A stretch of 64,000 nt of DNA from contig NZ_VHLG01000002.1 in NCBI RefSeq assembly GCF_006516955.1, positions 124,001 through 188,000 of the forward strand. Reading direction: 5' to 3'. Below are positions 1 to 64,000 of this stretch, one piece after another (within the stretch, counting starts at the first letter, position 1; the number at the start of each line of letters is the position of its first letter). The notes beneath the pieces are model-generated. The model ran no database searches. It worked only from the letters and a program-made list of their open reading frames with translations, and had not been told where the DNA came from. The translations under genes were made by a program, and so were the position numbers. The DNA comes from Martelella alba. GTDB taxonomy: Bacteria > Pseudomonadota > Alphaproteobacteria > Rhizobiales > Rhizobiaceae.

Positions 1-705
1 AAAGGGATCTCGCTTTCAGCGGCACAGGGTTCGGTGGTTGCCATCATCGGCGGATCCGGGTCCGGTAAATCAACACTTTTACGCTGCATCAACATGCTGG
101 AATGGCCAACCAGGGGGTCAGTTCATGTGCATGGCGAAGAAATCGCCCTCAAATCCGATGGCCATGGTGGCCTGATGCCAGCGGACCGCAAGCAGATCCA
201 GCGCATCCGCTCCCGGCTTGCCATGGTGTTTCAGAGCTTCAATCTGTGGCAGCATATGACGCTGATGCAAAATGTCATCGAAGTGCCGGTCCATGTCCTT
301 GGCCGCAAGCGTGACGAAGCGATTGCCGAAGCGGAAGTACTGTTGCGACGTGTCGGCCTTTACGAGAAGCGCGAAGCCTATCCCGCCTTTCTGTCCGGTG
401 GCCAGCAGCAGCGCGCCGCCATTGCCCGGGCACTGGCGATCCAGCCGGAAGCCATGCTGTTTGACGAACCGACCTCTGCACTTGACCCGGAACTGGTCGG
501 CGAGGTGCTGACCGTCATCCGTGATCTGGCTGAAGAAGGCCGCACCATGCTGCTCGTCACCCATGAGATGAAATTTGCCCGCGAAGTTGCCAGCGAGATC
601 GTCTTCGTCCATGGCGGCCAGATCGAGGAACAGGGCCCGCCCGAGGATTTGTTCGACCGGCCAAAATCGGAGCGCCTGCAGAAATTCATCAGTTCGGTTC
701 AGTAA
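1..705 (+). CDS. Polar amino acid ABC transporter ATP-binding protein (5' partial)
   Basis: Energises uptake of a polar or basic amino acid at the inner membrane. The reading frame is open to the left edge, and sense codons precede the first possible start (GTG at 34), so the N-terminus is missing. Visible motifs in order are Walker A GGSGSGKST, the Q-loop VFQSFNLW, the ABC signature [15 protein letters not shown], Walker B MLFDEPTSALD and the switch histidine in VTHEMKFA. The insertion between Walker A and the Q-loop is typical of the HisP/GlnQ/OccP group. It is followed 42 bases later by a matching binding protein and then two permeases, a complete importer in one direction. The exact substrate is not readable; histidine, arginine or an opine-type amino acid are all possible. 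Confidence 0.93.
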   Translation, partial: KGISLSAAQGSVVAIIGGSGSGKSTLLRCINMLEWPTRGSVHVHGEEIALKSDGHGGLMPADRKQIQRIRSRLAMVFQSFNLWQHMTLMQNVIEVPVHVLGRKRDEAIAEAEVLLRRVGLYEKREAYPAFLSGGQQQRAAIARALAIQPEAMLFDEPTSALDPELVGEVLTVIRDLAEEGRTMLLVTHEMKFAREVASEIVFVHGGQIEEQGPPEDLFDRPKSERLQKFISSVQ

Positions 706-747
706 ACGCCCATGACGGGCGATCTTTTGAAAACAAGAGGGATCATC

Positions 748-1527
748 ATGAAGAAAATCATCGCATTGCTGGCCGGAACAGCCGCCGCGATCACCATTTC
801 GGCAGGCCTTGCAGCCGCCGCCGACACCGTCAAGGTTGGCGTTGCCGCCGAACCCTATCCGCCCTTTACCGTTCCCGATGCCTCCGGCCAGTGGACCGGT
901 TGGGAAATCGACTTCATGGACGCCGTCTGCGCTTCCGCCCAGCTGGATTGCGTCGTTACACCGATCTCCTGGGACGGCCTGATCCCGGCGCTCACCTCCG
1001 GCAAGATCGATGCGATCATGTCCTCCATGTCGATCACGCCGGAACGCGAGAAGGAAATCGCGTTTTCCGACAAATACTACAACACACCCGGCGCCATCGT
1101 TGCCGCCAAGGGGATGGGCATCGAGCCGACTGACGAGGCCCTGAAGGGCATGATCCTCGGCGTTCAGGTTTCCACCACCAATGAAGCCTATGCCAAGAAG
1201 CATTTCCCTGATGCCACGCTGAAGACCTATCAGACCCAGGACGACGTCAATCAGGATCTTTATTCCGGCCGTATCGATGCCGAAATCGCCGATCTGGTCA
1301 CACTGCAGCCCTTCCTGGAAAGCGATAATGGCAAGGATTGCTGTGAACTCGTCGGCAGCGTACCCGCCGATGTGGAAATCTACGGCCCCGGCATTGGCAT
1401 CGGCCTGCGGCAGAGCGATACCGAACTGAAGGACAAGTTCAACGCGGCGATTGCCGCCGTGCGTGCCGATGGCACCTATGATGCGATCTCGAAGAAATAT
1501 TTCAGCTTCGATATTTACGGTGACTGA
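748..1527 (+). CDS. Polar amino acid ABC transporter substrate-binding protein
   Basis: Periplasmic receptor of the importer, 259 residues, the usual size for the HisJ/ArgT family (SBP family 3). The N-terminus MKKIIALLAGTAAA followed by a hydrophobic stretch and an Ala-rich cleavage site (around AAAADT) is a signal peptide. Family features are AEPYPPFTV near the mature start, GWEIDFMDAVC, and SSMSITPEREKEIAFSDKYY. The ATG at 748 is chosen over an in-frame ATG at 712 because it has a good ribosome site (AAGAGG at 734-739) and gives a clean signal peptide. A near-perfect hairpin follows the stop codon, which may raise the level of this message relative to the permeases downstream. Confidence 0.93.
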   Translation: MKKIIALLAGTAAAITISAGLAAAADTVKVGVAAEPYPPFTVPDASGQWTGWEIDFMDAVCASAQLDCVVTPISWDGLIPALTSGKIDAIMSSMSITPEREKEIAFSDKYYNTPGAIVAAKGMGIEPTDEALKGMILGVQVSTTNEAYAKKHFPDATLKTYQTQDDVNQDLYSGRIDAEIADLVTLQPFLESDNGKDCCELVGSVPADVEIYGPGIGIGLRQSDTELKDKFNAAIAAVRADGTYDAISKKYFSFDIYGD

Positions 1528-1536
1528 TCACGTTCC

Positions 1537-1561
1537 GGGCGGCCTTCAAAAGAGGTCGCCC
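1537..1561 (+). repeat. Hairpin after the binding-protein gene
   Basis: The arms GGGCGGCC (1537-1544) and GGTCGCCC (1554-1561) pair with one G-T type mismatch around a 9-base loop. No T-run follows, so this looks more like an mRNA-stabilising hairpin between a binding-protein gene and its permeases than a terminator. This is inference from position and shape. Confidence 0.4.
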
Positions 1562-1713
1562 GAATACTTCAAACTGGCGTATGGTTGAACATGGTAGATA
1601 AATCACGCCAGGCCGGGCAGACAAAACACGTAGAATGCAAAGCGCCCGGAACACCAGAAGGCTGAACAAAGGCAAAATCCTGCGGGGATGGCTGACATGA
1701 CGAAACGGATGAG

Positions 1714-2427
1714 ATGACGGGACTGGAAAATCTTGCCTTGTCGCCGCCGGGCTGGGGCGGCGCACTTTTGCGTGGACTTCTCACATCGCTTGAGGTTGCC
1801 GCTGGCGGCTACCTGCTGGGTCAGGTGATCGGCGTTGCCGGTTCATCCGGCAAGCTATATGGCGGACCGATCATCCGTGATCTTCTCGAAATCTACACCA
1901 CCGTGGTGCGGGCCGTGCCGGAACTGGTGCTGATCGTGCTGCTCTATTATGCCGGCACAGCAAGCCTGAACAATCTCATGGACGTGCTCGGTTTTTCCTC
2001 CGTTGACATTTCTGGCATGCTGGCCGGTATCCTCGTCATCGGCCTGGTGCAGGGGGCCTATTCCACCGAGGTTCTGCGTGGCGCGATCCTGGCCGTGCCG
2101 CAGGGACAGATCGAGGCCGCACGCGCCTACGGCATGCCGCCTTCCATGATCCTGCGCCGGATCACCCTGCCGGCCATGCTGCCGCATGCCATTCCGGGAC
2201 TTGCCAATCTCTGGCTCGTCACCACCAAGGATACAGCACTTCTGGCCGTGGTTGGCTTTACCGAACTGACACTGGCCACGCGCCAGGCCGCTGGCGTGAC
2301 GCATGAATATTTCCTGTTCTTCTCGGCCGCCGGCGTGCTCTATCTCGCCGTGACGCTCGTTTCCACAATTCTTCTGCAAATGCTTGAAAAGCGCGCCCGG
2401 CGCGGGCTCACACGGAGCCAGTCATGA
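1714..2427 (+). CDS. Polar amino acid ABC transporter permease (HisQ-like)
   Basis: Inner-membrane channel subunit, 237 residues, with about five hydrophobic segments. The cytoplasmic EAA loop EAARAYGMPPSMILRRITLP contacts the ATPase and marks the HisMQ/GlnP family. It begins with GLENLALSPPGWGGALLRGL, typical of the amphipathic start of HisQ-type subunits. Its stop overlaps the start of the next permease by four bases (ATGA), so the two are translationally coupled. The ribosome site is weak. Confidence 0.92.
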   Translation: MTGLENLALSPPGWGGALLRGLLTSLEVAAGGYLLGQVIGVAGSSGKLYGGPIIRDLLEIYTTVVRAVPELVLIVLLYYAGTASLNNLMDVLGFSSVDISGMLAGILVIGLVQGAYSTEVLRGAILAVPQGQIEAARAYGMPPSMILRRITLPAMLPHAIPGLANLWLVTTKDTALLAVVGFTELTLATRQAAGVTHEYFLFFSAAGVLYLAVTLVSTILLQMLEKRARRGLTRSQS

Positions 2428-3260
2428 GCGGAGAGAACGACGATATCACAGCCGATCTCGCCGAGATCGAAACACCACCGCCCTTTCCCCGCCTTGCCGC
2501 GCTGATGCGCCCGCACCGCATTGTCCTGATGCTGATCGCGCTCGCCCTTCTGGTGCTGATGGCAGTAGATATGCGCTGGGACTGGCTGCCGCAATATGCC
2601 GGCCTTCTGGTCAAGGGCCTGTGGGTAACAGTGTTGCTGTTGATCTTTTCCACCATCTTCGGCTTCATTCTGGCTGTTCCCCTCGGCCTCGTTCAGGTCA
2701 CCGGGCCGCGCTTTCTCGCCTGGCCGGCACAGGTCTTCTGCACGCTGATCCGTGGCACGCCGCTTTTGCTGCAATTGTGGCTGCTCTATTACGGTCTCGG
2801 CTCGCTGTTTCCCGGTATTCCCGGCATCCGCCACTCGTTTCTCTGGCCTTATCTGCGTGAGGCCTGGCCCTATGGGCTCCTCGCGCTGACGCTGTCCTAT
2901 GCCGGCTATGAGGGCGAGGTGATGCGCGGTGCGCTGAAAGGTGTGCCGCATGGTGAGCTGGAAGCTGCCCGCGCCTATGGCATGGGCCGCTTCACCATGC
3001 TCTGGCGGATCTGGCTGCCGCGCGCCATTCAGCGCGCCTTGCCCACCCTTGCCGGTGAAACCGTGGTGCAGCTCAAATCGACGCCGCTGGTGGCCACAAT
3101 TACCGTCGTCGATCTCTATTCAGTGGTCGGGCAGATCCGCCAGTCAACCTATCTCACCTATGAACCGCTACTGTTTCTTGCCTTCCTCTATTTCTGCCTT
3201 ACCGGCATTTTGGTGGCGATTTTCCGCCATTTTGAAAAGAAGATCCCGGTCAGGCGCTGA
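2424..3260 (+). CDS. Polar amino acid ABC transporter permease (HisM-like)
   Basis: Second membrane subunit, 278 residues. A cytoplasmic N-terminal tail of about 35 residues precedes the first membrane segment (IVLMLIALALLVLMAVDM). The EAA loop ELEAARAYGMGRFTMLWRIW lies near residue 175. It pairs with the preceding HisQ-like subunit to form the heterodimeric channel. It is the last gene of the importer operon; a terminator-like hairpin begins inside its last codons. Confidence 0.92.
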   Translation: MSGENDDITADLAEIETPPPFPRLAALMRPHRIVLMLIALALLVLMAVDMRWDWLPQYAGLLVKGLWVTVLLLIFSTIFGFILAVPLGLVQVTGPRFLAWPAQVFCTLIRGTPLLLQLWLLYYGLGSLFPGIPGIRHSFLWPYLREAWPYGLLALTLSYAGYEGEVMRGALKGVPHGELEAARAYGMGRFTMLWRIWLPRAIQRALPTLAGETVVQLKSTPLVATITVVDLYSVVGQIRQSTYLTYEPLLFLAFLYFCLTGILVAIFRHFEKKIPVRR

Positions 3261-3290
3261 ACGCGCCTGACTGCGGCACCACGTTTTTTA
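3249..3290 (+). terminator. Terminator-like hairpin at end of amino acid ABC operon
   Basis: GTCAGGCGC (3249-3257) and GCGCCTGAC (3263-3271) form a perfect 9-bp stem whose 5-base loop contains the stop codon of the permease. A six-T run follows at 3284-3289, about 12 bases after the stem, further than in a classical intrinsic terminator. Confidence 0.5.
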
Positions 3291-3574
3291 CCGCTATAGG
3301 AAAAAGCAAATCTTCTATTCCACAAACAACATGTAATCCTTTTCAATACCATAGAAGCACCCGTGGCCGGGTCATGCCAACCGGCCATACGGATCAGCAA
3401 TCATGGACAGTGCCGACGCATTAAAAGGGATGATCGCACGCGATCACCTCCCGAAAAAGATGCGCAATTTCATATAGTTGCTAATCCTTGCAGGTTGAAA
3501 ACGCCTGTGGGACCGGCTCCGTTTGAACAAAGAACCGGCCGCCTTAGGGGCGCGTCCGGAGGGGAGAGTATTGC
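3291..3574. other. Intergenic region before the unknown 545-residue gene
   Basis: About 280 A+T-richer bases with no supported gene. A short inverted repeat (GATCGC-ACGC-GATC type) lies near 3431-3445, and GACCGGC/GCCGGTT-like arms near 3510-3540. A strong ribosome site, GGAGGGGAGA at 3558-3567, precedes the ATG at 3575. I looked for a rhizobial tts-box and did not find one. Confidence 0.5.
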
Positions 3575-5212
3575 ATGATTGGAATTCGAGACATCACCAA
3601 TGAATACAATCAGGTCACCACATCTGGCGAACCGCCGCCTGCCGAACTTCCGCCTTCCGACATTCATCAACGCAGGAACGCCGGACAGCCGTTGCAGCGC
3701 GCGAACCTACCCCGTGAGGCCAGCGTTTATGCACGACACGGCACGCCGGAGGTTTCTATGAGCCGGCGCGACAACATTGTCACCACACAGCCCGGCTACA
3801 TTAACAGCAGCACATCAACATCGTCGATCAGCTCGACCGACAGCGCGTCACAGACAGACGCCGCAAATGCAGTCGCAGTTCAGACACTCAGAGATATTGA
3901 AGCAGCCGTTTCAGCTGACAACACAATTGCCGAGCGTATGACAGAAGAAATAGAAAACGGTGTCTTTCGGACTGCACTGCGCCAAATAGGAAGCAAGCCC
4001 AAGAGGTTGTTTCGCGATCACAACTTTGGCCTTGTTCAGCTTGGATATGCGCCTGCGGTTGCGTCGATCCTTCCAGGTCTGAATGGCTGGACCAAGATCG
4101 CCCTTCAGCTTCAGGGGCAGATACGCAAGGATGACGATCAAAACCTGAAGCTGGATTGGGCCGCTTATGTCCATGATGAAATCGGCAGCAATACCGCCTT
4201 TGGCGACTACTTCAGGGCATCCGCGATGACGATCGATCAGATCGGTTTTGGCGGGACCGCCAAGCTCATTGATGGCAAGCTCATCTCTGAGAACCTGCAT
4301 ATGCGCCGCGAATGGCTTGGCCGCGGGGATCTGACCCATCCCTACGGAACCGTCACTGCGGAAGCTCAAGGTATCAATGGCAATAAAAAGCCGCTGCATC
4401 TTCCGGTCGGCTGTAGCGCCGGGGGAGAAGCAGGCTCCGTTTCGATCTGGGATCTCAGAGTGAACGGGAAATGTGTTGCAGACAGCCGTGCACCGAAAGC
4501 CTTCGCGGCCTGGTCGGTTGGCACTGTCGCGGGCGGGGCGCTATCCATGCTCGTTGACCCTCAAGCTGGTATTGCTTCACATAGCCGCTTTATCGGCTCC
4601 GCACTTTGCCGCACCGTTGCTTTCCTTCCCTCCTATCTCGAGCATATTGCGGGAACAAAATTCATGGGGCCTTTCCACTGCGCACCCGACCGGACAGAGA
4701 CCTGGGCAAACGTCCCGGCATTAGGACCGGCCGACACCAGCTACGCTTTCGGGAAAAACAACAACTTTGTCGCTACGTGTTTCTTGCGTCTCAATTTTAA
4801 TCCTGGCACGCAACCGACCACCACCCGGCATCGCGCCGTTCCGATCCGGCAGCAATCGCCCGACCCGACAGCACAGCCTCATCGGGAAGGCACAGAATTG
4901 CGGCGACGAAGGGGATATCGCCTAGCAGATGATCGTTTTACACAGCGTGTGCCAATCGCCAATGAGCCGACCGGTCTGACCCGAAACGCACATTCATCGC
5001 CGCAATCGCTTTCCGCCGCCGCCCTTCAATGGCGTCGGGACCAGAGCGACCCGGAGCTGACCGGCTTCACCCCCTTTGGCGATACGGGAGCGCGCCAGAA
5101 CGCCGAGCAGTCACGGTCCACCAGGCCACGCCTTGACGTTCCAGCCGCCGATAAAGCCGTGCCATCCACATCCGGCATGCAGAATACCATATCGGACCCC
5201 AGCCGGTTTTAG
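3575..5212 (+). CDS. Unknown protein, effector-like layout
   Basis: I do not recognise this 545-residue protein. The ATG at 3575 has a strong ribosome site (GGAGGGGAGA) seven bases upstream, which supports real translation. Residues 1-60 are polar, 65-95 rich in Ser and Thr, about 100-410 form a more ordered region with hydrophobic stretches (FGLVQLGYAPAVASILPGL; AFAAWSVGTVAGGALSMLVD) and a Gly-rich GCSAGGEAGSVSIWD, and 410-545 are Arg-, Pro- and Gln-rich and probably disordered. There is no signal peptide. The DNA is visibly richer in A+T and uses codons that the neighbours avoid, suggesting acquisition. Disordered ends around a folded core resemble secreted effectors, but no secretion gene is nearby, so this is only a suggestion. 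Confidence 0.75.
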   Translation: MIGIRDITNEYNQVTTSGEPPPAELPPSDIHQRRNAGQPLQRANLPREASVYARHGTPEVSMSRRDNIVTTQPGYINSSTSTSSISSTDSASQTDAANAVAVQTLRDIEAAVSADNTIAERMTEEIENGVFRTALRQIGSKPKRLFRDHNFGLVQLGYAPAVASILPGLNGWTKIALQLQGQIRKDDDQNLKLDWAAYVHDEIGSNTAFGDYFRASAMTIDQIGFGGTAKLIDGKLISENLHMRREWLGRGDLTHPYGTVTAEAQGINGNKKPLHLPVGCSAGGEAGSVSIWDLRVNGKCVADSRAPKAFAAWSVGTVAGGALSMLVDPQAGIASHSRFIGSALCRTVAFLPSYLEHIAGTKFMGPFHCAPDRTETWANVPALGPADTSYAFGKNNNFVATCFLRLNFNPGTQPTTTRHRAVPIRQQSPDPTAQPHREGTELRRRRGYRLADDRFTQRVPIANEPTGLTRNAHSSPQSLSAAALQWRRDQSDPELTGFTPFGDTGARQNAEQSRSTRPRLDVPAADKAVPSTSGMQNTISDPSRF

Positions 5213-5224
5213 GCAAGCGAGCTC

Positions 5225-5244
5225 GGCGCCGGCATGCCGGCGCC
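5225..5244. repeat. 20-bp perfect palindrome after the unknown gene
   Basis: GGCGCCGGCATGCCGGCGCC is a perfect 20-base palindrome 12 bases after the stop of the unknown gene. No T-run follows on either strand. It could end transcription with help, stabilise the message, or be a protein site. Confidence 0.5.
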
Positions 5245-5310
5245 AATCCGTCAAACCTAACCGACATTGGCCGAATGGCGTGACAATGAGAGCGGTGCGT
5301 TCACGGCTTT

Positions 5311-5325
5311 GTTCCCTTTTCATTC
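5311..5325 (+). promoter_or_regulatory. Probable LexA (SOS) box upstream of imuA
   Basis: GTTC-CCTTTTC-ATTC matches the alphaproteobacterial LexA consensus GTTC-N7-GTTC with one mismatch. It overlaps the expected -35 region of the promoter whose -10 is at 5341-5346, a position where LexA would block transcription. imuA-imuB-dnaE2 operons in this class are known SOS members. A second GTTC lies upstream at 5299 but with an 8-base spacing. Confidence 0.55.
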
Positions 5326-5340
5326 TCGTTCGTGTTGCGA

Positions 5341-5346
5341 TATAAT
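5341..5346 (+). promoter_or_regulatory. imuA -10 element, probably giving a leaderless message
   Basis: A perfect TATAAT stands seven bases before the ATG at 5354. Transcription from this element would start at about 5353-5354, so the message would begin at or next to the start codon. No ribosome site precedes that ATG, which fits. The in-frame ATG at 5345 overlaps the -10 itself and is therefore unlikely to be the start. Confidence 0.5.
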
Positions 5347-5353
5347 GTGCGCC

Positions 5354-5959
5354 ATGAACGACTTTGATACCCTTTTTCCGCTCCGTTCCGGCCGCACCCA
5401 TGATGTGAACGGACCGGGAGCGCGTTTTTTCGCCGCCGCCCTGATGGGGGCGTGCGGTGGCCATTGCCTGTGGGTCAGAGCCAGTTTCCTGCCCGGCACG
5501 CTCAACCCGGTCGCACTTTCCCGCTTTGCCGATCCGGAAAAACTGCTGCTTGCCCGTACGAAAGACCAGACGGAGACCCTGGCCGCTGCCGAGGAAGGTC
5601 TGCGCTCCGGCGCGCTTGCCCTCGTCGTGCTGGAACTTGACAGACCGCTTGATCTCACCCCCGGTCGCCGGCTGCAGCTTGCTGCGGAAGCCGGCCACGC
5701 AACGGGACTTTGCCTTTTTCCCGAGGGCATGGGCAACCCGGCAGCGGAAACCCGCTGGCTTTGCCGGCCGCTCTTTTCTCCCTCTGACTCGACTCTGCAG
5801 CTTTGGTCCATTATAAAGAACAAAACAGGAACAAATAGAAGCTGGACTGTCCGTTTCAATGAAGAGACGCATCGTATCCATATGGTTTCCGAGACTGCCG
5901 AGCGATCGGGCCCTCAGGAGACGCCCGATCGAAGGGGCCTTCGCGGTCACGCTTCATGA
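5354..5959 (+). CDS. imuA: ImuA, mutasome accessory protein
   Basis: RecA/SulA-like accessory protein of the ImuA-ImuB-DnaE2 error-prone translesion system, 201 residues from the chosen ATG. It shows the family order FFAAALMGACGGHCLWVRASF, a Walker-B-like segment ALALVVLELD, and RLQLAAEAGHATGLCLFPEG, and it lacks a proper Walker A, as short alphaproteobacterial ImuA proteins do. The start at 5354 is chosen because a perfect -10 element ends just upstream. The last 33 codons overlap the start of imuB by 101 bases in another frame. The operon is probably repressed by LexA. Confidence 0.85.
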   Translation: MNDFDTLFPLRSGRTHDVNGPGARFFAAALMGACGGHCLWVRASFLPGTLNPVALSRFADPEKLLLARTKDQTETLAAAEEGLRSGALALVVLELDRPLDLTPGRRLQLAAEAGHATGLCLFPEGMGNPAAETRWLCRPLFSPSDSTLQLWSIIKNKTGTNRSWTVRFNEETHRIHMVSETAERSGPQETPDRRGLRGHAS

Positions 5960-7337
5960 AGGCAATCATGACCGACTCCATTGCCTCAACCAGGCCGCAG
6001 AAACACTGGGGCTCGAGCGCGGCATGGGGCTCGCCGATGCCCGCGCCTATGTGCCCGATCTGATCACCCACCCGGCCGATCGCCATGGCGACGCCCGCTT
6101 TCTGGCACTGCTGGCGCGCTGGGCAACACGCTATACGCCGTTTGCCGGACTCGACGGTGACGACGGGCTGATCCTCGACATGACCGGTGCACTCCATCTT
6201 TTCGGAGGAGAGGAGGCCATGCTCGGTGATCTCAAGGCGCGCCTTGCCCGGGCAGGCTTGAGCGCAAGGCTGGGCCTTGCCGATACCAGAGGGGCGGCGG
6301 CAGCGCTTGCCCGCTTTGCCCCTGGCATTGCTGCGGAAGGCGAAACCGCTACCGCCATTGCGAAACTCCCCGTTGCAGCCCTCGGGATTGCGCCGCAGAC
6401 GGCGACAACGCTGAAGCGGCTTGGTCTCGACACCATCGCCGATCTGGCAGCGCTGCCGCGTGCCAGCCTTGCCCGCCGCTTTGGTATGGAACTGCTGGAG
6501 CGGCTTGATCAGGCGACCGGGGCACGCGGCGAGACCATTTCCCCGCTTGCCGAACCGCCGCATTACGGCGTCAGGATGAACCTGCCCGAGCCGATTGGTC
6601 TCAAGGCGGATGTAACAGCCGTGCTGGAGCGGTTGCTGGCACGGCTTTGCGACAGGCTGAAGACCCGCGAGGCCGGGGCACGCAGGCTGGTGCTCACCCT
6701 GTCACGTGTTGACCAGTCGGACACCATTGCCGAATTGCGCCTTGCCCGGCCAATGCGCGATGCGATACGGATTTCCCGGTTGTTCGAGCGCTCGCTGGAC
6801 AAGATCGATGCCGGTTTCGGGATCGAACGCGCCCGGCTGGAAGCGATTGACGTCGAAGACCTGCCGGCCGAGCAGATTGATGTGCGCGGCACCGTCAAGG
6901 GCGAAGCGCTGGACGATCTTGTCACCCGGCTCGGCACCCGGATCGGACTTGACAATATCCAGCGCTTTCAGCCGGCTGAAAGCCATATTCCCGAACGCAG
7001 CTTCTTCATGGCGCCAGCCGCATGGTCGAAGCCGGAGGGGCAGTGGGCAGCCCCCCGCCCGCGCCCACTGACACTTTTCACGCCGGAGCCGCTGCTCTCC
7101 GATCAGGCCGCACAAAGCCGCAATCCGCCAGCCCGCTTCACCTGGCGGCGCATCGGCCTTCATACGGCCCGCGCCGAAGGGCCGGAGCGGATTGCGCCGG
7201 AATGGTGGTTCGATGATCCCGACTGGCGTTCGGGCCTCAGGGATTACTGGCGGGTGGAAACCAGAGAGGGGTTTCGGCTTTTCATGTTTCACACGCCCCA
7301 GGCACCCAACTGGTTCGTGCAGGGTCAGTTTGCGTGA
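5859..7337 (+). CDS. imuB: ImuB, Y-family polymerase-like mutasome hub
   Basis: ImuB is a Y-family DNA polymerase homologue, usually catalytically dead, that bridges DnaE2 and the sliding clamp during induced mutagenesis. It has 492 residues. The N-terminus MKRRIVSIWFPRLPSDR is where an active enzyme would carry its first metal-binding aspartate, and none is seen there. The helix-hairpin-helix region (LKRLGLDTIADLAALPRASLARRFG) lies around residues 185-205, and the little-finger domain follows. The C-terminus, WFDDPDWRSGLRDYWRVETREG, is typical of ImuB. The start codon lies inside imuA; dnaE2 begins nine bases after the stop. Confidence 0.93.
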   Translation: MKRRIVSIWFPRLPSDRALRRRPIEGAFAVTLHEGNHDRLHCLNQAAETLGLERGMGLADARAYVPDLITHPADRHGDARFLALLARWATRYTPFAGLDGDDGLILDMTGALHLFGGEEAMLGDLKARLARAGLSARLGLADTRGAAAALARFAPGIAAEGETATAIAKLPVAALGIAPQTATTLKRLGLDTIADLAALPRASLARRFGMELLERLDQATGARGETISPLAEPPHYGVRMNLPEPIGLKADVTAVLERLLARLCDRLKTREAGARRLVLTLSRVDQSDTIAELRLARPMRDAIRISRLFERSLDKIDAGFGIERARLEAIDVEDLPAEQIDVRGTVKGEALDDLVTRLGTRIGLDNIQRFQPAESHIPERSFFMAPAAWSKPEGQWAAPRPRPLTLFTPEPLLSDQAAQSRNPPARFTWRRIGLHTARAEGPERIAPEWWFDDPDWRSGLRDYWRVETREGFRLFMFHTPQAPNWFVQGQFA

Positions 7338-7346
7338 GGTTGCCCC

Positions 7347-10300
7347 ATGAATTACGCCGAGCTTTGCGTCACCTCCAATTTCACCTTTTTAACCGGTGCC
7401 TCGCATCCGGAAGAATTGGTGGCGCGCGCTGCTGCCCTCGGGCTGGAAGCGATTGCGATCACCGACCGCAATTCCTTTGCCGGTGTGGTCCGCGCCTTTT
7501 CCGCCCTGAAGGAGATCCGCCGCAAGCATCACGAAAAGCAGCAGGAACAGGCAATCGCCCTGCGTGCGGCCCATCGCACTGACCCATCCTCGCGTCAGCC
7601 ACTTTCTGGACAGCCGGGCCTGCCCGTCACGGTCCAGCGCCTGCCACGGCTGATTATCGGCTGTCGGCTGGTGCTTTCCGATTGCGCCGTCGAATTCGTG
7701 GCACTGGCGACGGACCGCCCGGCCTATGCGCGGCTGGCAAGGCTTTTGAGCCTTGGCAAGCAACGGGCGGAGAAGGGCGAATGCACACTTTTTCTCAAGG
7801 ATGTGATGACATGGGCAGAAGGCGCGATCCTGATCGCACTGCCACCCGATACCGGCCCGCAGACGACCGATATCATTGCGCGGCTCCTGAACCGCTTTCC
7901 CGGCCATGTCTTTGTTGGCGCGGCGCCGCGCTATGATGGTTCCGACCAGACCTGGTTTGCCCGCTCGGCCGCCCTTTCCCATAAAACCGGCGCACCGATG
8001 GTCGCGGTTGGTGATGTGCTGATGCACCACGCCAGCCGCAGGCAGCTCGCCGATGTCCTGACCTGCATGCGCCACCATATCACCATCGACGAAATCGGCC
8101 GGCTGGCACTGCAAAATGCCGAGCGCCGGCTGAAGGGAGCGGCCGACATGGCCCGCCTTTATGGCGATTATCCCGCAGCCATTCGCCGCACAGTGGAAAT
8201 TGCCGCCCGCGTGAGCTTTGAATTGTCGGAACTCTCCTATGAATATCCCGATGAGATCGCCGATGGCGAAAGCCCGATGCAAAGGCTGACACGGCTTTGC
8301 TGGGAGGGGCTTCACCGGCGCGCGCCCGGCGGCATTCCCGACCGCTACAGGACCCTGGCAGAAAAGGAGTTGGCGCTGGTCGAGGAGCTGAAATTTCCCG
8401 CCTATTTCCTCACCGTGCGCGATATTGTCGATTATGCCCGCTCGGCTGGCATTTTATGCCAGGGGCGCGGCTCGGCCGCCAATTCGATCCTGTGCTATGC
8501 GCTCGGCATTACCGATGTCAGTCCGGACATGATTGCCATGGTGTTTGAGCGCTTTGTCTCCAAACATCGCGGCGAACCGCCCGATATCGACGTCGATTTT
8601 GAGCATGAACGGCGTGAAGAGGTCATTCAGCACATCTACAAGAAATATGGCCGGCACCGCGCCGGGCTCTGTGCCACGGTGATCCATTTCCGCTCACGCT
8701 CGGCCATTCGCGAGGTTGGCAAGGTAATGGGGCTCAGCGACGACGTGACAGCAAGTCTTTCCGGCCAGATCTGGGGCATTTCCAACCAAGGTGCGGATCC
8801 CAACCGGTTGCGCGAGATCGGGCTCGATCTTTCTGACCGGCGACTGTCCCAAACCATCAGGCTGATCGGCGAGATCATCGATTTCCCCCGGCACCTGTCG
8901 CAGCATGTCGGTGGCTTCGTCATCACCAGAGGGAGGCTCGACGAGCTCTGTCCGATCGAAAATGCCGCCATGGAAGACCGGACCATCATCGAATGGGACA
9001 AGGATGATATCGACGCGCTCGGCATTCTGAAGGTCGATGTGCTGAGCCTCGGCATGCTGGCCTGCTTGAAAAAATCCTTCGATCTTGTTGAACAGCATTA
9101 CGGGCGGGAACTGACCATCGACATGGTGCCGCAGGGCGATGAGGCGACCTATGACATGCTCTGTGCCGCCGATGCCATCGGCGTGTTTCAGGTGGAAAGC
9201 CGGGCGCAGATGAATTTTCTGCCGCGCATGAAGCCGCGCAGCTTTTACGATCTGGTGATTGAAGTGGCGATCGTGCGTCCCGGACCGATCCAGGGCGGCA
9301 TGGTCCAGCCCTATATCAGGCGCCGGCAGAAGCTGGAGGATGTCACCTATCCGAATACCGACTTGCGTTCGGTGCTGGAGAAAACCCTCGGCGTGCCGCT
9401 GTTTCAGGAACAGGCGATGATGATTGCCGTGGTAGCCGCCGGTTTTTCCGCCGAGGATGCCGACCGGCTGCGCCGCTCGCTCGCCAGTTTCCGCCGCATG
9501 GGCACGATTGGCGGGTTCAAGGAACAGTTCATTACCGGCATGCTCAACAATGGTTATGACGCCGATTTTTCCGCCCGCTGCTTTGCCCAGATCGAGGGCT
9601 TTGCCGATTACGGCTTTCCCGAAAGCCATGCCGCCGCCTTCGCCATGCTCACCTATGTCTCGGCCTGGCTCAAATGCCATTACCCGGCAGCATTTGCCTG
9701 TGCGCTGCTCAATGCCCAGCCGATGGGTTTTTACGCTCCGGCCCAGATCATCCGCGATGCCCGCGAGCATCAGGTCGAGGTGCGTCCGGTCTCTGTCAAT
9801 CACAGCGCCTGGGATTGCACGCTGGAACGGCGCAGTGACCGCGACCATGCCCTGCGGCTCGGGCTGCGCCAGATCCGCGGCTTTCGCAAGGAAGATGCCG
9901 AATGGCTGGAACAGGCGCGCGGCAACGGCTACCAGACCCCGGAGGATGTGTGGCTGCGCGCCGGCCTTGCGCCTGCCGTGCTGGAACGTCTGGCCGAGGC
10001 GGATGCCTTTGCCGATGCCGGGCTCTCCCGGCGCGATGCGCTGTGGCGGGTCAAGGCGATCCGTGCGCCAAAGCCGCTGCCGCTGTTTGCCGATCCGATT
10101 GACGGCGAACATATCCGCGAGCCGGATGTCATCCTGCCGGCGATGAATCTCGGCGAACAGGTGGTGGAAGATTATGTGGCGCTGCGGCTCAGCCTCAAGG
10201 CGCATCCGATGGAGCTGCTGCGCGCCCGGATTAACGGGCTGACACTGCATTCCGCCCTTGCGACAACGCCTCAGCGCCGGGTCAGCGTTACCGGTCTGGT

Positions 10301-10667
10301 GATCACCCGGCAACGCCCCGGCACCGCCTCCGGCGTGGTGTTTTTAACGCTTGAGGACGAAACCGGCGTCGCCAATATCGTTGTCTGGAAAAAGGTTTAT
10401 GAACGCTACCGCCGCATCGTGATGGGCGGCAGGCTGCTGAAAGTAACCGGCCCGCTGCAGCGCGAAGGCAGCGTGGTGCATGTGATTGCCGAAGTGATCG
10501 AGGACTGTTCGCATCTCTTGAGCGAACTCGGCCACCCGATGGATGATGCGATCGGCATCACCGATCCCAAGAGTGATGACGCGCCACGGCGGCCAAAGCT
10601 CGGCCCCCGCGCCCACCATCCGCGCGAACAGGCAAAGAAGCTGTTTCCAAGCCGGGATTTCCATTGA
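7347..10667 (+). CDS. dnaE2: Error-prone DNA polymerase DnaE2
   Basis: C-family polymerase alpha-subunit paralogue that copies past DNA damage together with ImuA and ImuB. It has 1,106 residues, normal for DnaE2. The N-terminal PHP domain (YAELCVTSNFTFLTGASHPE; AIAITDRNSFAGVVRAF) is followed by the polymerase core. Catalytic aspartates are in PPDIDVDFEHERREEV, with the third in GILKVDVLSLGML. The C-terminal OB-fold (VSVTGLVITRQRPGTASGVV, VVWKKVYERYR) matches DnaE2. It lies nine bases after imuB, preceded by TGAGGT as a ribosome site, so the three genes form one unit. Confidence 0.96.
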   Translation: MNYAELCVTSNFTFLTGASHPEELVARAAALGLEAIAITDRNSFAGVVRAFSALKEIRRKHHEKQQEQAIALRAAHRTDPSSRQPLSGQPGLPVTVQRLPRLIIGCRLVLSDCAVEFVALATDRPAYARLARLLSLGKQRAEKGECTLFLKDVMTWAEGAILIALPPDTGPQTTDIIARLLNRFPGHVFVGAAPRYDGSDQTWFARSAALSHKTGAPMVAVGDVLMHHASRRQLADVLTCMRHHITIDEIGRLALQNAERRLKGAADMARLYGDYPAAIRRTVEIAARVSFELSELSYEYPDEIADGESPMQRLTRLCWEGLHRRAPGGIPDRYRTLAEKELALVEELKFPAYFLTVRDIVDYARSAGILCQGRGSAANSILCYALGITDVSPDMIAMVFERFVSKHRGEPPDIDVDFEHERREEVIQHIYKKYGRHRAGLCATVIHFRSRSAIREVGKVMGLSDDVTASLSGQIWGISNQGADPNRLREIGLDLSDRRLSQTIRLIGEIIDFPRHLSQHVGGFVITRGRLDELCPIENAAMEDRTIIEWDKDDIDALGILKVDVLSLGMLACLKKSFDLVEQHYGRELTIDMVPQGDEATYDMLCAADAIGVFQVESRAQMNFLPRMKPRSFYDLVIEVAIVRPGPIQGGMVQPYIRRRQKLEDVTYPNTDLRSVLEKTLGVPLFQEQAMMIAVVAAGFSAEDADRLRRSLASFRRMGTIGGFKEQFITGMLNNGYDADFSARCFAQIEGFADYGFPESHAAAFAMLTYVSAWLKCHYPAAFACALLNAQPMGFYAPAQIIRDAREHQVEVRPVSVNHSAWDCTLERRSDRDHALRLGLRQIRGFRKEDAEWLEQARGNGYQTPEDVWLRAGLAPAVLERLAEADAFADAGLSRRDALWRVKAIRAPKPLPLFADPIDGEHIREPDVILPAMNLGEQVVEDYVALRLSLKAHPMELLRARINGLTLHSALATTPQRRVSVTGLVITRQRPGTASGVVFLTLEDETGVANIVVWKKVYERYRRIVMGGRLLKVTGPLQREGSVVHVIAEVIEDCSHLLSELGHPMDDAIGITDPKSDDAPRRPKLGPRAHHPREQAKKLFPSRDFH

Positions 10668-10738
10668 GCAAGGCCTGAATTTAAAATCAACGCCCGATTT
10701 CCGACAGACCGGATCATCGGGGAATGTTATCAAAAGCC

Positions 10739-11857
10739 ATGCTATTTGATCTACCTGACCACGAGACACTTTATCAGGCGCTTCTGGCCCGCGACCCGCA
10801 TTATGACGGGCAGGCCTATGTCTGCGTCGCCACCACCGGCATTTTCTGCCGGCTCACCTGTCCGGCGCGCAAGCCCCGGCGGGAAAACTGCAGCTTTCAC
10901 GCCACCATCGGCGCCTGTATCGAAGCCGGGTTCCGCCCCTGCAAGCGGTGCCATCCGCTGCAGGCAGCGGCCAGCCAGGACCCGACCATTGCGGCCCTGC
11001 TCAAAGCCCTTGATGCCCGTCCGGATATCCGCTGGAGCGAAGCGCGTATCGCAGCGCTCGGCCATGATCTTTCCACCGTCCGCCGGGCGTTCAAGCGCCA
11101 TTACGGCATGACATTCCTGGAAATGGCGCGCCAGCGACGCTTAAGGGAAGGTTTCGAGACGCTGGCCGGTGGCGGTAAGATGATCACCGCCCAGCACGAG
11201 GCCGGTTTTGACTCGCCAAGCGCGTTCCGGGCGGCTTTTGCCCGGCTTCTCGGCTGCTTACCGTCAGAGCTGCGCGGCCCGGCCGTGTTGAAGGCAAGCT
11301 GGATTGCCACCCCGCTTGGCGACATGATTGCCGTCGCCAGCGAAACCCATCTGCATCTGCTTGAATTCACCGAGCGAAAGGCACTTCCGGCGGAACTGAA
11401 AAAACTGCGTCAGGCAACGCGGGATCGTCTCGGCATTGGCCGCACCGCCATCACAGAACAGGCGGAAGCCGAACTTGCCGCCTTCTTCGCCGGCCGCATG
11501 GCACAGTTTCAAACCCCACTTTATCAGGCAGGCAGCGCCTTCAGCCGCACAGTCTGGGATGCGCTATGCGAGATCCCCGCCGGCGAGACCCGCTCCTATG
11601 CCGAGATTGCCCGGCTGATCGGCAATCCGGCGGCGACACGGGCTGTCGCCCGTGCCAATGGTGCAAACCAGATCGCCCTCATGGTGCCCTGCCACCGGGT
11701 CATCGGTGCCGACGGGTCGCTGACCGGTTATGGCGGCGGGTTGTGGCGCAAGCAGCGCCTGCTGGAGATCGAACGCGACTATCGCAGGCCACCTCCAGCA
11801 CCGCATCAGGCATCAGAGGTGCTGAGCGGCGGGCCTATGCCCCCGCCCGCCCGCTGA
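10739..11857 (+). CDS. ada: Ada: methylated-DNA repair protein and regulator
   Basis: Repairs O6-methylguanine and methylphosphotriesters by transferring the methyl group to its own cysteines, and acts as a transcription activator once methylated. It has about 372 residues. The N-terminal zinc domain carries the four cysteines in TGIFCRLTCPARKP and FRPCKRCHP, followed by an AraC-type helix-turn-helix (about 85-170), and a C-terminal methyltransferase with the acceptor cysteine in VPCHRVIGADG. Starts at 10739 and 10724 are both possible; GGGGA sits too close to the latter and rather far from the former. It is 71 bases after dnaE2 and may have its own promoter. Confidence 0.93.
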   Translation: MLFDLPDHETLYQALLARDPHYDGQAYVCVATTGIFCRLTCPARKPRRENCSFHATIGACIEAGFRPCKRCHPLQAAASQDPTIAALLKALDARPDIRWSEARIAALGHDLSTVRRAFKRHYGMTFLEMARQRRLREGFETLAGGGKMITAQHEAGFDSPSAFRAAFARLLGCLPSELRGPAVLKASWIATPLGDMIAVASETHLHLLEFTERKALPAELKKLRQATRDRLGIGRTAITEQAEAELAAFFAGRMAQFQTPLYQAGSAFSRTVWDALCEIPAGETRSYAEIARLIGNPAATRAVARANGANQIALMVPCHRVIGADGSLTGYGGGLWRKQRLLEIERDYRRPPPAPHQASEVLSGGPMPPPAR

Positions 11858-11867
11858 AGCGCCGCAA

Positions 11868-12308
11868 TCAGGCAGCGGCAACCTTGCCCAGCACCTCCAA
11901 CGCCTCGACAACGGCGGCGGCGGCCTCGCGACCCTTGTTATGGGCATCATCGGCCGAACGACGGAAAGCCTGATCAGCGGTATAGGTCGTCAGAATGCCG
12001 AAGGAGAGCGGCACGCCGGTTTCCAGCGACGCCTGCATCAGCCCATGGGCCGCGGCATCGGAAATATATTCGAAATGGGCCGTTTCGCCCTTGATGACGG
12101 CGCCAATGCAGACGACGCCGGCAAATTTGCCGCTGAGCGCAAGTTTCTTGGCGACCAGCGGAATTTCAAAGGCACCCGGAGCGTTAAAGATATCGTCTTT
12201 CGAAACAGCATGGCCACGCGCTTCAAGCTCGGCCAGAGCTCCGGTCAGAAGGCCGGAGGTAACGCGCTCGTTGAAGTGGCTGATGACGATGGCAAGACGG
12301 TGCGACAT
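11868..12308 (-). CDS. ribH: 6,7-dimethyl-8-ribityllumazine synthase
   Basis: Condenses 5-amino-6-ribitylaminouracil with dihydroxybutanone phosphate to make lumazine, the step before riboflavin. It has 146 residues, normal for RibH. Typical motifs are HFNERVTSGLLTGAL, DDIFNAPGAFEIPLVAKKLA, GVVCIGAVIKGETAHFEYI and VPLSFGILTTYTADQA. It is the last gene of ribD-ribBA-ribH, 31 bases after ribBA. Its aminouracil substrate is also that of the CofH domain in the F420 locus at 60-63 kb. The gene meets ada tail to tail with a 10-base gap. Confidence 0.96.
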   Translation of the reverse strand: MSHRLAIVISHFNERVTSGLLTGALAELEARGHAVSKDDIFNAPGAFEIPLVAKKLALSGKFAGVVCIGAVIKGETAHFEYISDAAAHGLMQASLETGVPLSFGILTTYTADQAFRRSADDAHNKGREAAAAVVEALEVLGKVAAA

Positions 12309-12339
12309 GGTTTTCTTCCTTATTCTCTGGCGATGGGGA

Positions 12340-13539
12340 CTATTCGGCGGCGGGCAGGAAATGCCCGAATTTCAACCGCTTGGCGGCGAGATAATTTTCA
12401 TTGAACGGATTGGCGGCGATGATCAGCGGCATGCGCTTTTCCACCGCGATCCCGAAAGCGGCAAGGCTGTCGGCCTTGTCGGGATTATTGGTCAAAAGCT
12501 TCACCCGGCTGATACCGAGATGGCGCAGAATATGGGCGGCCGGCCAATAGCTGCGCTGATCGGCCGGCAGGCCAAGCGCCAGATTGGCGGCATGGGTATC
12601 AAGCCCCTGTTCCTGCAGGTGATAGGCGCGGATCTTGTTGGCAAGGCCGATGCCGCGCCCTTCCTGTCCGCGCAGATAGATCAGCACGCCGCCATTCTGG
12701 CCGATCAGCTCCATGCTGGCGGAAAGCTGCTCACCGCAATCGCAGCGGCGCGATCCGAACACATCACCCGTCAGGCATTCCGAATGCACCCGTACCAGCG
12801 GCGCATCGCCAAGCGGCCCCTTGACCAGCACCAGATGCTCCTGCCCGCTCAGGGTCTCACGGAAGGCATGGGCGACGAATTCCGTATTCGAAAGCCCGGT
12901 CGGCAGCGCCGCATCGGCGACTTCCTCCACCAGCATTTCGTGGATCTGGCGATATTCGGCAAGCTCGGCAATCGTCAGCAAGGGCAGGTCATGCTTTTCG
13001 GCAAAGGCGATCAGATCCGGCCGGCGCGCCATCTCGCCATCATCGCGCATGATCTCGCAGATCACCCCGGCTGGCGTCAATCCGGCGAGGCGGGCGAGAT
13101 CGACCGCCCCTTCCGTATGGCCATTGCGCGCCAGAACCCCACCATTCTTTGCTCTCAGCGGAAACATGTGGCCGGGTGAGACGATCTCCTGCGGCCCGGA
13201 CGCCGGATCGGCGGCAACACGCGCCGTCAGCGCCCGCTCGCGTGCCGAAATGCCGGTGGTAACACCATGACGTGCCTCGATTGACACGGTGAACGCCGTT
13301 TCATGCGGGGCATCATTCTTTTCCACCATCGGCTTCAGACCGAGCTGATCGATCTTTTTCGCCGTCAGTGCCAGGCAGATCAGCCCGCGCCCGTGCGTTG
13401 CCATGAAATTGACCGCCTCGGTGGTGGCAAACTCGGCCGCAACCACCAGATCGCCCTCGTTCTCGCGGTTCTCGTCGTCGACAAGCACCACCATGCGGCC
13501 AGCCTTCAGCGCGGCAAGCGCGGGTTCAACAGTGTTCAT
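12340..13539 (-). CDS. ribBA: RibBA: dihydroxybutanone-phosphate synthase / GTP cyclohydrolase II
   Basis: Bifunctional enzyme supplying both branches of riboflavin synthesis; 399 residues from the chosen start. The N-terminal RibB half has [24 protein letters not shown] and [13 protein letters not shown]. The C-terminal RibA half has the zinc cysteines in [19 protein letters not shown] and [16 protein letters not shown], and ends with LLTNNPDK; the zinc motif is intact, so a functional cyclohydrolase is likely. The ATG at 13539 is preferred over 13557 because AAGGAAG lies just before it. It is 30 bases after ribD, under the same FMN riboswitch. Confidence 0.95.
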
Positions 13540-13569
13540 GGTCGTCTTCCTTTTCATCAGGTGCAGCGA

Positions 13570-14610
13570 TCAGGCCGCACTTTCGGTCACAGCCGAAAAT
13601 TCATTCATGGTCCGCCGCTGAATGCGCACGTCATCGGCGCCAGTCCCTGCGCTCCGGGTGATCACCACATGCTCATCCCACAGACCCGCCGAAAGCACAG
13701 CCGCCGTCAATGCCGGTCCGGCTTCCACCAGCACTTCCAGAACACCGGCAGCGCCAAGCCTGAAAAGCGCCTCGTCAAGCGTTGCCGCCGGCAAAAGCTG
13801 GAAACCGCGATCGCGGGCAGCCGCCAGATAGGCCTGCGAAACGCGGCCTCGGCGGTCGAGAATGGTCAGAAACCGCATCTTTTCAGGAAAATCGGCAACA
13901 CGGCGCACCGTAAACGCCGGATCATCGGCAAGCACAGTGCCTGAACCGGTGAGAATTGCATCGGCCCGCCGGCGCAGCCGATGGGCAAGATCCAGCGACG
14001 CCGCGCTGGTAAAGGTCTTCTGCCCTTCAGGCGGGATCATGCTGCCATCAGTCATCAATGCCTGCTTGACGGTGACAAAGGGACGCCCGGTCACGCTGTG
14101 CTTGGCAAAGGGGGCGATCAGACGCGCCGCCTCGTTTGCCAGAGCCTCTGCCGCAGCACCGCCAAGGCTGGCGATCTGGCGGACATCCAGCCCTCCGGCG
14201 CGAAGCCGGGCCATGCCGCCGCCTGCAACATGCGGATTGGGATCGGCGGCCCCCACCAGCACATGACGCGCGGGGGACGCAAGAATAGCCATGCTGCAGG
14301 CCGGTGTGCGCCCGACATGATTGCAGGGCTCAAGCGTGACGACGACGGTGTGAACCGCGGACAATGTGCCATTGGCACGCGCCGCAGCCAGCGCTCTCGC
14401 CTCGGCATGGCCGGTTCCGGCCCGTTCATGGGCGCCCCTTGCCAGAACCCGCCCGGCGCTATCCAGCAAAACGCAGCCGACCGGCGGGTTGGGCGCGGTT
14501 GCGCCAGCATAGGCGGACGCAAGGTCAAGCGCCTGACGAAAAGCGTCAAGCAGCACCTGCTGCGGCAGACTGCCGGATTCCTGGCGAAAAGCTTTATCAC
14601 TGCCCATCAT
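13570..14610 (-). CDS. ribD: RibD: riboflavin pathway deaminase/reductase
   Basis: Bifunctional enzyme acting after GTP cyclohydrolase II: deaminates the pyrimidine, then reduces the ribosyl chain. It has 346 residues. The deaminase domain carries [10 protein letters not shown] and the zinc motif in [14 protein letters not shown]. The reductase domain (about 150-346) shows [16 protein letters not shown] and [16 protein letters not shown]. The ATG at 14610 has AAAGGA seven bases upstream. It is the first gene after the FMN riboswitch, 120 bases downstream of it. No ribE (riboflavin synthase) is seen in this operon. Confidence 0.94.
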
Positions 14611-14729
14611 CAACTCGTCCTTTGCAAAAGACGCAATCAGGGCATCAACAGACGTTTTGACCGCTCCTGTTTCTCAAAGAAGCAGCCCCCGCGCCCTATT
14701 TCAACAAGGCGCAGCTATCCCGTCCTGTC

Positions 14730-14867
14730 GTTCTCTTCCATCCGGACTTTAACCGTCGGCTCCGGATTCACACCGGATCTGCTGACCCTGCCGAGATGGC
14801 AGGCGCTCGCGGGCTGATGCCAGAAGGCAAACACCGCCGGTGGGGAATTTCACCCCGCCCTGAGAAC
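14730..14867 (-). promoter_or_regulatory. FMN riboswitch (RFN element)
   Basis: Read on the minus strand, the closing stem pairs GTTCTC (at 14867-14862) with GAGAAC (at 14735-14730). Inside are the highly conserved RFN blocks AGGGCGGGGTGAAATTCCCC (just inside the 5' arm), ACCGGCGGT, GATCCGGTGTGAATCCGGAG, CCGACGGTTAAAGTCCGGAT. These match the FMN aptamer consensus closely. It lies 120 bases before ribD, so FMN should switch off the rib operon. The span 14611-14977 holds nothing else I can support. Confidence 0.95.
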
Positions 14868-14977
14868 ATCACCGGTCATTACCGGTAGCGGGAAGATAGG
14901 CACAAATCATCGCCAGCGCAAGATAGCGCGACATCGCAGCCGTAACCGAAGATTGAACACTGTGTTTCAACGTCAGT

Positions 14978-15784
14978 TCAGACTGCCCCGCGCGGACCGA
15001 TCACCGCTTTCAGTTCTGATGCGGCAGCCGGGGTCACCGCCAGTACAGGCTGACGATTACTCCAGTCGTTTTCCTTTGAAAAACCTTCCGTTTCCCCACC
15101 CGCCTCACGCACAAGCAACAGGCCTGCGAGGCAATCCCACGAACTGAGCGCGGGCTCATAAAAGCCGAGCAGATTACCGGACGCAACCATGGAGAGAGAC
15201 CGTGCCGCCGAGCCGAACCGCATATACATGCCGCCTGCCGCCATCAGCCGGGTGATAATACCGCCGACATGCGCGGCAAAATGCGGCGCACCGGGACCAA
15301 TCACCACCAGCCCGCCATCAAGCGGTGTGGCATTGTCAATGCGGATCGGACGATCGTTGCAAAAGGCGCCCTTGCCGGCTTCCGCGAAAAACAGCTTGTC
15401 TTCCGCCGGAGCAAAGATCAGCCCTGCAACTGTTTCACCACCCTTCAACAGCGCAATGACCACGGTCCAGCTTGGCATACCATGCAGAAAGGCCGCCGTG
15501 CCATCGATCGGATCTATGACCCAAGTATAGGCTGATGCGCCATCGCGGCGGCCATGCTCCTCGCCCCAGAGCCCGTCTTCGGGAAAAGCGGCCGAAAGTG
15601 CCGTGCGAATTTCGGTTTCGACATTGCGGTCAGCTTCGCTCACCGTATCCTGACCTGAGGTCTTGTGCTCGACGCTGAGCGTGTGAAACCGCTCGAAATA
15701 GCCAAGCGCGGTTGCTCCTGCCTTGACGATGATGGACTTGGCGACGGCGATGCGCGCCGCCTGCGAATCTGAAATGTCATTCAT
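14978..15784 (-). CDS. Inositol monophosphatase family protein
   Basis: Mg2+-dependent sugar-phosphate phosphatase of the IMPase/FBPase fold, 268 residues. Metal-binding motifs are visible in order: SEADRNVE, WGEEHG, DPIDGTAAFLHG, and the C-terminal SSWDCLAGLLLVREAGG. Members hydrolyse inositol 1-phosphate, histidinol phosphate or similar esters, so substrate is not certain. It begins 29 bases after the LacI-family gene and so is probably the last gene of the 23-15 kb ABC operon. That operon also encodes a glycerophosphodiesterase, which favours inositol phosphate. It stands just upstream of the rib riboswitch but should not be controlled by it. Confidence 0.88.
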   Translation of the reverse strand: MNDISDSQAARIAVAKSIIVKAGATALGYFERFHTLSVEHKTSGQDTVSEADRNVETEIRTALSAAFPEDGLWGEEHGRRDGASAYTWVIDPIDGTAAFLHGMPSWTVVIALLKGGETVAGLIFAPAEDKLFFAEAGKGAFCNDRPIRIDNATPLDGGLVVIGPGAPHFAAHVGGIITRLMAAGGMYMRFGSAARSLSMVASGNLLGFYEPALSSWDCLAGLLLVREAGGETEGFSKENDWSNRQPVLAVTPAAASELKAVIGPRGAV

Positions 15785-15813
15785 GCGGATGATTGTCTCT
15801 TGGCTTGCAGAAA

Positions 15814-16836
15814 TTACAGGGCGCGCGTCGTTGCCCGCCGGATCAGTGTGACAGGTAATATGGTCTCGCCCGTTTCCTCCTCAGCCATAGCACGACCGAG
15901 TGACGTGAGGGCCTCACTGGCGACTGCGGCAGGGTCTTGGCGCACCGTGGTCAGGTTATAGCTTGCCCATGCAGCCTCGGGAATATCGTCGCAGGCAACC
16001 AATGCAAGATCGTCCGGCAGGCGAAGACCGCCTTCACGCTTCAACCCGTCGAGAAAGCCGAGCGCAAAGAAATCATTGGCACAATAGATGCCATCGACGG
16101 AGGGCATGGCGGCAAGGAAGGCCCGCGCCGCCTCTTCACCACCCTCATGGTTCTGCCGCTCGCCGAAAAACGGATCGGTAAGCGTGATGCCAAGCTCTGC
16201 TGCACGTAGCGCGAATGCATCGCGACGCTTTCCGATCGAATAGGAAAGACGCCGCTGCCCCGCATAGGCCAGCCTCCGGCAGCCGGAACGGTAAAGCTCG
16301 TCGGCGGCGAGCCTGCCCGCCTCGGTGTGATCATGGCGGACACTGGCGATATTGCCACCAACCGGCGCCTTTTCCACCAGAACCAGCGGCACGCCATGGC
16401 GGATACATTCCTCGGCAATCGCGCGCGGCGGCGTGTCGGAGGTCACGATTGCACCGGAGACGTTGTAGTGAAGCATCATATCGATCAGTTGGCTGATATT
16501 GTCGCCAGCACTCCAGGGCAGCAAAAAGGGGCGGAAATCCCGTGCCACCAGTCCACGCGCCAGCTTGTCAACCAGGATCGAACGCAGCGAATGCTCCAGA
16601 TCCGAAACAACCATGGCAACGAGATTGGTGCGCTGCGTCGACAGGCTGCGCGCAAGGAAATTGACGCGGTAGCCGAGCTTTTCCGCCGCCTCGCGCACCT
16701 TTTCCCGCGTTGCCGGCGCAACACTTGCCCCCGGTGTAAAGCTGCGCGAAACGGCGGAGCGCGACACACCGGCAAGGCGGGCGACATCATCCGCCGTTGG
16801 CTGGCGAAAACGCTGCTGGCTGTCTTCGCCCATCAT
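15814..16836 (-). CDS. LacI-family transcriptional regulator
   Basis: Ligand-responsive repressor, 340 residues. The N-terminal helix-turn-helix and hinge (ADDVARLAGVSRSAVSRSFT, REAAEKLGYRVN) are followed by a periplasmic-binding-like sensor domain (LVAMVVSDLEHS, IYCANDFFALGFLDGL, LALVACDDIPEAAW). The ATG at 16836 overlaps the stop of the preceding glycerophosphodiesterase gene as ATGA, so it is preferred to the ATG at 16854. Two LacI-type palindromes stand at 22946-22983 in front of the first gene of the same operon and are its probable targets. The ligand is likely a product of the imported substrate. Confidence 0.92.
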   Translation of the reverse strand: MMGEDSQQRFRQPTADDVARLAGVSRSAVSRSFTPGASVAPATREKVREAAEKLGYRVNFLARSLSTQRTNLVAMVVSDLEHSLRSILVDKLARGLVARDFRPFLLPWSAGDNISQLIDMMLHYNVSGAIVTSDTPPRAIAEECIRHGVPLVLVEKAPVGGNIASVRHDHTEAGRLAADELYRSGCRRLAYAGQRRLSYSIGKRRDAFALRAAELGITLTDPFFGERQNHEGGEEAARAFLAAMPSVDGIYCANDFFALGFLDGLKREGGLRLPDDLALVACDDIPEAAWASYNLTTVRQDPAAVASEALTSLGRAMAEEETGETILPVTLIRRATTRAL

Positions 16837-18290
16837 GAAAGCCTTTTCAGACAATCGAGCAGCATGTCGGCACGGTTGAGATTGATCATCTCCGGGGCGA
16901 GCTTGGCGATCCGCTCGAAAACAACCGGATCATCGCCGAAATAATGCAGCATCGGCGTGATACCGCGCGCCCGGCACAGAGGGGCCTCGTCCTCCCAGTC
17001 TTCCAGCTGGATCTCTGCGATCACCGGCTGCAGCCGGTCAATCATCGCATCGATCGAACCATGATGGGCAATATTGGATTTCAGCCGCACACCCGGCGAG
17101 ACCGCACGCATGCCGTCCATCAGCGCCATATCGGCAGACCAGAAGAAACACTGATCGAGAAAGTCCATCTGCCTGACAAGCGCGACAAGCTTTTCCGGCC
17201 GGACCGCCTTGTTCTCGATATACATCTGCCGCCCCCGCGCCTTGCAGAGCGAAATTGCCGCCTGCAGGGTTAGAATACTCTCACCGGCATAGAAGGGCGA
17301 GAACCAGCGCCCCGCGTCAACCCCTTCGAGTGCTGAAAGCGCGGTTTCAACCACAAAACCAGTCGCATCCGTGGTCCGGTCCAGCGTTTTGTCATGCATG
17401 ACGACAATGGCGCCATCGGCGGTCTCGCGGACATCAAGCTCCAGTATGTCAGCGCCTAGATCATAGGCGAGAACAGCGGCGGCCTTCGTATTCTCCGGCG
17501 CCAGATGATTGACCCCGCGATGGCAGACAACCACCGTCCTTCGCGATGGCAGGGCCGAGAAGCCGCCAATCAGTTCGGGCTGGTTGGAGCAGATGCCAAG
17601 CACCGGCAGGGTAACGAGATCTTCAAGCACCGCCGGCCTTTCCTCATGCCAGAGCACGATGCCGATCCCTTCGCCAGCGGCTCTTGCGATCAGTTCCGGT
17701 GTCACCAGATCCTGCGGACGGTCGCCAGCCTTTTCCCAGCACAGATGAATGATCCCGGCGCCGGTATCGCGTTGGGCCTCAAAAGGGTCTTCGCCCTTGC
17801 GCACCAGCACCGAGATCTGATAGCGGCTTCCGACCGCCGCCATGGCACGAACCTCATCGTGATTGAAACTGCCGAAGACAGCAGCTTCAAAACCCCATTC
17901 CTCAAGCGCTGCGATCGCCACAACGCCCGAACCCGGCCCCTTGATCTCGACATAGAGCGCCTGATCGCGCGCCCGCGCCAGATCAACCACTTCCCGCAAT
18001 GTCGGAACGCCCGGCACATCGTGCCGCAAGGTCCGAAAATCCGTCTCCGCAATCACATGGGCGATCCCGAACACGGCTTCGGCAGACGCATCATGGGAGA
18101 TGACCGGCACGCCATCGGCGGTCAGGTGCACATCGATTTCCCACATATCCGCACCAAGATCCGCCGCCGTCGCATAGGCTTCAAGCGTATTCTCTGTTGC
18201 ATGGGCCGAAGCGCCGCGATGGGCGATGACGGAAGGGCGGCCGGCAAATCGCCGGGCCGGCCAGACATGGCAAGGGGTGACAGCGGTCAT
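16833..18290 (-). CDS. Glycerophosphodiester phosphodiesterase with two GDPD domains
   Basis: Hydrolyses glycerophosphodiesters to an alcohol and a phosphomonoester. The 485-residue protein is about twice the usual size because it holds two GDPD domains. Domain 1 (about 18-245) has IAHRGASAHATENTLEAY, EIDVHLTADG and ISHDAS. Domain 2 (about 252-485) has VCHRGVNHLAPENT, ELDVRETADG and VMHDKTLDRTTDATG. Both keep the catalytic His, the acidic metal ligands and the HD pair, so both could be active. There is no signal peptide, so it acts in the cytosol after uptake. The start follows the ATPase gene directly; the stop overlaps the LacI gene start. Confidence 0.9.
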   Translation of the reverse strand: MTAVTPCHVWPARRFAGRPSVIAHRGASAHATENTLEAYATAADLGADMWEIDVHLTADGVPVISHDASAEAVFGIAHVIAETDFRTLRHDVPGVPTLREVVDLARARDQALYVEIKGPGSGVVAIAALEEWGFEAAVFGSFNHDEVRAMAAVGSRYQISVLVRKGEDPFEAQRDTGAGIIHLCWEKAGDRPQDLVTPELIARAAGEGIGIVLWHEERPAVLEDLVTLPVLGICSNQPELIGGFSALPSRRTVVVCHRGVNHLAPENTKAAAVLAYDLGADILELDVRETADGAIVVMHDKTLDRTTDATGFVVETALSALEGVDAGRWFSPFYAGESILTLQAAISLCKARGRQMYIENKAVRPEKLVALVRQMDFLDQCFFWSADMALMDGMRAVSPGVRLKSNIAHHGSIDAMIDRLQPVIAEIQLEDWEDEAPLCRARGITPMLHYFGDDPVVFERIAKLAPEMINLNRADMLLDCLKRLS

Positions 18291-19349
18291 CTAGAGGCGC
18301 GCTCCCTGATCATCGAAGACCAGAACATGATCGGTATTCACCTTCCAGCTGACCTGATCCCCCATCGCAATATCGGTGCGTACCGGCTGGATCGAGCGCA
18401 GCATCACGCCCGGTGCCACTTCGACATCAAACAGCATTTCGCGGCCCTGCGGTTCGATAAAGCGAACCGCACCGTCAAGTGGGGCATGCCCGTCATTGCC
18501 GAAAAATTCCGGCCTGATGCCAAGTGCCAGGCGCTTGCCGGCCTCAATCCCGCGCAATCTTTCAGGCAGCGGCAGGTTCACACCGGCATCCATTTCGAAA
18601 CCGCCATTTTCCGCCGCACGGCCATCGAGAAAGACAATCGGCGGATTGCCGAGAAAGCCGGCAACAAAGCGGCTTTCGGGCTCGCGATACATTTCGGTCG
18701 GCTTGGCGATCTGCAGGATTTCGCCCTTGTTCATGATCGCCACCCGGTCGCACATGCTCATGGCTTCAACCTGATCATGGGTGACGAGAATGGCTGTAAT
18801 GCCGGTTTCAAGCTGAATCCGGCGGATTTCCGAGCGCATTTCAAGGCGGAGCTTGGCGTCAAGATTGGCCAGCGGTTCGTCAAGCAGCAACACGTCGGGA
18901 CGGCGGACGATGGCACGGGCCAGCGCTACGCGCTGCTGCTGACCGCCAGACAATTGCGCCGGGCGGCGCTGGAGCAGTTCCTCGATATGGATCAGCTCGG
19001 CAATCGCGCGCACGGCGCGGTCGATCTCGCCCCTGTCCTTCTTCTGCACCTCAAGCGGAAAGGCGATGTTTTCAAACACAGTCATATGCGGATAAAGCGC
19101 ATAATTCTGAAACACGACCCCGACATTGCGTTTTTGCGAGGGAAGGTTCGAGACATCCTTTTCGCCAAACAGAATGCGGCCGCCATTGACCCGGTGAATA
19201 CCGCAGATGGCAAAAAGCGTTGTCGATTTGCCGCAGCCGGATGGCCCGAGAAGCGCCAGCATCTCGCCGTCCTCCACGGTCAGATTCATGTTCTCGATGA
19301 CTTTGACGTCGTCGAAGGTCTTGGTAAAATTATCGAGTACGAGACGCAT
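18291..19349 (-). CDS. Carbohydrate/phosphodiester ABC transporter ATP-binding protein (UgpC/MsmK type)
   Basis: ATPase of the importer, 352 residues, with Walker A LLGPSGCGKSTTLFAI, signature [16 protein letters not shown], Walker B LLLDEPLANLD, H-loop VTHDQVEAMSM and a C-terminal TOBE/OB regulatory region (about 240-352). It matches the CUT1 sugar and glycerol-3-phosphate group. Its ATG overlaps the preceding permease stop by one base, and the glycerophosphodiesterase gene follows without a gap. The co-encoded enzymes suggest a phosphodiester substrate rather than a free sugar. Confidence 0.93.
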   Translation of the reverse strand: MRLVLDNFTKTFDDVKVIENMNLTVEDGEMLALLGPSGCGKSTTLFAICGIHRVNGGRILFGEKDVSNLPSQKRNVGVVFQNYALYPHMTVFENIAFPLEVQKKDRGEIDRAVRAIAELIHIEELLQRRPAQLSGGQQQRVALARAIVRRPDVLLLDEPLANLDAKLRLEMRSEIRRIQLETGITAILVTHDQVEAMSMCDRVAIMNKGEILQIAKPTEMYREPESRFVAGFLGNPPIVFLDGRAAENGGFEMDAGVNLPLPERLRGIEAGKRLALGIRPEFFGNDGHAPLDGAVRFIEPQGREMLFDVEVAPGVMLRSIQPVRTDIAMGDQVSWKVNTDHVLVFDDQGARL

Positions 19350-20173
19350 CAGCCCTTCGTGCCTCCATTGAAGATATTCATGAGCCGGTTCTGGAACAGA
19401 ACGAAAAGGACGAGCACCGGCAGGGTGTAGAAAAGGCCGACCGACTGAAACAGCGAGAAGTCGAAGCCGATGGATTCGGACGAGGAGAGCTTGGAGAGCA
19501 GTACCGAGAGCACCTCGAAATCTGAGCCCGGCGCCAGCACCCGCGGCAGCAGAAACTCACCCCAGCCATCGAGAAAGGCGAAGACACCGAGGGCGACAAA
19601 GCCGGGCTTGACCTGCGGCAGCACCAGCCGCCGCCAAACGGTGAAGCGGCTGGCTCCATCCTGAACGCCAGCCATTTCGATTTCCCACGGCACGGCATCG
19701 TAAAAGCCCTTCATGATCCAGACGCCGAAGGGCAGCATCAGCGCACCCTTGACCAGGATGACGCCGGTCATGGTGTTGTAGAGACCGGTGAAATTCAGCA
19801 CCAGAAAGATGCCGATCAAAAGCGTGACCGCCGGAAAGGCATGCAGCACCAAAAGACCACCGAGAAAGAAGGAGCGGAACGGCAGGTTGAGCCGCGACAG
19901 CGCATAGCCGCCGGTCGATGAGATCGTCAGCACGATCAGCACCATGGAAGCGCCGAAAATGAAGGAATTACGGGTCGCCACCCAGATATTGCCGGCAATC
20001 GACGGATCGATCAGAAAGCGCCAGTGCGATAAGGTGAATTCATTGGGAAAAAGCGCACCGGCCGGCGTGTTCGAAAAGGTATCGATCACCAGATAGGCGT
20101 ACATGATGATGATTGGCGAGGAGAGCAGCGCAAGGATCAGGATAACCGGCAGCATGGAAAAATTACGTGTCAT
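19349..20173 (-). CDS. Carbohydrate ABC transporter permease (MalG/UgpE type)
   Basis: Inner-membrane subunit with about six hydrophobic segments, 274 residues. The EAA loop EMAGVQDGASRFTVWRRLVL lies near residue 170. It pairs with the larger permease encoded 11 bases upstream. The C-terminus ends in the polar NRLMNIFNGGTKG, typical of MalG-type subunits. Confidence 0.92.
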   Translation of the reverse strand: MTRNFSMLPVILILALLSSPIIIMYAYLVIDTFSNTPAGALFPNEFTLSHWRFLIDPSIAGNIWVATRNSFIFGASMVLIVLTISSTGGYALSRLNLPFRSFFLGGLLVLHAFPAVTLLIGIFLVLNFTGLYNTMTGVILVKGALMLPFGVWIMKGFYDAVPWEIEMAGVQDGASRFTVWRRLVLPQVKPGFVALGVFAFLDGWGEFLLPRVLAPGSDFEVLSVLLSKLSSSESIGFDFSLFQSVGLFYTLPVLVLFVLFQNRLMNIFNGGTKG

Positions 20174-20184
20174 GGCAGCCTCCC

Positions 20185-21498
20185 TCAGAACTCGATCTTT
20201 GGTCTTGCGACCAGTTCGTTGAACTTGAACAGTCTGAGATAGATGACTGACAGACCAAGGCCGATCACCACCATGACCAGCGCCATGGCTGCACCGAGAC
20301 CATATTGCAGATTGCCCGAATAGTTGAACAAGGCGGTCTGGAAGGTCTCCAGCGCCCAGACCATGGTCGATTTGCCCGGCCCGCCATTGGTCGTCAGCCA
20401 GATGAGATCATAAGATGAGAGCAGCGACAGGGTCTGATAGGAGGTGACGAACAGGATCGGCCACTTGAGCTGCGGCAGGATGATGCGGCGGATCTGCTGC
20501 ATGCGGCTGGCGCCATCCACTTCCGAGGCCCATAGCTGCTGGACGGGAATGGCACGCAAGGCACCAGAGAAAAGGATCAGCCCGAAAGAGGCGCCAATAA
20601 AGCCGTTTGAGCAGATCAGGATCACCCAGGCTGTGCCGATCGAGCCGGTCATGTAGTTGAAGCTTGGCAGGCCGATGATGGTGGCCAGCGTCGGCAGAAA
20701 GCCGCTATCCCAGGTAAACCACTTCCACAGCACCGCATAAAGCACCACCGGCGTGATACGCGGCAAAAGCCAGAGCGCACTGAAAATGCCGGTCACCCTT
20801 TTCGGCAGGTAGAACATCAAAAGCGCGAGAACCAGACCAAGCGTGACATTGAAGAAGGCGAGCGTCAGCCCGACATAGAGCACGGTGTTGAGTACCAGAC
20901 GCCAGGTTTCCGGCTGGGTGGCAAGCTTGCGAAAGTTATCCGTCGTCATCACCGAACCGGTATAGGCACGCTTAACGATCAGATCGCGGGTCTGCGGCTC
21001 GACATCGGGCGCGACCGCTGCAAGCGTGCCCGACAGATCGGCGGCAGAGGCATAGCGAACATTGACCGCCGTCCTGGTGAAGGCCTTTTGCGCCTCCTTC
21101 AGCGCGCGCGGAGACCGCGGTGCGGATTTCAGCTGGCGCAGGGCATTTTGAAAATCACGCGTGCTGGTAAAGTTCCTGCCGGCAAGGCTGGCACCGATTT
21201 CATCGGCAAAGGCCGCATCGATGCCGGCCGCCTTGGCAGCGGCAACACTGCCGGCATCCACCACTATGCTTTCGGATGCCACGGCCTGAAGCGCCGCAGG
21301 ATCAACGCCCTCGCCCTTAAGATCCCGGATCAGGTTTGGCGTCAGCACATAGTCGCCACGGCCGATCCCGGTCGAGGTCGACATATTGGTGAAGGAGAAA
21401 AAGCCGGTGAAAATCACCGGAAGAATGAAAAAAGCCGCCAGAAGGATGAGTGTAGGCGCCAGAAACGCCAGTCCCATCAGGCTTGTTCGGTATCGCAT
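20185..21498 (-). CDS. Sugar ABC transporter permease with large periplasmic loop (MalF/UgpA type)
   Basis: First membrane subunit, 437 residues, longer than the usual 290-320 because about 150 residues (roughly 40-200) lie between the first and second membrane segments, presumably as a periplasmic domain, as in MalF. That domain is Ala- and Asp-rich (AALQAVASESIVVDAGS). The EAA loop EVDGASRMQQIRRIILPQLK lies near residue 340. It follows the binding-protein gene after 66 bases and precedes the MalG-type permease by 11. Confidence 0.9.
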   Translation of the reverse strand: MRYRTSLMGLAFLAPTLILLAAFFILPVIFTGFFSFTNMSTSTGIGRGDYVLTPNLIRDLKGEGVDPAALQAVASESIVVDAGSVAAAKAAGIDAAFADEIGASLAGRNFTSTRDFQNALRQLKSAPRSPRALKEAQKAFTRTAVNVRYASAADLSGTLAAVAPDVEPQTRDLIVKRAYTGSVMTTDNFRKLATQPETWRLVLNTVLYVGLTLAFFNVTLGLVLALLMFYLPKRVTGIFSALWLLPRITPVVLYAVLWKWFTWDSGFLPTLATIIGLPSFNYMTGSIGTAWVILICSNGFIGASFGLILFSGALRAIPVQQLWASEVDGASRMQQIRRIILPQLKWPILFVTSYQTLSLLSSYDLIWLTTNGGPGKSTMVWALETFQTALFNYSGNLQYGLGAAMALVMVVIGLGLSVIYLRLFKFNELVARPKIEF

Positions 21499-21564
21499 CG
21501 CGCCCTGCCAGAATTCAAGAAGGAACGGACCGGCGTCGACGCGCCGGCCCGAAAATATCAGCGA

Positions 21565-22917
21565 TCAGCGGATGGTGATGCCATCGCCGAAATCGGCCTG
21601 AACCTTGGTCTTCAGCTCATCGACAGCCTGTTCCGGCGTCAAAGAACCGGTCCACACGGACTGTAGATCAGCGAAATAGTCGTTCTGGTAGAGACCGACA
21701 TTGACGTTGTTCGGCACCGAATTCACATCCGGCAGGAAGGCGGACGCCTCAGCGAGCCAGCGGTCATTGGCGTAAAACGGAACCTTGACCTCATCCTCAC
21801 CAATAGCCAGATGGCCGGACTTGACGGCGTGGAGGGCGTTGAGTTCCGGGTTCGAGGCGATTTCAATCAGCTGGGCCGAAATCTCGGCATCATCCTCGCT
21901 GCCGAGCGACGACAGCATGTAAACCAGCGGATGGGTGATCGAATTGGCGCGGCCGTCCTTGTCACCGGCCGGGATCAGGGTTGCCTGAACCTTGTCGAAG
22001 AAATCGGTCATGCCATTGGTCTGGGTCCACTGTGCATAGTGCCAGGAACCGCCCATCCAGGCACCATATTTGCCGGCGGCAACAGAAGCATGCCAGGTAT
22101 CCCAGGGCAGGCCAAGATAGGTCGACGGCATGACGCCATCCTTCACCGCATCAGTGATGAACTGGAAGGTCTTGGTCATGGCGGCGGTATCAAGCACCAG
22201 CTTGCCGGTTGCCTCATCGGCGATCTCGCCGCCGAAGGACTGGTAGAACTGCCATTGATCGAGACCGTTGGAGGGACGCGGCGCAAAGCCATTGCCAGCA
22301 TCGACAACACCTGCATCCTGCATCTTCTTCACGGCATCGACGAGATCATACATGGTGACCTCACCCGACTTGACCTTTTCCGGCAAGGCGGCGATGTCAT
22401 CATCGCTCCAGCCGATCGCCTTCAGCCCCGCAATATTCCAGAACATGACGCGGGCTTCTGCATCCTGCGGCACGGCCCAGACCTGGCCGTTGACGGTCGC
22501 GACATCCCAGAGGTTGGCGTAGATCTGGCTGAGCGGCCAGCTGTCGAGATAAACATAGTCCTCGATCGGGCGCAGCAGGCCAGCCTGTGCCCAGGGGGCA
22601 ATGTCATCATGACCGGCGACGATGATGTTGGGGCCATTGCCTGCTTCACCGGCCAGCGTCACAGCCTGGCGGAAATCGTCCCAGCCCGACCAGACCTGCT
22701 TTTCGACGGTGATTGTCATGTCGTCGCCACGGATCGCGGCTTCCTGCTCGAGGATTTTCGCCGCCGCCTCAATGTTGTCGACGCGGTAGTTGGCGCTGTC
22801 GCCGGTGCCACCGGCCCATACGGTGATGGTGTGATCTTCGGCTGCAGCGGAAAGCGCGGTGCCGGCGAGAAGTGTTGCGGCAATGGCAAATCGCTTGGTG
22901 AAATTCGTGATGGTCAT
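21565..22917 (-). CDS. ABC transporter extracellular solute-binding protein (family 1)
   Basis: Periplasmic receptor of the importer, 450 residues. The signal peptide MTITNFTKRFAIAATLLAG ends at about AAAED. Family-1 features include ITVWAGG at the mature start, NIIVAGHDDIAPWAQAGLL, WAVPQDAEARVMFWN and GKYGAWMGGSWHYAQW. The ATG at 22917 is preferred to the ATG at 22932 and the upstream TTG at 22983 because it gives a clean signal peptide. The TTG would also put coding sequence across both operators. First gene of the operon; two LacI-type palindromes stand 29-66 bases upstream. Substrate is not readable from sequence; the co-encoded phosphodiesterase suggests a glycerophosphodiester. Confidence 0.92.
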   Translation of the reverse strand: MTITNFTKRFAIAATLLAGTALSAAAEDHTITVWAGGTGDSANYRVDNIEAAAKILEQEAAIRGDDMTITVEKQVWSGWDDFRQAVTLAGEAGNGPNIIVAGHDDIAPWAQAGLLRPIEDYVYLDSWPLSQIYANLWDVATVNGQVWAVPQDAEARVMFWNIAGLKAIGWSDDDIAALPEKVKSGEVTMYDLVDAVKKMQDAGVVDAGNGFAPRPSNGLDQWQFYQSFGGEIADEATGKLVLDTAAMTKTFQFITDAVKDGVMPSTYLGLPWDTWHASVAAGKYGAWMGGSWHYAQWTQTNGMTDFFDKVQATLIPAGDKDGRANSITHPLVYMLSSLGSEDDAEISAQLIEIASNPELNALHAVKSGHLAIGEDEVKVPFYANDRWLAEASAFLPDVNSVPNNVNVGLYQNDYFADLQSVWTGSLTPEQAVDELKTKVQADFGDGITIR

Positions 22918-22945
22918 AACGGTCCTGCCCATTTGGTGTCCGGTT

Positions 22946-22961
22946 TTGCACGCGCGTGCAA
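22946..22961. promoter_or_regulatory. LacI-family operator 1
   Basis: TTGCACGCGCGTGCAA is a perfect 16-bp palindrome with the central CG common to LacI-family sites. It lies 29 bases before the binding-protein start codon. The likely binder is the LacI-family regulator at 15814-16836, encoded in the same operon. Confidence 0.75.
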
Positions 22962-22967
22962 CGACTA

Positions 22968-22983
22968 TTGCACGCGTTTGCAA
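22968..22983. promoter_or_regulatory. LacI-family operator 2
   Basis: TTGCACGCGTTTGCAA repeats operator 1 with two changed positions. The two centres are 22 bases apart, about two helical turns, so repressor dimers would bind the same face of the DNA. Confidence 0.7.
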
Positions 22984-23072
22984 TGCTCTTATGAACCCGG
23001 CACGCGACAGAAAGATTTCAGCTTTTTGAAACTTTTCCGACAGGCGGGAGACTATTCCGCCTCACCCGCAAA

Positions 23073-23134
23073 TGTTGCAGTGAAATGGCAAAACGGGCAG
23101 CGCAGCGCACCGCCCGTCAGATTGTTGACAAGCC
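23073..23134 (+). repeat. Left arm of an intergenic inverted repeat
   Basis: This stretch, from TGTTGCAGTG to GACAAGCC, is an inverted, slightly diverged copy of 23311-23369. Shared blocks are TGCAGTG, AACGGGC, GCCCGTCAG and TGACAA-GCC. The arm itself contains a partial hairpin. It is non-coding. Confidence 0.65.
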
Positions 23135-23149
23135 TCGCCCCCTTTTACT

Positions 23150-23272
23150 GATGTCATGCCTGTGCTTGGTCCACAGGCATCCAGCCGGTGCGCGTCCGCG
23201 CGGCGAAAGGTTCTTATAATCCAATGCCCTGAAGAGCCTGGATCCCCGTGACGAGCACGGGGATGACGACGG
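23150..23272. repeat. RIME-like intergenic palindromic element
   Basis: Two hairpins about 75 bases apart: ATGCCTGTG (23156-23164) with CACAGGCAT (23172-23180), and ATCCCCGTG (23242-23250) with CACGGGGAT (23256-23264). The surrounding words (GTCAT...ATCCAGCC and CCTGGATCCCCG...GGGGATGACGACGG) are like the Rhizobium-specific intergenic mosaic elements I know from related genomes. The family name is from memory; the hairpins are seen directly. Confidence 0.55.
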
Positions 23273-23310
23273 AGGGTGAGGCTATTCCACCCCAAACAGG
23301 CAATCTGAAT

Positions 23311-23369
23311 GGCTTTGTCAGCAGCCTGACGGGCGGCGCAGCACGCCGCCCGTTTCCACACTGCAGCAA
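23311..23369 (-). repeat. Right arm of the inverted repeat; likely uxuA terminator
   Basis: An inverted copy of 23073-23134. It holds a perfect 10-bp stem, ACGGGCGGCG (23329-23338) with CGCCGCCCGT (23344-23353), about 30 bases after the uxuA stop on the minus strand. It probably ends the uxuA transcript. No T-run follows on the minus strand. Confidence 0.6.
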
Positions 23370-23382
23370 AGGAAAACCCGGC

Positions 23383-24579
23383 TCAGCGACTGAGTGCCAC
23401 AACAATGCCGCGCAGTTCGGCCAACCCCTTGAGCCGGCCGATGGCGGGATAGCCGGGCTGGGCCTGGCGCGCCTGATCATCGAGAATATCAAGACCATGA
23501 TCGGGGCGGAAGGGAATATTCCAGTCGGAGCGCCCGGCTGCCTTGCGCTTCTTTTCCTCGGCAAGGGCGGCCGCCACCAGCGCCACCATGTCGGTATCGC
23601 CGCCAAGATGTTCCGATTCATAGAAGGAACCACGAATATTGCCGGTCTCGCGCTTCACATTGCGCAGATGCAGGAAATGGACCCGGTCGCCAAGCCGCTC
23701 CATCATGCCGGGCAGATCATTATCGGGCCTGGCGCCAAGCGAACCGGAGCAGAGCGTGATGCCATTGGCCGGAATATCGACAGCCTCCATCAAAGCCTTG
23801 TAGTCGGCTTCCGTGGACATCACCCGCGGCAGGCCCAACAGGCCGAACGGCGGATCATCGGGATGGCAGCAAAGCCGGATGCCAAGCTCCTCGGCCACCG
23901 GCACGATTTCCTCAAGGAAGGCGATGAAATTTGCCCGAAGACCATCCGGCGACATCTTCGCATATTCACCGAGGTGCAGACGCACATCATCCAGCGAAAA
24001 GCTTTCAGCCGAGCCCGGCAGGCCGAAAACGACATTTTTTGCCAACTCGGCCTTCCGCGCATCACTCATGGCGGCGAACCGTTCGGCGGCAAGTGCCTGA
24101 ATATCGTCGGGAAAATCCTCCGCTGCACCAGCGCGTTTGAGAATATGGATATCGAAAGCAGCAAAATCGGCATAGTCGAAGCGCATACAGGTGGCGCCCG
24201 AAGACAGGCGATAGGCTAGATCCGTCCGGGTCCAGTCGAGAACCGGCATGAAATTATAGCAGATGACTTCAATACCGGCGCTTGCGAGATTGGCCATCGA
24301 GATCTTGTAATTTTCGATATGCGCACGCCAGTCGCCCTTCTGCTTCTTGATGTCTTCCGAAACCGGCAGGCTTTCGACAACCTCCCATTTCAGACCAGAA
24401 GCAGCACCATCGCGCATTTTCCCCAGCTCATCCTGACGTTTGGCGATTTCCGCCGGCGTCCAGACCGCGCCTGTCGGCACATGATGCAGCGCTGTCACCA
24501 CACCTTCGACACCCGCCTGCAACATGTCATCGACCGAAACCCGGTCAACCGGGCCAAACCAACGCCAGGTCTGCCTCAT
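23383..24579 (-). CDS. uxuA: Mannonate dehydratase
   Basis: Converts D-mannonate to 2-keto-3-deoxygluconate in glucuronate breakdown, in the cytosol. It has 398 residues, close to the 394 of E. coli UxuA. Family motifs are MRQTWRWFGPVD at the start, GVEGVVTALHHVPTGAVW, YNFMPVLDWTRTDL, RLCCHPDDPPFGLLGLPR, NGITLCSGSLGARPDND, FLHLRNVKR and FRPDHG; these hold the metal-binding His and Cys residues. The ATG at 24579 has GGGAGAG just upstream and is chosen over a longer reading frame starting at 24681. It diverges from a GntR-family regulator that probably controls it. Confidence 0.95.
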   Translation of the reverse strand: MRQTWRWFGPVDRVSVDDMLQAGVEGVVTALHHVPTGAVWTPAEIAKRQDELGKMRDGAASGLKWEVVESLPVSEDIKKQKGDWRAHIENYKISMANLASAGIEVICYNFMPVLDWTRTDLAYRLSSGATCMRFDYADFAAFDIHILKRAGAAEDFPDDIQALAAERFAAMSDARKAELAKNVVFGLPGSAESFSLDDVRLHLGEYAKMSPDGLRANFIAFLEEIVPVAEELGIRLCCHPDDPPFGLLGLPRVMSTEADYKALMEAVDIPANGITLCSGSLGARPDNDLPGMMERLGDRVHFLHLRNVKRETGNIRGSFYESEHLGGDTDMVALVAAALAEEKKRKAAGRSDWNIPFRPDHGLDILDDQARQAQPGYPAIGRLKGLAELRGIVVALSR

Positions 24580-24733
24580 TCTACTCTCCCTGCTTCGTTT
24601 TTCATTATGCCTGACAGCCCGCCCGCAGCACATGCGACAGAGCGGCCACCGCCACGTCTGTTTCCTACCACTCTCAGCCACTGTTGACTAGTATGGAAGT
24701 ATGGTGCAACATGATTATCGGGAGGAAGATGCA

Positions 24734-25435
24734 ATGACAGAGACTATTTTGCCCTTTCCGGCATCGATTGAGCCCAGCGGCCCCGTTGCTGCTCAGCTGC
24801 ATGTCATTTTGCGCGACCTCATTCTCAGAAATGAGCTGCCGCCGGGCACGCGGCTCTCCGAATCGGAGATTGCGGCCCGCTTTTCCGTCAGCCGCCAGCC
24901 GGTGCGTGAGGCATTCATCAAGCTTTCGGAGGAAGGCCTGCTGGAGATCCGCCCGCAGCGCGGTTCCTTCGTCCGCCGCATCTCGCAGGCAGCTGTGATG
25001 GATGCCCGCTTCGTGCGTGAGGCAATCGAGGCCGATATCGTCCGGCTTCTCGCCCGCAAGCATGACCCTGCCGTGATTGCCGAACTGCGCGCCCAACTGG
25101 TGCGGCAGAAGGAAGCTGCGCGCGATGATGCCAACGCTTTCATCAAGCTGGATGAGCTGTTTCACCGCACATTGGCAGAAGCCGCAGGCAAGAAGCGCGC
25201 CTGGGAGCTGCTTGAGGGGCTGAAGGTGCAGATGGACCGGGTGCGCTACCTGTCGCTCTTGCGCTTTCCCATGCTCAAGCTCACCGCCCAGCATGAAGCT
25301 GTGGTCGATGCCATCGAGGCGTCTGACCAGACATCTGCGGAAACCGCGATCCGCGGCCATTTGCGGGAGATCCTCAGCGATCTGCCGGCCATTTTCGGCG
25401 ACAAGCCGGAATTTTTCGAGGACCAGAGGGACTGA
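24734..25435 (+). CDS. GntR-family (FCD/FadR) transcriptional regulator
   Basis: 233-residue regulator with an N-terminal winged helix (LILRNELPPGTRLSESEIAA, VSRQPVREAFIKLSEEGLL) and a C-terminal all-helical FCD ligand domain. The FCD metal ligands are probably among DARFVREAIEADI, DELFHRTLAE and HEAVVDAIE. The ATG at 24734 follows GGGAGGAAG and is preferred to one at 24701. It stands between uxuA (divergent) and a TRAP transporter (same strand), so it most likely senses a hexuronate or aldonate and controls both. The loose arms TGTTG/CAACA around 24683-24712 could be an operator, but this is weak. Confidence 0.92.
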   Translation: MTETILPFPASIEPSGPVAAQLHVILRDLILRNELPPGTRLSESEIAARFSVSRQPVREAFIKLSEEGLLEIRPQRGSFVRRISQAAVMDARFVREAIEADIVRLLARKHDPAVIAELRAQLVRQKEAARDDANAFIKLDELFHRTLAEAAGKKRAWELLEGLKVQMDRVRYLSLLRFPMLKLTAQHEAVVDAIEASDQTSAETAIRGHLREILSDLPAIFGDKPEFFEDQRD

Positions 25436-25471
25436 TCCTCTTCATGCGTTATCATCAAAGGGAGGACTTGG

Positions 25472-26458
25472 ATGACCGCTTATTTCAAACTGACTGCACT
25501 CGCCGCCGCAGGCATTGCCGCAGGGCTTATGGCCTCAAGCGCGCTTGCCGCTGACTATACTCTTAACGTCAACACGGCGCTTGCCACGTCGGACCCGCTC
25601 TACAAGGGGCTTGAGGCCTTCCAGGAAAATGTCGCCAAGGCATCGGACGGCAAGCTGGAAGTGCGCCTGTTCCCGAATTCGCAGCTCGGACCGGATGAGG
25701 ACGTTCTGGAGCAGGCCCGCGCCGGCGCACCAGTCGCCGTTGTTGTCGATGGCGGCCGCCTTGCCGTCTTCGAAAATGAGTTCGGTGTGCTCGGCGCGCC
25801 GTTCCTGGCATCGGGCTATGAAGGGATCCGCAAGGTGGTCATGTCCGACCAGTTCAATGGCTGGGCCGAAAAGCTGCATGACAATTCCGGCCTGCAGGTG
25901 CTTTCCTTCAACTGGTGGCAGGGTGAACGCCATCTGCTGACGGAAAAGGAAGTCACCGTTCCCGCCGATCTGAAGGGTATTCGCATGCGCACGCCGGGCG
26001 CGCCGGTCTGGACCGAGACCATCGCCGCCATGGGCGCAACCCCGACACCGCTGCCCTGGGGTGAGGTTTATTCCGCCCTGTCGTCAAACGTGATCGATGG
26101 TGCTGAAGCCCAGCTTCCCGCCGTGGTCGGCGCCAAGCTGGACGAGGTTATCAAGGTCGTCACCAAGACCGGCCATATCAACCTGATCACCGGCCTGATC
26201 ACTTCTGCCGGCTGGTTCGACAGCCTGCCGCCGGATCTCCAGACCGTGCTCACCGATGAGGCCGTTAAGGCGGGCGATATCGCCTCCTACGGCACTCAGG
26301 ATGCGCTGGCCGGCATCGAAAAACAGCTGATTTCCGAAGGCGTTGAAGTCAACGAGATCGATGTGACCCCGTTCAAGGAAGCCACCGCTGGCGTTTACGA
26401 CAAACTCGGCTATGGCGAACTACGTGACCAGCTGCAGGCGATTGCCGCAGGCCAGTAA
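25472..26458 (+). CDS. dctP: TRAP transporter substrate-binding protein (DctP family)
   Basis: Periplasmic receptor for a carboxylate, 328 residues. A signal peptide (MTAYFKLTALAAAGIAAGLM, cleaved after ALA) is followed by DctP features: LFPNSQLGPDEDVLEQARAG, LSFNWWQGERHLLTEKEV, and the substrate-carboxylate Arg segment LKGIRMRTPGAPVWTETIAA. GGAGG precedes the start. Neighbouring uxuA points to glucuronate, galacturonate or an aldonate such as mannonate as substrate. Confidence 0.93.
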   Translation: MTAYFKLTALAAAGIAAGLMASSALAADYTLNVNTALATSDPLYKGLEAFQENVAKASDGKLEVRLFPNSQLGPDEDVLEQARAGAPVAVVVDGGRLAVFENEFGVLGAPFLASGYEGIRKVVMSDQFNGWAEKLHDNSGLQVLSFNWWQGERHLLTEKEVTVPADLKGIRMRTPGAPVWTETIAAMGATPTPLPWGEVYSALSSNVIDGAEAQLPAVVGAKLDEVIKVVTKTGHINLITGLITSAGWFDSLPPDLQTVLTDEAVKAGDIASYGTQDALAGIEKQLISEGVEVNEIDVTPFKEATAGVYDKLGYGELRDQLQAIAAGQ

Positions 26459-26485
26459 GCACACCGACGGAATGCCCTGAAACAG

Positions 26486-26524
26486 AAGGCCGCGCCTTGC
26501 GTTTTCAAAAACGCGCGGCCTTTT
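26486..26524 (+). terminator. Hairpin with T-run between dctP and dctQ
   Basis: AAGGCCGCGC (26486-26495) pairs with GCGCGGCC plus TT (26513-26522), with an inner CGTTTT/AAAACG pair, and ends in TTTT. It looks like an intrinsic terminator or attenuator placed so that the abundant binding protein is made in excess of the membrane subunits. Confidence 0.7.
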
Positions 26525-26536
26525 CCCTGTCACGTC

Positions 26537-27076
26537 ATGGGGGCTCTCATGCCTGGATTTCTCGCACGTATCGAATTTGCCGTCGGCGCAATTCTGCTGG
26601 GTGTCATCACCATACTGGTGTTCATCGCCGCTCTGATGCGCTTTTTCGGCCATCCGCTGATCTGGTCGGTCGACCTGGCCCAGCTTCTCTTCATCTGGCT
26701 CTGCTTTTTAGGCGCCGCCCGCGCCATGCGCGAACGCGCCCATCTCGGCGTTGATTATCTCGCCCGCAAGCTGTCCCACCGTAACCGGCTGATCCTGGAA
26801 ACATTGCTGACGGCCCTGTTCATCGCCTTTTTGATGCTGCTGGCGGTAGAAGGTTACAAGCTCACCATGCTCAACCGCGAACGCCAGTTCGGCGATAGCG
26901 GCCTTTCCTATGCCTATGTGACGATAGCGGTTCCTGTCGGCTGTGCCATGCTGTCGCTGTCCATGCTCGGCAATCTCTACCAGTCATGGAAGCATCTGAA
27001 GGAAAAGCGCTATCTCGTCTTCTCCCGTACCAGCACGGCCGACGCGCTTGATGCGGCCGCACAGAGCGAGGTCTAA
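26537..27076 (+). CDS. dctQ: TRAP transporter small permease (DctQ)
   Basis: Four-helix membrane subunit, 179 residues. It shows the DctQ pattern FLARIEFAVGAILLG, VDLAQLLFIWLCFLGAARAM, ERAHLGVDYLA, and SYAYVTIAVPVGCAMLSLSM. A second ATG at 26549 has GGGGG five bases upstream and may be the true start. It is followed by dctM after three bases. Confidence 0.92.
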   Translation: MGALMPGFLARIEFAVGAILLGVITILVFIAALMRFFGHPLIWSVDLAQLLFIWLCFLGAARAMRERAHLGVDYLARKLSHRNRLILETLLTALFIAFLMLLAVEGYKLTMLNRERQFGDSGLSYAYVTIAVPVGCAMLSLSMLGNLYQSWKHLKEKRYLVFSRTSTADALDAAAQSEV

Positions 27077-27079
27077 GCC

Positions 27080-28366
27080 ATGGGCCTTATCGGCATCGTC
27101 TTTTTCGCCCTCATGGTTCTGGGCGCTCCGATCGCCTTTGCGATCGGCATTTCCGGTTTCGTGTTCTTTCTCACCTCCGATGTCATGCCGGTCTCGATCG
27201 GCGTACAGAAGATCGCCACCGTATCACAGAGCTTTCCGCTGCTGGCCGTACCCTTCTTCGTGCTGGCCGGGCATCTGATGAATGAAAGCGACATCACCGA
27301 CCGGCTGTTCAAATTCTCGAAAGTCGCCGTTGGCTGGATGGCCGGCGGTCTGGCACAGGTCGCCATCATCCTGTCAACGCTGATGGGCGGCGTCTCCGGC
27401 TCGGCGGTCGCCGATGCTGCCATGGAAGCCCGCGTGCTCGGGCCGCAGATGATCGAAAATGGCTATTCCAAGGGCTATTCCTCGGCCGTCATCGCGCTGT
27501 CCTCGCTGATCACCGCGACCATTCCGCCCTCGATCGGCCTGATCCTTTACGGCTATGTCGGGCAGGTCTCGATCGGACGGCTGTTCATGGCCGGCATCAT
27601 CCCCGGCCTGTTGATGATGGTCTTCCTCATGGTGACCGCCTGGCTCGTGGCCCGCAAACGCGGCTATGTGATGCAGGACATGGAAAAGCCCACGGCCCGC
27701 GCCTTCGGCAAGGCCGCCTGGGATGCCAAATGGGCCCTTTTGTTCCCGGTGCTTCTGATCGGCTCGATCCGTGGCGGGTTGTTCACGCCATCGGAAGTCG
27801 GTGCCTTTGCCGTGGTCTACGCCATCGCCGTTGGCCGCTTCGCCCATGGTGTCATGAGCTTTGAGGCGATCAAGCGCGCTTTCGGCCACGCCATGTCTGA
27901 TATCGGCCTGATCATGCTGATCATCCTGATGTCCGGGATGATCGGTTTTGCCATCATCTTCCTGCAGGTGCCGCAGAGCGTGGCGCATTTCATGCTGGAA
28001 AGCCTGTCGAACCCGATCCTGATTGTCGCCGTCATCCTGATCGGCCTGTTCATCGCCGGCTTGTTCTTCGAAAGCACGATCCTGGTTCTGCTTCTGACAC
28101 CGATTCTGGTGCCGGTCGTGGTCAAGGCCGGAGTCGACCCGGTCCACTTCGGCATCCTGATGATGACCATCGTCACCTTCGGCTCGATGACGCCGCCGGT
28201 CGGCGTCGCCATGTTTACCGTCTGTAGCCTGCTCGACACGCCACTTGAGGAGTTTGTCCGCGAGGCCCTGCCTTTCATGGCGGCGATCATCCTGCTGGTG
28301 GCACTGCTGCTGTTTGCACCAGGTGTTGTGCTGTTCCTGCCAAATCTTGCCTATGGCGGCGGCTGA
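27080..28366 (+). CDS. dctM: TRAP transporter large permease (DctM)
   Basis: The transporting subunit, 428 residues, with about twelve hydrophobic segments. Typical DctM sequences are VLGAPIAFAIGISGFVFFLT, FPLLAVPFFVLAGHLMNESD, LMGGVSGSAVADAA, TATIPPSIGLILYGYV and TPPVGVAMFTVCS. It uses the Na+ gradient in this family. It ends the transport operon, 104 bases from the convergent GAF gene, with a terminator between. Confidence 0.94.
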   Translation: MGLIGIVFFALMVLGAPIAFAIGISGFVFFLTSDVMPVSIGVQKIATVSQSFPLLAVPFFVLAGHLMNESDITDRLFKFSKVAVGWMAGGLAQVAIILSTLMGGVSGSAVADAAMEARVLGPQMIENGYSKGYSSAVIALSSLITATIPPSIGLILYGYVGQVSIGRLFMAGIIPGLLMMVFLMVTAWLVARKRGYVMQDMEKPTARAFGKAAWDAKWALLFPVLLIGSIRGGLFTPSEVGAFAVVYAIAVGRFAHGVMSFEAIKRAFGHAMSDIGLIMLIILMSGMIGFAIIFLQVPQSVAHFMLESLSNPILIVAVILIGLFIAGLFFESTILVLLLTPILVPVVVKAGVDPVHFGILMMTIVTFGSMTPPVGVAMFTVCSLLDTPLEEFVREALPFMAAIILLVALLLFAPGVVLFLPNLAYGGG

Positions 28367-28413
28367 GCTCTGCCAGCATGATGCGAAAAGGCCACGCACG
28401 GGGGCCGAAAAGA

Positions 28414-28441
28414 GGGCCGCACCGGATAGCCGGAGCGGCCC
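28414..28441. terminator. Bidirectional terminator-like hairpin between dctM and the GAF gene
   Basis: GGGCCGC-A-CCGG (28414-28425) pairs with CCGG-A-GCGGCCC (28430-28441) around a 4-base loop with one A-A mismatch. ATTTCAT follows on the plus strand. It separates two convergent genes. Confidence 0.6.
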
Positions 28442-28470
28442 ATTTCATGTCAGAAAATGCGCCCGGAAGA

Positions 28471-28974
28471 TCAGGCGACGGCCTGTTTCAGCTTTTCACG
28501 CAACAGCACGCAGACAGCGCCGGGCAGTTTCAGCGCCTCGGCGGCGGCGACACGCTCCGGCGTGTAGAAACCTTCTTCATGCAGGCAGTTGATCGTGCCG
28601 ATAACCTGGCCATCAACAGTGACGGGGACATTGATGACCGACTGGCAGCCAAGCTCGTTGATCAGCTTGTGATCGAAAAAGACCTCGGCGATCGCCTCGA
28701 TCGTGTTGGCGACAAAGGTTTCCCGACGCTTCAGCGTCACATCCGACCAGTAGGTTTCATTATAGGGCTTGGTGCCCGATACCGGATAGACATCGGGCAT
28801 GTTGGAATAGACCCGTTCGGAGACGCGGGCAGCCGTATCGGCAATCATCACGGTGAAGAGTTTGACGCCGACAATTTCCTTTGCCAGCGCCTCCAGCGCT
28901 GCAAAAGCAGTTTCCGGCTGCGCCTCGTCAGACGCCATTGCGCGGGTGAAGGCCAGGTAGTCAGGATTGCTCAT
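28471..28974 (-). CDS. GAF domain-containing protein
   Basis: A 167-residue single GAF domain (small-molecule sensor fold) with no attached output domain. The core is FTVMIADTAARVSERVYSNM, KPYNETYWSDVTLKRRETF, INELGCQSVINVPVTVDGQV and IGTINCLHEEG. The start at 28974 (MSNPDYL) has GGAGACGAG before it and is chosen over a 38-codon longer frame. Whether it binds a ligand or is an enzyme of the free methionine sulfoxide reductase kind is not clear; the cysteine pattern of those enzymes is not evident. It is convergent with the TRAP operon. Confidence 0.8.
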   Translation of the reverse strand: MSNPDYLAFTRAMASDEAQPETAFAALEALAKEIVGVKLFTVMIADTAARVSERVYSNMPDVYPVSGTKPYNETYWSDVTLKRRETFVANTIEAIAEVFFDHKLINELGCQSVINVPVTVDGQVIGTINCLHEEGFYTPERVAAAEALKLPGAVCVLLREKLKQAVA

Positions 28975-29112
28975 TCTCGTCTCCGTTATGCGCCGGTGGC
29001 GCGTTTTCTTCGCCCGAATGCATTGTCGCGACAATCCGGGTAATGACCAGACATCTCCACGCACGCATCTACCGCTGGCGCAGGGCAAAACAGCAGCGGC
29101 GGTCGCATGGGG

Positions 29113-30936
29113 TCAGAGATTGTAATACCAGGGCGCCAGCAGCGCGAAGGAGATCGTCATCAAAATCAGAAGCGGTGTGCCAGCCCGCACGAAATCACCG
29201 AAACTGTAATGCCCCGGCCCCATGACCAGCATGTTGGTCTGGTAGGCAATCGGGGTGACGAAGGAGCAATTGGCCGCATAGATGACCGCTGCAACGAAGG
29301 CCATGGGTGGTGCGCCGACCCTGTCGGCCATATCAAGCGCGATCGGCATGAACAGCGCCGCCGAGGCATTGTTGGACAGAATATTGGTCAAAAGCGCCAC
29401 CGTGACAAACAGAATAGTGATCACGCCAACGGCAGATGTATCGCCAGCCAGAGACACTGCCCCCTTGGCAATCAGCGCCGCGCCACCTGTTGCCTGCAAT
29501 GCCGTTGCCATGGCAATCGAGGCGCCGATCAGCAGGAAAAGCTGCCGTTCGAAGGCACGCGCGGCCTGTTCCAGCGTCAGGCAGCCGGTGAGGATCATCA
29601 AAAGCGCTCCCACCACGGCATTGACAACGATGGGCGAGATGCCGGTTGCCGACAGCAACACTATGGCGCCAAAGATCAGGCTTGCCACCAGCGCCTTGTC
29701 GCGCGGGGGCACGCTTTCGGCGGAATGCTCGAGCAGCAGAATATCGTGATTGCCGCGCATCGAGCCGATCGCTTCGTGGCCGCCACCGACCAGAACTGTA
29801 TCGCCCGCCTCCAGTCTCAGGTAATCAAGCGCGCCGCGGCCCATGCGGTTCTTGCGCAGCACGCCGTAAATAGCGACGCCAAAGGCGGCCTGAATGCCAC
29901 AGAAACGGATCGTCCGTCCCTCAAAGCGCGACCCCGGCGCGACAACGGCTTCAGCCAGATGATAGTCTGCACCGACCTTTCGGGCGCCCGCCGTCTCGAT
30001 CTGCCCGGTCTGGGCAATACCGGCAGCCTCACCCTGCGCGGCCAGCTTCATGAAGGCCTTTCGGGAACCGGTCAGCTGCAGTTTGTCGCCGGCAGCCAGT
30101 TCCAGCGTATCGTCATAGGGCGGCAGCATCAGCCGCCCGTCGCGCACCAACGAGTGAAGCGTGAAAGGCGCAAGCTCTGGAAAAAAGCCGGATGTGGGTG
30201 TGAGCCCGAGAAAACGGCTCTGTGGATTGAGCGCGATCTCGCCCAGAAACAGCGCGCCCTTCTGCTTCGGATTGGCAATCAGCTCGGACTGACGGCTGCG
30301 CAGGATGCGCGGCAAGACGAACAGCACATAGACATAGCCGATCAGCGCCAGGATGACCCCGAGGCCAGAGATGTCGAAAAGACCGATATCGATACCGCTT
30401 TTGGCCGCCATGCCAGCGGCGATCATATTGGTCGACGAGCCAATTGTCGTCGTCATGCCGCCAAGAATGGTGATGAAGGATAGTGGCATGAATATCTGAT
30501 AGGCGCGCAGGCGGAAACTGGCGGCCAGCGAAGCCAGAACCGGAATGAAGATCACCACAACCGGCGTATTGTTCAAAAAGGCGGAGGTTGTGCCGGCCAC
30601 GATCAGAATGACAGCCACCGAAATACGAGGTTTCCGGCTGTAGAGCTTGCCAATCCGGTTGGTGACCCCTTCCAGCGCATCGGTGGCAAACAGCCCCTTG
30701 CCGACAATCAGCAGCGCCAGAACCGTGACCAGTGCGGGCGAGGAGAAACCGGACAGGAGATTCTCGATCGAAACAACATGACCGCTGCTATCGGTGTAGG
30801 GGAAAACGCCGAACAGCAACAGCAAGGTTACCAGAACGCTGAGCGATATGGTCTCGATGGAGAAGCGGTCGATCGCAAACAGCACGATCGTGAAGAGGAC
30901 GATGGCAAAAGTCGCGGTGAGATGGAAATATTCCAT
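29113..30936 (-). CDS. SLC13-family permease with two TrkA-C domains
   Basis: Membrane carrier of the divalent anion:Na+ / CitMHS group, 607 residues. N-terminal hydrophobic segments (about 1-190, including TTSAFLNNTPVVVIFIPVL and MTTTIGSSTNMIAAGMAAKSG) are followed by two cytosolic RCK-C regulatory domains (about 205-375, each ending in GDKLQLTGS or GDTVLVGGG). A second membrane half follows with LTNILSNNASAALFMPIALD and ANCSFVTPIAYQTNMLVMGP. The paired NNTP and NNASA signatures bind substrate and Na+ in this family. Sulfate, dicarboxylate or another anion is possible. Confidence 0.9.
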   Translation of the reverse strand: MEYFHLTATFAIVLFTIVLFAIDRFSIETISLSVLVTLLLLFGVFPYTDSSGHVVSIENLLSGFSSPALVTVLALLIVGKGLFATDALEGVTNRIGKLYSRKPRISVAVILIVAGTTSAFLNNTPVVVIFIPVLASLAASFRLRAYQIFMPLSFITILGGMTTTIGSSTNMIAAGMAAKSGIDIGLFDISGLGVILALIGYVYVLFVLPRILRSRQSELIANPKQKGALFLGEIALNPQSRFLGLTPTSGFFPELAPFTLHSLVRDGRLMLPPYDDTLELAAGDKLQLTGSRKAFMKLAAQGEAAGIAQTGQIETAGARKVGADYHLAEAVVAPGSRFEGRTIRFCGIQAAFGVAIYGVLRKNRMGRGALDYLRLEAGDTVLVGGGHEAIGSMRGNHDILLLEHSAESVPPRDKALVASLIFGAIVLLSATGISPIVVNAVVGALLMILTGCLTLEQAARAFERQLFLLIGASIAMATALQATGGAALIAKGAVSLAGDTSAVGVITILFVTVALLTNILSNNASAALFMPIALDMADRVGAPPMAFVAAVIYAANCSFVTPIAYQTNMLVMGPGHYSFGDFVRAGTPLLILMTISFALLAPWYYNL

Positions 30937-30983
30937 TCCGGCAAACGATCCTCTGAACAAACAAACTAATCAAGCAATGAAAG

Positions 30984-31007
30984 CCACAGACTAAACGCTG
31001 TCTGTGG
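30984..31007. repeat. 8-bp inverted repeat between the SLC13 and ABC permease genes
   Basis: CCACAGAC (30984-30991) and GTCTGTGG (31000-31007) are perfect arms around an 8-base loop. No T-run follows. It may end the Fe3+-type ABC transcript, or be an operator for the SLC13 gene 48 bases downstream. Confidence 0.35.
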
Positions 31008-31163
31008 GTCGCTGTCAATTTGGCAGTAATATGTCGAAGTGGGGAAATCCAGCCGAAAGGCAATATGAGGCCCGCCAACCCTGTCTTTACGGGCCGCGAC
31101 CTTCGCCAGCACCTTCTGCACAAAGATGAAAACCACCACCCGCAACAGCGCGATCAGTCAGAT

Positions 31164-32837
31164 TCAACCGCGCGAACCACCGAATCGCTTCGTGATCAGA
31201 CCGGCGAGCGCAGGAACGGAAAGCGTGATCAGGATGGCAGCCGCACTCATCGCCATGCCAAGACCAACCGAGCCCTGTTCGAACTGCTTCCAGATGAAGG
31301 TCGCAATCGTCGAGGTTCCGAGCGGCGCCAGGAGAATGGTCGCCACAAGCTCGCGTGAGGCGATCGCGAACACCAGCAGCATGGCGGCAATCATATTGGG
31401 AAGGATCAGCGGAATGATGATGCGGAAAATCACCGTCAGCGTTCCGGCACCACTGACGCGTCCGGCATTTTCAAGCCCCGTTCCCATCTGCCGGACCGCC
31501 GTCGTCGCATAGCGCACCGTATAGGGCAAAAGCAGGCAGCAATAGGCGAAAATCAGCACCAGCGGCGTGTTGTAGACGGTCAGGGGCAGCCAAGGCTGGT
31601 TCCAGGCCAGAATCATGCCGACAGCCAGGACAATGCCGGGAATCGTGTTGGGTGTGAGGCTCAGGAAATCAAGAAAGCGCGCGGTCTTGGTCTTTTGACG
31701 CACGGTCACAAGTGCGGTCAGCACACCAATAATGCCGGTGATCAGTGCGGTGGAAGCACCAAGAATGAAGCTTGTCGTCAGCGCTTCGATTGCCCCGGAC
31801 GTATTATCGGCCAGCGCCCGGAAATTATCGAGCGAGAGATTGGAAAGCTTCAGCCCGCCGGAGATTGTCCGCGTCGAGGCGGTGATCAGAACACCTGCGA
31901 TTGGCATGACCGTGCCGATGAAGGCCACGCCACAGAAAAAGATCAGTACCGGCAGCTTGAAACGCTTCAGCGCCATCGGCTCGGCCCGCGATGGCTTGCC
32001 CGACATGGTGCCGTAGTCGCGCTTGTTGACGATATAATTCTGCGTCATGAAGGCGGTAAAGGCGAGACAGACGAGAATAATCGACAGGATCGACGCGCCC
32101 GGAAGATCGATCGGATAATCGGAAAGCCGCTGTTCAACGCCGGTGACGAGCACCAGAAAGCCGGAGCGCGCCGCAAGCACGGCGGGCGTGCCGAATTCCT
32201 CAATCGACATGGAAAAGACCAGAAGCAGGCCCGCCGCAATGGCCGGCACCGCCATTGGCAGGAGAATGCGCAGAAAACTGACCCAGGCAGAGGCGCCATG
32301 AACCCGGGCCGCCTCCAGATAGCGCCCGGAAATTGCTGCAACGCTGCGCGAAACGGCGAAATAGACCACCGGAAACACGTTCATCGTCATCACGAAGACA
32401 ACGCCCCAGTAGGAAAACAGGAAACGTCCGAGATTGATGCCGGTCACCTGATCGAGATAGCCGTGTGACTGAAGCGTGAAGATCCAGCCCATGGCGGCGA
32501 TATAGGGCGGAATGGTGAAGGGAACGAGAAAGATCAGATCGAACAGCTGCGCGCCCGGCACTTTGAACAGGCCGCGCAGCATGCCGAGCGGTATGCCGAT
32601 GATCGCCGAGCCGAGAACAACGCCCGCCCCAAGCTTCAGCGTGTTCAGTGTCCAAAGCGCGATCTTGGGATCGTCAAGCGTCTTGCCAAAGGCAGAAAAC
32701 GGCCCGGCAAGCGAGCCAGCACCGATTTCGGGAAAAATCGCCTGCAGCAGGATGAAGACCAGCGGAAAGGCGATCAGAATCAGAAGCACGGGAATGACGA
32801 AGGCGGCTATGGAGCCGCCCCCGACATTGTCGTTCAT
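31164..32837 (-). CDS. ABC transporter permease, fused two-domain (Fe3+ / FbpB type)
   Basis: Inner-membrane channel, 557 residues, with two copies of the permease domain in one chain (about 12 hydrophobic segments). EAA-like loops occur in each half: EAARVHGASAWVSFLRILL and ENAGRVSGAGTLTVIFRIII. This layout is typical of FbpB/SfuB/AfuB. The ATG at 32837 is used; an in-frame TTG at 32861 is the alternative, and neither has a strong ribosome site. It follows the binding-protein gene closely. Confidence 0.88.
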   Translation of the reverse strand: MNDNVGGGSIAAFVIPVLLILIAFPLVFILLQAIFPEIGAGSLAGPFSAFGKTLDDPKIALWTLNTLKLGAGVVLGSAIIGIPLGMLRGLFKVPGAQLFDLIFLVPFTIPPYIAAMGWIFTLQSHGYLDQVTGINLGRFLFSYWGVVFVMTMNVFPVVYFAVSRSVAAISGRYLEAARVHGASAWVSFLRILLPMAVPAIAAGLLLVFSMSIEEFGTPAVLAARSGFLVLVTGVEQRLSDYPIDLPGASILSIILVCLAFTAFMTQNYIVNKRDYGTMSGKPSRAEPMALKRFKLPVLIFFCGVAFIGTVMPIAGVLITASTRTISGGLKLSNLSLDNFRALADNTSGAIEALTTSFILGASTALITGIIGVLTALVTVRQKTKTARFLDFLSLTPNTIPGIVLAVGMILAWNQPWLPLTVYNTPLVLIFAYCCLLLPYTVRYATTAVRQMGTGLENAGRVSGAGTLTVIFRIIIPLILPNMIAAMLLVFAIASRELVATILLAPLGTSTIATFIWKQFEQGSVGLGMAMSAAAILITLSVPALAGLITKRFGGSRG

Positions 32838-32870
32838 CTTGTGACTGCGCGTCAGTTTCAAGGCTTATGC

Positions 32871-33827
32871 TCAGTTGGAAGCGAAGATATCCGCGAATTT
32901 GGTGAGCGTGGCCTCGCGATCACCGCCGGCGTCAACCGTCAGCAGCTTCAGGTCGGAGATCAGCGGACGATCAGCCGAAACATCAGTCCGCGCCGGCATC
33001 AGGAAGGCACCGGCAACGGCCGCCTGCCCCTCATCGGACAACACATAGTCGATGAAAGCCTTGGCCGCATCCTGATGGGTCGAAGACTTCAGGATCATCA
33101 TCGGGCGCGGCGCAATCACGGTGCCCGTGGTCGGGAAGATCACCTTCATGCTCTCGCCCTTGGCGATCATGCCCATGGTCTGATAATCGACAGCACCAAA
33201 GACGACAGCGCGCGAGCCCTGCAGGACCGGATTCAGCGCCTGCGCATTGGCACCCGGCACGATCATGCCGTTATCATGCAGCTTTTCAAACAGATCCCAG
33301 CCGATATTCGGATCGGCAACCAGTGCCGATACCAGCTCATAGGCAGAGCCGGAGCTTGCCGGATCCGGCATGGTGACCATGTCCTTGTAAGCCGGATCGG
33401 CGAGATCGGACCAGTCCTTCGGCTCGGGAACATCGCTTGTCGTGTTCCAGGCGAGCGCCAGAGCGGAAATGCCCTGGGCAACATAATCGGAGGATTTGAG
33501 GAAATCGGGTACCATTTCGGCGTTCGGGCTCTGATAATCGAGCAGCAGGCCCTGGGCGTCGAAGTCGGTGGCCGTATCCCAGGACGCCGAGATCACCACA
33601 TCGGCAACCGGATTGGACTGTTCGGCCGCAAGACGCGCCATCACCTTGCCGGTGGTGGCCTGAAAGACGACGATATCATCGCCGGTCTTGGCCTTGTAGC
33701 CGGCAGCAAGCTTTTCGATCAGCGCACCGGGACCGGCACTGTAGACCGTCAGGCTTTCAGCCGATGCGGTTCCGGCCATCAGCAGTCCCAAGGTCGTGGC
33801 AGCAATAATGCCCAATGTCTTCTTCAT
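32871..33827 (-). CDS. ABC transporter substrate-binding protein (Fe3+-type)
   Basis: Periplasmic receptor, 318 residues. The signal peptide MKKTLGIIAATTLGLLMAG ends at about ASAES, followed by LTVYSAGPGALIEKLAAGYK, the family-1 iron-type opening. The start at 33827 follows GGGGAC; a longer frame reaching 34175 overlaps the ATPase gene and is rejected. The twin tyrosines that bind iron in FbpA are not obvious, so the ligand could be another compound, for example a phosphate ester as in the related AfuA. Confidence 0.88.
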   Translation of the reverse strand: MKKTLGIIAATTLGLLMAGTASAESLTVYSAGPGALIEKLAAGYKAKTGDDIVVFQATTGKVMARLAAEQSNPVADVVISASWDTATDFDAQGLLLDYQSPNAEMVPDFLKSSDYVAQGISALALAWNTTSDVPEPKDWSDLADPAYKDMVTMPDPASSGSAYELVSALVADPNIGWDLFEKLHDNGMIVPGANAQALNPVLQGSRAVVFGAVDYQTMGMIAKGESMKVIFPTTGTVIAPRPMMILKSSTHQDAAKAFIDYVLSDEGQAAVAGAFLMPARTDVSADRPLISDLKLLTVDAGGDREATLTKFADIFASN

Positions 33828-33870
33828 ACTGTAGTCCCCTATCCAGCAATGGGTTGCATTCAAATTCAGT

Positions 33871-34983
33871 TCAATTATCGCCAAACCAGCGCACGGTTTC
33901 CCAGGCAAATGAAAGACTGACCGCCGCGCCGTCGGCGCTCGGTTGCGCACTGGCAAGATCAGCATCGATGCCGCAATCAAGCTGCAAACGCAGCGAATAA
34001 CCGTCGCCCCGGAACATCGAATGCACGACTCGTCCGGCAAGGTACCCCTCGCCCGGTCCGCTGATTTCAAGGGCGGCGCGCGGCACGAACAAATGGCCCT
34101 TGCCATCGTCACCGGCAAAGCCTTGCGGCGGCTGCAGCACCGTGCCTTCGCGCTCGACCACGATACCGGCGGCACTCTTGCGCGCCGGGATCAGCAGACC
34201 AAGCTTGAGGAAGGACGCGACCTCGGCATTGGCCGGCTGCTGCACCAGCGTCTCCGGTGCGGCGATCTGCAGGATATAACCATCGGCCATGACCGCGACG
34301 CGATCGGCAATGGCAAAGGCTTCCGCATGGTCATGCGTGACATAGACGCCGGTCATGCCGAGCGATCGCACAAGCGCGGCGATATCAACCACCAGCTGTT
34401 CGCGCAATTCGCGATCGAGATTGGAAAGCGGCTCGTCAAAGAGAATGAGGGACGGCCGTGAAACAACGGCACGCGCCAGCGCCACACGCTGCTGCTGCCC
34501 GCCCGAAAGAGTGGCCGGACTGCGCTCGGCGAAGGGGCCAAGCGCCACCAGATCCAGCGCTTCGGCAACGCGCGTCTTGCGCTCGGCACGGTCCACATGC
34601 TGCACCTCCAGCGGAAAGGCAACATTGCCGGCGACACTCATATGCGGCCAGAGCGCATAATCCTGAAACACCATGCCAATGGACCGCTTTTCCGGCGGCA
34701 CCAGCTTTCCCGTCGCCGCATCGGCCACCACCGTATCGCCGATGGCGATGCGACCTTCACTCGGCGCCATGAGCCCGGCAAGCATACGCAGCAGCGTTGT
34801 CTTGCCAGAGCCCGAGGGCCCCAGAAGGGCCACGACCTCACCCGGGGCAATCGACAGATTGATGGATTTGAGAACCGCATTGTCGCCGAAATGCTTGGCA
34901 ACACCCGACACGTCGACGCGGGCTCCAGCCGAATGTGACCGTTCCCGCACCAAGTCAACCGGTGCTGCGCTTGCAGGCGACAT
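33871..34983 (-). CDS. ABC transporter ATP-binding protein (FbpC/PotA type)
   Basis: ATPase of the importer, 370 residues. Walker [18 protein letters not shown]-loop [13 protein letters not shown], signature [16 protein letters not shown], Walker [13 protein letters not shown] and H-loop [12 protein letters not shown] are all present, with a C-terminal TOBE region (about 255-370). It is the first gene of the unit, followed by the binding protein after 43 bases and the permease 33 bases after that. Confidence 0.93.
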
Positions 34984-35172
34984 TGAATTTCATTCCCCTC
35001 ATCGTGCCGCCTTAGACCAATGGAGGACAGGCGCCGATCACAAAATGCCGCCTGTGTCATAAGCAATTCACATAACAGTTTTATGACCAGCGAAAGCCAG
35101 CGCTAACAAATTTCCATTGGAACCCTATCGCGGCCTTTCCGGCGCATCGCCCTCTGGTGGCGACGGAACGGG

Positions 35173-35198
35173 AAAAGCCGGTGCGTTTGCGCACCGGC
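35173..35198 (-). terminator. Intrinsic terminator of fucO
   Basis: On the minus strand GCCGGTGCG (from 35198) pairs with CGCACCGGC (to 35177) around a 4-base loop and is followed by TTTT. It lies 34 bases after the fucO stop codon. Confidence 0.85.
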
Positions 35199-35231
35199 CT
35201 GACATCCTTGCCTCAAATTGTAGCGTCGGCG

Positions 35232-36380
35232 TCACAGAAGCGCGCGATAGAGCGCACGAACCTCTTCGATCTTTGCCTCACGCGGATTACCGCCGGTGCA
35301 GACGTCAGCCATGGCGGCTTCGGACAGTGCCTCGACATCTTCTGCCTTCACACCGACATCACTCAGCTTGGTCGGAATTTTGACATCGACAGAGAGCTGA
35401 CGCACCGCATCGACTGCTGCCTTGCGAACCTCGGCGAGGCTCATGGCAAGAGCCCCCTCAACCCCCATGGCGATGGCGATATCGCGGTATTTCTCGCCGG
35501 TGAAGTCCGCATTATAGGCCATGATGGTCGGCAGCAGGATGGCATTGGCAACGCCATGCGGCGTGTCATAGAAGGCGCCAAGCGGGTGGGCCATGCCGTG
35601 AACCAGGCCGAGCCCGACATTGGAAAAGCCCATGCCGGCGACATATTGGCCGAGCGCCATTTCCTCCACCCCTTCCGGCTCACCGGCGCAGGAGGCGCGC
35701 AGCGAACGGGCAATGATCTCGATCGCCTTGATATGCAGCGCATCGGTCAGTTCCCAGGCCCCCTTTGTGATATAGCCCTCAATCGCATGGGTCAGCGCAT
35801 CCATGCCGGTTGCCGCCTTCAGTGAAGTCGGCATCGATGCCATCAGCTCGCTATCGATAATGGCAACCTGCGGAATGTCATGCGGGTCGACACAGACGAA
35901 TTTGCGCTTCTTTTCCTCATCCGTGATCACATAATTAATGGTGACTTCGGCCGCCGTGCCAGCCGTCGTAGCAAGCGCAATAATCGGCACGGACGGCTTT
36001 TTCGTCGGCGCAACACCTTCAAGCGAGCGGATGTCGGCATATTCGGGATTGTTGATGACAATACCGATCGCCTTGCAGCTATCCTGTGGCGAGCCGCCGC
36101 CAATCGCGATCAGATAGTCGGCACCGGCCGCCTTATAGGCATCAATGCCGGCCAAGACACAGGCAATGGTCGGGTTCGGCATGACCTTGTCGTAGATGGC
36201 ATAGGGCAGCCCCGCCGCGTCCAGCAGCGCCGTTACCTTGGCGACAACGCCCGCTTTGGTCAGCACATCATCGGTGACGATCAGCGCCTTGCTATAGCCC
36301 CGCCGCTGCACTTCGCCCACAAGCTCGGACCGCGCACCGGCACCGAAATATGACGTCTCATTCAAGATCATCCGATACAT
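35232..36380 (-). CDS. fucO: Lactaldehyde reductase / 1,2-propanediol oxidoreductase
   Basis: Iron-dependent group III alcohol dehydrogenase that interconverts L-lactaldehyde and L-1,2-propanediol with NAD(H). It has 382 residues, like E. coli FucO, and I recall near-identical long segments: YLIAIGGGSPQD, AATGMDALTHAIEGYITKGA, MALGQYVAGMGFSNVGLGLV, HGMAHPLGAFYDTPHG. The nucleotide loop GGGSPQD and iron ligands Asp, His, His, His (IDSELM; HAIEGY; HGMAH; TPHG) are present. GGAAGG precedes the start. No other fucose or rhamnose gene is nearby; it appears to be a single-gene unit with its own terminator. Confidence 0.93.
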   Translation of the reverse strand: MYRMILNETSYFGAGARSELVGEVQRRGYSKALIVTDDVLTKAGVVAKVTALLDAAGLPYAIYDKVMPNPTIACVLAGIDAYKAAGADYLIAIGGGSPQDSCKAIGIVINNPEYADIRSLEGVAPTKKPSVPIIALATTAGTAAEVTINYVITDEEKKRKFVCVDPHDIPQVAIIDSELMASMPTSLKAATGMDALTHAIEGYITKGAWELTDALHIKAIEIIARSLRASCAGEPEGVEEMALGQYVAGMGFSNVGLGLVHGMAHPLGAFYDTPHGVANAILLPTIMAYNADFTGEKYRDIAIAMGVEGALAMSLAEVRKAAVDAVRQLSVDVKIPTKLSDVGVKAEDVEALSEAAMADVCTGGNPREAKIEEVRALYRALL

Positions 36381-36754
36381 TTTGTTTCCTTCCCTGCGGC
36401 ATCGCCGTCGAGCACGCGCGGCGTATCGCCTTGAAACCTGGTCTGCCAGGCCGTGCCCCGAGCGGTCTTGACGTTGAAGAGAGAGCCGACAAAGGGTGGC
36501 ATCCGCGCGCCCTGCTGCCCGACCGGGACATTCGAGGCATCAAGACCCCGGCCGCTCCCGAAACTAACAACGAGAACACGCCGCGCGCATTGCCTTTGCG
36601 CAAGTGATGCGGTTTGTAATGGCCTTAAGCGGCACTTTTCATCGTAAAAACGGGCCGAAGGCGCATTGGGAAAGGTCCTTGTTACAGTCACCCGACACGA
36701 AACGTTCCCACGGTCCCATGAAGCTGAATTTCATGGCGGTCGTGCATAAATCTT
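36381..36754. other. Intergenic region upstream of fucO
   Basis: About 370 bases with no gene I can support. A 7-bp inverted repeat CCATGAA/TTCATGG (36716-36736) lies 19 bases after the stop of the M16-like lipoprotein gene on the minus strand and may help end that transcript. The fucO ribosome site (GGAAGG) is at the left end. I see no clear promoter or operator. Confidence 0.4.
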
Positions 36755-38143
36755 CTAAGGGCAGCCCACAGCCTCTTCCGGGGCCGCAATCACACAGGCG
36801 CCTGGCAGGGCATTTCGGTCTTTCGAAACGACTATCGTGGAGAGTGCAGCCATTGGCGGATAGGTTGACAGCGTGTCGCGCAGGCTGTCTTCATCGACCA
36901 GGTCGATCTGATTCAGCCACTGGATCACGGATTGCGGCCCAAAGCCCACTGACATCAGCGTCACCGCGTTGTCGGCGACGACATCGACATCACGCCGCTT
37001 TAGATCCATATCGCCTTTGATCGCTTTCCGGCGATCGCCTGCAGATGACATGTCGCCCTTCAGGAACTGCCCGTATCCGTCGCGAATGGCATCGTCAATC
37101 GCTGCAATCTTGGCGGTTTCAACCTCGCCGGACAGCACCAGCTCGCGCGGCACGAAAGTGGCATAGCGCAGAATACGCCCCGAGAAACCGTAGCTTGCCC
37201 GTTCTCCGCCGCGCGCCACATCGGTCAGCATACCGGTATTGAGGATCTGGTGCAGGATCCTGTTATCGAAATAATGTTCGAACTGCGCTTCGCGCCCCGC
37301 CTCATCCATCTGCCCGAAAAAGGCCATGACAGATTTCCCGGCATCGGGATCGACAAGGAGCAGTTTTTCCGGCTTAACGGCAAGAGCAAAGGGAGGGACC
37401 TCAACAATTTCCCCCTCAGCAAGCCCGGCAAAGAGTTGGTCAATAGCGGCATCCGCCTCGCTGGCGGACAGGGGGCCGGCAATTGCCACTTTTGCGCCAG
37501 CCCGCTGGAATGTTTGATTGCTCCAGACACGCACATCATCCTGCGTGATCGCACCGGCAAGGTCCGCCCGATCTCTGGCAACGGCGATACGAAGCGGCGT
37601 ATCGTCAAAGATCATATAGGACGCTGCGGCCCAGAGCCTGGACCAGGTTTTCAGGCCGGTTTCAGTGATGTCGCGCCTCCGCTCATCCTGATAGCGGTCA
37701 AACCATTTCGACTCGAGTGCCGGATGTGTCAGAAGTGTGTTGAGGTGTTCAACCGCCGCATTCAGATATTGCCTGGGCACCGAAAGCCCCAAAGTGACGC
37801 CGCCAGGCCAGGCGTGAAGCGCATAGCTCGCCCTGTAATCGGCCATCTGCTCGATCGTATCGGCCGGTTTCAAAACCGGCCATCCGGCATAAGGCAGAAG
37901 GCCGGCCGCAAACCCCGGAAGCATCTGGTTGCGATCGCTGCGCGCCGCCCAGTCCGATGCCCAGATAACCCGTATGGCAACGCGGGCATCGTCCTTGGCT
38001 TTGCGACGATCCGCAATATCGGTCATCGGAATGAAGGCGTAGTCGATGCCTGTTGCCGATGTTTCCTCCCGAACGATCGGGGCCTTGCTGCTGCAACCGC
38101 TGCAGATCAGGAGAATACCGGCCAGAATCGCAATTCGTATCAT
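36755..38143 (-). CDS. M16-family peptidase-like lipoprotein (probably inactive subunit)
   Basis: 462 residues. The N-terminus MIRIAILAGILLICSGCSSK is a lipoprotein signal with lipobox ICSGC, so the protein is likely membrane-anchored in the periplasm. The body resembles M16 (insulinase/pitrilysin) halves: LHAWPGGVTLGLSVPRQYL, HLNTLLTHPALESKWFDRYQ and VRVWSNQTFQRAGAKVAIAG. The zinc motif HxxEH is absent, so it is probably the non-catalytic partner of the protein encoded just upstream, whose stop overlaps its start by four bases. Confidence 0.75.
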   Translation of the reverse strand: MIRIAILAGILLICSGCSSKAPIVREETSATGIDYAFIPMTDIADRRKAKDDARVAIRVIWASDWAARSDRNQMLPGFAAGLLPYAGWPVLKPADTIEQMADYRASYALHAWPGGVTLGLSVPRQYLNAAVEHLNTLLTHPALESKWFDRYQDERRRDITETGLKTWSRLWAAASYMIFDDTPLRIAVARDRADLAGAITQDDVRVWSNQTFQRAGAKVAIAGPLSASEADAAIDQLFAGLAEGEIVEVPPFALAVKPEKLLLVDPDAGKSVMAFFGQMDEAGREAQFEHYFDNRILHQILNTGMLTDVARGGERASYGFSGRILRYATFVPRELVLSGEVETAKIAAIDDAIRDGYGQFLKGDMSSAGDRRKAIKGDMDLKRRDVDVVADNAVTLMSVGFGPQSVIQWLNQIDLVDEDSLRDTLSTYPPMAALSTIVVSKDRNALPGACVIAAPEEAVGCP

Positions 38144-39513
38144 TGTTCCGATGCCTCTGACTGCGCCGGTGACGGGATGGGTTCAACAAAGACGACGGCG
38201 CTCGCCGCATTGCCCCGGAGCGTTTTCACAAAGGCATTCAGGCTTTTACAGCTCGCCTCGCCCCTATATTCGAACTCCGCAAGGTCCAGCGGCAGGCTCC
38301 GCATCCGCAGCGCAGAGCCGATGGCGCTGGCCATTCTATTTGCCTTGATGCGAGGATCGTCATCGGCGGTATGTTTTGCCGCCCTCCGCTTGCGCACACG
38401 CTCGCAACTATCAGCCGGAATACCGTTTTCAACGATGCCGTCCAGGGTCTGGCGAAGCAGGCGTTGCGCCTCATCAAGCACAATGCCGCGATCGGGATAC
38501 AGGCTTATCTTTAACGTATAATGCCGCTCGTCCCTTGCCGCGTACCACACGTCCAGATCTGTCGCGACAAAGGCATCGAAGGACAGCGGCCGAAAAAGCC
38601 CACCGGGCAACGCCGTCTCCATAATATCTGCGAACAGGCTTGCCTGCCGCCAGGTTTCGAGAACCGGCGTTTTCTGCGGCAATTCCACAAGTGTTTCAGC
38701 AAGCAGGAAGGGTTTTTCATCCTTTTCCTGCAGAACCTGTCTGGCGTGGCGGGCTGCAGGCTGAAAATCAAAGACCGGCGGCACTATCTTTCTGTCACCG
38801 GTCCAGGCCGGCAGGTCTTTCGGCAGGGCGGCTATAACCTCGTCAGGACGGATATTGCCTTGGACAACGAGAACAGCATTTTCCGGCCGATAGAACCGTT
38901 CATGGATTGCTCCGGCATCCTTCAGGGTGAAGTGCCTGATCTCCTCCGGCGTACCGATGACATCGCGCGCCAGCCCCGTACCGGCAAAAATCGCCCGTTC
39001 AAGAGCCGTATCGGCCCGCCGAAAGGGTGCTTCAAGCATGCGCAGATCATATTCGCGGACAACGATTTCCCGTTCTTCGCGCGCAAAGTCCTCATCAATC
39101 GTGAGCGGATCAAAAATGCGCATGAGATCGGCAGCGGATTTGTCGAAACTGTCCCTGTCGCTGGCATACCAGTAATAGGTCAGGAGATCCGTTGTGGTCG
39201 CATTGGCTTTGCGGGCATCACTGGAGCCATGCGCCAGCATGCCAATCTGCCGCGCCAGCAGATGTTCAAGATAATGTGCCTGCCCTTCCGGGCCCTGCAT
39301 ATCCGCTTCGCCAACGAGAACATTGATCGTGGTGCGGATATCCGGGGCATTCGGGTCCTGAATCAGAATGGCGCGCCGGAACGGCGTCCCTTCGAGCTCG
39401 AAAACGACCTTTGGCGAAGCGCCGCCCAACCACCAGATCACGGTGGCAGCACCCAGCGCACAGATAAGGCCGGCACCCCAGGCGATAACTATCCGTCTCA
39501 AGCTTTTCTCCAT
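38140..39513 (-). CDS. M16-family zinc metallopeptidase
   Basis: 457 residues. One N-terminal membrane segment (RIVIAWGAGLICALGAATVIWWL) would anchor it with the catalytic part outside the cytosol. The inverted zinc motif HxxEH is present as HYLEHLL near residue 83, with the third ligand glutamate expected in REEREIVVREYDLR. This matches the active half of bacterial M16 heterodimers. It is translationally coupled (ATGA) to the lipoprotein-type inactive partner. The substrate is not known. Confidence 0.82.
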   Translation of the reverse strand: MEKSLRRIVIAWGAGLICALGAATVIWWLGGASPKVVFELEGTPFRRAILIQDPNAPDIRTTINVLVGEADMQGPEGQAHYLEHLLARQIGMLAHGSSDARKANATTTDLLTYYWYASDRDSFDKSAADLMRIFDPLTIDEDFAREEREIVVREYDLRMLEAPFRRADTALERAIFAGTGLARDVIGTPEEIRHFTLKDAGAIHERFYRPENAVLVVQGNIRPDEVIAALPKDLPAWTGDRKIVPPVFDFQPAARHARQVLQEKDEKPFLLAETLVELPQKTPVLETWRQASLFADIMETALPGGLFRPLSFDAFVATDLDVWYAARDERHYTLKISLYPDRGIVLDEAQRLLRQTLDGIVENGIPADSCERVRKRRAAKHTADDDPRIKANRMASAIGSALRMRSLPLDLAEFEYRGEASCKSLNAFVKTLRGNAASAVVFVEPIPSPAQSEASEQ

Positions 39514-39745
39514 GCATCAACGGGGTGACAGATTTCCGCGACACAATGGAAAAGCCACCATTCCGATCAGCAATGATGGGCAAGCGCCGCCTCTCTGCGG
39601 CCATTTTCGGGATAGACCAGACATAAAGCAAAAATAATTACTATATATTTTTCAATGCATTCGCCTTCCCGTCCGGATGCGAACAAGAGGCAATCAAGCA
39701 ATCGGCATCCTTAACGCCAGCGCTTTGGAGTGCCTTTGCACCGGT

Positions 39746-39762
39746 GCCCCCTTAAAGGGGGC
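39746..39762 (-). terminator. Hairpin after the DUF779 gene
   Basis: GCCCCCTT/AAGGGGGC forms a tight palindrome 20 bases after the DUF779 stop codon on the minus strand. No T-run follows on that strand. The A+T-rich stretch 39630-39660 beyond it may hold the promoter of the M16 pair. Confidence 0.4.
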
Positions 39763-39781
39763 GTCTTCGCGTCCACTACGG

Positions 39782-40198
39782 TCAGGGAGGATCGAGCGCG
39801 GCTAGCTCTTCTTCAGAAAACAGACGTGAACGGGTGAGGAAACGTTTCTCACGTCCATTGTCGAGACTGAACATGCCGCCGCGCCCGGGAACGACATCGA
39901 GGATCAGCTGGGTATGTCTCCAGGCTACAAATTGCGGGCCGGAAATATAGACCTCCGCCCCTTCCACTTCACCGAGGCGCACATCGCTTGTGCCAAGGTG
40001 GAATTCTGATTTCGGGTAGCACATGGGCGACGAGCCATCACAGCAGCCACCCGACTGATGAAACATGATGTCTCCATGGTCGGCCCGGATCTCGCGGATC
40101 AGCGCTCGCGCCGCATCCGTCGCGGTGACGCGACAGTGGCGCGTCGCGCCATCAGGCAGATCCTGATCGGTCACACAGCTGATCGCTTGCTCGTCCAT
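39782..40198 (-). CDS. DUF779 protein, aldehyde dehydrogenase companion
   Basis: 138 residues, of the DUF779 family, which is usually found next to aldehyde dehydrogenases; its molecular role is not established. The family signature MFHQSGGCCDGSSPMCYPKS lies near residue 55 and its His and Cys residues may bind metal. FVAWRHTQLILDVVPGRGGMFSL follows. The start at 40198 has GGGAGG upstream and is chosen over a 15-codon longer frame. It is the second gene after the aldehyde dehydrogenase, 95 bases downstream. Confidence 0.88.
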   Translation of the reverse strand: MDEQAISCVTDQDLPDGATRHCRVTATDAARALIREIRADHGDIMFHQSGGCCDGSSPMCYPKSEFHLGTSDVRLGEVEGAEVYISGPQFVAWRHTQLILDVVPGRGGMFSLDNGREKRFLTRSRLFSEEELAALDPP

Positions 40199-40293
40199 GA
40201 AAACCTCCCGCATTCGCTTTGCGAGGCAACGGGCGAGAACCATTCCGCCCGTTGCGAACCGGAAATATCCGCATCACCACCGAAGGTGACGGC

Positions 40294-41814
40294 CTAGAAA
40301 AAGCCGACCTTGTCCGTCGAGTAGCTCACCAGCAGGTTCTTGGTCTGCTGATAATGATCGAGCATCATCTTGTGGGTCTCACGGCCGATACCGGACTGCT
40401 TGTAGCCGCCGAAGGCGGCATGGGCCGGATAGGCATGGTAATTATTGACCCAGACGCGGCCCGCCTGAATGTGACGGCCGAAGCGATAGCAGGTATTGGC
40501 ATCGCGCGACCACACGCCGGCCCCGAGGCCGTAAAGCGTGTCATTGGCGATCTCAAGCGCTTCCGCCTCGTCCTTGAAGGTGGTGACGGACACGACCGGG
40601 CCGAAGATCTCCTCCTGGAACACCCGCATCTTGTTGTGGCCCTTGAGGATCGTCGGCTGGATGTAATAACCGCCGGAGAGATCACCGCCGAGATCGGCAG
40701 CAGCACCGCCGATCAGCACTTCGGCACCTTCCTGACGGCCGATATCGAAGTAGCTGAGGATCTTTTCCTTCTGCTCGCTGGACGCCTGAGCGCCGATCAT
40801 CGTGTTATCGGCACGCGGATCGCCCTGAATGATCGCCTTGGTGCGGGCAATCGCCTTTTCCATGAAGGCATCATAGATATCCTCCTGGATCAGCGCACGG
40901 CTGGGGCAGGTGCAGACCTCCCCCTGATTGAGCGCGAAGAACACAAAGCCTTCGATCGCCTTGTCGAGGAAGCCGTCATCCTCGCGCATCACATCCTTGA
41001 AGAAGATATTGGGCGATTTTCCGCCGAGTTCCAGCGTCACGGGGATCAGGTTTTCGGTGGCATATTGCATGATCAGACGGCCGGTCGTCGTCTCGCCGGT
41101 AAAGGCGATCTTGGCAATGCGCGGGCTCTGGGCCAGCGGCTTGCCCGCCTCAAGACCGAAGCCATTGACAATATTGAGCACACCGGGCGGCAGGATATCG
41201 GCGATCAGCTCGGCCAGCACCATGATCGAGGCCGGTGTCTGTTCCGCCGGCTTGATGACCACGCAATTGCCTGCGGCAATGGCCGGTGCCAGTTTCCAGG
41301 CAGCCATCAGGATCGGGAAGTTCCAGGGAATGATCTGACCGACAACGCCGAGCGGCTCATGGAAATGATAGGCGATCGTATCATCGTCGATCTCGCTCAT
41401 CGAGCCTTCCTGGGCGCGCAGCACCGAGGCGAAATAGCGGAAGTGGTCAGCGGCGAGCGGAATATCGGCATTCATCGTCTCGCGGATCGGCTTGCCATTG
41501 TCCCAGGTTTCCGCCGTTGCCAGCAGCGCCAGATTGGCCTCGATCGTATCGGCGATCTTCAGCAGTGCACGGGCGCGCTCGGTCGGCGCGGTCGAACCCC
41601 ATTTGCCCTTGGCGGCATGGGCAGCATCAAGTGCGAGATTGATGTCATCGGCATCGGATCGCGCGATCTCATTGATCGGCGCACCGGTGATCGGTGTTGT
41701 ATTGGTGAAATAGCGCCCGTTCTTCGGCGGAACAAACTTGCCGCCGATGAAATTGTCATAGCGCGCCTTGAAGGGGGATTTCAGAAGCCCTTCGGGTTTC
41801 AGCATTTCGTTCAT
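40294..41814 (-). CDS. NAD-dependent aldehyde dehydrogenase (ExaC/AldB type)
   Basis: Oxidises an aldehyde, probably acetaldehyde or another short one, to the acid. It has 506 residues, normal for the family. The general-base glutamate is in [14 protein letters not shown] and the catalytic cysteine in [34 protein letters not shown] binds the cofactor. The start at 41814 follows GGGAGGAG and is chosen over a longer frame. It lies between a DUF779 gene and an AcoR-like regulator, an arrangement common for inducible aldehyde or alcohol oxidation. Confidence 0.93.
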
Positions 41815-41904
41815 GATTCTCCTCCCAGATCTTTCAGAACTGACAGGAAGTGTGCGCCGCCTGTTCTTAGCTGTCACCGCGGCGATGTGTTAAATTGCAT
41901 CAAG

Positions 41905-41924
41905 CTGTCTCAGCGGCGAGACAG
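41905..41924. promoter_or_regulatory. Candidate operator before the aldehyde dehydrogenase gene
   Basis: CTGTCTC-AGCGGC-GAGACAG has perfect 7-base arms. It lies 90 bases upstream of the aldehyde dehydrogenase start and 50 bases after the regulator gene. The symmetry and place suit a binding site for the AcoR-like regulator; as a terminator it lacks a T-run. Confidence 0.5.
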
Positions 41925-41973
41925 TTTTGCGGACAAAAGCGAAATGCCAGGCGCCAGATCATTGCGGCGCAGA

Positions 41974-42960
41974 TCACGGCGCCATGCCCAGCCGCTTCAT
42001 CCGGCGGTAAAGCGTTGCCCGGCCGATCCCGAGATCGCGTGCCGCCCGGCTGGCATTGCCGCTGTGCCGCGCCAGCGCCTGCACCAGAACGGCCCGCTCG
42101 GCCGGATCGAAGCCGCGCCGCTCATCACCATGCCCGAGAAGATCCCCGGCGGGCACGGGGGCAAAGCTGCCTGAAAGCTGCAGCCCCAGTGCCTGACGGG
42201 CCGCCCGCGTGGCGCCGACCACCAGATCATCGGCGCTGAGCGCCAGAAGCGCCGTCGCCTCGCCGGCCTCCTCATGCCCGTCGACAAGGGTGATGCGATG
42301 ACCGTCATGGGCGCGGCGAAAGCAATCCGCCTCGATCAGCCGGGCCGTCTGCTGAACCAGGGCGGCAATCATCTGATTGGCCGACGCGGTCTGATCGCTG
42401 CGGGCCGACGAAATATCGAGCGCGCCGATCAGCGTGCCGTCGGGGCCGAAGATCGGTGCATCAATGCAGCTCATGGCGATGTTGCGATCGAAGAAATGTT
42501 CGTCCCGATGGATAATCACCGGACGAAGTTCGGCAAGGCAGGTGCCGATACCGTTGGTGCCCTCCACCGCTTCCGCCCAGACGCGCCCCGGACGCAGCCC
42601 CCACAATTCGAAACTTTCCTGATCACCGTCCCGCCAGCGCTTGTCCAGCACCACGCCATCGGCATCACTCAGGAACACACCACAGGCGGATTGCGAGACG
42701 CAGCGAAACAGAAAATCAAGCCGGCCACCCGCAGCCGAAAGCATGAGATCGCTGCGCTGGCGGCGCTCCTTCAGCGCCTTAGCATCCAGCCGTTCGGGCC
42801 GCATGCCTGCGACACCCGACGGATCGAGATTGTGTTGAACAATGGAACGCCACCACGAGGCGGCAATGGGCGATGCAGCCGGTCCGCGCGCCGAAAGCGC
42901 CGTTGCCAGCACCTTGTCGGCATGCATGCCACCAATCGCCGTCTGTCTCGTCACGGCCAT
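41974..42960 (-). CDS. AcoR-like GAF/Fis-type transcriptional regulator lacking the AAA+ domain
   Basis: 328 residues. The N-terminal half (about 60-200) resembles the sensor of AcoR activators (RCVSQSACGVFLSDADGVVL, WAEAVEGTNGIGTCLAELRP, CIDAPIFGPDGTLIGALDIS). The C-terminus is a Fis-type helix-turn-helix (ALARHSGNASRAARDLGIGRATLYRRM). The sigma-54-contacting AAA+ ATPase domain, with its GAFTGA loop, is absent, so the protein should act at an ordinary promoter. It probably controls the aldehyde dehydrogenase and DUF779 genes downstream. GGGAGGAG precedes the start. Confidence 0.88.
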   Translation of the reverse strand: MAVTRQTAIGGMHADKVLATALSARGPAASPIAASWWRSIVQHNLDPSGVAGMRPERLDAKALKERRQRSDLMLSAAGGRLDFLFRCVSQSACGVFLSDADGVVLDKRWRDGDQESFELWGLRPGRVWAEAVEGTNGIGTCLAELRPVIIHRDEHFFDRNIAMSCIDAPIFGPDGTLIGALDISSARSDQTASANQMIAALVQQTARLIEADCFRRAHDGHRITLVDGHEEAGEATALLALSADDLVVGATRAARQALGLQLSGSFAPVPAGDLLGHGDERRGFDPAERAVLVQALARHSGNASRAARDLGIGRATLYRRMKRLGMAP

Positions 42961-43268
42961 GGATATCTCCTCCCGATATCGATGCGGCCTCTTTCATCGC
43001 TCATGTCAGGACGCCGGGCCGCTTGGATCAGCCGCCGGCTCCTCATTCCGGTGACTGATCGCATGATGATACAGGAAAGATCGACGCCCGTCAGCCTTGA
43101 CGAAAGACAAATACAAGCGGGTCGCGAATGCCACAAATCCGGCAAAAACGCGCGTGAGGCCTGATTTTCGCCAGAACGATTGACAGAGTCTCTCGCATGC
43201 CCACGCCCGCCGCCCTATAGAACCGGCACGAAATGCCGGGACAGCCACCCCGGCGGGAGCACCTTGCC
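42961..43268. other. Divergent intergenic region between regulator and U32 gene
   Basis: About 310 bases. A perfect TTGACA occurs at 43180-43185, but no -10 at a normal distance follows it. A hairpin CCGGCA/TGCCGG (43223-43239) lies in the probable leader of the U32 gene. No gene was recognised. Confidence 0.4.
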
Positions 43269-44924
43269 ATGACCGAACTGCCAGATCGCCGATCCGAACT
43301 TCTGATGCCTGCCGGCTCGCTGGAACGGCTAAAGGTCGCCGTCTTGTACGGCGCGGATGCCGTCTATCTCGGCACGCCAGACATGTCACTTCGCACCAAG
43401 TCGCAATTCTCGCTCGAAGACGTGAAAGAGGGCATTGCCTTTGCCCATAGCCACAATGTGCGGGTCTATCTGACGCTGAACCTTTTCACCCATAACAAGG
43501 ATATCGAAAAGCTTGGCCTCTATGTCGAAACGCTGAGAGAGATCCGTCCCGACGGCGTCATCATCGCCGATCCGGGCGTGTTCCACTATGTGCGCAAGCA
43601 CGCGCCCGGCATCCCGCTTCACATCTCCACCCAGGCCAATGTCTGCTCCTCGCTGACGGTCGATTTCTGGAAGGATCAGGGCGCCGATCTGGTGGTGCTG
43701 GCCCGCGAGGTCACCTTTGCCGAAATGCGCGAGATCCGGGACCACTGCCCTGATGTCCGGCTGGAAAGCTTCATCCACGGCGCCATGTGCATGACCTATT
43801 CCGGGCGCTGTCTTCTGTCGAATTTCATGGCCGAGCGTGGCGCCAATCAGGGCAATTGCGCCAATTCCTGCCGCTGGCAATACAAGGTTCACATGCGGCT
43901 CAAGGACGGCACCATCAAGGAGCTGCCGCTTTCGCAGGAAAATCTCGAATTGTTCGAATTCGTGCTGGAAGAAGGCTGCCGGCCGGGTGAACTGATGCCG
44001 ATCGAGGAGGATCAGCGCGGCTCCTATATCCTCAATTCCAAAGATATGTGTCTGCTGCCAAAGCTTGACGACCTGCTGTCGATCGGCGTCGACAGCCTCA
44101 AGGTCGAGGGGCGCAACAAGAGCGCCTATTATGTGGCAAGCGTCGCCCGCGCCTATCGCCGGGCCATTGATGCCTGGTATCGGGACCCGGAGAACTGGTC
44201 GCCCGAACCCTATATGGAGGCGCTGGAGGGTGCGGGTAACCGTGGCTATACCATCGCCTTTCATGAGGGCCGGCTGCAGAACTATGCGCATAATTACGAA
44301 AACACCCGCACCACCGCCCCATGGGAATATGCCGGGATCGTGCACGAAGCGCGCGAAGACGGGCTTGTGGTGGAACTGAAGAACCGGCTCGATGCCGGTG
44401 ACGTGCTGGAATTCCTGCCACCCGACGCCGATGCCCAGCCGGTTCTGCTGCGCCTTTACGGCTTCCAGCTGGATGGTGCGCCGGAAGAGACGCTTGAAAC
44501 CGTGGAAGGCGCCCGCAAACACCGCATTTTCGTGCCCTTCACCGCCTTCGATCACGAAGCCGCTGAGGACATGCGGGCGAAATTCCCGCCTTTCACAATC
44601 ATCCGCAAGGAAAGCCTTTTGAGCGAGGAAGAATGGCGGCGGCTGAAACTCGACCGCCTCGCCCAGAAGATCGAGCTGGGCGATACCGCACGCGAGGGCG
44701 CGTGGCGCAACCAGGCGAAAAAGCTTCAGGATGCCATCAGCGCCGAAACCATGGACAAGCGGGCCCGCACCTCACGCCGCGGCGTCGAGGGTTGCTGCGG
44801 CCGCGGCTGCAATGGCTGTCTGATCTTCTGGAACGACCCGGACTATGCAAAGGCCCGCGCCCTTCTGGAAAAGAAGAAGCCGGGTGAAATGCTGGAGCGC
44901 AATATGCGCGAACGGATGGGCTAG
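43269..44924 (+). CDS. U32 family protein (tRNA/rRNA hydroxylase-like, TrhP/RlhA group)
   Basis: 551 residues. The U32 family was named as peptidases, but characterised members TrhP (YegQ) and RlhA hydroxylate RNA. The N-terminal barrel begins ELLMPAGSLERLKVAVLYGADAVYLG, and the U32 signature with its cysteines is ESFIHGAMCMTYSGRCLLSNFM followed by NQGNCANSCRWQYKV. E. coli YegQ has about 450 residues; this one is longer and ends in an unusual cysteine cluster GCCGRGCNGCL near residue 520. The ATG at 43269 is preferred to a 12-codon longer frame. The stop overlaps the end of the convergent iclR gene by four bases. Confidence 0.85.
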   Translation: MTELPDRRSELLMPAGSLERLKVAVLYGADAVYLGTPDMSLRTKSQFSLEDVKEGIAFAHSHNVRVYLTLNLFTHNKDIEKLGLYVETLREIRPDGVIIADPGVFHYVRKHAPGIPLHISTQANVCSSLTVDFWKDQGADLVVLAREVTFAEMREIRDHCPDVRLESFIHGAMCMTYSGRCLLSNFMAERGANQGNCANSCRWQYKVHMRLKDGTIKELPLSQENLELFEFVLEEGCRPGELMPIEEDQRGSYILNSKDMCLLPKLDDLLSIGVDSLKVEGRNKSAYYVASVARAYRRAIDAWYRDPENWSPEPYMEALEGAGNRGYTIAFHEGRLQNYAHNYENTRTTAPWEYAGIVHEAREDGLVVELKNRLDAGDVLEFLPPDADAQPVLLRLYGFQLDGAPEETLETVEGARKHRIFVPFTAFDHEAAEDMRAKFPPFTIIRKESLLSEEEWRRLKLDRLAQKIELGDTAREGAWRNQAKKLQDAISAETMDKRARTSRRGVEGCCGRGCNGCLIFWNDPDYAKARALLEKKKPGEMLERNMRERMG

Positions 44925-45763
44925 CCCTTCCCGTTCCTGACCCTGACCGGACGGCCGAGTTTCTCGCTGATCCGTCCGGCCGCCTTGTGCAGTTCGGCAA
45001 TGATCGGTTCGAGCAGGCGGTGAAATTCCGGACCATCGGAATTGCCGAGACTGATGGCGGCGACTACATCACCGCGCTCGTCATGCACCGGCACGCCGAC
45101 CGCAAAGATCCCGTCGAGATTTTCTTCCAGACAGGTCGCATAACCGGCGATGCGGCAGGTCTCGACTTCCTTCAGGAAATGGCCAATATCCGTGACCGTC
45201 TTGTCGGTATGCCGGCGGAAATCCAGCCGGCGCACACAGGCTTCAAGTTCGTCGCTGTCCATGCCGGCAAGAATGACCTTGCCAAGTGCCGTGGTGTGGA
45301 TCGGCACGGTGCGGCCCGGCTGCGGATTGACTGACATCGGCGCACCGGGCAACGACAGGAAATAGACGATCTCGGTGTCATGCAACACGCCGAGATAGGC
45401 GCTCATCTGAAATTTCATCGAAAGTTGCTGCAATTCTTCCAGTGCAGCATCGGCAAGGGTGCGCTGCATCAGATAGGATTGGCCGGCGCCGTAAAGGCCG
45501 AAACCGACGCGGTAACGCATGGTGCGCGGATCCTGCTCGACGAAATCATGATTTTTCAGCGTCGCCAGAAGCCGATGCACCACGCTTGGCGGGATCGACA
45601 GCCTGCGGCCAAGTTCACGCACGCCGATATCGCCTTCGGTGGCGCTCAGCATCTTGATGATCTGAAGAGCCTTGGAAAGCGACTGATTGGCGTCGAGATC
45701 GGTCGTGGACTTCGGCAGGTCGGTTATTCCTTGTTCGTCCAATTCTAGCAAAGCACTTTCCAA
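44921..45763 (-). CDS. IclR-family transcriptional regulator of the F420-linked cluster
   Basis: 280 residues. An N-terminal winged helix (SLSKALQIIKMLSATEGDIG, SIPPSVVHRLLATLKNHDFV) and a C-terminal ligand-binding domain (VPIHTTALGKVILAGM, GYATCLEENLDGIFAVGVPV) are typical. The frame has no ATG before the DNA-binding domain and a stop codon two codons upstream, so it must start at TTG (45763 or slightly later) or another rare codon. It is the last of ten minus-strand genes, 40 bases after an LLM gene, and probably senses the substrate of this operon. Confidence 0.87.
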   Translation of the reverse strand: MESALLELDEQGITDLPKSTTDLDANQSLSKALQIIKMLSATEGDIGVRELGRRLSIPPSVVHRLLATLKNHDFVEQDPRTMRYRVGFGLYGAGQSYLMQRTLADAALEELQQLSMKFQMSAYLGVLHDTEIVYFLSLPGAPMSVNPQPGRTVPIHTTALGKVILAGMDSDELEACVRRLDFRRHTDKTVTDIGHFLKEVETCRIAGYATCLEENLDGIFAVGVPVHDERGDVVAAISLGNSDGPEFHRLLEPIIAELHKAAGRISEKLGRPVRVRNGKG

Positions 45764-45803
45764 TCGTCAAAATGAGTTAACGTGGCGGGACCGCCCCACC
45801 GCA

Positions 45804-46775
45804 TCATCCAATGTTCATATGATCAAGCAGATGCTGCAGTTCGTCAGCCGTCTTAACACCCGAAATCACCAGTTGATCCAGCCCGACCGTCTCATATTCG
45901 CTCATGCGCCGCGCCGCATCCTCGGCCGTTCCGGCAATGGCGTGGCGGCGGACCACATCATCGGAGACAAGTCTGTCAACGCCGTCCCAGTCGCTATCCG
46001 CATAGGCTTTCGCCAGAGCCTGCTGATCGAGCGTTGCACCGCCCAGCACGATATTCTGTTTGTGATGCATGCCGCGCAGGATGAAAGCCATCTTGCGCCG
46101 AAGACCGTCATAGGCTTTTTCCGCCTCATCCTCGATCGCGCAATAGACAAGGCCGATCCGCTTGCCGCGTCGGCCGGCTTCCGCCTCGCCAGCGGCCACA
46201 TGCTGGAAACAGCTCTCAATGAAAGGCACCGACGTTGCCGCGCTGATCAACAAGCCGTCGGCGTGGGAGCCCGCAAGATGGAGCATCTTCTCGCGTGACG
46301 CAGCAAGGATGATGGGGACGGCGCGTTGCCCGGTTTCCAGCGCCCGGCCGCTGACATTGAAATGGCGTCCAGCAAAGGCCACCGTCTCGCCAGACAGCAG
46401 CGCACGCACCAGATCGACCGTCTCGCGCATCACCGGCAACGGTTTTTCCGCAGCAATGCCGGCGGCTTCAAGGTCACGCGGTGCGCCGACGCCGAGGCAG
46501 AGCGTGACCCGGCCGGGAAACATCTCGTCCAGCGTTGCCGCCGCCATGGCGATATAGACCGGATGCATGCTGAAAGGGCTCATCGCCATCAGCGCGACCT
46601 TGAGCCGTTTCGTCGCCCCGAGAATGGCCGTTGCCCGGACAATCGGCTCGCGCTGGAACAGATGACAGGCGAGCCAGAGCGTATCGACCCCACCCTCGTC
46701 CATCATCTTCGCCATGGCCAGCGTCTCAGTCCAGTTTTCACCGCCTTCCAGCGAGAACCCGATTTCATGCGCCAT
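45804..46775 (-). CDS. LLM-class flavin/F420-dependent oxidoreductase (Mer-like)
   Basis: Luciferase-like TIM-barrel enzyme, 323 residues, resembling the methylenetetrahydromethanopterin reductase-like branch. Visible motifs are AHEIGFSLEGGENWTETLAM at the start, MSPFSMHPVYIAMAAATLDEM, GRVTLCLGVGAPRDLE, and VPIILAASREKMLHLAGSHA. Members use F420 or FMN; which one is not readable here, but the F420 genes 12 kb away make F420 likely. The start at 46775 overlaps the end of the preceding PLP-enzyme gene by 11 bases. The reaction is unknown. Confidence 0.85.
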   Translation of the reverse strand: MAHEIGFSLEGGENWTETLAMAKMMDEGGVDTLWLACHLFQREPIVRATAILGATKRLKVALMAMSPFSMHPVYIAMAAATLDEMFPGRVTLCLGVGAPRDLEAAGIAAEKPLPVMRETVDLVRALLSGETVAFAGRHFNVSGRALETGQRAVPIILAASREKMLHLAGSHADGLLISAATSVPFIESCFQHVAAGEAEAGRRGKRIGLVYCAIEDEAEKAYDGLRRKMAFILRGMHHKQNIVLGGATLDQQALAKAYADSDWDGVDRLVSDDVVRRHAIAGTAEDAARRMSEYETVGLDQLVISGVKTADELQHLLDHMNIG

Positions 46776-48057
46776 CGCCCGTTCCTTCCCGCAATGTGTC
46801 AATCAGCCCGTCAAGCGTATCTTCGCCGTAGATTTCCGCTCCCGTCGGTGTCACGTCCTTCAGACCCGACGAAGTCATGATGGCAACCACTTTTCCATCC
46901 AGCACCAGCCCTCGCGACGTCGCCTCACTGGCGGCGGCAAGACCGGCAACCCCGGAAAATTCCTGATAGAGACCGGTTGCAGCAAGCCGCGCGCGCATCG
47001 CGGCGATCTCGGTTTCAGAGGCAGGAAGCGCCCGGTCGGCCCGGCTTTCAATCGCCACCGCCCCGCGATAACTGCTCACCGCACAGGCAATGCCAACTGC
47101 TATCGAAGCCGGGCCTGAAACCTCAGCTGCCGCTGCATTGGAGGAGACGGCACGCCGCAACGGACCGCGTATCGCCGGTTCGCAGGCATAGATTGTCGGC
47201 AGCCGGTCAACAAGACCGAGCCGCTTCAGCTCCTGAAAACCCTTCCACACGCCAAACAGCATTTCGCCATAGCCGGTCGGCGCCAGGATATGGTCCGGCA
47301 CCGTATGATCAAGCTGGAGAAACAGCTCATAGGCTATGGTCTTGTATCCTTCAGGGCCATAGGGATTGCCGGTGTGAAAGCGCGTCAGATTGCTGGCCGG
47401 CATGAAGCCGGTCTCGTTGACAATGCGACGCAGCACCGGCCAGCGGCGATCCTCGGGCGTGACGACGACACGGGCGCCAAGCGACATCAGAAAATCGCGG
47501 AAGGCGGGCGGCATGCCACCGCTGGTGACCACCACGCACGGCAATCCGGCGCGCGCCGCATAGGCCGCCGCCGCCGCGCCGTGATTGCCGGATGAGGCAA
47601 CGGCAATGCCGCGGGCCCCTGAGGCAATCGCTGCGCTGACGACACAGAGATTGAGCCGGTCCTTATGGCTCCAGGTCGGATTGCGGCTTTCGTCTTTCAG
47701 ATAGAGATTACCGGCAATGCCGATCGAGCGGCCAAATGCTTCGGCAGCAATCAGCGGCGTTCCGCCCTCGCCCATCGATAGGCCCTTTGCCAGAGGCGGC
47801 AAAAGCGGTGCCCAGCGATCGAGACCAGGGCCCGGCGCCTGCTCAAAAAGACGGCGATCCACCGCATCATAGTCGTAATCGATTTCGAGCGGATATTGCA
47901 TCGCCTCGCCCGACGATGCCGGGCAGCCGTCAACGATCACCGGTGTCAACGGGAAGAGACGGCTCGGATCACCGAGCGAACGCTGGCCGATGGCCAGCGA
48001 GCCCGGCGCGATTTCAAGCGCCGGGCCAGCATTATTCAGCTTCGTCTCAGACGACAT
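46765..48057 (-). CDS. Threonine-synthase-like PLP enzyme
   Basis: Fold-type II PLP enzyme, 430 residues. The cofactor lysine is in NPTWSHKDRLN (the family pattern T-x-S-x-K-D-R), the phosphate-binding loop is ASSGNHGAAAAAYAARAGL, and a Ser at the far end (IMTSSGLKD) should bind the pyridine nitrogen. Relatives are threonine synthase, cysteate synthase and ammonia-lyases. It lacks a biosynthetic context, so a catabolic elimination or replacement reaction is more likely than threonine synthesis. The start at 48057 overlaps the preceding LLM gene by 11 bases. Confidence 0.85.
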   Translation of the reverse strand: MSSETKLNNAGPALEIAPGSLAIGQRSLGDPSRLFPLTPVIVDGCPASSGEAMQYPLEIDYDYDAVDRRLFEQAPGPGLDRWAPLLPPLAKGLSMGEGGTPLIAAEAFGRSIGIAGNLYLKDESRNPTWSHKDRLNLCVVSAAIASGARGIAVASSGNHGAAAAAYAARAGLPCVVVTSGGMPPAFRDFLMSLGARVVVTPEDRRWPVLRRIVNETGFMPASNLTRFHTGNPYGPEGYKTIAYELFLQLDHTVPDHILAPTGYGEMLFGVWKGFQELKRLGLVDRLPTIYACEPAIRGPLRRAVSSNAAAAEVSGPASIAVGIACAVSSYRGAVAIESRADRALPASETEIAAMRARLAATGLYQEFSGVAGLAAASEATSRGLVLDGKVVAIMTSSGLKDVTPTGAEIYGEDTLDGLIDTLREGTGDGA

Positions 48058-49054
48058 GCGGCATGACTTCCTCTGCGAAGATCTGCATCTGATCAAGCAG
48101 TTCCGGCACGTCATTGGCAGCGAAATAGAGGCCGAGCAGATGGGTCACACCGGCGGCCCTTGCCTTCAGCGCCTTTTCAACCACCTCTTCCGGCGTGCCG
48201 ATCAGGTTGATCTCCTCCAGATTCTGCGCACCCTCATTCTTCATCGTCGATTTCTTCAGCGAGATCAGATGCTTGCACATCTGGCTCTGGCGGAAACGGG
48301 CATAGGCCTCCTCGCGCGTCTTGCCGATATGGCAGACATATTGCGGCGCGATCTCGATCGTCTCGGGATCACGCCCTGCCTCGGAGGCCATCGTCTTCAG
48401 CTGGTCGACCAGACCGCCAAGCTTGGTGACATCCATGCCGGCCGGGATCCAGCCATCGGCCGCACGGGCGACACGGGCGAGATGTTTCGGGCTGTTGCCG
48501 CCGAAATAGATCGGCAGCTTCTTCTGCATCGGCTTCGGCCACAATTCGACATCGCGGAACTGGTAATATTTGCCGTCGAAACTTGCCGCACGTTCACTGA
48601 ACAAGACGTTGAGCGCATCAACCCCCTCTTCCACCATATCGCCGCGATGGGCGCCGGAATCCGGCCACAGCGCATCAAATTCCTCGCGGTAGGCGCCAAC
48701 GCCGACGCCAATCTCGACGCGGCCGCCGGAAAGATGATCAAGCGTTGCGATCTGCTTGGCGGTGACCACGATATCGCGGCGCATCGGCAGCACCAGAACA
48801 CCGGTGCCAAAGCGCAGCGTCTTGGTATGGGCGGCCAGATAGGCATAGGTGATCAGCGGCTCCCAGAAACGCGGCGGGGTTGGAAATTCCTCACGCACAT
48901 AATGCTGGGTGGTCATGTGATCATTGCCCCAGACCGAGTGATAGCCGTGCTTTTCGGCATGCTGGGCAATCTGAAGAAGGGTTTCGGGTGACGAGAACGG
49001 GATCGGATAGGTCAAACCTTCCATACCCGTGGGCAATCCTGCGCTGACCAGCAT
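48047..49054 (-). CDS. LLM-class flavin/F420-dependent oxidoreductase
   Basis: Luciferase-like enzyme, 335 residues, of the group often annotated as F420-dependent (TIGR03619-like). Motifs are HAEKHGYHSVWGNDHMTTQH, FGTGVLVLPMRRDIVVTAKQ, GRVEIGVGVGAYREEFDALW and KLPIYFGGNSPKHLARVARA. It may accept hydride from reduced F420 or be an FMN monooxygenase. It follows hyuB after two bases, so it is translated with the hydantoinase subunits. Confidence 0.87.
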   Translation of the reverse strand: MLVSAGLPTGMEGLTYPIPFSSPETLLQIAQHAEKHGYHSVWGNDHMTTQHYVREEFPTPPRFWEPLITYAYLAAHTKTLRFGTGVLVLPMRRDIVVTAKQIATLDHLSGGRVEIGVGVGAYREEFDALWPDSGAHRGDMVEEGVDALNVLFSERAASFDGKYYQFRDVELWPKPMQKKLPIYFGGNSPKHLARVARAADGWIPAGMDVTKLGGLVDQLKTMASEAGRDPETIEIAPQYVCHIGKTREEAYARFRQSQMCKHLISLKKSTMKNEGAQNLEEINLIGTPEEVVEKALKARAAGVTHLLGLYFAANDVPELLDQMQIFAEEVMPHVV

Positions 49055-49056
49055 GC

Positions 49057-50844
49057 TTATTCTCCCTCGTTGGCGGTGTCTGCAAGACCCGCTTTTTCAA
49101 TCATGGCCTGCCGCAGCAACGCCGTTTGTTCATGGTTGATGGCGAAAGCCTCATCGAGCACCACGCCATAATCACGCCGGGCCGCAGCAAGCGAGACACG
49201 TCCTTCGGCAACATCGTCCTGAACCTTTTCGACCGGACGCAGGAAGGGGTGACCGATACCGCCGCCGCCGGGCATCTCGATCAAGAGTCGGTCTCCGTAG
49301 GGGACTGTCTGCTGACCCTTGCCGCGCATTTTCTTGCCGGAGGAAACGCTGAGAATGCCCGCTGCACCATCCAGCCCGCCATCGCGGCCGCGCGGGGGGA
49401 AATCGACACGGTCGTAATTGGCACTGATGGCGAAGGGGGCTTCGTCCAGCGTATTGACCTCCATCACCTGACCAAGGCCGCCGCGATAAAGCCCGGCACC
49501 ACCAGAATCGACGCGATATTCCTTGCGCAGGAAGATGATCGGAGATCCGGCCTCGGTGATTTCAACGGGAACGTTGCGAACACCGGAGGGAAAGGCGGTG
49601 GCTGAAAGCCCGTCTTTTCCAGGGCGCGCACCTGCCCCGCCGGAATGGAAACTCATCACGGTGAAGGTCTTGGCCTTCGCTAGCGTTTCGGGACTGGCTT
49701 CGACCCGGCCGGGACCGCCCATGGCAAACAGGTTCCACAGACATGATGTGCCCTCTGCCGGAACCGGCAGATTTTCGCCGGTCTTGGTTTTTGCCTGCGC
49801 CAGGCAGCCGAAGGTGACATCGGGCAGCAATTGCCCGGTGATGTGGCGGGTGGCCACCGGCAGCGGATGCTTGGCATTGAGGATGCAGTTTTCCGGCGTG
49901 CGGATGATGATCGGCGCCAGCGACGCGGCATTGTTCGGCACCTTGGGCGCGACAATGCACTTCACCCCGAAGCTGGTATAGGCCTCCGTATAGCAGAACG
50001 GCACATTGATGCCGAAGGAGGACGGCGGCGAGGTGCCGTCGAAATCGACGATGATGTGATCATCGGCAATCGTCAGCGTCGCGACGAGATCGATCGGCCG
50101 GTCATAGCCGTCAACCCGCATCGTGTTCGAATAGGTGCCGGGCTCAACCGCGGCGATTGCTTCAAGCATCGCCACTTTCGTCTTTTCGAGGATATGTTCG
50201 CCCAGGACATCAAGCGTATCGATGCCGAACTCTTCCATCATCTCGATCAGACGGTTGCCGCCAATATCGTTGCAGGCTGCCAGCGAATAGATATCGCCGA
50301 CGACCTGAACCGGCTCGCGCACATTGGTGCGGATCAGCGCGGTCAGCGTCGCATCCACCGTGCCCTCGCGGGCGAGATACATGAGCGGCACGTGAATGCC
50401 TTCCTCATAGACCTGCCGGGCATCGGGGCCCATGCCGCGCCCGCCGACATCGACCACATGGCAGGTGCAGGCGAACAGGCCCACCACCTGGCCGCCGAAA
50501 AAGGTCGGCGTCACCACGGTGAAGTCATGCAGATGGCCGGTTCCCTTCCATGGATCATTGGTGATGAAACTGTCACCCGGCTTCATCGTCTCGACGGGAA
50601 AGTCATGGAGGAAGTGAACGACGGCGCGCGCCATGGAATTGACGTGACCGGGGGTGCCGGTCACCGCCTGGGCCAGCATTTCCCCCTTCGTATTGAAGAC
50701 ACCGGCCGAAACATCGCCGGCTTCGCGGGTGGAGGTGGAAAAGCCGGTCCGGATCAATGCCTGCGCCTGTTCCTCAACAACCGAGATCAGCCGGTCCCAC
50801 ATGATCTGGAACTGAATGACCGAGAAAGTATTATGCTCTGACAT
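49057..50844 (-). CDS. hyuB: Hydantoinase B / oxoprolinase family subunit
   Basis: 595 residues, the partner of HyuA in ATP-dependent opening of cyclic amides (5-oxoproline, N-methylhydantoin) or in related carboxylases. Typical sequences are GVFNTKGEMLAQAVTGTPGH, DSFITNDPWKGTGHLHDFTV, ACTCHVVDVGGRGMGPDARQ and the C-terminal LLIEMPGGGGIGHPFLRPVE. The start overlaps the hyuA stop by one base (TAATG). It sits between hyuA and an LLM gene. Confidence 0.93.
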   Translation of the reverse strand: MSEHNTFSVIQFQIMWDRLISVVEEQAQALIRTGFSTSTREAGDVSAGVFNTKGEMLAQAVTGTPGHVNSMARAVVHFLHDFPVETMKPGDSFITNDPWKGTGHLHDFTVVTPTFFGGQVVGLFACTCHVVDVGGRGMGPDARQVYEEGIHVPLMYLAREGTVDATLTALIRTNVREPVQVVGDIYSLAACNDIGGNRLIEMMEEFGIDTLDVLGEHILEKTKVAMLEAIAAVEPGTYSNTMRVDGYDRPIDLVATLTIADDHIIVDFDGTSPPSSFGINVPFCYTEAYTSFGVKCIVAPKVPNNAASLAPIIIRTPENCILNAKHPLPVATRHITGQLLPDVTFGCLAQAKTKTGENLPVPAEGTSCLWNLFAMGGPGRVEASPETLAKAKTFTVMSFHSGGAGARPGKDGLSATAFPSGVRNVPVEITEAGSPIIFLRKEYRVDSGGAGLYRGGLGQVMEVNTLDEAPFAISANYDRVDFPPRGRDGGLDGAAGILSVSSGKKMRGKGQQTVPYGDRLLIEMPGGGGIGHPFLRPVEKVQDDVAEGRVSLAAARRDYGVVLDEAFAINHEQTALLRQAMIEKAGLADTANEGE

Positions 50845-52925
50845 TAGACGTCTTTCCGTTCAAGAATGATGTGGCCGAGCGAATTGACCTGGGCGCGATA
50901 GCGTGCCGTCACGACCGTGGTGGTCTCGTCCTCGACGATGATCGCCGGACCGTCGACGACGACATCGGGGGTCAGTGCAGCCCGTTCAAAGACCCCGGCT
51001 TCAACCATGGAATTGCTCAAGGGATCGGCCACCTGCCGGGTCTTTTGCGGGGCAAGCAGCACAGGAGTGGTTGAGAACGCGGCCTGTTCTGCCGGTTTCA
51101 TCGCCGTCGCCAGCCTGAGCGACCAGCCGCTGACCTCGACACTCAAACCCGGAATGGAGCGTCCGAACTTTTCCACATAGGCCTTGATGAACAGCGCCTC
51201 GAGCGTTTCTGCCGCAGCATCGTCGAACGGTGTTTCGGGAATATCGACGGTGATCTCGTGGCCTTGGCCCGCATAGCGCATATCCGCCGTCCAGCTGGCG
51301 ACCAGCGGCTGATCACCGGCACCGGGGGCCACAATTGTATGTGCCTTTTCATAAAGCGTTGCGCGCAATGCATTGACGGCGGCAATATCGAAAGTCGCAT
51401 CAAGGCTGGTATAGCGGCTCTGGGCGATCTCGAAGGCAATCGGTGCCAGCAGGAAGCCGACGGCCGAGCCAACACCGGCGCTGGCCGGAATGACGACGCG
51501 GGAAATGCCGAGCTTCTCGGCAAGCCGTGCGGCATGAAGGGGGGCGGCCCCGCCAAAGGCGATCATGGTGCGCCCCTTCAGATCGCGGCCAAGCTCGACG
51601 GCATGAACGCGCGAGGCATTGGCCATGTTTTCTTCCACGACCTCGGAAATGCCGAGTGCGGCATCGAAGAGTTCGAGATCAAGCGGTTCGCCGACATGGG
51701 CCATGATCGCCGCTTCCGCCTTGGCCTTGTTCATCGGGATGGTGCCGCCGGCAAAGTGATCCGGATCGATGCGTCCAAGCACGACATTGCCATCCGTCAC
51801 GGTCGCCATGTCACCGCCGCGGTCATAACTGGCCGGTCCCGGTTCGGAGCCCATGCTGTCCGGCCCGATCTGGATGCGCGCCATCTCGTCCACACGGGCA
51901 ACCGAACCGCCGCCGGCGCCGATCTCAACCATATCGATCACCGGAATGCGGATCGGCAGGCCGGATCCCTTCAGAAAACGGTATTGCCGCGCCACCTCGA
52001 AGGAGCGGGAATAATGCGGCTGGCTGTCCTCGATCAGGCAGATCTTGGCCGTGGTGCCGCCCATGTCAAAGGAAACGATATCGTCAAAGGCACATTCAGA
52101 GGCCACATGGGCGGCCAGAATGGCGCCACCGGCCGGACCGCTTTCGACAAGGCGGATCGGGAAACGGCGCGCCAGATCGACATCGGTCAGCCCGCCAGCC
52201 GAGGTGATCATGAAGAAGGGGCAATCGGCGCCCATCTTCGAAAGTGCGATCACCAGACGGCTGAGATAGCTTGCCATGACCGGCTGGATATAGGCATTGG
52301 CGGTGGCGGTCGACCAACGCTCATATTCACGGATTTCCGGGCAAACCTCGGAAGAAAGCGTGATTGAAATGTCAGGAAGCTCTTCGGCGATGATGTCGCG
52401 GGTACGTTCTTCATGGCCGGAATTGGCGTAGGAGTGAAGGAAGCAGATGGCGACAGCGCCAACCTCTTCTTCGCGAAGCGACGCGCAGACGGCGCGGATT
52501 GCCGCCTCGTCCAGCGCTTCGATCTCGCGGCCCCCGGCCGCAATCCGCCCGCGAATGCCGTAGCGCAGATGGCGCGGCACCAGCGAGGGCGGGCGATCCA
52601 TCATGATGTCATATTGCTCGAAACGGTTCTCATAGGCCATTTCGATGGAATCGCGGAACCCTTCGGTCACCAGCATCGCCGTCTTCGCGCCCTTGCGCTC
52701 GATAATGGCATTGGTGGCAAGCGTGGTACCATGGATGATGATCGAAAGATCAGAGGCGGAAAGTCCCGCTTTCTTCAGGATCTGATCAATACCCGTCAGC
52801 ACACCCTCTTCAGGGGCGCGTGGCGTGGTCAGTACCTTGGTCGTGACCCGCTCGCCGCCTGCCTCCAGGGCAAGGTCGGTGAATGTGCCGCCGATATCGA
52901 CGGCCAGCCGCGCCTTTGCAGTCAT
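50844..52925 (-). CDS. hyuA: Hydantoinase A / oxoprolinase family subunit
   Basis: 693 residues; the ATP-binding, actin-like subunit. AKARLAVDIGGTFTDLALE at the start is the phosphate loop; IIHGTTLATNAIIERKGAKT, FDMGGTTAKICLIED and the GAGGGSVARVDE motif are family marks. With HyuB it hydrolyses a ring amide at the cost of ATP; the acetophenone and acetone carboxylases are distant relatives. The exact substrate cannot be read. The start overlaps the livF stop (ATGA), so transport and ring opening are coupled. Confidence 0.93.
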   Translation of the reverse strand: MTAKARLAVDIGGTFTDLALEAGGERVTTKVLTTPRAPEEGVLTGIDQILKKAGLSASDLSIIIHGTTLATNAIIERKGAKTAMLVTEGFRDSIEMAYENRFEQYDIMMDRPPSLVPRHLRYGIRGRIAAGGREIEALDEAAIRAVCASLREEEVGAVAICFLHSYANSGHEERTRDIIAEELPDISITLSSEVCPEIREYERWSTATANAYIQPVMASYLSRLVIALSKMGADCPFFMITSAGGLTDVDLARRFPIRLVESGPAGGAILAAHVASECAFDDIVSFDMGGTTAKICLIEDSQPHYSRSFEVARQYRFLKGSGLPIRIPVIDMVEIGAGGGSVARVDEMARIQIGPDSMGSEPGPASYDRGGDMATVTDGNVVLGRIDPDHFAGGTIPMNKAKAEAAIMAHVGEPLDLELFDAALGISEVVEENMANASRVHAVELGRDLKGRTMIAFGGAAPLHAARLAEKLGISRVVIPASAGVGSAVGFLLAPIAFEIAQSRYTSLDATFDIAAVNALRATLYEKAHTIVAPGAGDQPLVASWTADMRYAGQGHEITVDIPETPFDDAAAETLEALFIKAYVEKFGRSIPGLSVEVSGWSLRLATAMKPAEQAAFSTTPVLLAPQKTRQVADPLSNSMVEAGVFERAALTPDVVVDGPAIIVEDETTTVVTARYRAQVNSLGHIILERKDV

Positions 52926-53656
52926 TCGCTTATGTCCTTCGTGATGTTGCCACCCAGATAGGCGTGGCGAATATTCGGGTCGTTGCGCACATCAGCGGCA
53001 GGCCCTTCAAGAAATTTGCGTCCCATTTCGAGCACGATCGCCGTATCGGAAATCAGCAATGCGCCGTGGACATTCTGCTCGACGATCAGCACGGTAACGC
53101 CGCGCGCGGAAATTTCGCGCACCATGTCAAAGACTTCGCCCTGCGTCTTTGGCGACAGGCCGAGCGAAGGTTCATCCAGCAGCAGCATGGAGGGTTCGGC
53201 CAGCAGCACCATCGCCGTTTCAAGGATCTGCTGTTCGCCGCCCGACATATTACCGGCCTTCAGGCGAAACTTGCGCTTGAGCACCGGAAAGGCTTCCAGC
53301 ATGCGCTCGATGCGCTTTGCATGTTCGCGGGCGGGCAGCGTGTAGCAACCCATCTTCAGATTTTCCGACACCGTCATCTCGGCGAAATTGCAGCGCCCCT
53401 GCGGCACGAAGCCGATGCCCATGCGATGCCGGTCGAACGGATCCGCTTTCTCGATTGCCTGCCCCTTGAAGACGACCGAGCCGCCCAGGTGATCGCAGGA
53501 GCCGTAAATCGCCCGCATCAGCGTCGATTTTCCGGCACCATTGCCGCCGACCAGCGTGGTGATGGAACCCTTTTGAAGCGCGAAGGAAACGCTGTGGACA
53601 ATCGCCTTTCCGCCATAACCGGCAGAAAGGTCTTTCAGTTCAAGAAGCGTTTCCAA
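52922..53656 (-). CDS. livF: Branched-chain-type ABC transporter ATP-binding protein LivF (TTG start)
   Basis: ATPase, 244 residues. Walker A LVGGNGAGKSTLMRAI, signature MSGGEQQILETAMVLL, Walker B MLLLDEPSLGLSP, and VLIVEQNVHGALLI are LivF marks. The start chosen is a TTG at 53656: GGAGG lies six bases upstream and the product then begins METLLELKDLSAGYGG, as LivF proteins do. An ATG at 53704 would add 16 residues unlike the family. It overlaps livG by 17 bases. Confidence 0.9.
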   Translation of the reverse strand: METLLELKDLSAGYGGKAIVHSVSFALQKGSITTLVGGNGAGKSTLMRAIYGSCDHLGGSVVFKGQAIEKADPFDRHRMGIGFVPQGRCNFAEMTVSENLKMGCYTLPAREHAKRIERMLEAFPVLKRKFRLKAGNMSGGEQQILETAMVLLAEPSMLLLDEPSLGLSPKTQGEVFDMVREISARGVTVLIVEQNVHGALLISDTAIVLEMGRKFLEGPAADVRNDPNIRHAYLGGNITKDISE

Positions 53657-54422
53657 GATAGGCCTCCAATACGCGCTGGTCGTTTTGAACCGTTGCCGGA
53701 TCACCCTCGGTCATCTTCGTCCCGTTGACGAAAACGACGACGCGTTCACTGAGCCGCATGACGAATTCGACATTGTGCTCGACAATGACGAAGCTTTCAC
53801 CGGCAGCGTGAAGGTTGAGAATAACCTCCTCGATCTCGCGGATGCGGCTTGGATTGACGCCCGCCACCGGCTCGTCAAGGATCAAAAGCTTGGGCCGCAC
53901 CATCAGCCCAGCGGCCAGCGCCACAAGCTTTTTCTGGCCATAGGACAGAATGCCGGTCGGCGCGTCGAAATAGCGTCTGAGGCCGATCATGTCGGTCAGC
54001 TCATTGGCACGGACCATGGCTTCCTCGACGGCCCGGCGCATGGCCGGCGTGCGCAGGAAATCATCAAGCCAGTTGACCTTCTGGAACGGCCGCATGGCCT
54101 GAAGCAGGTTTTCCTTCAGCGTCATCTGCTCATAGATGCGCACGGTCTGGAAGGTGCGGATCAGCCCGGCCTTGGCAATGGCTTCCGCCGGAAGCCCGGT
54201 AATATCTGTGCCGTCGAGAATAACCGAACCGGAATCGGGCTTCTGAAAGCCGGACAGGCAATCGATCGTCGTGCTCTTGCCCGAGCCATTCGGCCCGATA
54301 ATGCCGGTGATCGTGTTATGCGGCACATCGAAGGACATGTCTTCAACCGCATGCACACCGGCAAAGCTCTTGTGAAGGGCGCTAACCGTCAGCAGACCCG
54401 GCGCCTTGGTTTCGTTGGTCAT
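53640..54422 (-). CDS. livG: Branched-chain-type ABC transporter ATP-binding protein LivG
   Basis: ATPase, 260 residues. Walker A IIGPNGSGKSTTIDCL, the long LivG insert after the Q-loop (IRTFQTVRIYEQMTLKENLL), signature LSYGQKKLVALAAGLM and Walker B LILDEPVAGVNP are present, and VIVEHNVEFVMRLSERVVVF ends the core. The start overlaps the livM stop by four bases. Confidence 0.94.
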   Translation of the reverse strand: MTNETKAPGLLTVSALHKSFAGVHAVEDMSFDVPHNTITGIIGPNGSGKSTTIDCLSGFQKPDSGSVILDGTDITGLPAEAIAKAGLIRTFQTVRIYEQMTLKENLLQAMRPFQKVNWLDDFLRTPAMRRAVEEAMVRANELTDMIGLRRYFDAPTGILSYGQKKLVALAAGLMVRPKLLILDEPVAGVNPSRIREIEEVILNLHAAGESFVIVEHNVEFVMRLSERVVVFVNGTKMTEGDPATVQNDQRVLEAYLGNAS

Positions 54423-55366
54423 TGGCGCAGCTCCACTCGCATCTTTTCCTCATGGCGCCGGCGCACCCACCCAGCCAGGCCTTCCGGCAGCTTCAAAACG
54501 AAGACAAGCAGGATGACGCCGTAAAGGATCATTCTGAGATCGACCGAAAAGCGCAGCACTTCCGGCAGGATGGCCATGACGGCACCGGAAATCAGCACGC
54601 CGGTAAAGCTGCCCCGTCCGCCGACGATCACGATGATGAGGAAGGCCTGCATGAAGTAGAAATCGAAGATCAGCGGATCGATGACACGCATATGGAAGGC
54701 ATAGATGCCGCCCGCCATGGCGGTGAAGAAGGCGGATAGAAAGAAACCCAGCAGCTTGTAAGGCGTCGGATTGATGCCCTGCGAGCGGGCCAGATCCTCG
54801 CTCTGGCAGATGGCACGCATGGTGCCGGCCAGCCGCGAGGTGAAGAAGATATACATCAGCCCCAGCGACACAGCGGCAAAGGCGAAGGAGAGATAATAAA
54901 AGCCGAGCGGGCCATTGAGGCTGATGCCGAAGAAATTCGGCGCGGGAAGCCCCGGAATGCCCATCGGACCGCGGGTGACCCCCATCCAGTCCCGCGATAC
55001 GAGCGTGGCAAGAAGGGTCAGGCTCAGCGTCACGACAACGAAGGAATGGCGATTGAGCCGCAGAGCCGGATAGCCGACCAGAATGGACAGAAGACCAGCC
55101 GCAAGACCTGCAAGCGGCACGGCCAGCCAGAAGCTGACCCCGTGATCAACCACGGCAATGACCGCTACATAACCGCCAATGCCCCAGAAAGCGACATGGG
55201 CAAGCGACAGCAGACCGAGCAGACCATAGATGATGTTGAGCGACATGGCCGAAACGAGATAGGCGAAGACCAGAACGCCGACGCCGAGAATATAGCTGGA
55301 CGCACCCAGCACCGGCGCCAGCGCTACAACCACGCCGACGGCAAGAATGGGAAGAGATTTTTTCAT
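54419..55366 (-). CDS. livM: Branched-chain-type ABC transporter permease LivM
   Basis: Inner-membrane subunit, 315 residues, with about eight to ten hydrophobic segments. Typical LivM sequences are SMSLNIIYGLLGLLSLAHVA, LRLNRHSFVVVTLSLTLLA, RAICQSEDLARSQGINPTPY (cytosolic coupling loop) and IIVIVGGRGSFTGVLISGAV. It overlaps its neighbours livH and livG by four bases each. Confidence 0.94.
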   Translation of the reverse strand: MKKSLPILAVGVVVALAPVLGASSYILGVGVLVFAYLVSAMSLNIIYGLLGLLSLAHVAFWGIGGYVAVIAVVDHGVSFWLAVPLAGLAAGLLSILVGYPALRLNRHSFVVVTLSLTLLATLVSRDWMGVTRGPMGIPGLPAPNFFGISLNGPLGFYYLSFAFAAVSLGLMYIFFTSRLAGTMRAICQSEDLARSQGINPTPYKLLGFFLSAFFTAMAGGIYAFHMRVIDPLIFDFYFMQAFLIIVIVGGRGSFTGVLISGAVMAILPEVLRFSVDLRMILYGVILLVFVLKLPEGLAGWVRRRHEEKMRVELRQ

Positions 55367-56244
55367 CCGACCCGCACCCCGCCGCGCGAAAACAGACCAT
55401 TGGGACGCAGCATCAAAACGGCAATCATGACGATGAAACCCGCCGCTTCCTGCCAGATGACATCAAAGAAGCCGCCAACCCAGCTTTCCAGAACCCCAAG
55501 GCAGATCGCCGCGACGGCAGCTCCCGGAATGGAACCCATGCCGCCAATGATGATGATGGCAAGCGCCTTGAACACCAGCGTCTGCCCGAGATAGGGCTGC
55601 ACCAGCTGGATCGGCGCGATCGCGGCACCGGCAAGCCCGCAAAGGGCTGCCGCCAGCAATACCGAATTGCGCCCGACACGGCGTGGCCTTATGCCGACCA
55701 TCAGCGCCGCCTCACGGTTTTGCGCCACCGCCCGCATGGCACGGCCGAACTGGGTGAAATTCAGCACCGTAATCAGCCCGGCAAAGGAGAGGATCGCAAC
55801 AATGCCGGCAGCAATGCGGGTCCAGGCGATGCGGATCCCGCCAATATCGACACCGGCAAAACCGAACTGGGTTTCAACCATACGCGGCGTAGCGGTGAAG
55901 AAATACTGAATGCCGTTCAGGATGATGATCGACAGCGCCATGGTGATCAGGATCGAGCGTTCAAACTCGCCCGGACCGATCTTCGACAGAAAGGCCTCAT
56001 AAAGAATGAGGCCGAAGATCAGCGCCCCGACGACAGCGACGGCAAGCCCCGGAACATAGGAAAGACCGAAGAGCGGCAGCGCGAAAACCATGCCATAGGC
56101 ACCGACCAGAAGAAATTCGCCATGCGCGAAATTGACGATGCCAAGTACGCCGAAAAGCAGCGCCAGACCGACGGCAATGAGGGCATAGATCAGCCCCATC
56201 ACCAGCCCGTTGGCTGTTATCTGAAACAAGTAGTGATAGTCCAT
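55363..56244 (-). CDS. livH: Branched-chain-type ABC transporter permease LivH
   Basis: Inner-membrane subunit, 293 residues. ITANGLVMGLIYALIAVGLA, GVLGIVNFAHGEFLLVGAY, RAVAQNREAALMVGIRPRRV (coupling loop) and LAIIIIGGMGSIPGAAVAA are LivH marks. The ATG at 56244 follows GGAGAAA and is preferred to one at 56301. First gene of the ten-gene minus-strand operon; the matching binding protein starts divergently at 56604. Confidence 0.94.
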   Translation of the reverse strand: MDYHYLFQITANGLVMGLIYALIAVGLALLFGVLGIVNFAHGEFLLVGAYGMVFALPLFGLSYVPGLAVAVVGALIFGLILYEAFLSKIGPGEFERSILITMALSIIILNGIQYFFTATPRMVETQFGFAGVDIGGIRIAWTRIAAGIVAILSFAGLITVLNFTQFGRAMRAVAQNREAALMVGIRPRRVGRNSVLLAAALCGLAGAAIAPIQLVQPYLGQTLVFKALAIIIIGGMGSIPGAAVAAICLGVLESWVGGFFDVIWQEAAGFIVMIAVLMLRPNGLFSRGGVRVG

Positions 56245-56283
56245 TTTCTCTCCGTCGCTGCAGCCATTCCCGCTCCTGCCCGC

Positions 56284-56297
56284 CAGGTCCGGACCTG
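56284..56297. promoter_or_regulatory. 14-bp palindrome upstream of livH
   Basis: CAGGTCCGGACCTG is a perfect 14-base palindrome, 40 bases before the livH start codon. It could be a site for the IclR-family regulator encoded in this operon, or another factor. The IclR consensus was not checked. Confidence 0.45.
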
Positions 56298-56483
56298 ACA
56301 AAGATCAGTTCCGGCCGGCATTTTTTGATTTCGCGAGTTGATCGGCGAATTTGAACTTGGGCTTTGGGCATCGCACCAAAAACAAAACTGCCATGTTCAC
56401 TCCAAATATTACAGACATTCTCTGAAATATTAAAAGGATTACTTAGATCCAAAAAGAATGAAAAAATCACTTGCGCATCTGTT

Positions 56484-56495
56484 TGTATGCATACA
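56484..56495. promoter_or_regulatory. 12-bp palindrome in the divergent promoter region
   Basis: TGTATGCATACA is a perfect palindrome near the middle of the divergent region, flanked by TTG-like and TTG sequences. Its form is like sites bound by GntR-type regulators, but no GntR gene is in this locus. Confidence 0.4.
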
Positions 56496-56544
56496 TTGTG
56501 TGCTCGTCGACATCATGTCAATATAAAAATCAGAGTGGACCTCA

Positions 56545-56579
56545 CAAATTGCATTCACTGCCCTGATATACGCAATTTG
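56545..56579. promoter_or_regulatory. 8-bp inverted repeat before the binding-protein gene
   Basis: CAAATTGC (56545-56552) and GCAATTTG (56572-56579) are perfect arms 27 bases apart centre to centre. The right arm ends 24 bases before the ATG of the binding-protein gene. This could be a repressor site over the promoter. Confidence 0.4.
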
Positions 56580-56603
56580 TACTTGTCCCGATAAGAGGAA
56601 CAG

Positions 56604-57737
56604 ATGAAAATACTATCAGCTACAATGTTTGCAGCCGCAATTTTAGGCACGCCTATGGTTGCAAATGCCGAAAATATCGTCATCGGCATCTCAAATCCCT
56701 ATACCGGCCCGGCTGCCATGGCGGCCGAGCGTGAAAAATGGGGCATTGATCTGGCGGTGAAGGAAATCAACGAAAAGGGCGGCGTCCTTGGCGAGCAGAT
56801 CGAAGTGCTGCCGATGGATAATCGCTGCAATCCTTCGGACGCCGTCAACGTTGCCAACCGTCTGGTCGAGGCCAAGGTTGTCGCCATTATCGGCGCCCAT
56901 TGCTCGACCGCTGGCCTCGCCACCATGCCGATCATCGAAGAGGCCGGCATCCCGATGGTTTCCGGCGTTGCTTCCAGCCCCAAGATCACCGAGCTTTCCG
57001 GCGTCGGCGGCAATAAGTGGGCCTTCCGCATCAACCCCTCCGACCAGGCGATGATGGAAACGCTGGTCGGCTATCTCGGTGAAAAGAGTGATTTCAAGAA
57101 GGTCGCGATCATTGCCGAAGACTCAGATTTCGGCCGCGGCGGCGCCACCTCCTTCGAACCGCTGGCAAAGGATGCCGGAATCGAGATCCTGTCGACTGAT
57201 TTCGTGCCGCAGCAGACCCCGGACTTTACCCCGGTTCTGACCCGCGTTGCCCGTGAAAAGCCCGACGCGATCGCGCTGTTTCAGCTTGGCGGCGACCAGC
57301 TGAACATGCTGCGCAACGCCATGCAGCTCGGCCTTGCCATCCCCTATACGGGCCGTGCGGAACTGGGCGGTGAAAACATGCAGATCATCGAGGCAGGCGG
57401 CATGGAAGGCTCGGTTTCAGCCTGGTCCTATTCGGCAGAAATCCACAGCGAGCTCAATGATGCCTTCGTCAAGAACATCGAGGCAGATCACGACATGAAG
57501 CCGGTGCTGCAGACCTGGGCTGGCTATGATTCCGTGCGCATCATCGCCCAGGCGATCGAAGAGGCCGGCAGCGCCGACCCCGCGGCCATTCGTGATGCAC
57601 TGCAGAACATCAAGTTCACCAATGTTCTCGGCAAGGAAGTCACCTTCGACGACCACAATCAGGCCGGCAAGGTTGTCGTCATTCAGGGCGTGAAAGACCG
57701 CGCCGTCGATATCCTCGAACTCGCCGACGTCAAGTAA
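56604..57737 (+). CDS. Branched-chain-type ABC transporter substrate-binding protein (LivJ/LivK family)
   Basis: Periplasmic receptor, 377 residues. The signal peptide MKILSATMFAAAILGTPMV is cleaved near NAEN. IVIGISNPYTGPAAMAAERE, VLPMDNRCNPSDAVNVANRL and AIIGAHCSTAGLATMPIIEE are family marks. It belongs with livHMGF, although it is divergently transcribed, so the importer is split over two transcripts. The family takes up amino acids, amides, urea and aromatic acids, so the name does not fix the substrate. A GC-rich hairpin follows the stop. Confidence 0.93.
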   Translation: MKILSATMFAAAILGTPMVANAENIVIGISNPYTGPAAMAAEREKWGIDLAVKEINEKGGVLGEQIEVLPMDNRCNPSDAVNVANRLVEAKVVAIIGAHCSTAGLATMPIIEEAGIPMVSGVASSPKITELSGVGGNKWAFRINPSDQAMMETLVGYLGEKSDFKKVAIIAEDSDFGRGGATSFEPLAKDAGIEILSTDFVPQQTPDFTPVLTRVAREKPDAIALFQLGGDQLNMLRNAMQLGLAIPYTGRAELGGENMQIIEAGGMEGSVSAWSYSAEIHSELNDAFVKNIEADHDMKPVLQTWAGYDSVRIIAQAIEEAGSADPAAIRDALQNIKFTNVLGKEVTFDDHNQAGKVVVIQGVKDRAVDILELADVK

Positions 57738-57749
57738 ATCCGAGATCAA

Positions 57750-57773
57750 GGGGGCGGGTATCGCCCGCCCCTT
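57750..57773 (+). terminator. GC-rich hairpin after the binding-protein gene
   Basis: GGGGCGGG (57751-57758) pairs with CCCGCCCC (57764-57771) around a 5-base loop, followed by TTCCCC. It is 13 bases after the stop and may stop or attenuate transcription. A small GACGTT/AACGTC hairpin lies near 57928-57947, before the next gene. Confidence 0.5.
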
Positions 57774-57967
57774 CCCCGAATTCCGCGTAAACCATGCTTG
57801 CCAAGCCCTTCGGTGAAACATCGGCTTTTCGCGGCGATACCGGAAAAATATCCTCAACTCACGGTGCAACGGAAAAAAACAGCGCGCCGATTGGTCCTAG
57901 ATTGCAGTGAGTGCCACCCGGTCTTTCGACGTTTGGGGTGGAACGTCATTGAAAGGATAGAACTGCA

Positions 57968-59146
57968 ATGCAAAATTCCAGCATGGGAACGGCGTCCGTC
58001 TGGGCCGGCGAGGAAGATCTCTTCGCCGAGGGCGCCATCTGCACACCGGTCTTCAATTCCGTAGCCTTCGGCTATGAGGACATGAACGAATGGTTTGACG
58101 TGGCGCTTGGCAAGAAGCCGGGCCATATTTACTCACGCAACACCAATCCCACCGTACGCGTGCTGGAAAACAAGATCCGCCTTCTGGATGGCGGCGATGA
58201 TGCCACGAGCTTCTCCACCGGCATGGCGGCGATCAGCAACACGCTGTTTGCGCTTCTTGCCGCCGGCGACCGCGTTGTCGCGATCAAGGACACCTATGGC
58301 GGCGCCAACAAGGTGTTCATCGAATTTCTGCCGCGCATGAATGTCGCGGTCAGCCTCTGCGATACCTCCGATTTCGATCAGATCGAGGCCGAAGTCGCCA
58401 AGGGCTGCAAGGTGCTTTATCTCGAAAGCCCGACCAATCCGACGCTGAAGGTGGTCGATATCGAACGGCTGGCGAAAGCCGCCCATGCCGTGGGTGCCAT
58501 CGTGATCGTCGACAACACCTTTGCCACGCCGGTCAACCAGAAGCCGCTGTCGCTCGGCGCCGATCTCGTCGTCTATAGCGCCACCAAATATCTGAACGGC
58601 CATTCCGATGTGATGGGCGGACTGGTGACCGGACGGCAAGACCTGATCGACGCCATCTATCACTATCGCGAGATCACCGGCGCAACACTGCACGCGCAAT
58701 CGGCCTACATGATCCTGCGCGGCATGAAGACGCTTGATCTGCGCATCAACAGGCACAATGAAAATGCCATGAAGGTTGCCACCTTCCTTGCCGCCCATCC
58801 CAAGGTCGATCAGGTCTTCTATCCCGGCCTGCCGGACCATCCGGGCCATGAAACGGCCAAGAAGCAGATGACCGGCGGCTTTGGCGGTATGATGAGCTTT
58901 TCGCTGAAGGGCGGCTTTGAGCCGGTGGTCACCGTGCTGGAAAATCTGCGCTACGCCCACAAGGCGGCCAGCCTCGGCTCCGTCGGCACGCTGGCCGGCC
59001 CGCCAAAAACCACAAGCCATGTCGAGCTGACGGCCGAAGAACGCGCCGCCGCCGGCATTCCCGAAGGACTGATCCGCTATTCTGTCGGCATCGAAGATGC
59101 CGATGACCTGATCGCGGATCTTCAACACGCGCTTTCCCTCTTGTGA
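57968..59146 (+). CDS. Cystathionine gamma-synthase family PLP enzyme
   Basis: Fold-type I PLP enzyme of the Cys/Met metabolism family, 392 residues. Marks are SRNTNPTVRVLENKIRLLDG, FSTGMAAISNTLFALLAAGD, VYLESPTNPTLKV (read here as LYLESPTNPTLK), DNTFATPVNQKPLSLGADLV, and the cofactor lysine in VVYSATKYLNGHSDVMGG. These enzymes make or break C-S or C-gamma bonds (cystathionine synthase or lyase, methionine gamma-lyase). AAGGA precedes the start. Its place beside F420 and hydantoinase genes suggests a catabolic role, possibly on a sulfur-containing intermediate. Confidence 0.9.
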   Translation: MQNSSMGTASVWAGEEDLFAEGAICTPVFNSVAFGYEDMNEWFDVALGKKPGHIYSRNTNPTVRVLENKIRLLDGGDDATSFSTGMAAISNTLFALLAAGDRVVAIKDTYGGANKVFIEFLPRMNVAVSLCDTSDFDQIEAEVAKGCKVLYLESPTNPTLKVVDIERLAKAAHAVGAIVIVDNTFATPVNQKPLSLGADLVVYSATKYLNGHSDVMGGLVTGRQDLIDAIYHYREITGATLHAQSAYMILRGMKTLDLRINRHNENAMKVATFLAAHPKVDQVFYPGLPDHPGHETAKKQMTGGFGGMMSFSLKGGFEPVVTVLENLRYAHKAASLGSVGTLAGPPKTTSHVELTAEERAAAGIPEGLIRYSVGIEDADDLIADLQHALSLL

Positions 59147-59150
59147 CGCG

Positions 59151-59171
59151 GGACGCGCGATAAGCGCGTCC
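59151..59171 (+). repeat. Hairpin between the PLP-enzyme gene and fgd
   Basis: GGACGCGC (59151-59158) and GCGCGTCC (59164-59171) form a perfect 8-bp stem with a 5-base loop just after the stop codon. A second hairpin GGGCGG/CCGCCC follows at 59241-59256, close to the fgd start. Together they may attenuate or protect the fgd message. No T-run. Confidence 0.45.
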
Positions 59172-59275
59172 AATTCAGGGGAAACGACACATGACTGCCG
59201 TCCGGATGGCGATTGCCACCGGATGGCCGATGATCACTAAGGGCGGCAATCCGCCCTCAGCAAGGACCATGATTG

Positions 59276-60280
59276 ATGCTTACATTTGGCTACAAGGCCT
59301 CGGCCGAGCAGTTTTCCCCTTCCGATCTTCTGCGCTTCGGCGTTGCTGCCGAAAAGGCAGGTTTTGATTCCGTTTTCATCAGCGACCATTTCCAGCCCTG
59401 GCGTCACACGGGCGGTCACGCGCCGTTCTCCATGGCCTTTCTTGGTGCCTTGGGTGCATCGACCTCGCGCATCAAGATGGGCACCAGCGTGCTGACGCCG
59501 ACCTTCCGCTACCACCCTTCCGTTGTTGCCCAGGCCTTTGCCACGCTCGGCTCCATGTTTCCCGAACGCATCATTCTCGGTATTGGCACCGGCGAATCCC
59601 TAAACGAAGTCCCGGCGACCTGCGTCGAATGGCCGGACGGCAAGGAACGTTTTGCCCGGCTGCGCGAATCGGTCCGCCTGATGCGGCAATTGTGGCGCGA
59701 GGAGCGTGTCTCCTTTGAAGGCGACTATTACCGCACCGAAAATGCCACCATTTACGACCGCCCGGAAAAGATGGTGCCGATCTATGTCGCGGGCGCCGGG
59801 CCGATGATCAGCCGCTATGCCGGCCGCTTTGCCGATGGCTTCATCTGCACCTCCGGCAAGGCGCCCTCGCTTTATCTCGACACGCTTCTGCCCAAGGTCG
59901 CAGAAGGCATGGCGATGGAAAAGCGCAACCCCGACGCGCTCGACAAGATGATCGAGATGAAGGTATCCTTTGACGAAAGTCAGGAACAGGCGCTGGAAGA
60001 CACGCGCTTCTGGGCCGCTCTTGCGCTTTCCCCGGAAGAGAAGATGTCTGTCGAAAACCCGCAGGCCATGGAAGACCTCGCTGACCGGCTGCCGATCGAA
60101 CGTGTTGCCAGCCGCTGGATCGTCTCGAACGACCCCGAAGTCCATGTCGAGCGCATCCGCCCCTATGTCGAGATGGGCTTCAGGCATCTGGTCTTTCACG
60201 CACCGGGTTTCGATCAGGAACGCTTCCTCACGCTCTATGCCAGGGACGTGCTGCCACGCCTGCGCAGGGAATTTTGCTGA
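59276..60280 (+). CDS. fgd: F420-dependent glucose-6-phosphate dehydrogenase (FGD)
   Basis: Oxidises glucose 6-phosphate to 6-phosphogluconolactone and passes hydride to F420, making F420H2. It has 334 residues against 336 in mycobacterial FGD1. The start LTFGYKASAEQF, VSDHFQPWRH-like ISDHFQPWRHTGGHAPFS, GTSVLTPTFRY, GIGTGESLNE, ERFARLRESVRLMRQLW, ADGFICTSGK and HLVFHAPGFDQERF match FGD1 as I recall it. Counterparts of its key residues are present: D37, H38 and W42 (D39, H40, W44), E107 (E109), and the phosphate-binding K195, K256 and R280 (K198, K259, R283). The ATG at 59276 has AAGGA nine bases upstream. FGD is best known from actinobacteria. It lies 44 bases before the F420 synthesis gene. 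Confidence 0.93.
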   Translation: MLTFGYKASAEQFSPSDLLRFGVAAEKAGFDSVFISDHFQPWRHTGGHAPFSMAFLGALGASTSRIKMGTSVLTPTFRYHPSVVAQAFATLGSMFPERIILGIGTGESLNEVPATCVEWPDGKERFARLRESVRLMRQLWREERVSFEGDYYRTENATIYDRPEKMVPIYVAGAGPMISRYAGRFADGFICTSGKAPSLYLDTLLPKVAEGMAMEKRNPDALDKMIEMKVSFDESQEQALEDTRFWAALALSPEEKMSVENPQAMEDLADRLPIERVASRWIVSNDPEVHVERIRPYVEMGFRHLVFHAPGFDQERFLTLYARDVLPRLRREFC

Positions 60281-60324
60281 GACAAACCGCAGGACATGCG
60301 GCTATGAACAGGGACAGGCAAGGC

Positions 60325-63300
60325 ATGATCACAGCGGTGGTTCCGGTCAAATCGTTCAGCGTAGCCAAATCCCGGCTTGCAGACATTTTGCCGCCGGATC
60401 TGCGGGCCAGGCTCGCCAGAGCCATGGCGGGCGACGTTCTTGCCGTTCTCACGCAGATTGCGGAAATTGATGCTGTTCTGGTGGTCACCGAAGATCCTTC
60501 GGTGGCCCGCCTTGCGCGCGCCTCTGGTGCCGCGGTGCTGCTAGAACCCGGCCTCAACGGCTATAATGCCGCAACTGAAGCTGCAGCAAGGTTTCTCGGC
60601 CCCGACAGGACCATGCTGCTTGTGCCGGGCGATCTGCCTGCCCTTGCCGCTGACGATATTCGCAGATTGATCGCTGCTCATGGTGAGGCTCCCTGCCTCA
60701 CACTTGTGCCGGACCGGATAAAGGACGGCACCAATGCGCTGATGGTAACACCGGCTGATACGCTTTCCTTCTGCTTCGGCCCGGCGAGCTTTGATCGGCA
60801 TCGCAAGGCCGCACAAAAGGCCGGCCTTGCCGTTCAGAGCCTTGAACTTGAGACCATCGGCTTCGACCTCGACCGTCCTGAAGATCTCGCCGCCGTGGCG
60901 CAGCTCCGGCTGGGACCGCAAAGCCGCGCCGTATTCGATGTGCTGGAACATGACGGACTGACCACCAACAACAAGAACATCCGCCGCCCCTTCGGGTCAG
61001 AGACGGATGCCATCTCCCGAAGGGAAAAGACCATGACGATCACCCGTGAAGATATCCTCGACAGGACAGCCAGCGGTGCCCGTATCACCGATGACGAAGC
61101 GCTTGCACTTCTCGATTTCGACGATCTCGTCCCGCTCACCGAAGCGGCCCGGACACTGCGCGATGCAGGCCATGGCGATATCGTCACCTTCTCTCGCAAG
61201 GTATTCATTCCGCTGACGCATCTGTGTCGCGATGTCTGCCATTACTGCACCTTTGCCCATCCGCCGAAAAAGGGCGAAAGCGCTTTCATGACACCGGCCG
61301 AGGTTCTGGCGGTGGCCGAGGCCGGCAAGCGCGCTGGCTGCAAGGAAGCCCTGTTCACGCTCGGCGACAAGCCGGAGCTTCGCTACCGCGCCGCGCGCGA
61401 GCAGCTTGCAGAACTCGGCTATGCCGATACGGTTTCCTACATCGAAGCCATGGCGGCGATGGTGCTGAAGGAAACGGGCCTGCTGCCGCATGTCAATGGC
61501 GGGGTGATGACGGCGGACGAAATCGCCCGACTGCGCAAGGTTTCGGTTTCGCAGGGCATCATGCTGGAAACCGTCTCGACGCGGCTGTCGGAGCGCGGCG
61601 GCCCGCATTTCGGCTCCCCCGACAAACTGCCCGCTCCGCGCCTGCAGATGATGCGGCAAGCAGGTGCTGCCGCAATTCCCTTCACCTCCGGCATTCTGAT
61701 CGGAATCGGTGAAACCCGTCAGGAGCGGATCGAATCTCTGCTGGCTTTGCGCGATATCCACGAAAATCACGGCGGCCACATTCAGGAAATCATCATCCAG
61801 AATTTCCGCGCCAAGGCCGACACCAAGATGGCCAATGCCCCGGAACCGGATCTTGACGAGCAGGTCTGGACAATCGCCATGGCGCGGCTGATTTTTGGCC
61901 CAACGATGAATATCCAGTCGCCGCCCAACCTGCGGCCTGAAGAACTGGCAGCCCTGATCAATGCCGGCATCAACGACTGGGGCGGCATTTCCCCGGTGAC
62001 GCCCGACCATGTGAACCCGGAAGCGCCCTGGCCGCAGATCATGGCGCTGGAGCGGGAGACCGAAAAGGCGGGCAAGATCCTGACCGAGCGGCTCGCCGCC
62101 TATCCGCCTTATGCGCTTGATGCGGCCCGCTGGCTCGATGCCGGCCTTCACGGCGCGCTTTTGCGCCATCAGGACAGCGAGGGTTACGCCCGGCCGGATA
62201 ACTGGATTGCAGGATCGGGCACGCAGCCGCCAACGCTTTTTGCAAAGCCCCCGGCCATGCGCGCCAATGACACGCTTCACGCCATCATCGACCGCGCCTT
62301 TGCCGGAAAGCGCCTGTCGGAAGACGAAATCGTCCGGCTGTTTGCCGCACGCGGTGGAGAATATGAATTCGTCCGGGCCAAAGCCGATGAACTGCGCGAG
62401 GCGATTTGCGGCGATGATGTTTCCTATGTCGTCACCCGCAACATCAACTACACCAATATCTGCTATTTCAAGTGCCAGTTCTGCGCCTTCTCCAAGGGCA
62501 AGATGAGCGAGAACCTGCGCGGCCGCCCCTATAATCTGCCACTGGAAGAGATCCGCCGCCGGGTCGTCGAAGCCTGGCATCGCGGCGGCACCGAGGTTTG
62601 CCTGCAGGGTGGCATTCATCCCGAATATACCGGCCAAACCTATCTCGACATCTGCGAGACGATCCGCAAGGCCGAGCCCGCCATGCATATTCACGCCTTC
62701 TCGCCGCTGGAAGTGTGGCAGGGCGCAGAAACGCTGGGCCTTTCCGTACCTGATTTCCTCGTCGCACTGAAGGAAGCGGGCCTAAGCTCCATGCCCGGAA
62801 CGGCCGCGGAAATCCTTGATGACGAGGTGCGGCGCGATCTCTGCCCCGACAAGATCAACACCGCCCAATGGATGGAGGTGGTGGAAGCCGCCCACATGGC
62901 CGGTATCCGCACCACCGCCACCATCATGTTCGGCCATATCGACCGGCCGGTGCACTGGGCGCGGCATATTCTGCGCGTGCGCGAAATCCAGGAGAAAACC
63001 GGCGGCTTTACCGAATTTGTCGGCCTGCCCTTCGTGCCGATGGAAACGCCGATCTATCTGAAGAACCGCTCGCGTCTGGGTCCGACCTATCGCGAGGCGA
63101 TGCTGATGCATGCCGTCGCACGGCTGGCGCTCAACCCGGTCCTCACCAATATCCAGGCCTCCTGGGTCAAGCTCGGCGCGGAAGGTCTGTCCGATTGTCT
63201 GACGGCGGGCGCCAATGATGCCGGCGGCACGCTGATGGAAGAAACCATCACCCGGTCAGCAGGTGCCGTTCACGGCCAGGAAATGGCGCCGCACGAATTT

Positions 63301-63447
63301 GTCGAGATGATCCGCGCGCTCGGCCGCACGCCGCGGCTGCGCAACACGCTTTACGAAACGGCGCCCGAAAGCCGCATGCAGCGCGCTTTCCAGGCGCCGC
63401 CGCTGGAGCCGTCCATCAATACACTGGCATCGAAATATGACCGCTGA
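60325..63447 (+). CDS. fbiC: CofC-CofG-CofH fusion (phospholactate-type guanylyltransferase plus FO synthase)
   Basis: One frame of 1,040 residues holds three F420-synthesis activities. Residues 1-225 are a CofC/FbiD nucleotidyltransferase (ITAVVPVKSFSVAKSRLADI, VPGDLPALAADDI, PDRIKDGTNALMVTP), which activates 2-phospholactate, phosphoenolpyruvate or 3-phosphoglycerate. About 237-600 is CofG with radical-SAM cysteines C301, C305 and C308; about 640-1040 is CofH with C713, C717 and C720. CofG plus CofH (FbiC) make the deazaflavin FO from tyrosine and 5-amino-6-ribitylaminouracil. A well-spaced ribosome site (AGGGA, 61021) precedes an in-frame ATG at 61033, so an FbiC-only form of 804 residues may also be made. 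ATG 60304 is an alternative start. Confidence 0.93.
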   Translation: MITAVVPVKSFSVAKSRLADILPPDLRARLARAMAGDVLAVLTQIAEIDAVLVVTEDPSVARLARASGAAVLLEPGLNGYNAATEAAARFLGPDRTMLLVPGDLPALAADDIRRLIAAHGEAPCLTLVPDRIKDGTNALMVTPADTLSFCFGPASFDRHRKAAQKAGLAVQSLELETIGFDLDRPEDLAAVAQLRLGPQSRAVFDVLEHDGLTTNNKNIRRPFGSETDAISRREKTMTITREDILDRTASGARITDDEALALLDFDDLVPLTEAARTLRDAGHGDIVTFSRKVFIPLTHLCRDVCHYCTFAHPPKKGESAFMTPAEVLAVAEAGKRAGCKEALFTLGDKPELRYRAAREQLAELGYADTVSYIEAMAAMVLKETGLLPHVNGGVMTADEIARLRKVSVSQGIMLETVSTRLSERGGPHFGSPDKLPAPRLQMMRQAGAAAIPFTSGILIGIGETRQERIESLLALRDIHENHGGHIQEIIIQNFRAKADTKMANAPEPDLDEQVWTIAMARLIFGPTMNIQSPPNLRPEELAALINAGINDWGGISPVTPDHVNPEAPWPQIMALERETEKAGKILTERLAAYPPYALDAARWLDAGLHGALLRHQDSEGYARPDNWIAGSGTQPPTLFAKPPAMRANDTLHAIIDRAFAGKRLSEDEIVRLFAARGGEYEFVRAKADELREAICGDDVSYVVTRNINYTNICYFKCQFCAFSKGKMSENLRGRPYNLPLEEIRRRVVEAWHRGGTEVCLQGGIHPEYTGQTYLDICETIRKAEPAMHIHAFSPLEVWQGAETLGLSVPDFLVALKEAGLSSMPGTAAEILDDEVRRDLCPDKINTAQWMEVVEAAHMAGIRTTATIMFGHIDRPVHWARHILRVREIQEKTGGFTEFVGLPFVPMETPIYLKNRSRLGPTYREAMLMHAVARLALNPVLTNIQASWVKLGAEGLSDCLTAGANDAGGTLMEETITRSAGAVHGQEMAPHEFVEMIRALGRTPRLRNTLYETAPESRMQRAFQAPPLEPSINTLASKYDR
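61021..61035 (+). promoter_or_regulatory. Internal ribosome site and ATG at the CofC/FbiC junction
   Basis: AGGGA at 61021-61025 is seven bases before an in-frame ATG at 61033, exactly where the CofC domain ends and the FbiC part (MTITREDILDR) begins. This would be a normal start for a stand-alone FbiC and may be a relic of two genes that fused, or still work. Confidence 0.5.
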
Positions 63448-63477
63448 CCTTCCGCAACCGTTTGATCGGCATTCCGC

Positions 63478-64000
63478 ATGAGCACGCCCCTCACCCTCAC
63501 CCCAATCGATGGTCTTCCTTTGATCAAAAAGGGCGATGACCTCGCCGCGCTGCTGATTGCCGCCATGGCAGAAGACAAGCTTGAGCCCAAAGCCGGCGAC
63601 GTGCTGGTTCTGGCACAGAAAATCGTCTCCAAGGCGGAAGGCCGCGCTGTCAAACTGTGCGATGTGACCCCAGGCCCGCAGGCGCAAGAGCTTGCCGCTG
63701 CGATCGGCAAGGATGCGCGCATGGTCGAGCTGATCCTCGGCGAAAGCCGCCGGGTGGTGCGCACCGGCCCCAACCTGCTGATCGTCGAAAACCGCAACGG
63801 GCTGATCATGGCCAATGCCGGGATCGACCGCTCGAATGTCGCCGAAAATGCCGAGGAAATCGCGCTTTTGCTGCCGCTCGATCCGGACGCGAGCGCTGCG
63901 CGGCTGCGCACGGCGCTGTCGGACCATTTCGGCATGGCGATTGCCGTACTGATCAACGATTCCTTCGGCAGGCCCTGGCGGCGCGGCACGGCTGGCACAG
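63478..64000 (+). CDS. cofE: F420-0:gamma-glutamyl ligase CofE (3' partial)
   Basis: Adds glutamate to F420-0. The first 174 codons are visible and the frame is open at the right edge. Family marks are PIDGLPLIKKGDDLAALLIA at the start, AGDVLVLAQKIVSKAEGRAV, ILGESRRVVRTGPNLLIVEN, NGLIMANAGIDRSNVAENAE and INDSFGRPWRRGTAG. It could be CofE alone or the N-terminal half of an FbiB-type fusion; the window ends too soon to tell. It starts 30 bases after the fusion gene, in the same direction, so fgd, the fusion and cofE probably form one unit. Confidence 0.93.
   Translation, partial: MSTPLTLTPIDGLPLIKKGDDLAALLIAAMAEDKLEPKAGDVLVLAQKIVSKAEGRAVKLCDVTPGPQAQELAAAIGKDARMVELILGESRRVVRTGPNLLIVENRNGLIMANAGIDRSNVAENAEEIALLLPLDPDASAARLRTALSDHFGMAIAVLINDSFGRPWRRGTAGT

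Follow-up and report, generated by a model that had tools for sequence, protein, structure and literature searches.

Organisation of the locus

From position 44921 onwards, the window (the whole stretch of 64,000 nucleotides that was analysed, from a Martelella genome) carries two units that meet (Table 1). Block A comprises 11 genes in the arrangement SBP-LivHMGF-HyuAB-LLM2161-PALP-LLMmer-IclR, and the second, hereafter referred to as the F420 unit, carries genes for the synthesis and recharging of F420, a rare electron carrier. All the genes named in the first-pass annotation (cof, FGD, LLMs, hyuAB, liv, PLP enzymes and IclR) were recovered with Pfam and NCBIfam matches. That annotation had ended the locus at position 64000; the genes are as described, but the window end was rejected as the locus end, as the remainder of CofE, LLM4, the M24 hydrolase and CofD continue past it and the island extends about 12 kb further. 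The gene order described there also holds. The starts listed with the open reading frames for PALP (48114), LLMmer (46802) and LivH (56301) were found, by comparison with relatives, to be set too far upstream, and their refinement to about 48057, 46775 and 56244, respectively, shrinks the long overlaps between genes to about 10 bases.

Table 1. Features of block A, the F420 unit and the genes beyond the window
Feature	Position	Strand	Matches and remarks
IclR-type regulator, at the end of block A	44921..45763	-	PF01614, PF09339
LLMmer, Mer-like LLM oxidoreductase	45804..46775	-	PF00296; start refined
PALP-fold PLP enzyme, threonine-synthase-like	46765..48057	-	PF00291; start refined
LLM2161, LLM oxidoreductase, family TIGR03619	48047..49054	-
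HyuB, hydantoinase B/oxoprolinase	49057..50844	-	PF02538
HyuA, hydantoinase A/oxoprolinase (ATP-dependent family)	50844..52925	-	PF01968, PF05378, PF19278
LivF-type ABC ATPase	52922..53704	-	PF00005; best models UrtE, LivF
LivG-type ABC ATPase	53640..54422	-	PF00005, PF12399; best model LivG
LivM-type permease	54419..55366	-	PF02653
LivH-type permease	55363..56244	-	PF02653; start refined by comparison with G031
Inverted repeat, divergent LivH-SBP region	56543..56581		possible operator (weak)
SBP, periplasmic binding protein of Liv type, at the outer end of block A	56604..57737	+	PF13458
CGS, PLP enzyme of the cystathionine gamma-synthase family	57968..59146	+	NF006097, 661 (cut-off 600)
FGD	59273..60280	+	TIGR03554, 489.2 (cut-off 420)
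CofC-CofG-CofH fusion (2-phospholactate guanylyltransferase and FO synthase), single frame	60274..63447	+
CofE, F420-0:glutamate ligase	63478..64000, on to equivalent position 64242	+	PF01996
LLM4	equivalent 64375-65292	as CofE	beyond window, read in L002
DoeA-like M24 hydrolase	equivalent 65297-66472	as CofE	beyond window, read in L002
CofD	ends at equivalent 67479	as CofE	beyond window, read in L002
Nucleoside hydrolase	equivalent 67589-68545	-	beyond window, read in L002
Second SBP-LivHMGF importer	between nucleoside hydrolase and PuuE-like hydrolase		beyond window
PuuE-like hydrolase	equivalent 73339-74247		beyond window, read in L002; S58 gene after

A hairpin after SBP, seen by eye, suggests separate transcripts for block A and the F420 unit, and a search for a regulatory site common to both yielded none. 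The inverted repeat between LivH and SBP is the sole site in the window with two arms facing each other; it is present in both Martelella and absent in the three block A genomes of another genus (G031, G520 and G585), and its single arms are no commoner than chance (4 observed, 2.7 expected). Base composition gave no clear island edge. The flanking U32 gene occurs in just three of the 13 genomes of the genus Martelella; the only one of these without the island has it on a 5.6 kb contig, and no empty site was seen in other Martelella.

Conservation and distribution of block A

Block A was found in five genomes of two genera (G000, G005, G031, G520 and G585). Its gene order is the same in all five; the last three, all of one other genus, carry it at 58-78% identity, with an SBP orthologue at 72-73% and an IclR orthologue (58-61%) closing the block. 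Between the two Martelella, all 14 genes tested have dN/dS values of 0.02-0.13. Chance cannot account for the hyu-liv part, given that all 11 genes stay in sequence in the three relatives outside Martelella and that the low dN/dS values indicate purifying selection. Block A is best seen as a catabolic operon that is complete in itself and patchy in its distribution. CGS was rejected as a gene of the hyu pathway, being absent from block A of G031, G520 and G585, where FGD is likewise absent. Of the single joint gene set proposed earlier, the hyu-liv-LLM-PALP-IclR part is thus retained while CGS and FGD are not part of block A; these two belong with the F420 unit, and CGS may go with the M24 hydrolase, by analogy with a Priestia plasmid described below.

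Of the five genomes with block A, four have CofG/H, as against 47 of the 397 genomes across the order; no match was found in G585, which has block A with both LLMs and is 79% complete. Co-occurrence in related genomes had been suggested as a check on the first-pass reading, and its outcome is divided. Taken literally, the result that had been named as refuting that reading was obtained: hyu genes lie beside cof genes in the two Martelella, which are close relatives, and at none of the 38 other F420 loci discussed below. But the two sets do occur within the same genome in another genus, where G031 and G520 carry F420 genes of the split cofG/cofH type away from block A. On plasmids, relatives of HyuA and PALP are common, with 191 and 10 records, respectively, counted without regard to F420 genes, which weighs against the explanation proposed below. 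LLM2161, LLMmer and LLM4 had no match there at the limits set; two of the HyuA plasmid regions were examined and have no LLM or cof gene annotated.

HyuA and HyuB resemble the caprolactamase CapAB in architecture, and caprolactamase models are the best NCBIfam matches for both subunits; however, the scores (507.6 for HyuA against CapA and 179.9 for HyuB against the beta subunit, with cut-offs of 1000) are about half the curated cut-off or less. The caprolactamase pathway is not known to involve F420 or an LLM enzyme. The PALP enzyme scores below cut-off with the NCBIfam threonine synthase models, and its solved-chain matches are threonine synthases.

The F420 unit and the genes beyond the window

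All five F420 biosynthesis activities (CofC, CofD, CofE, CofG and CofH) are encoded. The fusion protein scores above the cut-offs of TIGR03552, TIGR03550, TIGR03551 and NF006687, CofD above its Pfam cut-off, and CofE above its Pfam cut-off and just below that of TIGR01916 (178.8 against 180.65), both values for CofE being for the window-cut part alone. The M24 hydrolase aligns to DoeA over its length (343.8 bits) and stays below the cut-off for the ectoine hydrolase DoeA (437.1 against 613).

The LLM4-M24 pair recurs in four genomes, where it is joined by a Liv importer; genes for a class III aminotransferase, an aldehyde dehydrogenase, a PuuE-like hydrolase and a nucleoside hydrolase of the pyrimidine type occur with it in varying combinations. 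G051 and G275 have the nucleoside hydrolase, Liv, PuuE-like hydrolase and aminotransferase genes; G352 has the same set with the PuuE-like gene absent in the stretch read, and G247 the same set without the nucleoside hydrolase. CofG/H matches are missing from G275 and G352, which carry FGD with CofE in one case and FGD with CofC, CofD and CofE in the other. The companion genes of the pair are like parts of a reductive nucleobase pathway. A dihydropyrimidinase hit (39%) lies at 17.5 kb in L036 (G005), whereas block A yielded none, and nor did the F420 unit or the nucleoside genes. Haloarchaea make F420, and no LLM is annotated beside the M24 relatives in three haloarchaeal regions.

LLM oxidoreductases and their cofactor

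LLM2161 (215.7 bits) and LLM4 (263.7) pass the TIGR03619 cut-off of 166.9, which LLMmer (70.1) does not reach. LLMmer also remains below the cut-offs for the methylene-H4MPT reductase Mer (153.1 against 276; 133.3 against 348.7) and, among the matches listed, exceeds none of 25 NCBIfam cut-offs; its nearest solved chains are methylenetetrahydromethanopterin reductases, and Mer is the best solved match of both LLM2161 and LLMmer. Mer is an F420 enzyme that works as a reductase in methanogens.

Relatives of LLM2161, defined at E<=1e-45 among 397 genomes of the order, occur in three of the 47 genomes with CofGH and none of the 350 without (p=0.0016). LLMmer relatives occur in 11 of 40 F420-positive genomes (38 with CofGH, and G352 and G275 with other F420 genes only) and none of 40 comparison genomes, chosen by a missing CofGH match alone (p=2e-4; p=9e-4 without the two Martelella). 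These patterns suggest F420 as the cofactor of the block A LLMs. The deep branches of the LLM tree are weak, and it was kept out of the cofactor claims. IclR, M24 and XDH-type subunits again accompany the LLM2161-LLMmer pair in L138, L147, L148 and G242; in G242 the pair lies about 7-21 kb from cofGH, with a PALP relative present.

Gene content of other F420 loci

An LLM gene was found around 32 of the 38 other F420 loci of the order and none of 26 control stretches, an amide hydrolase around 23 loci and one control, and both together at 22 loci and no control. Outside Martelella, 49 F420 genomes are known; 36 of them supplied the 38 loci, the 13 unread being mostly of one large genus, and the count leaves out both Martelella, ten plasmid loci (L057-L066) and the flanks L087-L093. 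For the controls, positions at a distance of roughly 100 kb or more from cofGH were hand-picked on the contigs of F420 genomes, and the counts are to be read with queries drawn from F420 loci and related genomes that are not independent. FGD and npdG each make F420H2; one or the other is present in 35 of the 38 loci and both together in none. Among the flanks, L091 has a dihydroorotase-like hit about 43 kb past CofD, a PxpA hit and no LLM hit, while the L090 stretch has an M24 hit and no LLM hit.

Relationship to known pathways

The reductive uric acid pathway, described for anaerobes, comprises XdhD, YgfK/UacX, SsnA, HyuA, YgeY and YgeX (PMC12507026). Like the locus as proposed here, it reduces an N-heterocycle, opens rings with amidohydrolases, a hydantoinase among them, and ends with a PALP-fold lyase. 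The HyuA of that pathway is a PF01979 amidohydrolase, while the Martelella HyuAB is of the ATP-dependent type. No XDH-type hit, which would point to an XdhD-type molybdenum enzyme, was obtained in the Martelella stretches examined (L002, L003, L004, L035 and L036). The Pyd-like TIGR03842 islands on Leisingera plasmids (L062 and L133) combine nucleobase uptake, ring opening, a ureido hydrolase and an omega-aminotransferase; an F420-type LLM is the last gene of their cof operon, and the annotation of the stretch shown has no PydA-type reductase. Compared with Pyd, block A is without dihydropyrimidinase or NCS1, and the genes beyond the window have a nucleoside hydrolase, a PuuE-like hydrolase and M24 instead. 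Ectoine utilisation (EutB, EutD/DoeA, Ehu) is similar in having a PALP enzyme and an M24 hydrolase. The PALP-M24 pairing is found on Bosea and Priestia plasmids, in Priestia with a CGS-family gene as well, and no LLM or cof gene is annotated with either.

Proposed function and alternative explanations

It is very likely (probability about 0.85) that this is an F420-dependent catabolic locus; the F420 link proposed in the first-pass annotation is supported by the presence of CofG/H in four of five genomes with block A and by LLM relatives that, in both sets tested, never occur apart from F420 genes. Considered as a whole, the locus is probably best explained as two units in which the catabolism encoded by block A is fed by the F420 unit. 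SBP-Liv would import an N-containing cyclic amide (hydantoin-, imide- or lactam-like), on which, or on whose products, LLM2161 and LLMmer would act with F420/F420H2; HyuAB would open the ring amide using ATP, the PALP enzyme would act on the resulting amino acid by eliminating ammonia or a different group, and IclR would sense the substrate of block A. In the F420 unit, CofC-G-H, CofD and CofE would supply the carrier and FGD would recharge it, the unit having its own LLM4 and DoeA-like M24. Reduction as the direction of the LLM reactions, the substrate class and the order of the steps are what we infer; ring reduction by F420H2 followed by hydrolysis is tentatively put at slightly less than an even chance.

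The block A LLMs might instead be FMNH2-dependent monooxygenases of an ordinary hydantoin or lactam pathway, with the F420 genes serving something else. Many FMN enzymes indeed belong to the LLM superfamily, and in three genomes of one genus (L138, L147 and L148) a PF01613 flavin reductase gene follows the LLM2161 cousin, which fits an FMNH2 enzyme there and is a warning that FMN is a possible cofactor. Block A lacks such a gene in the window and in G031, G520 and G585, and none lies by the G242 cousin. This explanation, unlikely on balance, also has to contend with the TIGR03619 match of LLM2161, the confinement, in both sets tested, of the relatives of the two LLMs to genomes with F420 genes, and the best solved match of both LLMs, Mer. 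The latter likeness to a reductase also speaks against an oxidative locus, in which the LLMs would oxidise the substrate onto F420, like FGD or Adf. The LLM matches do include FGD as well as an F420-dependent alcohol dehydrogenase, and two LLMs per operon would allow one oxidation and one reduction; yet FGD or npdG, so frequent in the F420 loci, would be needless if the pathway itself made F420H2, and we give this explanation only a small chance.

HyuAB might act as an ATP-dependent carboxylase or on an open-chain compound, like acetophenone carboxylase, and would then not open a ring amide. Both subunits match acetophenone carboxylase models below cut-off (HyuA 279.2, HyuB 85.0), but the caprolactamase models score higher for each, and block A has two such subunits, fewer than acetophenone carboxylase; this is quite improbable. 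That block A and the F420 unit are functionally unconnected and became neighbours by accident in one Martelella lineage would agree with an adjacency confined to two closely related Martelella and with the separate transcripts, which are likely. The excess of CofG/H in block A genomes of two genera over the order as a whole makes such an accident unlikely.

The preferred reading, block A catabolism fed by the F420 unit, bears on the use of F420 in bacteria, described as Fgd-driven F420H2 formation coupled to LLM enzymes, with a degradation role proposed in other phyla (PMC8498797). According to that 2021 review, no F420H2-dependent reductase had been experimentally investigated outside Actinobacteria, only a possible minor or niche role is given for two Alphaproteobacteria, and section 23 leaves the role in this class to future experiment (PMC8498797). 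The alphaproteobacterial producers are credited there with Fgd in addition to Fno (PMC8498797), unlike the loci read here, none of which combines both. No paper on such loci in Alphaproteobacteria was found in the open-licence literature, as far as its available parts go. The Martelella island is a concrete lead on possible F420 use in its relatives. The locus and its relatives make the alphaproteobacterial role testable with defined genes, named strains and few substrate classes, and would rank F420H2 with NAD(P)H and ferredoxin among the reductants of nucleobase and cyclic-amide catabolism.

A wider possibility, for which the odds fall just short of even, is that F420 in Alphaproteobacteria serves mainly as a reductant for N-heterocycle catabolism, with mobile islands combining F420 supply, LLM reductases and interchangeable hydrolases. 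Martelella would then be a double example, with its ring-amide and nucleoside blocks, and the TIGR03842 type would represent an F420H2-dependent pyrimidine reductase pathway. The ring hydrolases concerned include HyuAB, PxpABC, dihydropyrimidinase and dihydroorotase-like, M20, M24 and PuuE-like enzymes.

Gene content and conservation of the locus

The locus is real, conserved, F420-linked and catabolic. The gene list of the first-pass annotation, which joined F420 synthesis and recharging with LLM oxidoreductases, a hydantoinase, a Liv importer, PLP enzymes and an IclR regulator, was found to be correct on re-analysis of the window, which lies at 124001-188000 of G000:C22, and the F420 genes extend past its end. 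No paper on islands of this kind in Alphaproteobacteria was found in the literature searches.

Features of the locus within and past the window
Feature	Position	Remarks
U32 peptidase-family gene	43233-44924	flanks island
Block A	44921-57737	
LLMmer (Mer-like LLM)	45804-46775	
LLM2161 (TIGR03619 LLM)	48047-49054	
Inverted repeat	56543-56581	LivH-SBP divergent region
CofC-CofG-CofH	60274-63447	one reading frame
CofE	end at equivalent position 64242	past window
LLM4	after CofE, past window	TIGR03619, 263.7 bits over 166.9
M24 hydrolase	after LLM4, past window	DoeA-like, 437 of 613
CofD	after M24 hydrolase, past window	
Nucleoside hydrolase	after CofD	opposite strand; best models UriH (uridine-preferring) and RihA (pyrimidine-specific), both below cut-off
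Second SBP-Liv importer	beyond nucleoside hydrolase, past window	
PuuE/polysaccharide-deacetylase-type hydrolase	beyond second SBP-Liv importer, past window	
S58 peptidase	beyond PuuE-like hydrolase, past window	

Two of the 13 Martelella genomes, that of the window and G005, which is placed in the same genus, carry CofGH. G005 has both block A and the F420 unit (a cystathionine gamma-synthase-family PLP enzyme, or CGS, FGD and the genes from CofC to CofD) at 90-99% identity, and dN/dS between the two is 0.02-0.13 in all 14 genes tested. The inverted repeat is common to these two Martelella only. The U32 gene is present in just three of the 13 genomes. The single named relative found for the first LLM of the window is a 93% match in Martelella sp. 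HB161492.

The order and orientation SBP-LivHMGF-HyuA-HyuB-LLM2161-PALP-LLMmer-IclR (PALP being threonine-synthase-like) are kept at 58-78% identity in G031, G520 and G585, which represent another genus of the Rhizobiaceae. Block A is delimited as 11 genes because this set is shared with these genomes and CGS and FGD are absent beside it there. LLMmer was detected at E<=1e-35 in four of 223 genomes of the family, namely the source genome and these three. G031 and G520 carry cofG and cofH as separate genes elsewhere in the genome; neither was found in G585 (79% complete), which makes this genome a possible exception to the co-occurrence. The triple CofC-CofG-CofH fusion is not unique to this genome, as it also occurs in L041-L043 (G366, G331 and G343, of another family).

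Association of the LLM proteins with F420 genes

CofGH is present in 47 of 397 Rhizobiales genomes. With related genomes counted as independent and G585 falling outside the test sets, relatives of LLM2161 (E<=1e-45) occur in 3/47 CofGH-positive genomes, the source genome being one of the three, versus 0/350 others (p=0.0016); relatives of LLMmer (E<=1e-20) in 11/40 F420-positive versus 0/40 CofGH-negative genomes (p=2.2e-4; 8.9e-4 when the two Martelella are left out); and LLM4 (E<=1e-40) in 4/47 versus 2/350 (p=0.002). Both LLM4 genomes without CofGH still hold other F420 genes: FGD and CofC/D/E lie beside LLM4 in G352, and FGD and CofE lie elsewhere in G275, with no match to CofG/H even at E<=1e-5 in either.

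Cousins of LLM2161 and LLMmer adjoin again in G031, G520 and G585 (L138, L147, L148) with IclR, XDH-type subunits and M24. There a PF01613 flavin reductase gene follows the LLM2161 cousin, and nothing else speaks as strongly against F420 as the cofactor of these cousins. The window, block A of the three genomes and L087 of G242 gave no such flavin reductase; in G242 the cousins lie with XDH-type subunits, M24, M20, IclR and PALP at about 7-21 kb from cofGH. In G209, an F420 genome, roughly 4 kb separate a 28% relative of LLMmer from a gene of the hydantoinase-A type.

Survey of F420 loci

The survey took in 38 Rhizobiales F420 loci other than those of Martelella, drawn from 24 genera and 36 genomes, each with a surrounding stretch of 20 kb, or less in two cases; for comparison, 26 control stretches were taken from genomes with F420 genes. 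Another 13 genomes known to carry F420 genes lie outside the survey. A non-FGD LLM gene was present in 32/38 loci versus 0/26 controls (p=1.5e-12), one of the queried amide hydrolases in 23/38 versus 1/26 (p=1.6e-6) and both together in 22/38 versus 0/26 (p=2.8e-7), counts that are biased towards F420 loci because the queries came from such loci. Per genus, the respective values are 21, 15 and 14 of 24.

Three kinds of locus stand out. In the TIGR03842 type (10 loci, seven with dihydropyrimidinase), the LLM accompanies cofG, cofH, cofD, cofE and npdG; Leisingera plasmids add an NCS1 nucleobase transporter, M20 hydrolase, omega-aminotransferase and transhydrogenase. In L062 (plasmid of L. caerulea), L133 (plasmid of L. 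aquaemixtae), L073-L078 and L081, the LLM belongs to a cof operon with dihydropyrimidinase and M20 hydrolase close by, some also with the aminotransferase and transporter. From their gene content, these loci look like F420H2-dependent reductive pyrimidine catabolism.

The second kind (15 loci) has an LLM that shares more than 50% identity with the TIGR03619 LLM on pSymA of Sinorhizobium meliloti, with CoA-transferase A in 15, PALP in 12, M20 in 11 and XDH in nine; the pSymA cluster itself adds a Liv importer, npdG, transhydrogenase and a dihydroorotase-like gene. The large-plasmid clusters L063 (S. meliloti R28 pSymA) and L057 (S. fredii) combine F420 genes and a TIGR03619-type LLM with CoA transferases, M20, an XDH-type enzyme, the Liv importer, npdG, transhydrogenase and the dihydroorotase-like gene.

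The third kind combines LLM4, M24 and Liv genes. G051 and G275 add a nucleoside hydrolase, a PuuE-like hydrolase and a class III aminotransferase; G352 is alike, the PuuE-like gene being absent from the stretch read, and G247 is alike minus the nucleoside hydrolase. Aldehyde dehydrogenase occurs at these loci in G051, G352 and G247. No match to an aminotransferase or aldehyde dehydrogenase was found near the Martelella island in the stretches searched.

F420 recharging and possible uptake

FGD is present in 5/38 and npdG in 30/38 of the surveyed loci, both in none and neither in three. NpdG scored over the cut-off in five of 11 genomes checked, and the remaining six all carry FGD in the loci read. 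Since both enzymes make F420H2, their presence speaks for reductive use of F420.

Among Rhizobiales genomes that lack a CofGH match, 17 have a TIGR03842 protein scoring over the cut-off. In the three of their loci that were read, L110 (G275), L111 (G041) and L112 (G402), the LLM, FGD and CofE lie beside a FecB/FecCD/ATPase-type ABC importer, assigned by Pfam for L111 and, for L110 and L112, by relatives (74, 79 and 58-59%); the three genomes gave no CofG/H match at E<=1e-5. Judged from gene context, this importer may serve to take up F420 or FO. G352, whose locus L107 combines CofC, CofD, CofE and FGD with LLM4 and M24, possibly uses FO made by other organisms.

Proposed pathway and substrate

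Most likely, SBP-Liv would take up the substrate, FGD would provide F420H2, one or both LLMs would act as reductases on an unsaturated N-heterocycle or on its product, HyuAB would open the amide ring at the expense of ATP and the resulting amino acid would lose a group through PALP. Each step is predicted from family membership, and their order is a guess. HyuAB matches caprolactamase best, with scores that reach about half of the cut-off at most.

Past the window, the nucleoside hydrolase, LLM4, PuuE-like hydrolase and M24 read like a putative reductive nucleobase pathway, which differs from Pyd in using other hydrolases. Alternatively, the substrate may be an ectoine-like cyclic amidine, because M24 is closest to ectoine hydrolase. 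An F420-dependent luciferase-family enzyme has been proposed for yanthine reduction in Chloroflexota; its in vitro assay failed (PMC12507026). If the predicted reduction and ring opening hold, the Martelella locus would add a further form of reductive heterocycle catabolism.

Some 43 kb beyond CofD on G000:C22, the Martelella genome also carries a dihydroorotase-like gene (L091, 8.8-11 kb), with 70% identity to its counterpart in the pSymA F420 cluster and a PxpA-like gene nearby. On an Agrobacterium rubi plasmid (L059), a single cluster holds a PxpABC-like oxoprolinase, an LLM, cof genes, npdG and two class III aminotransferase-type genes.
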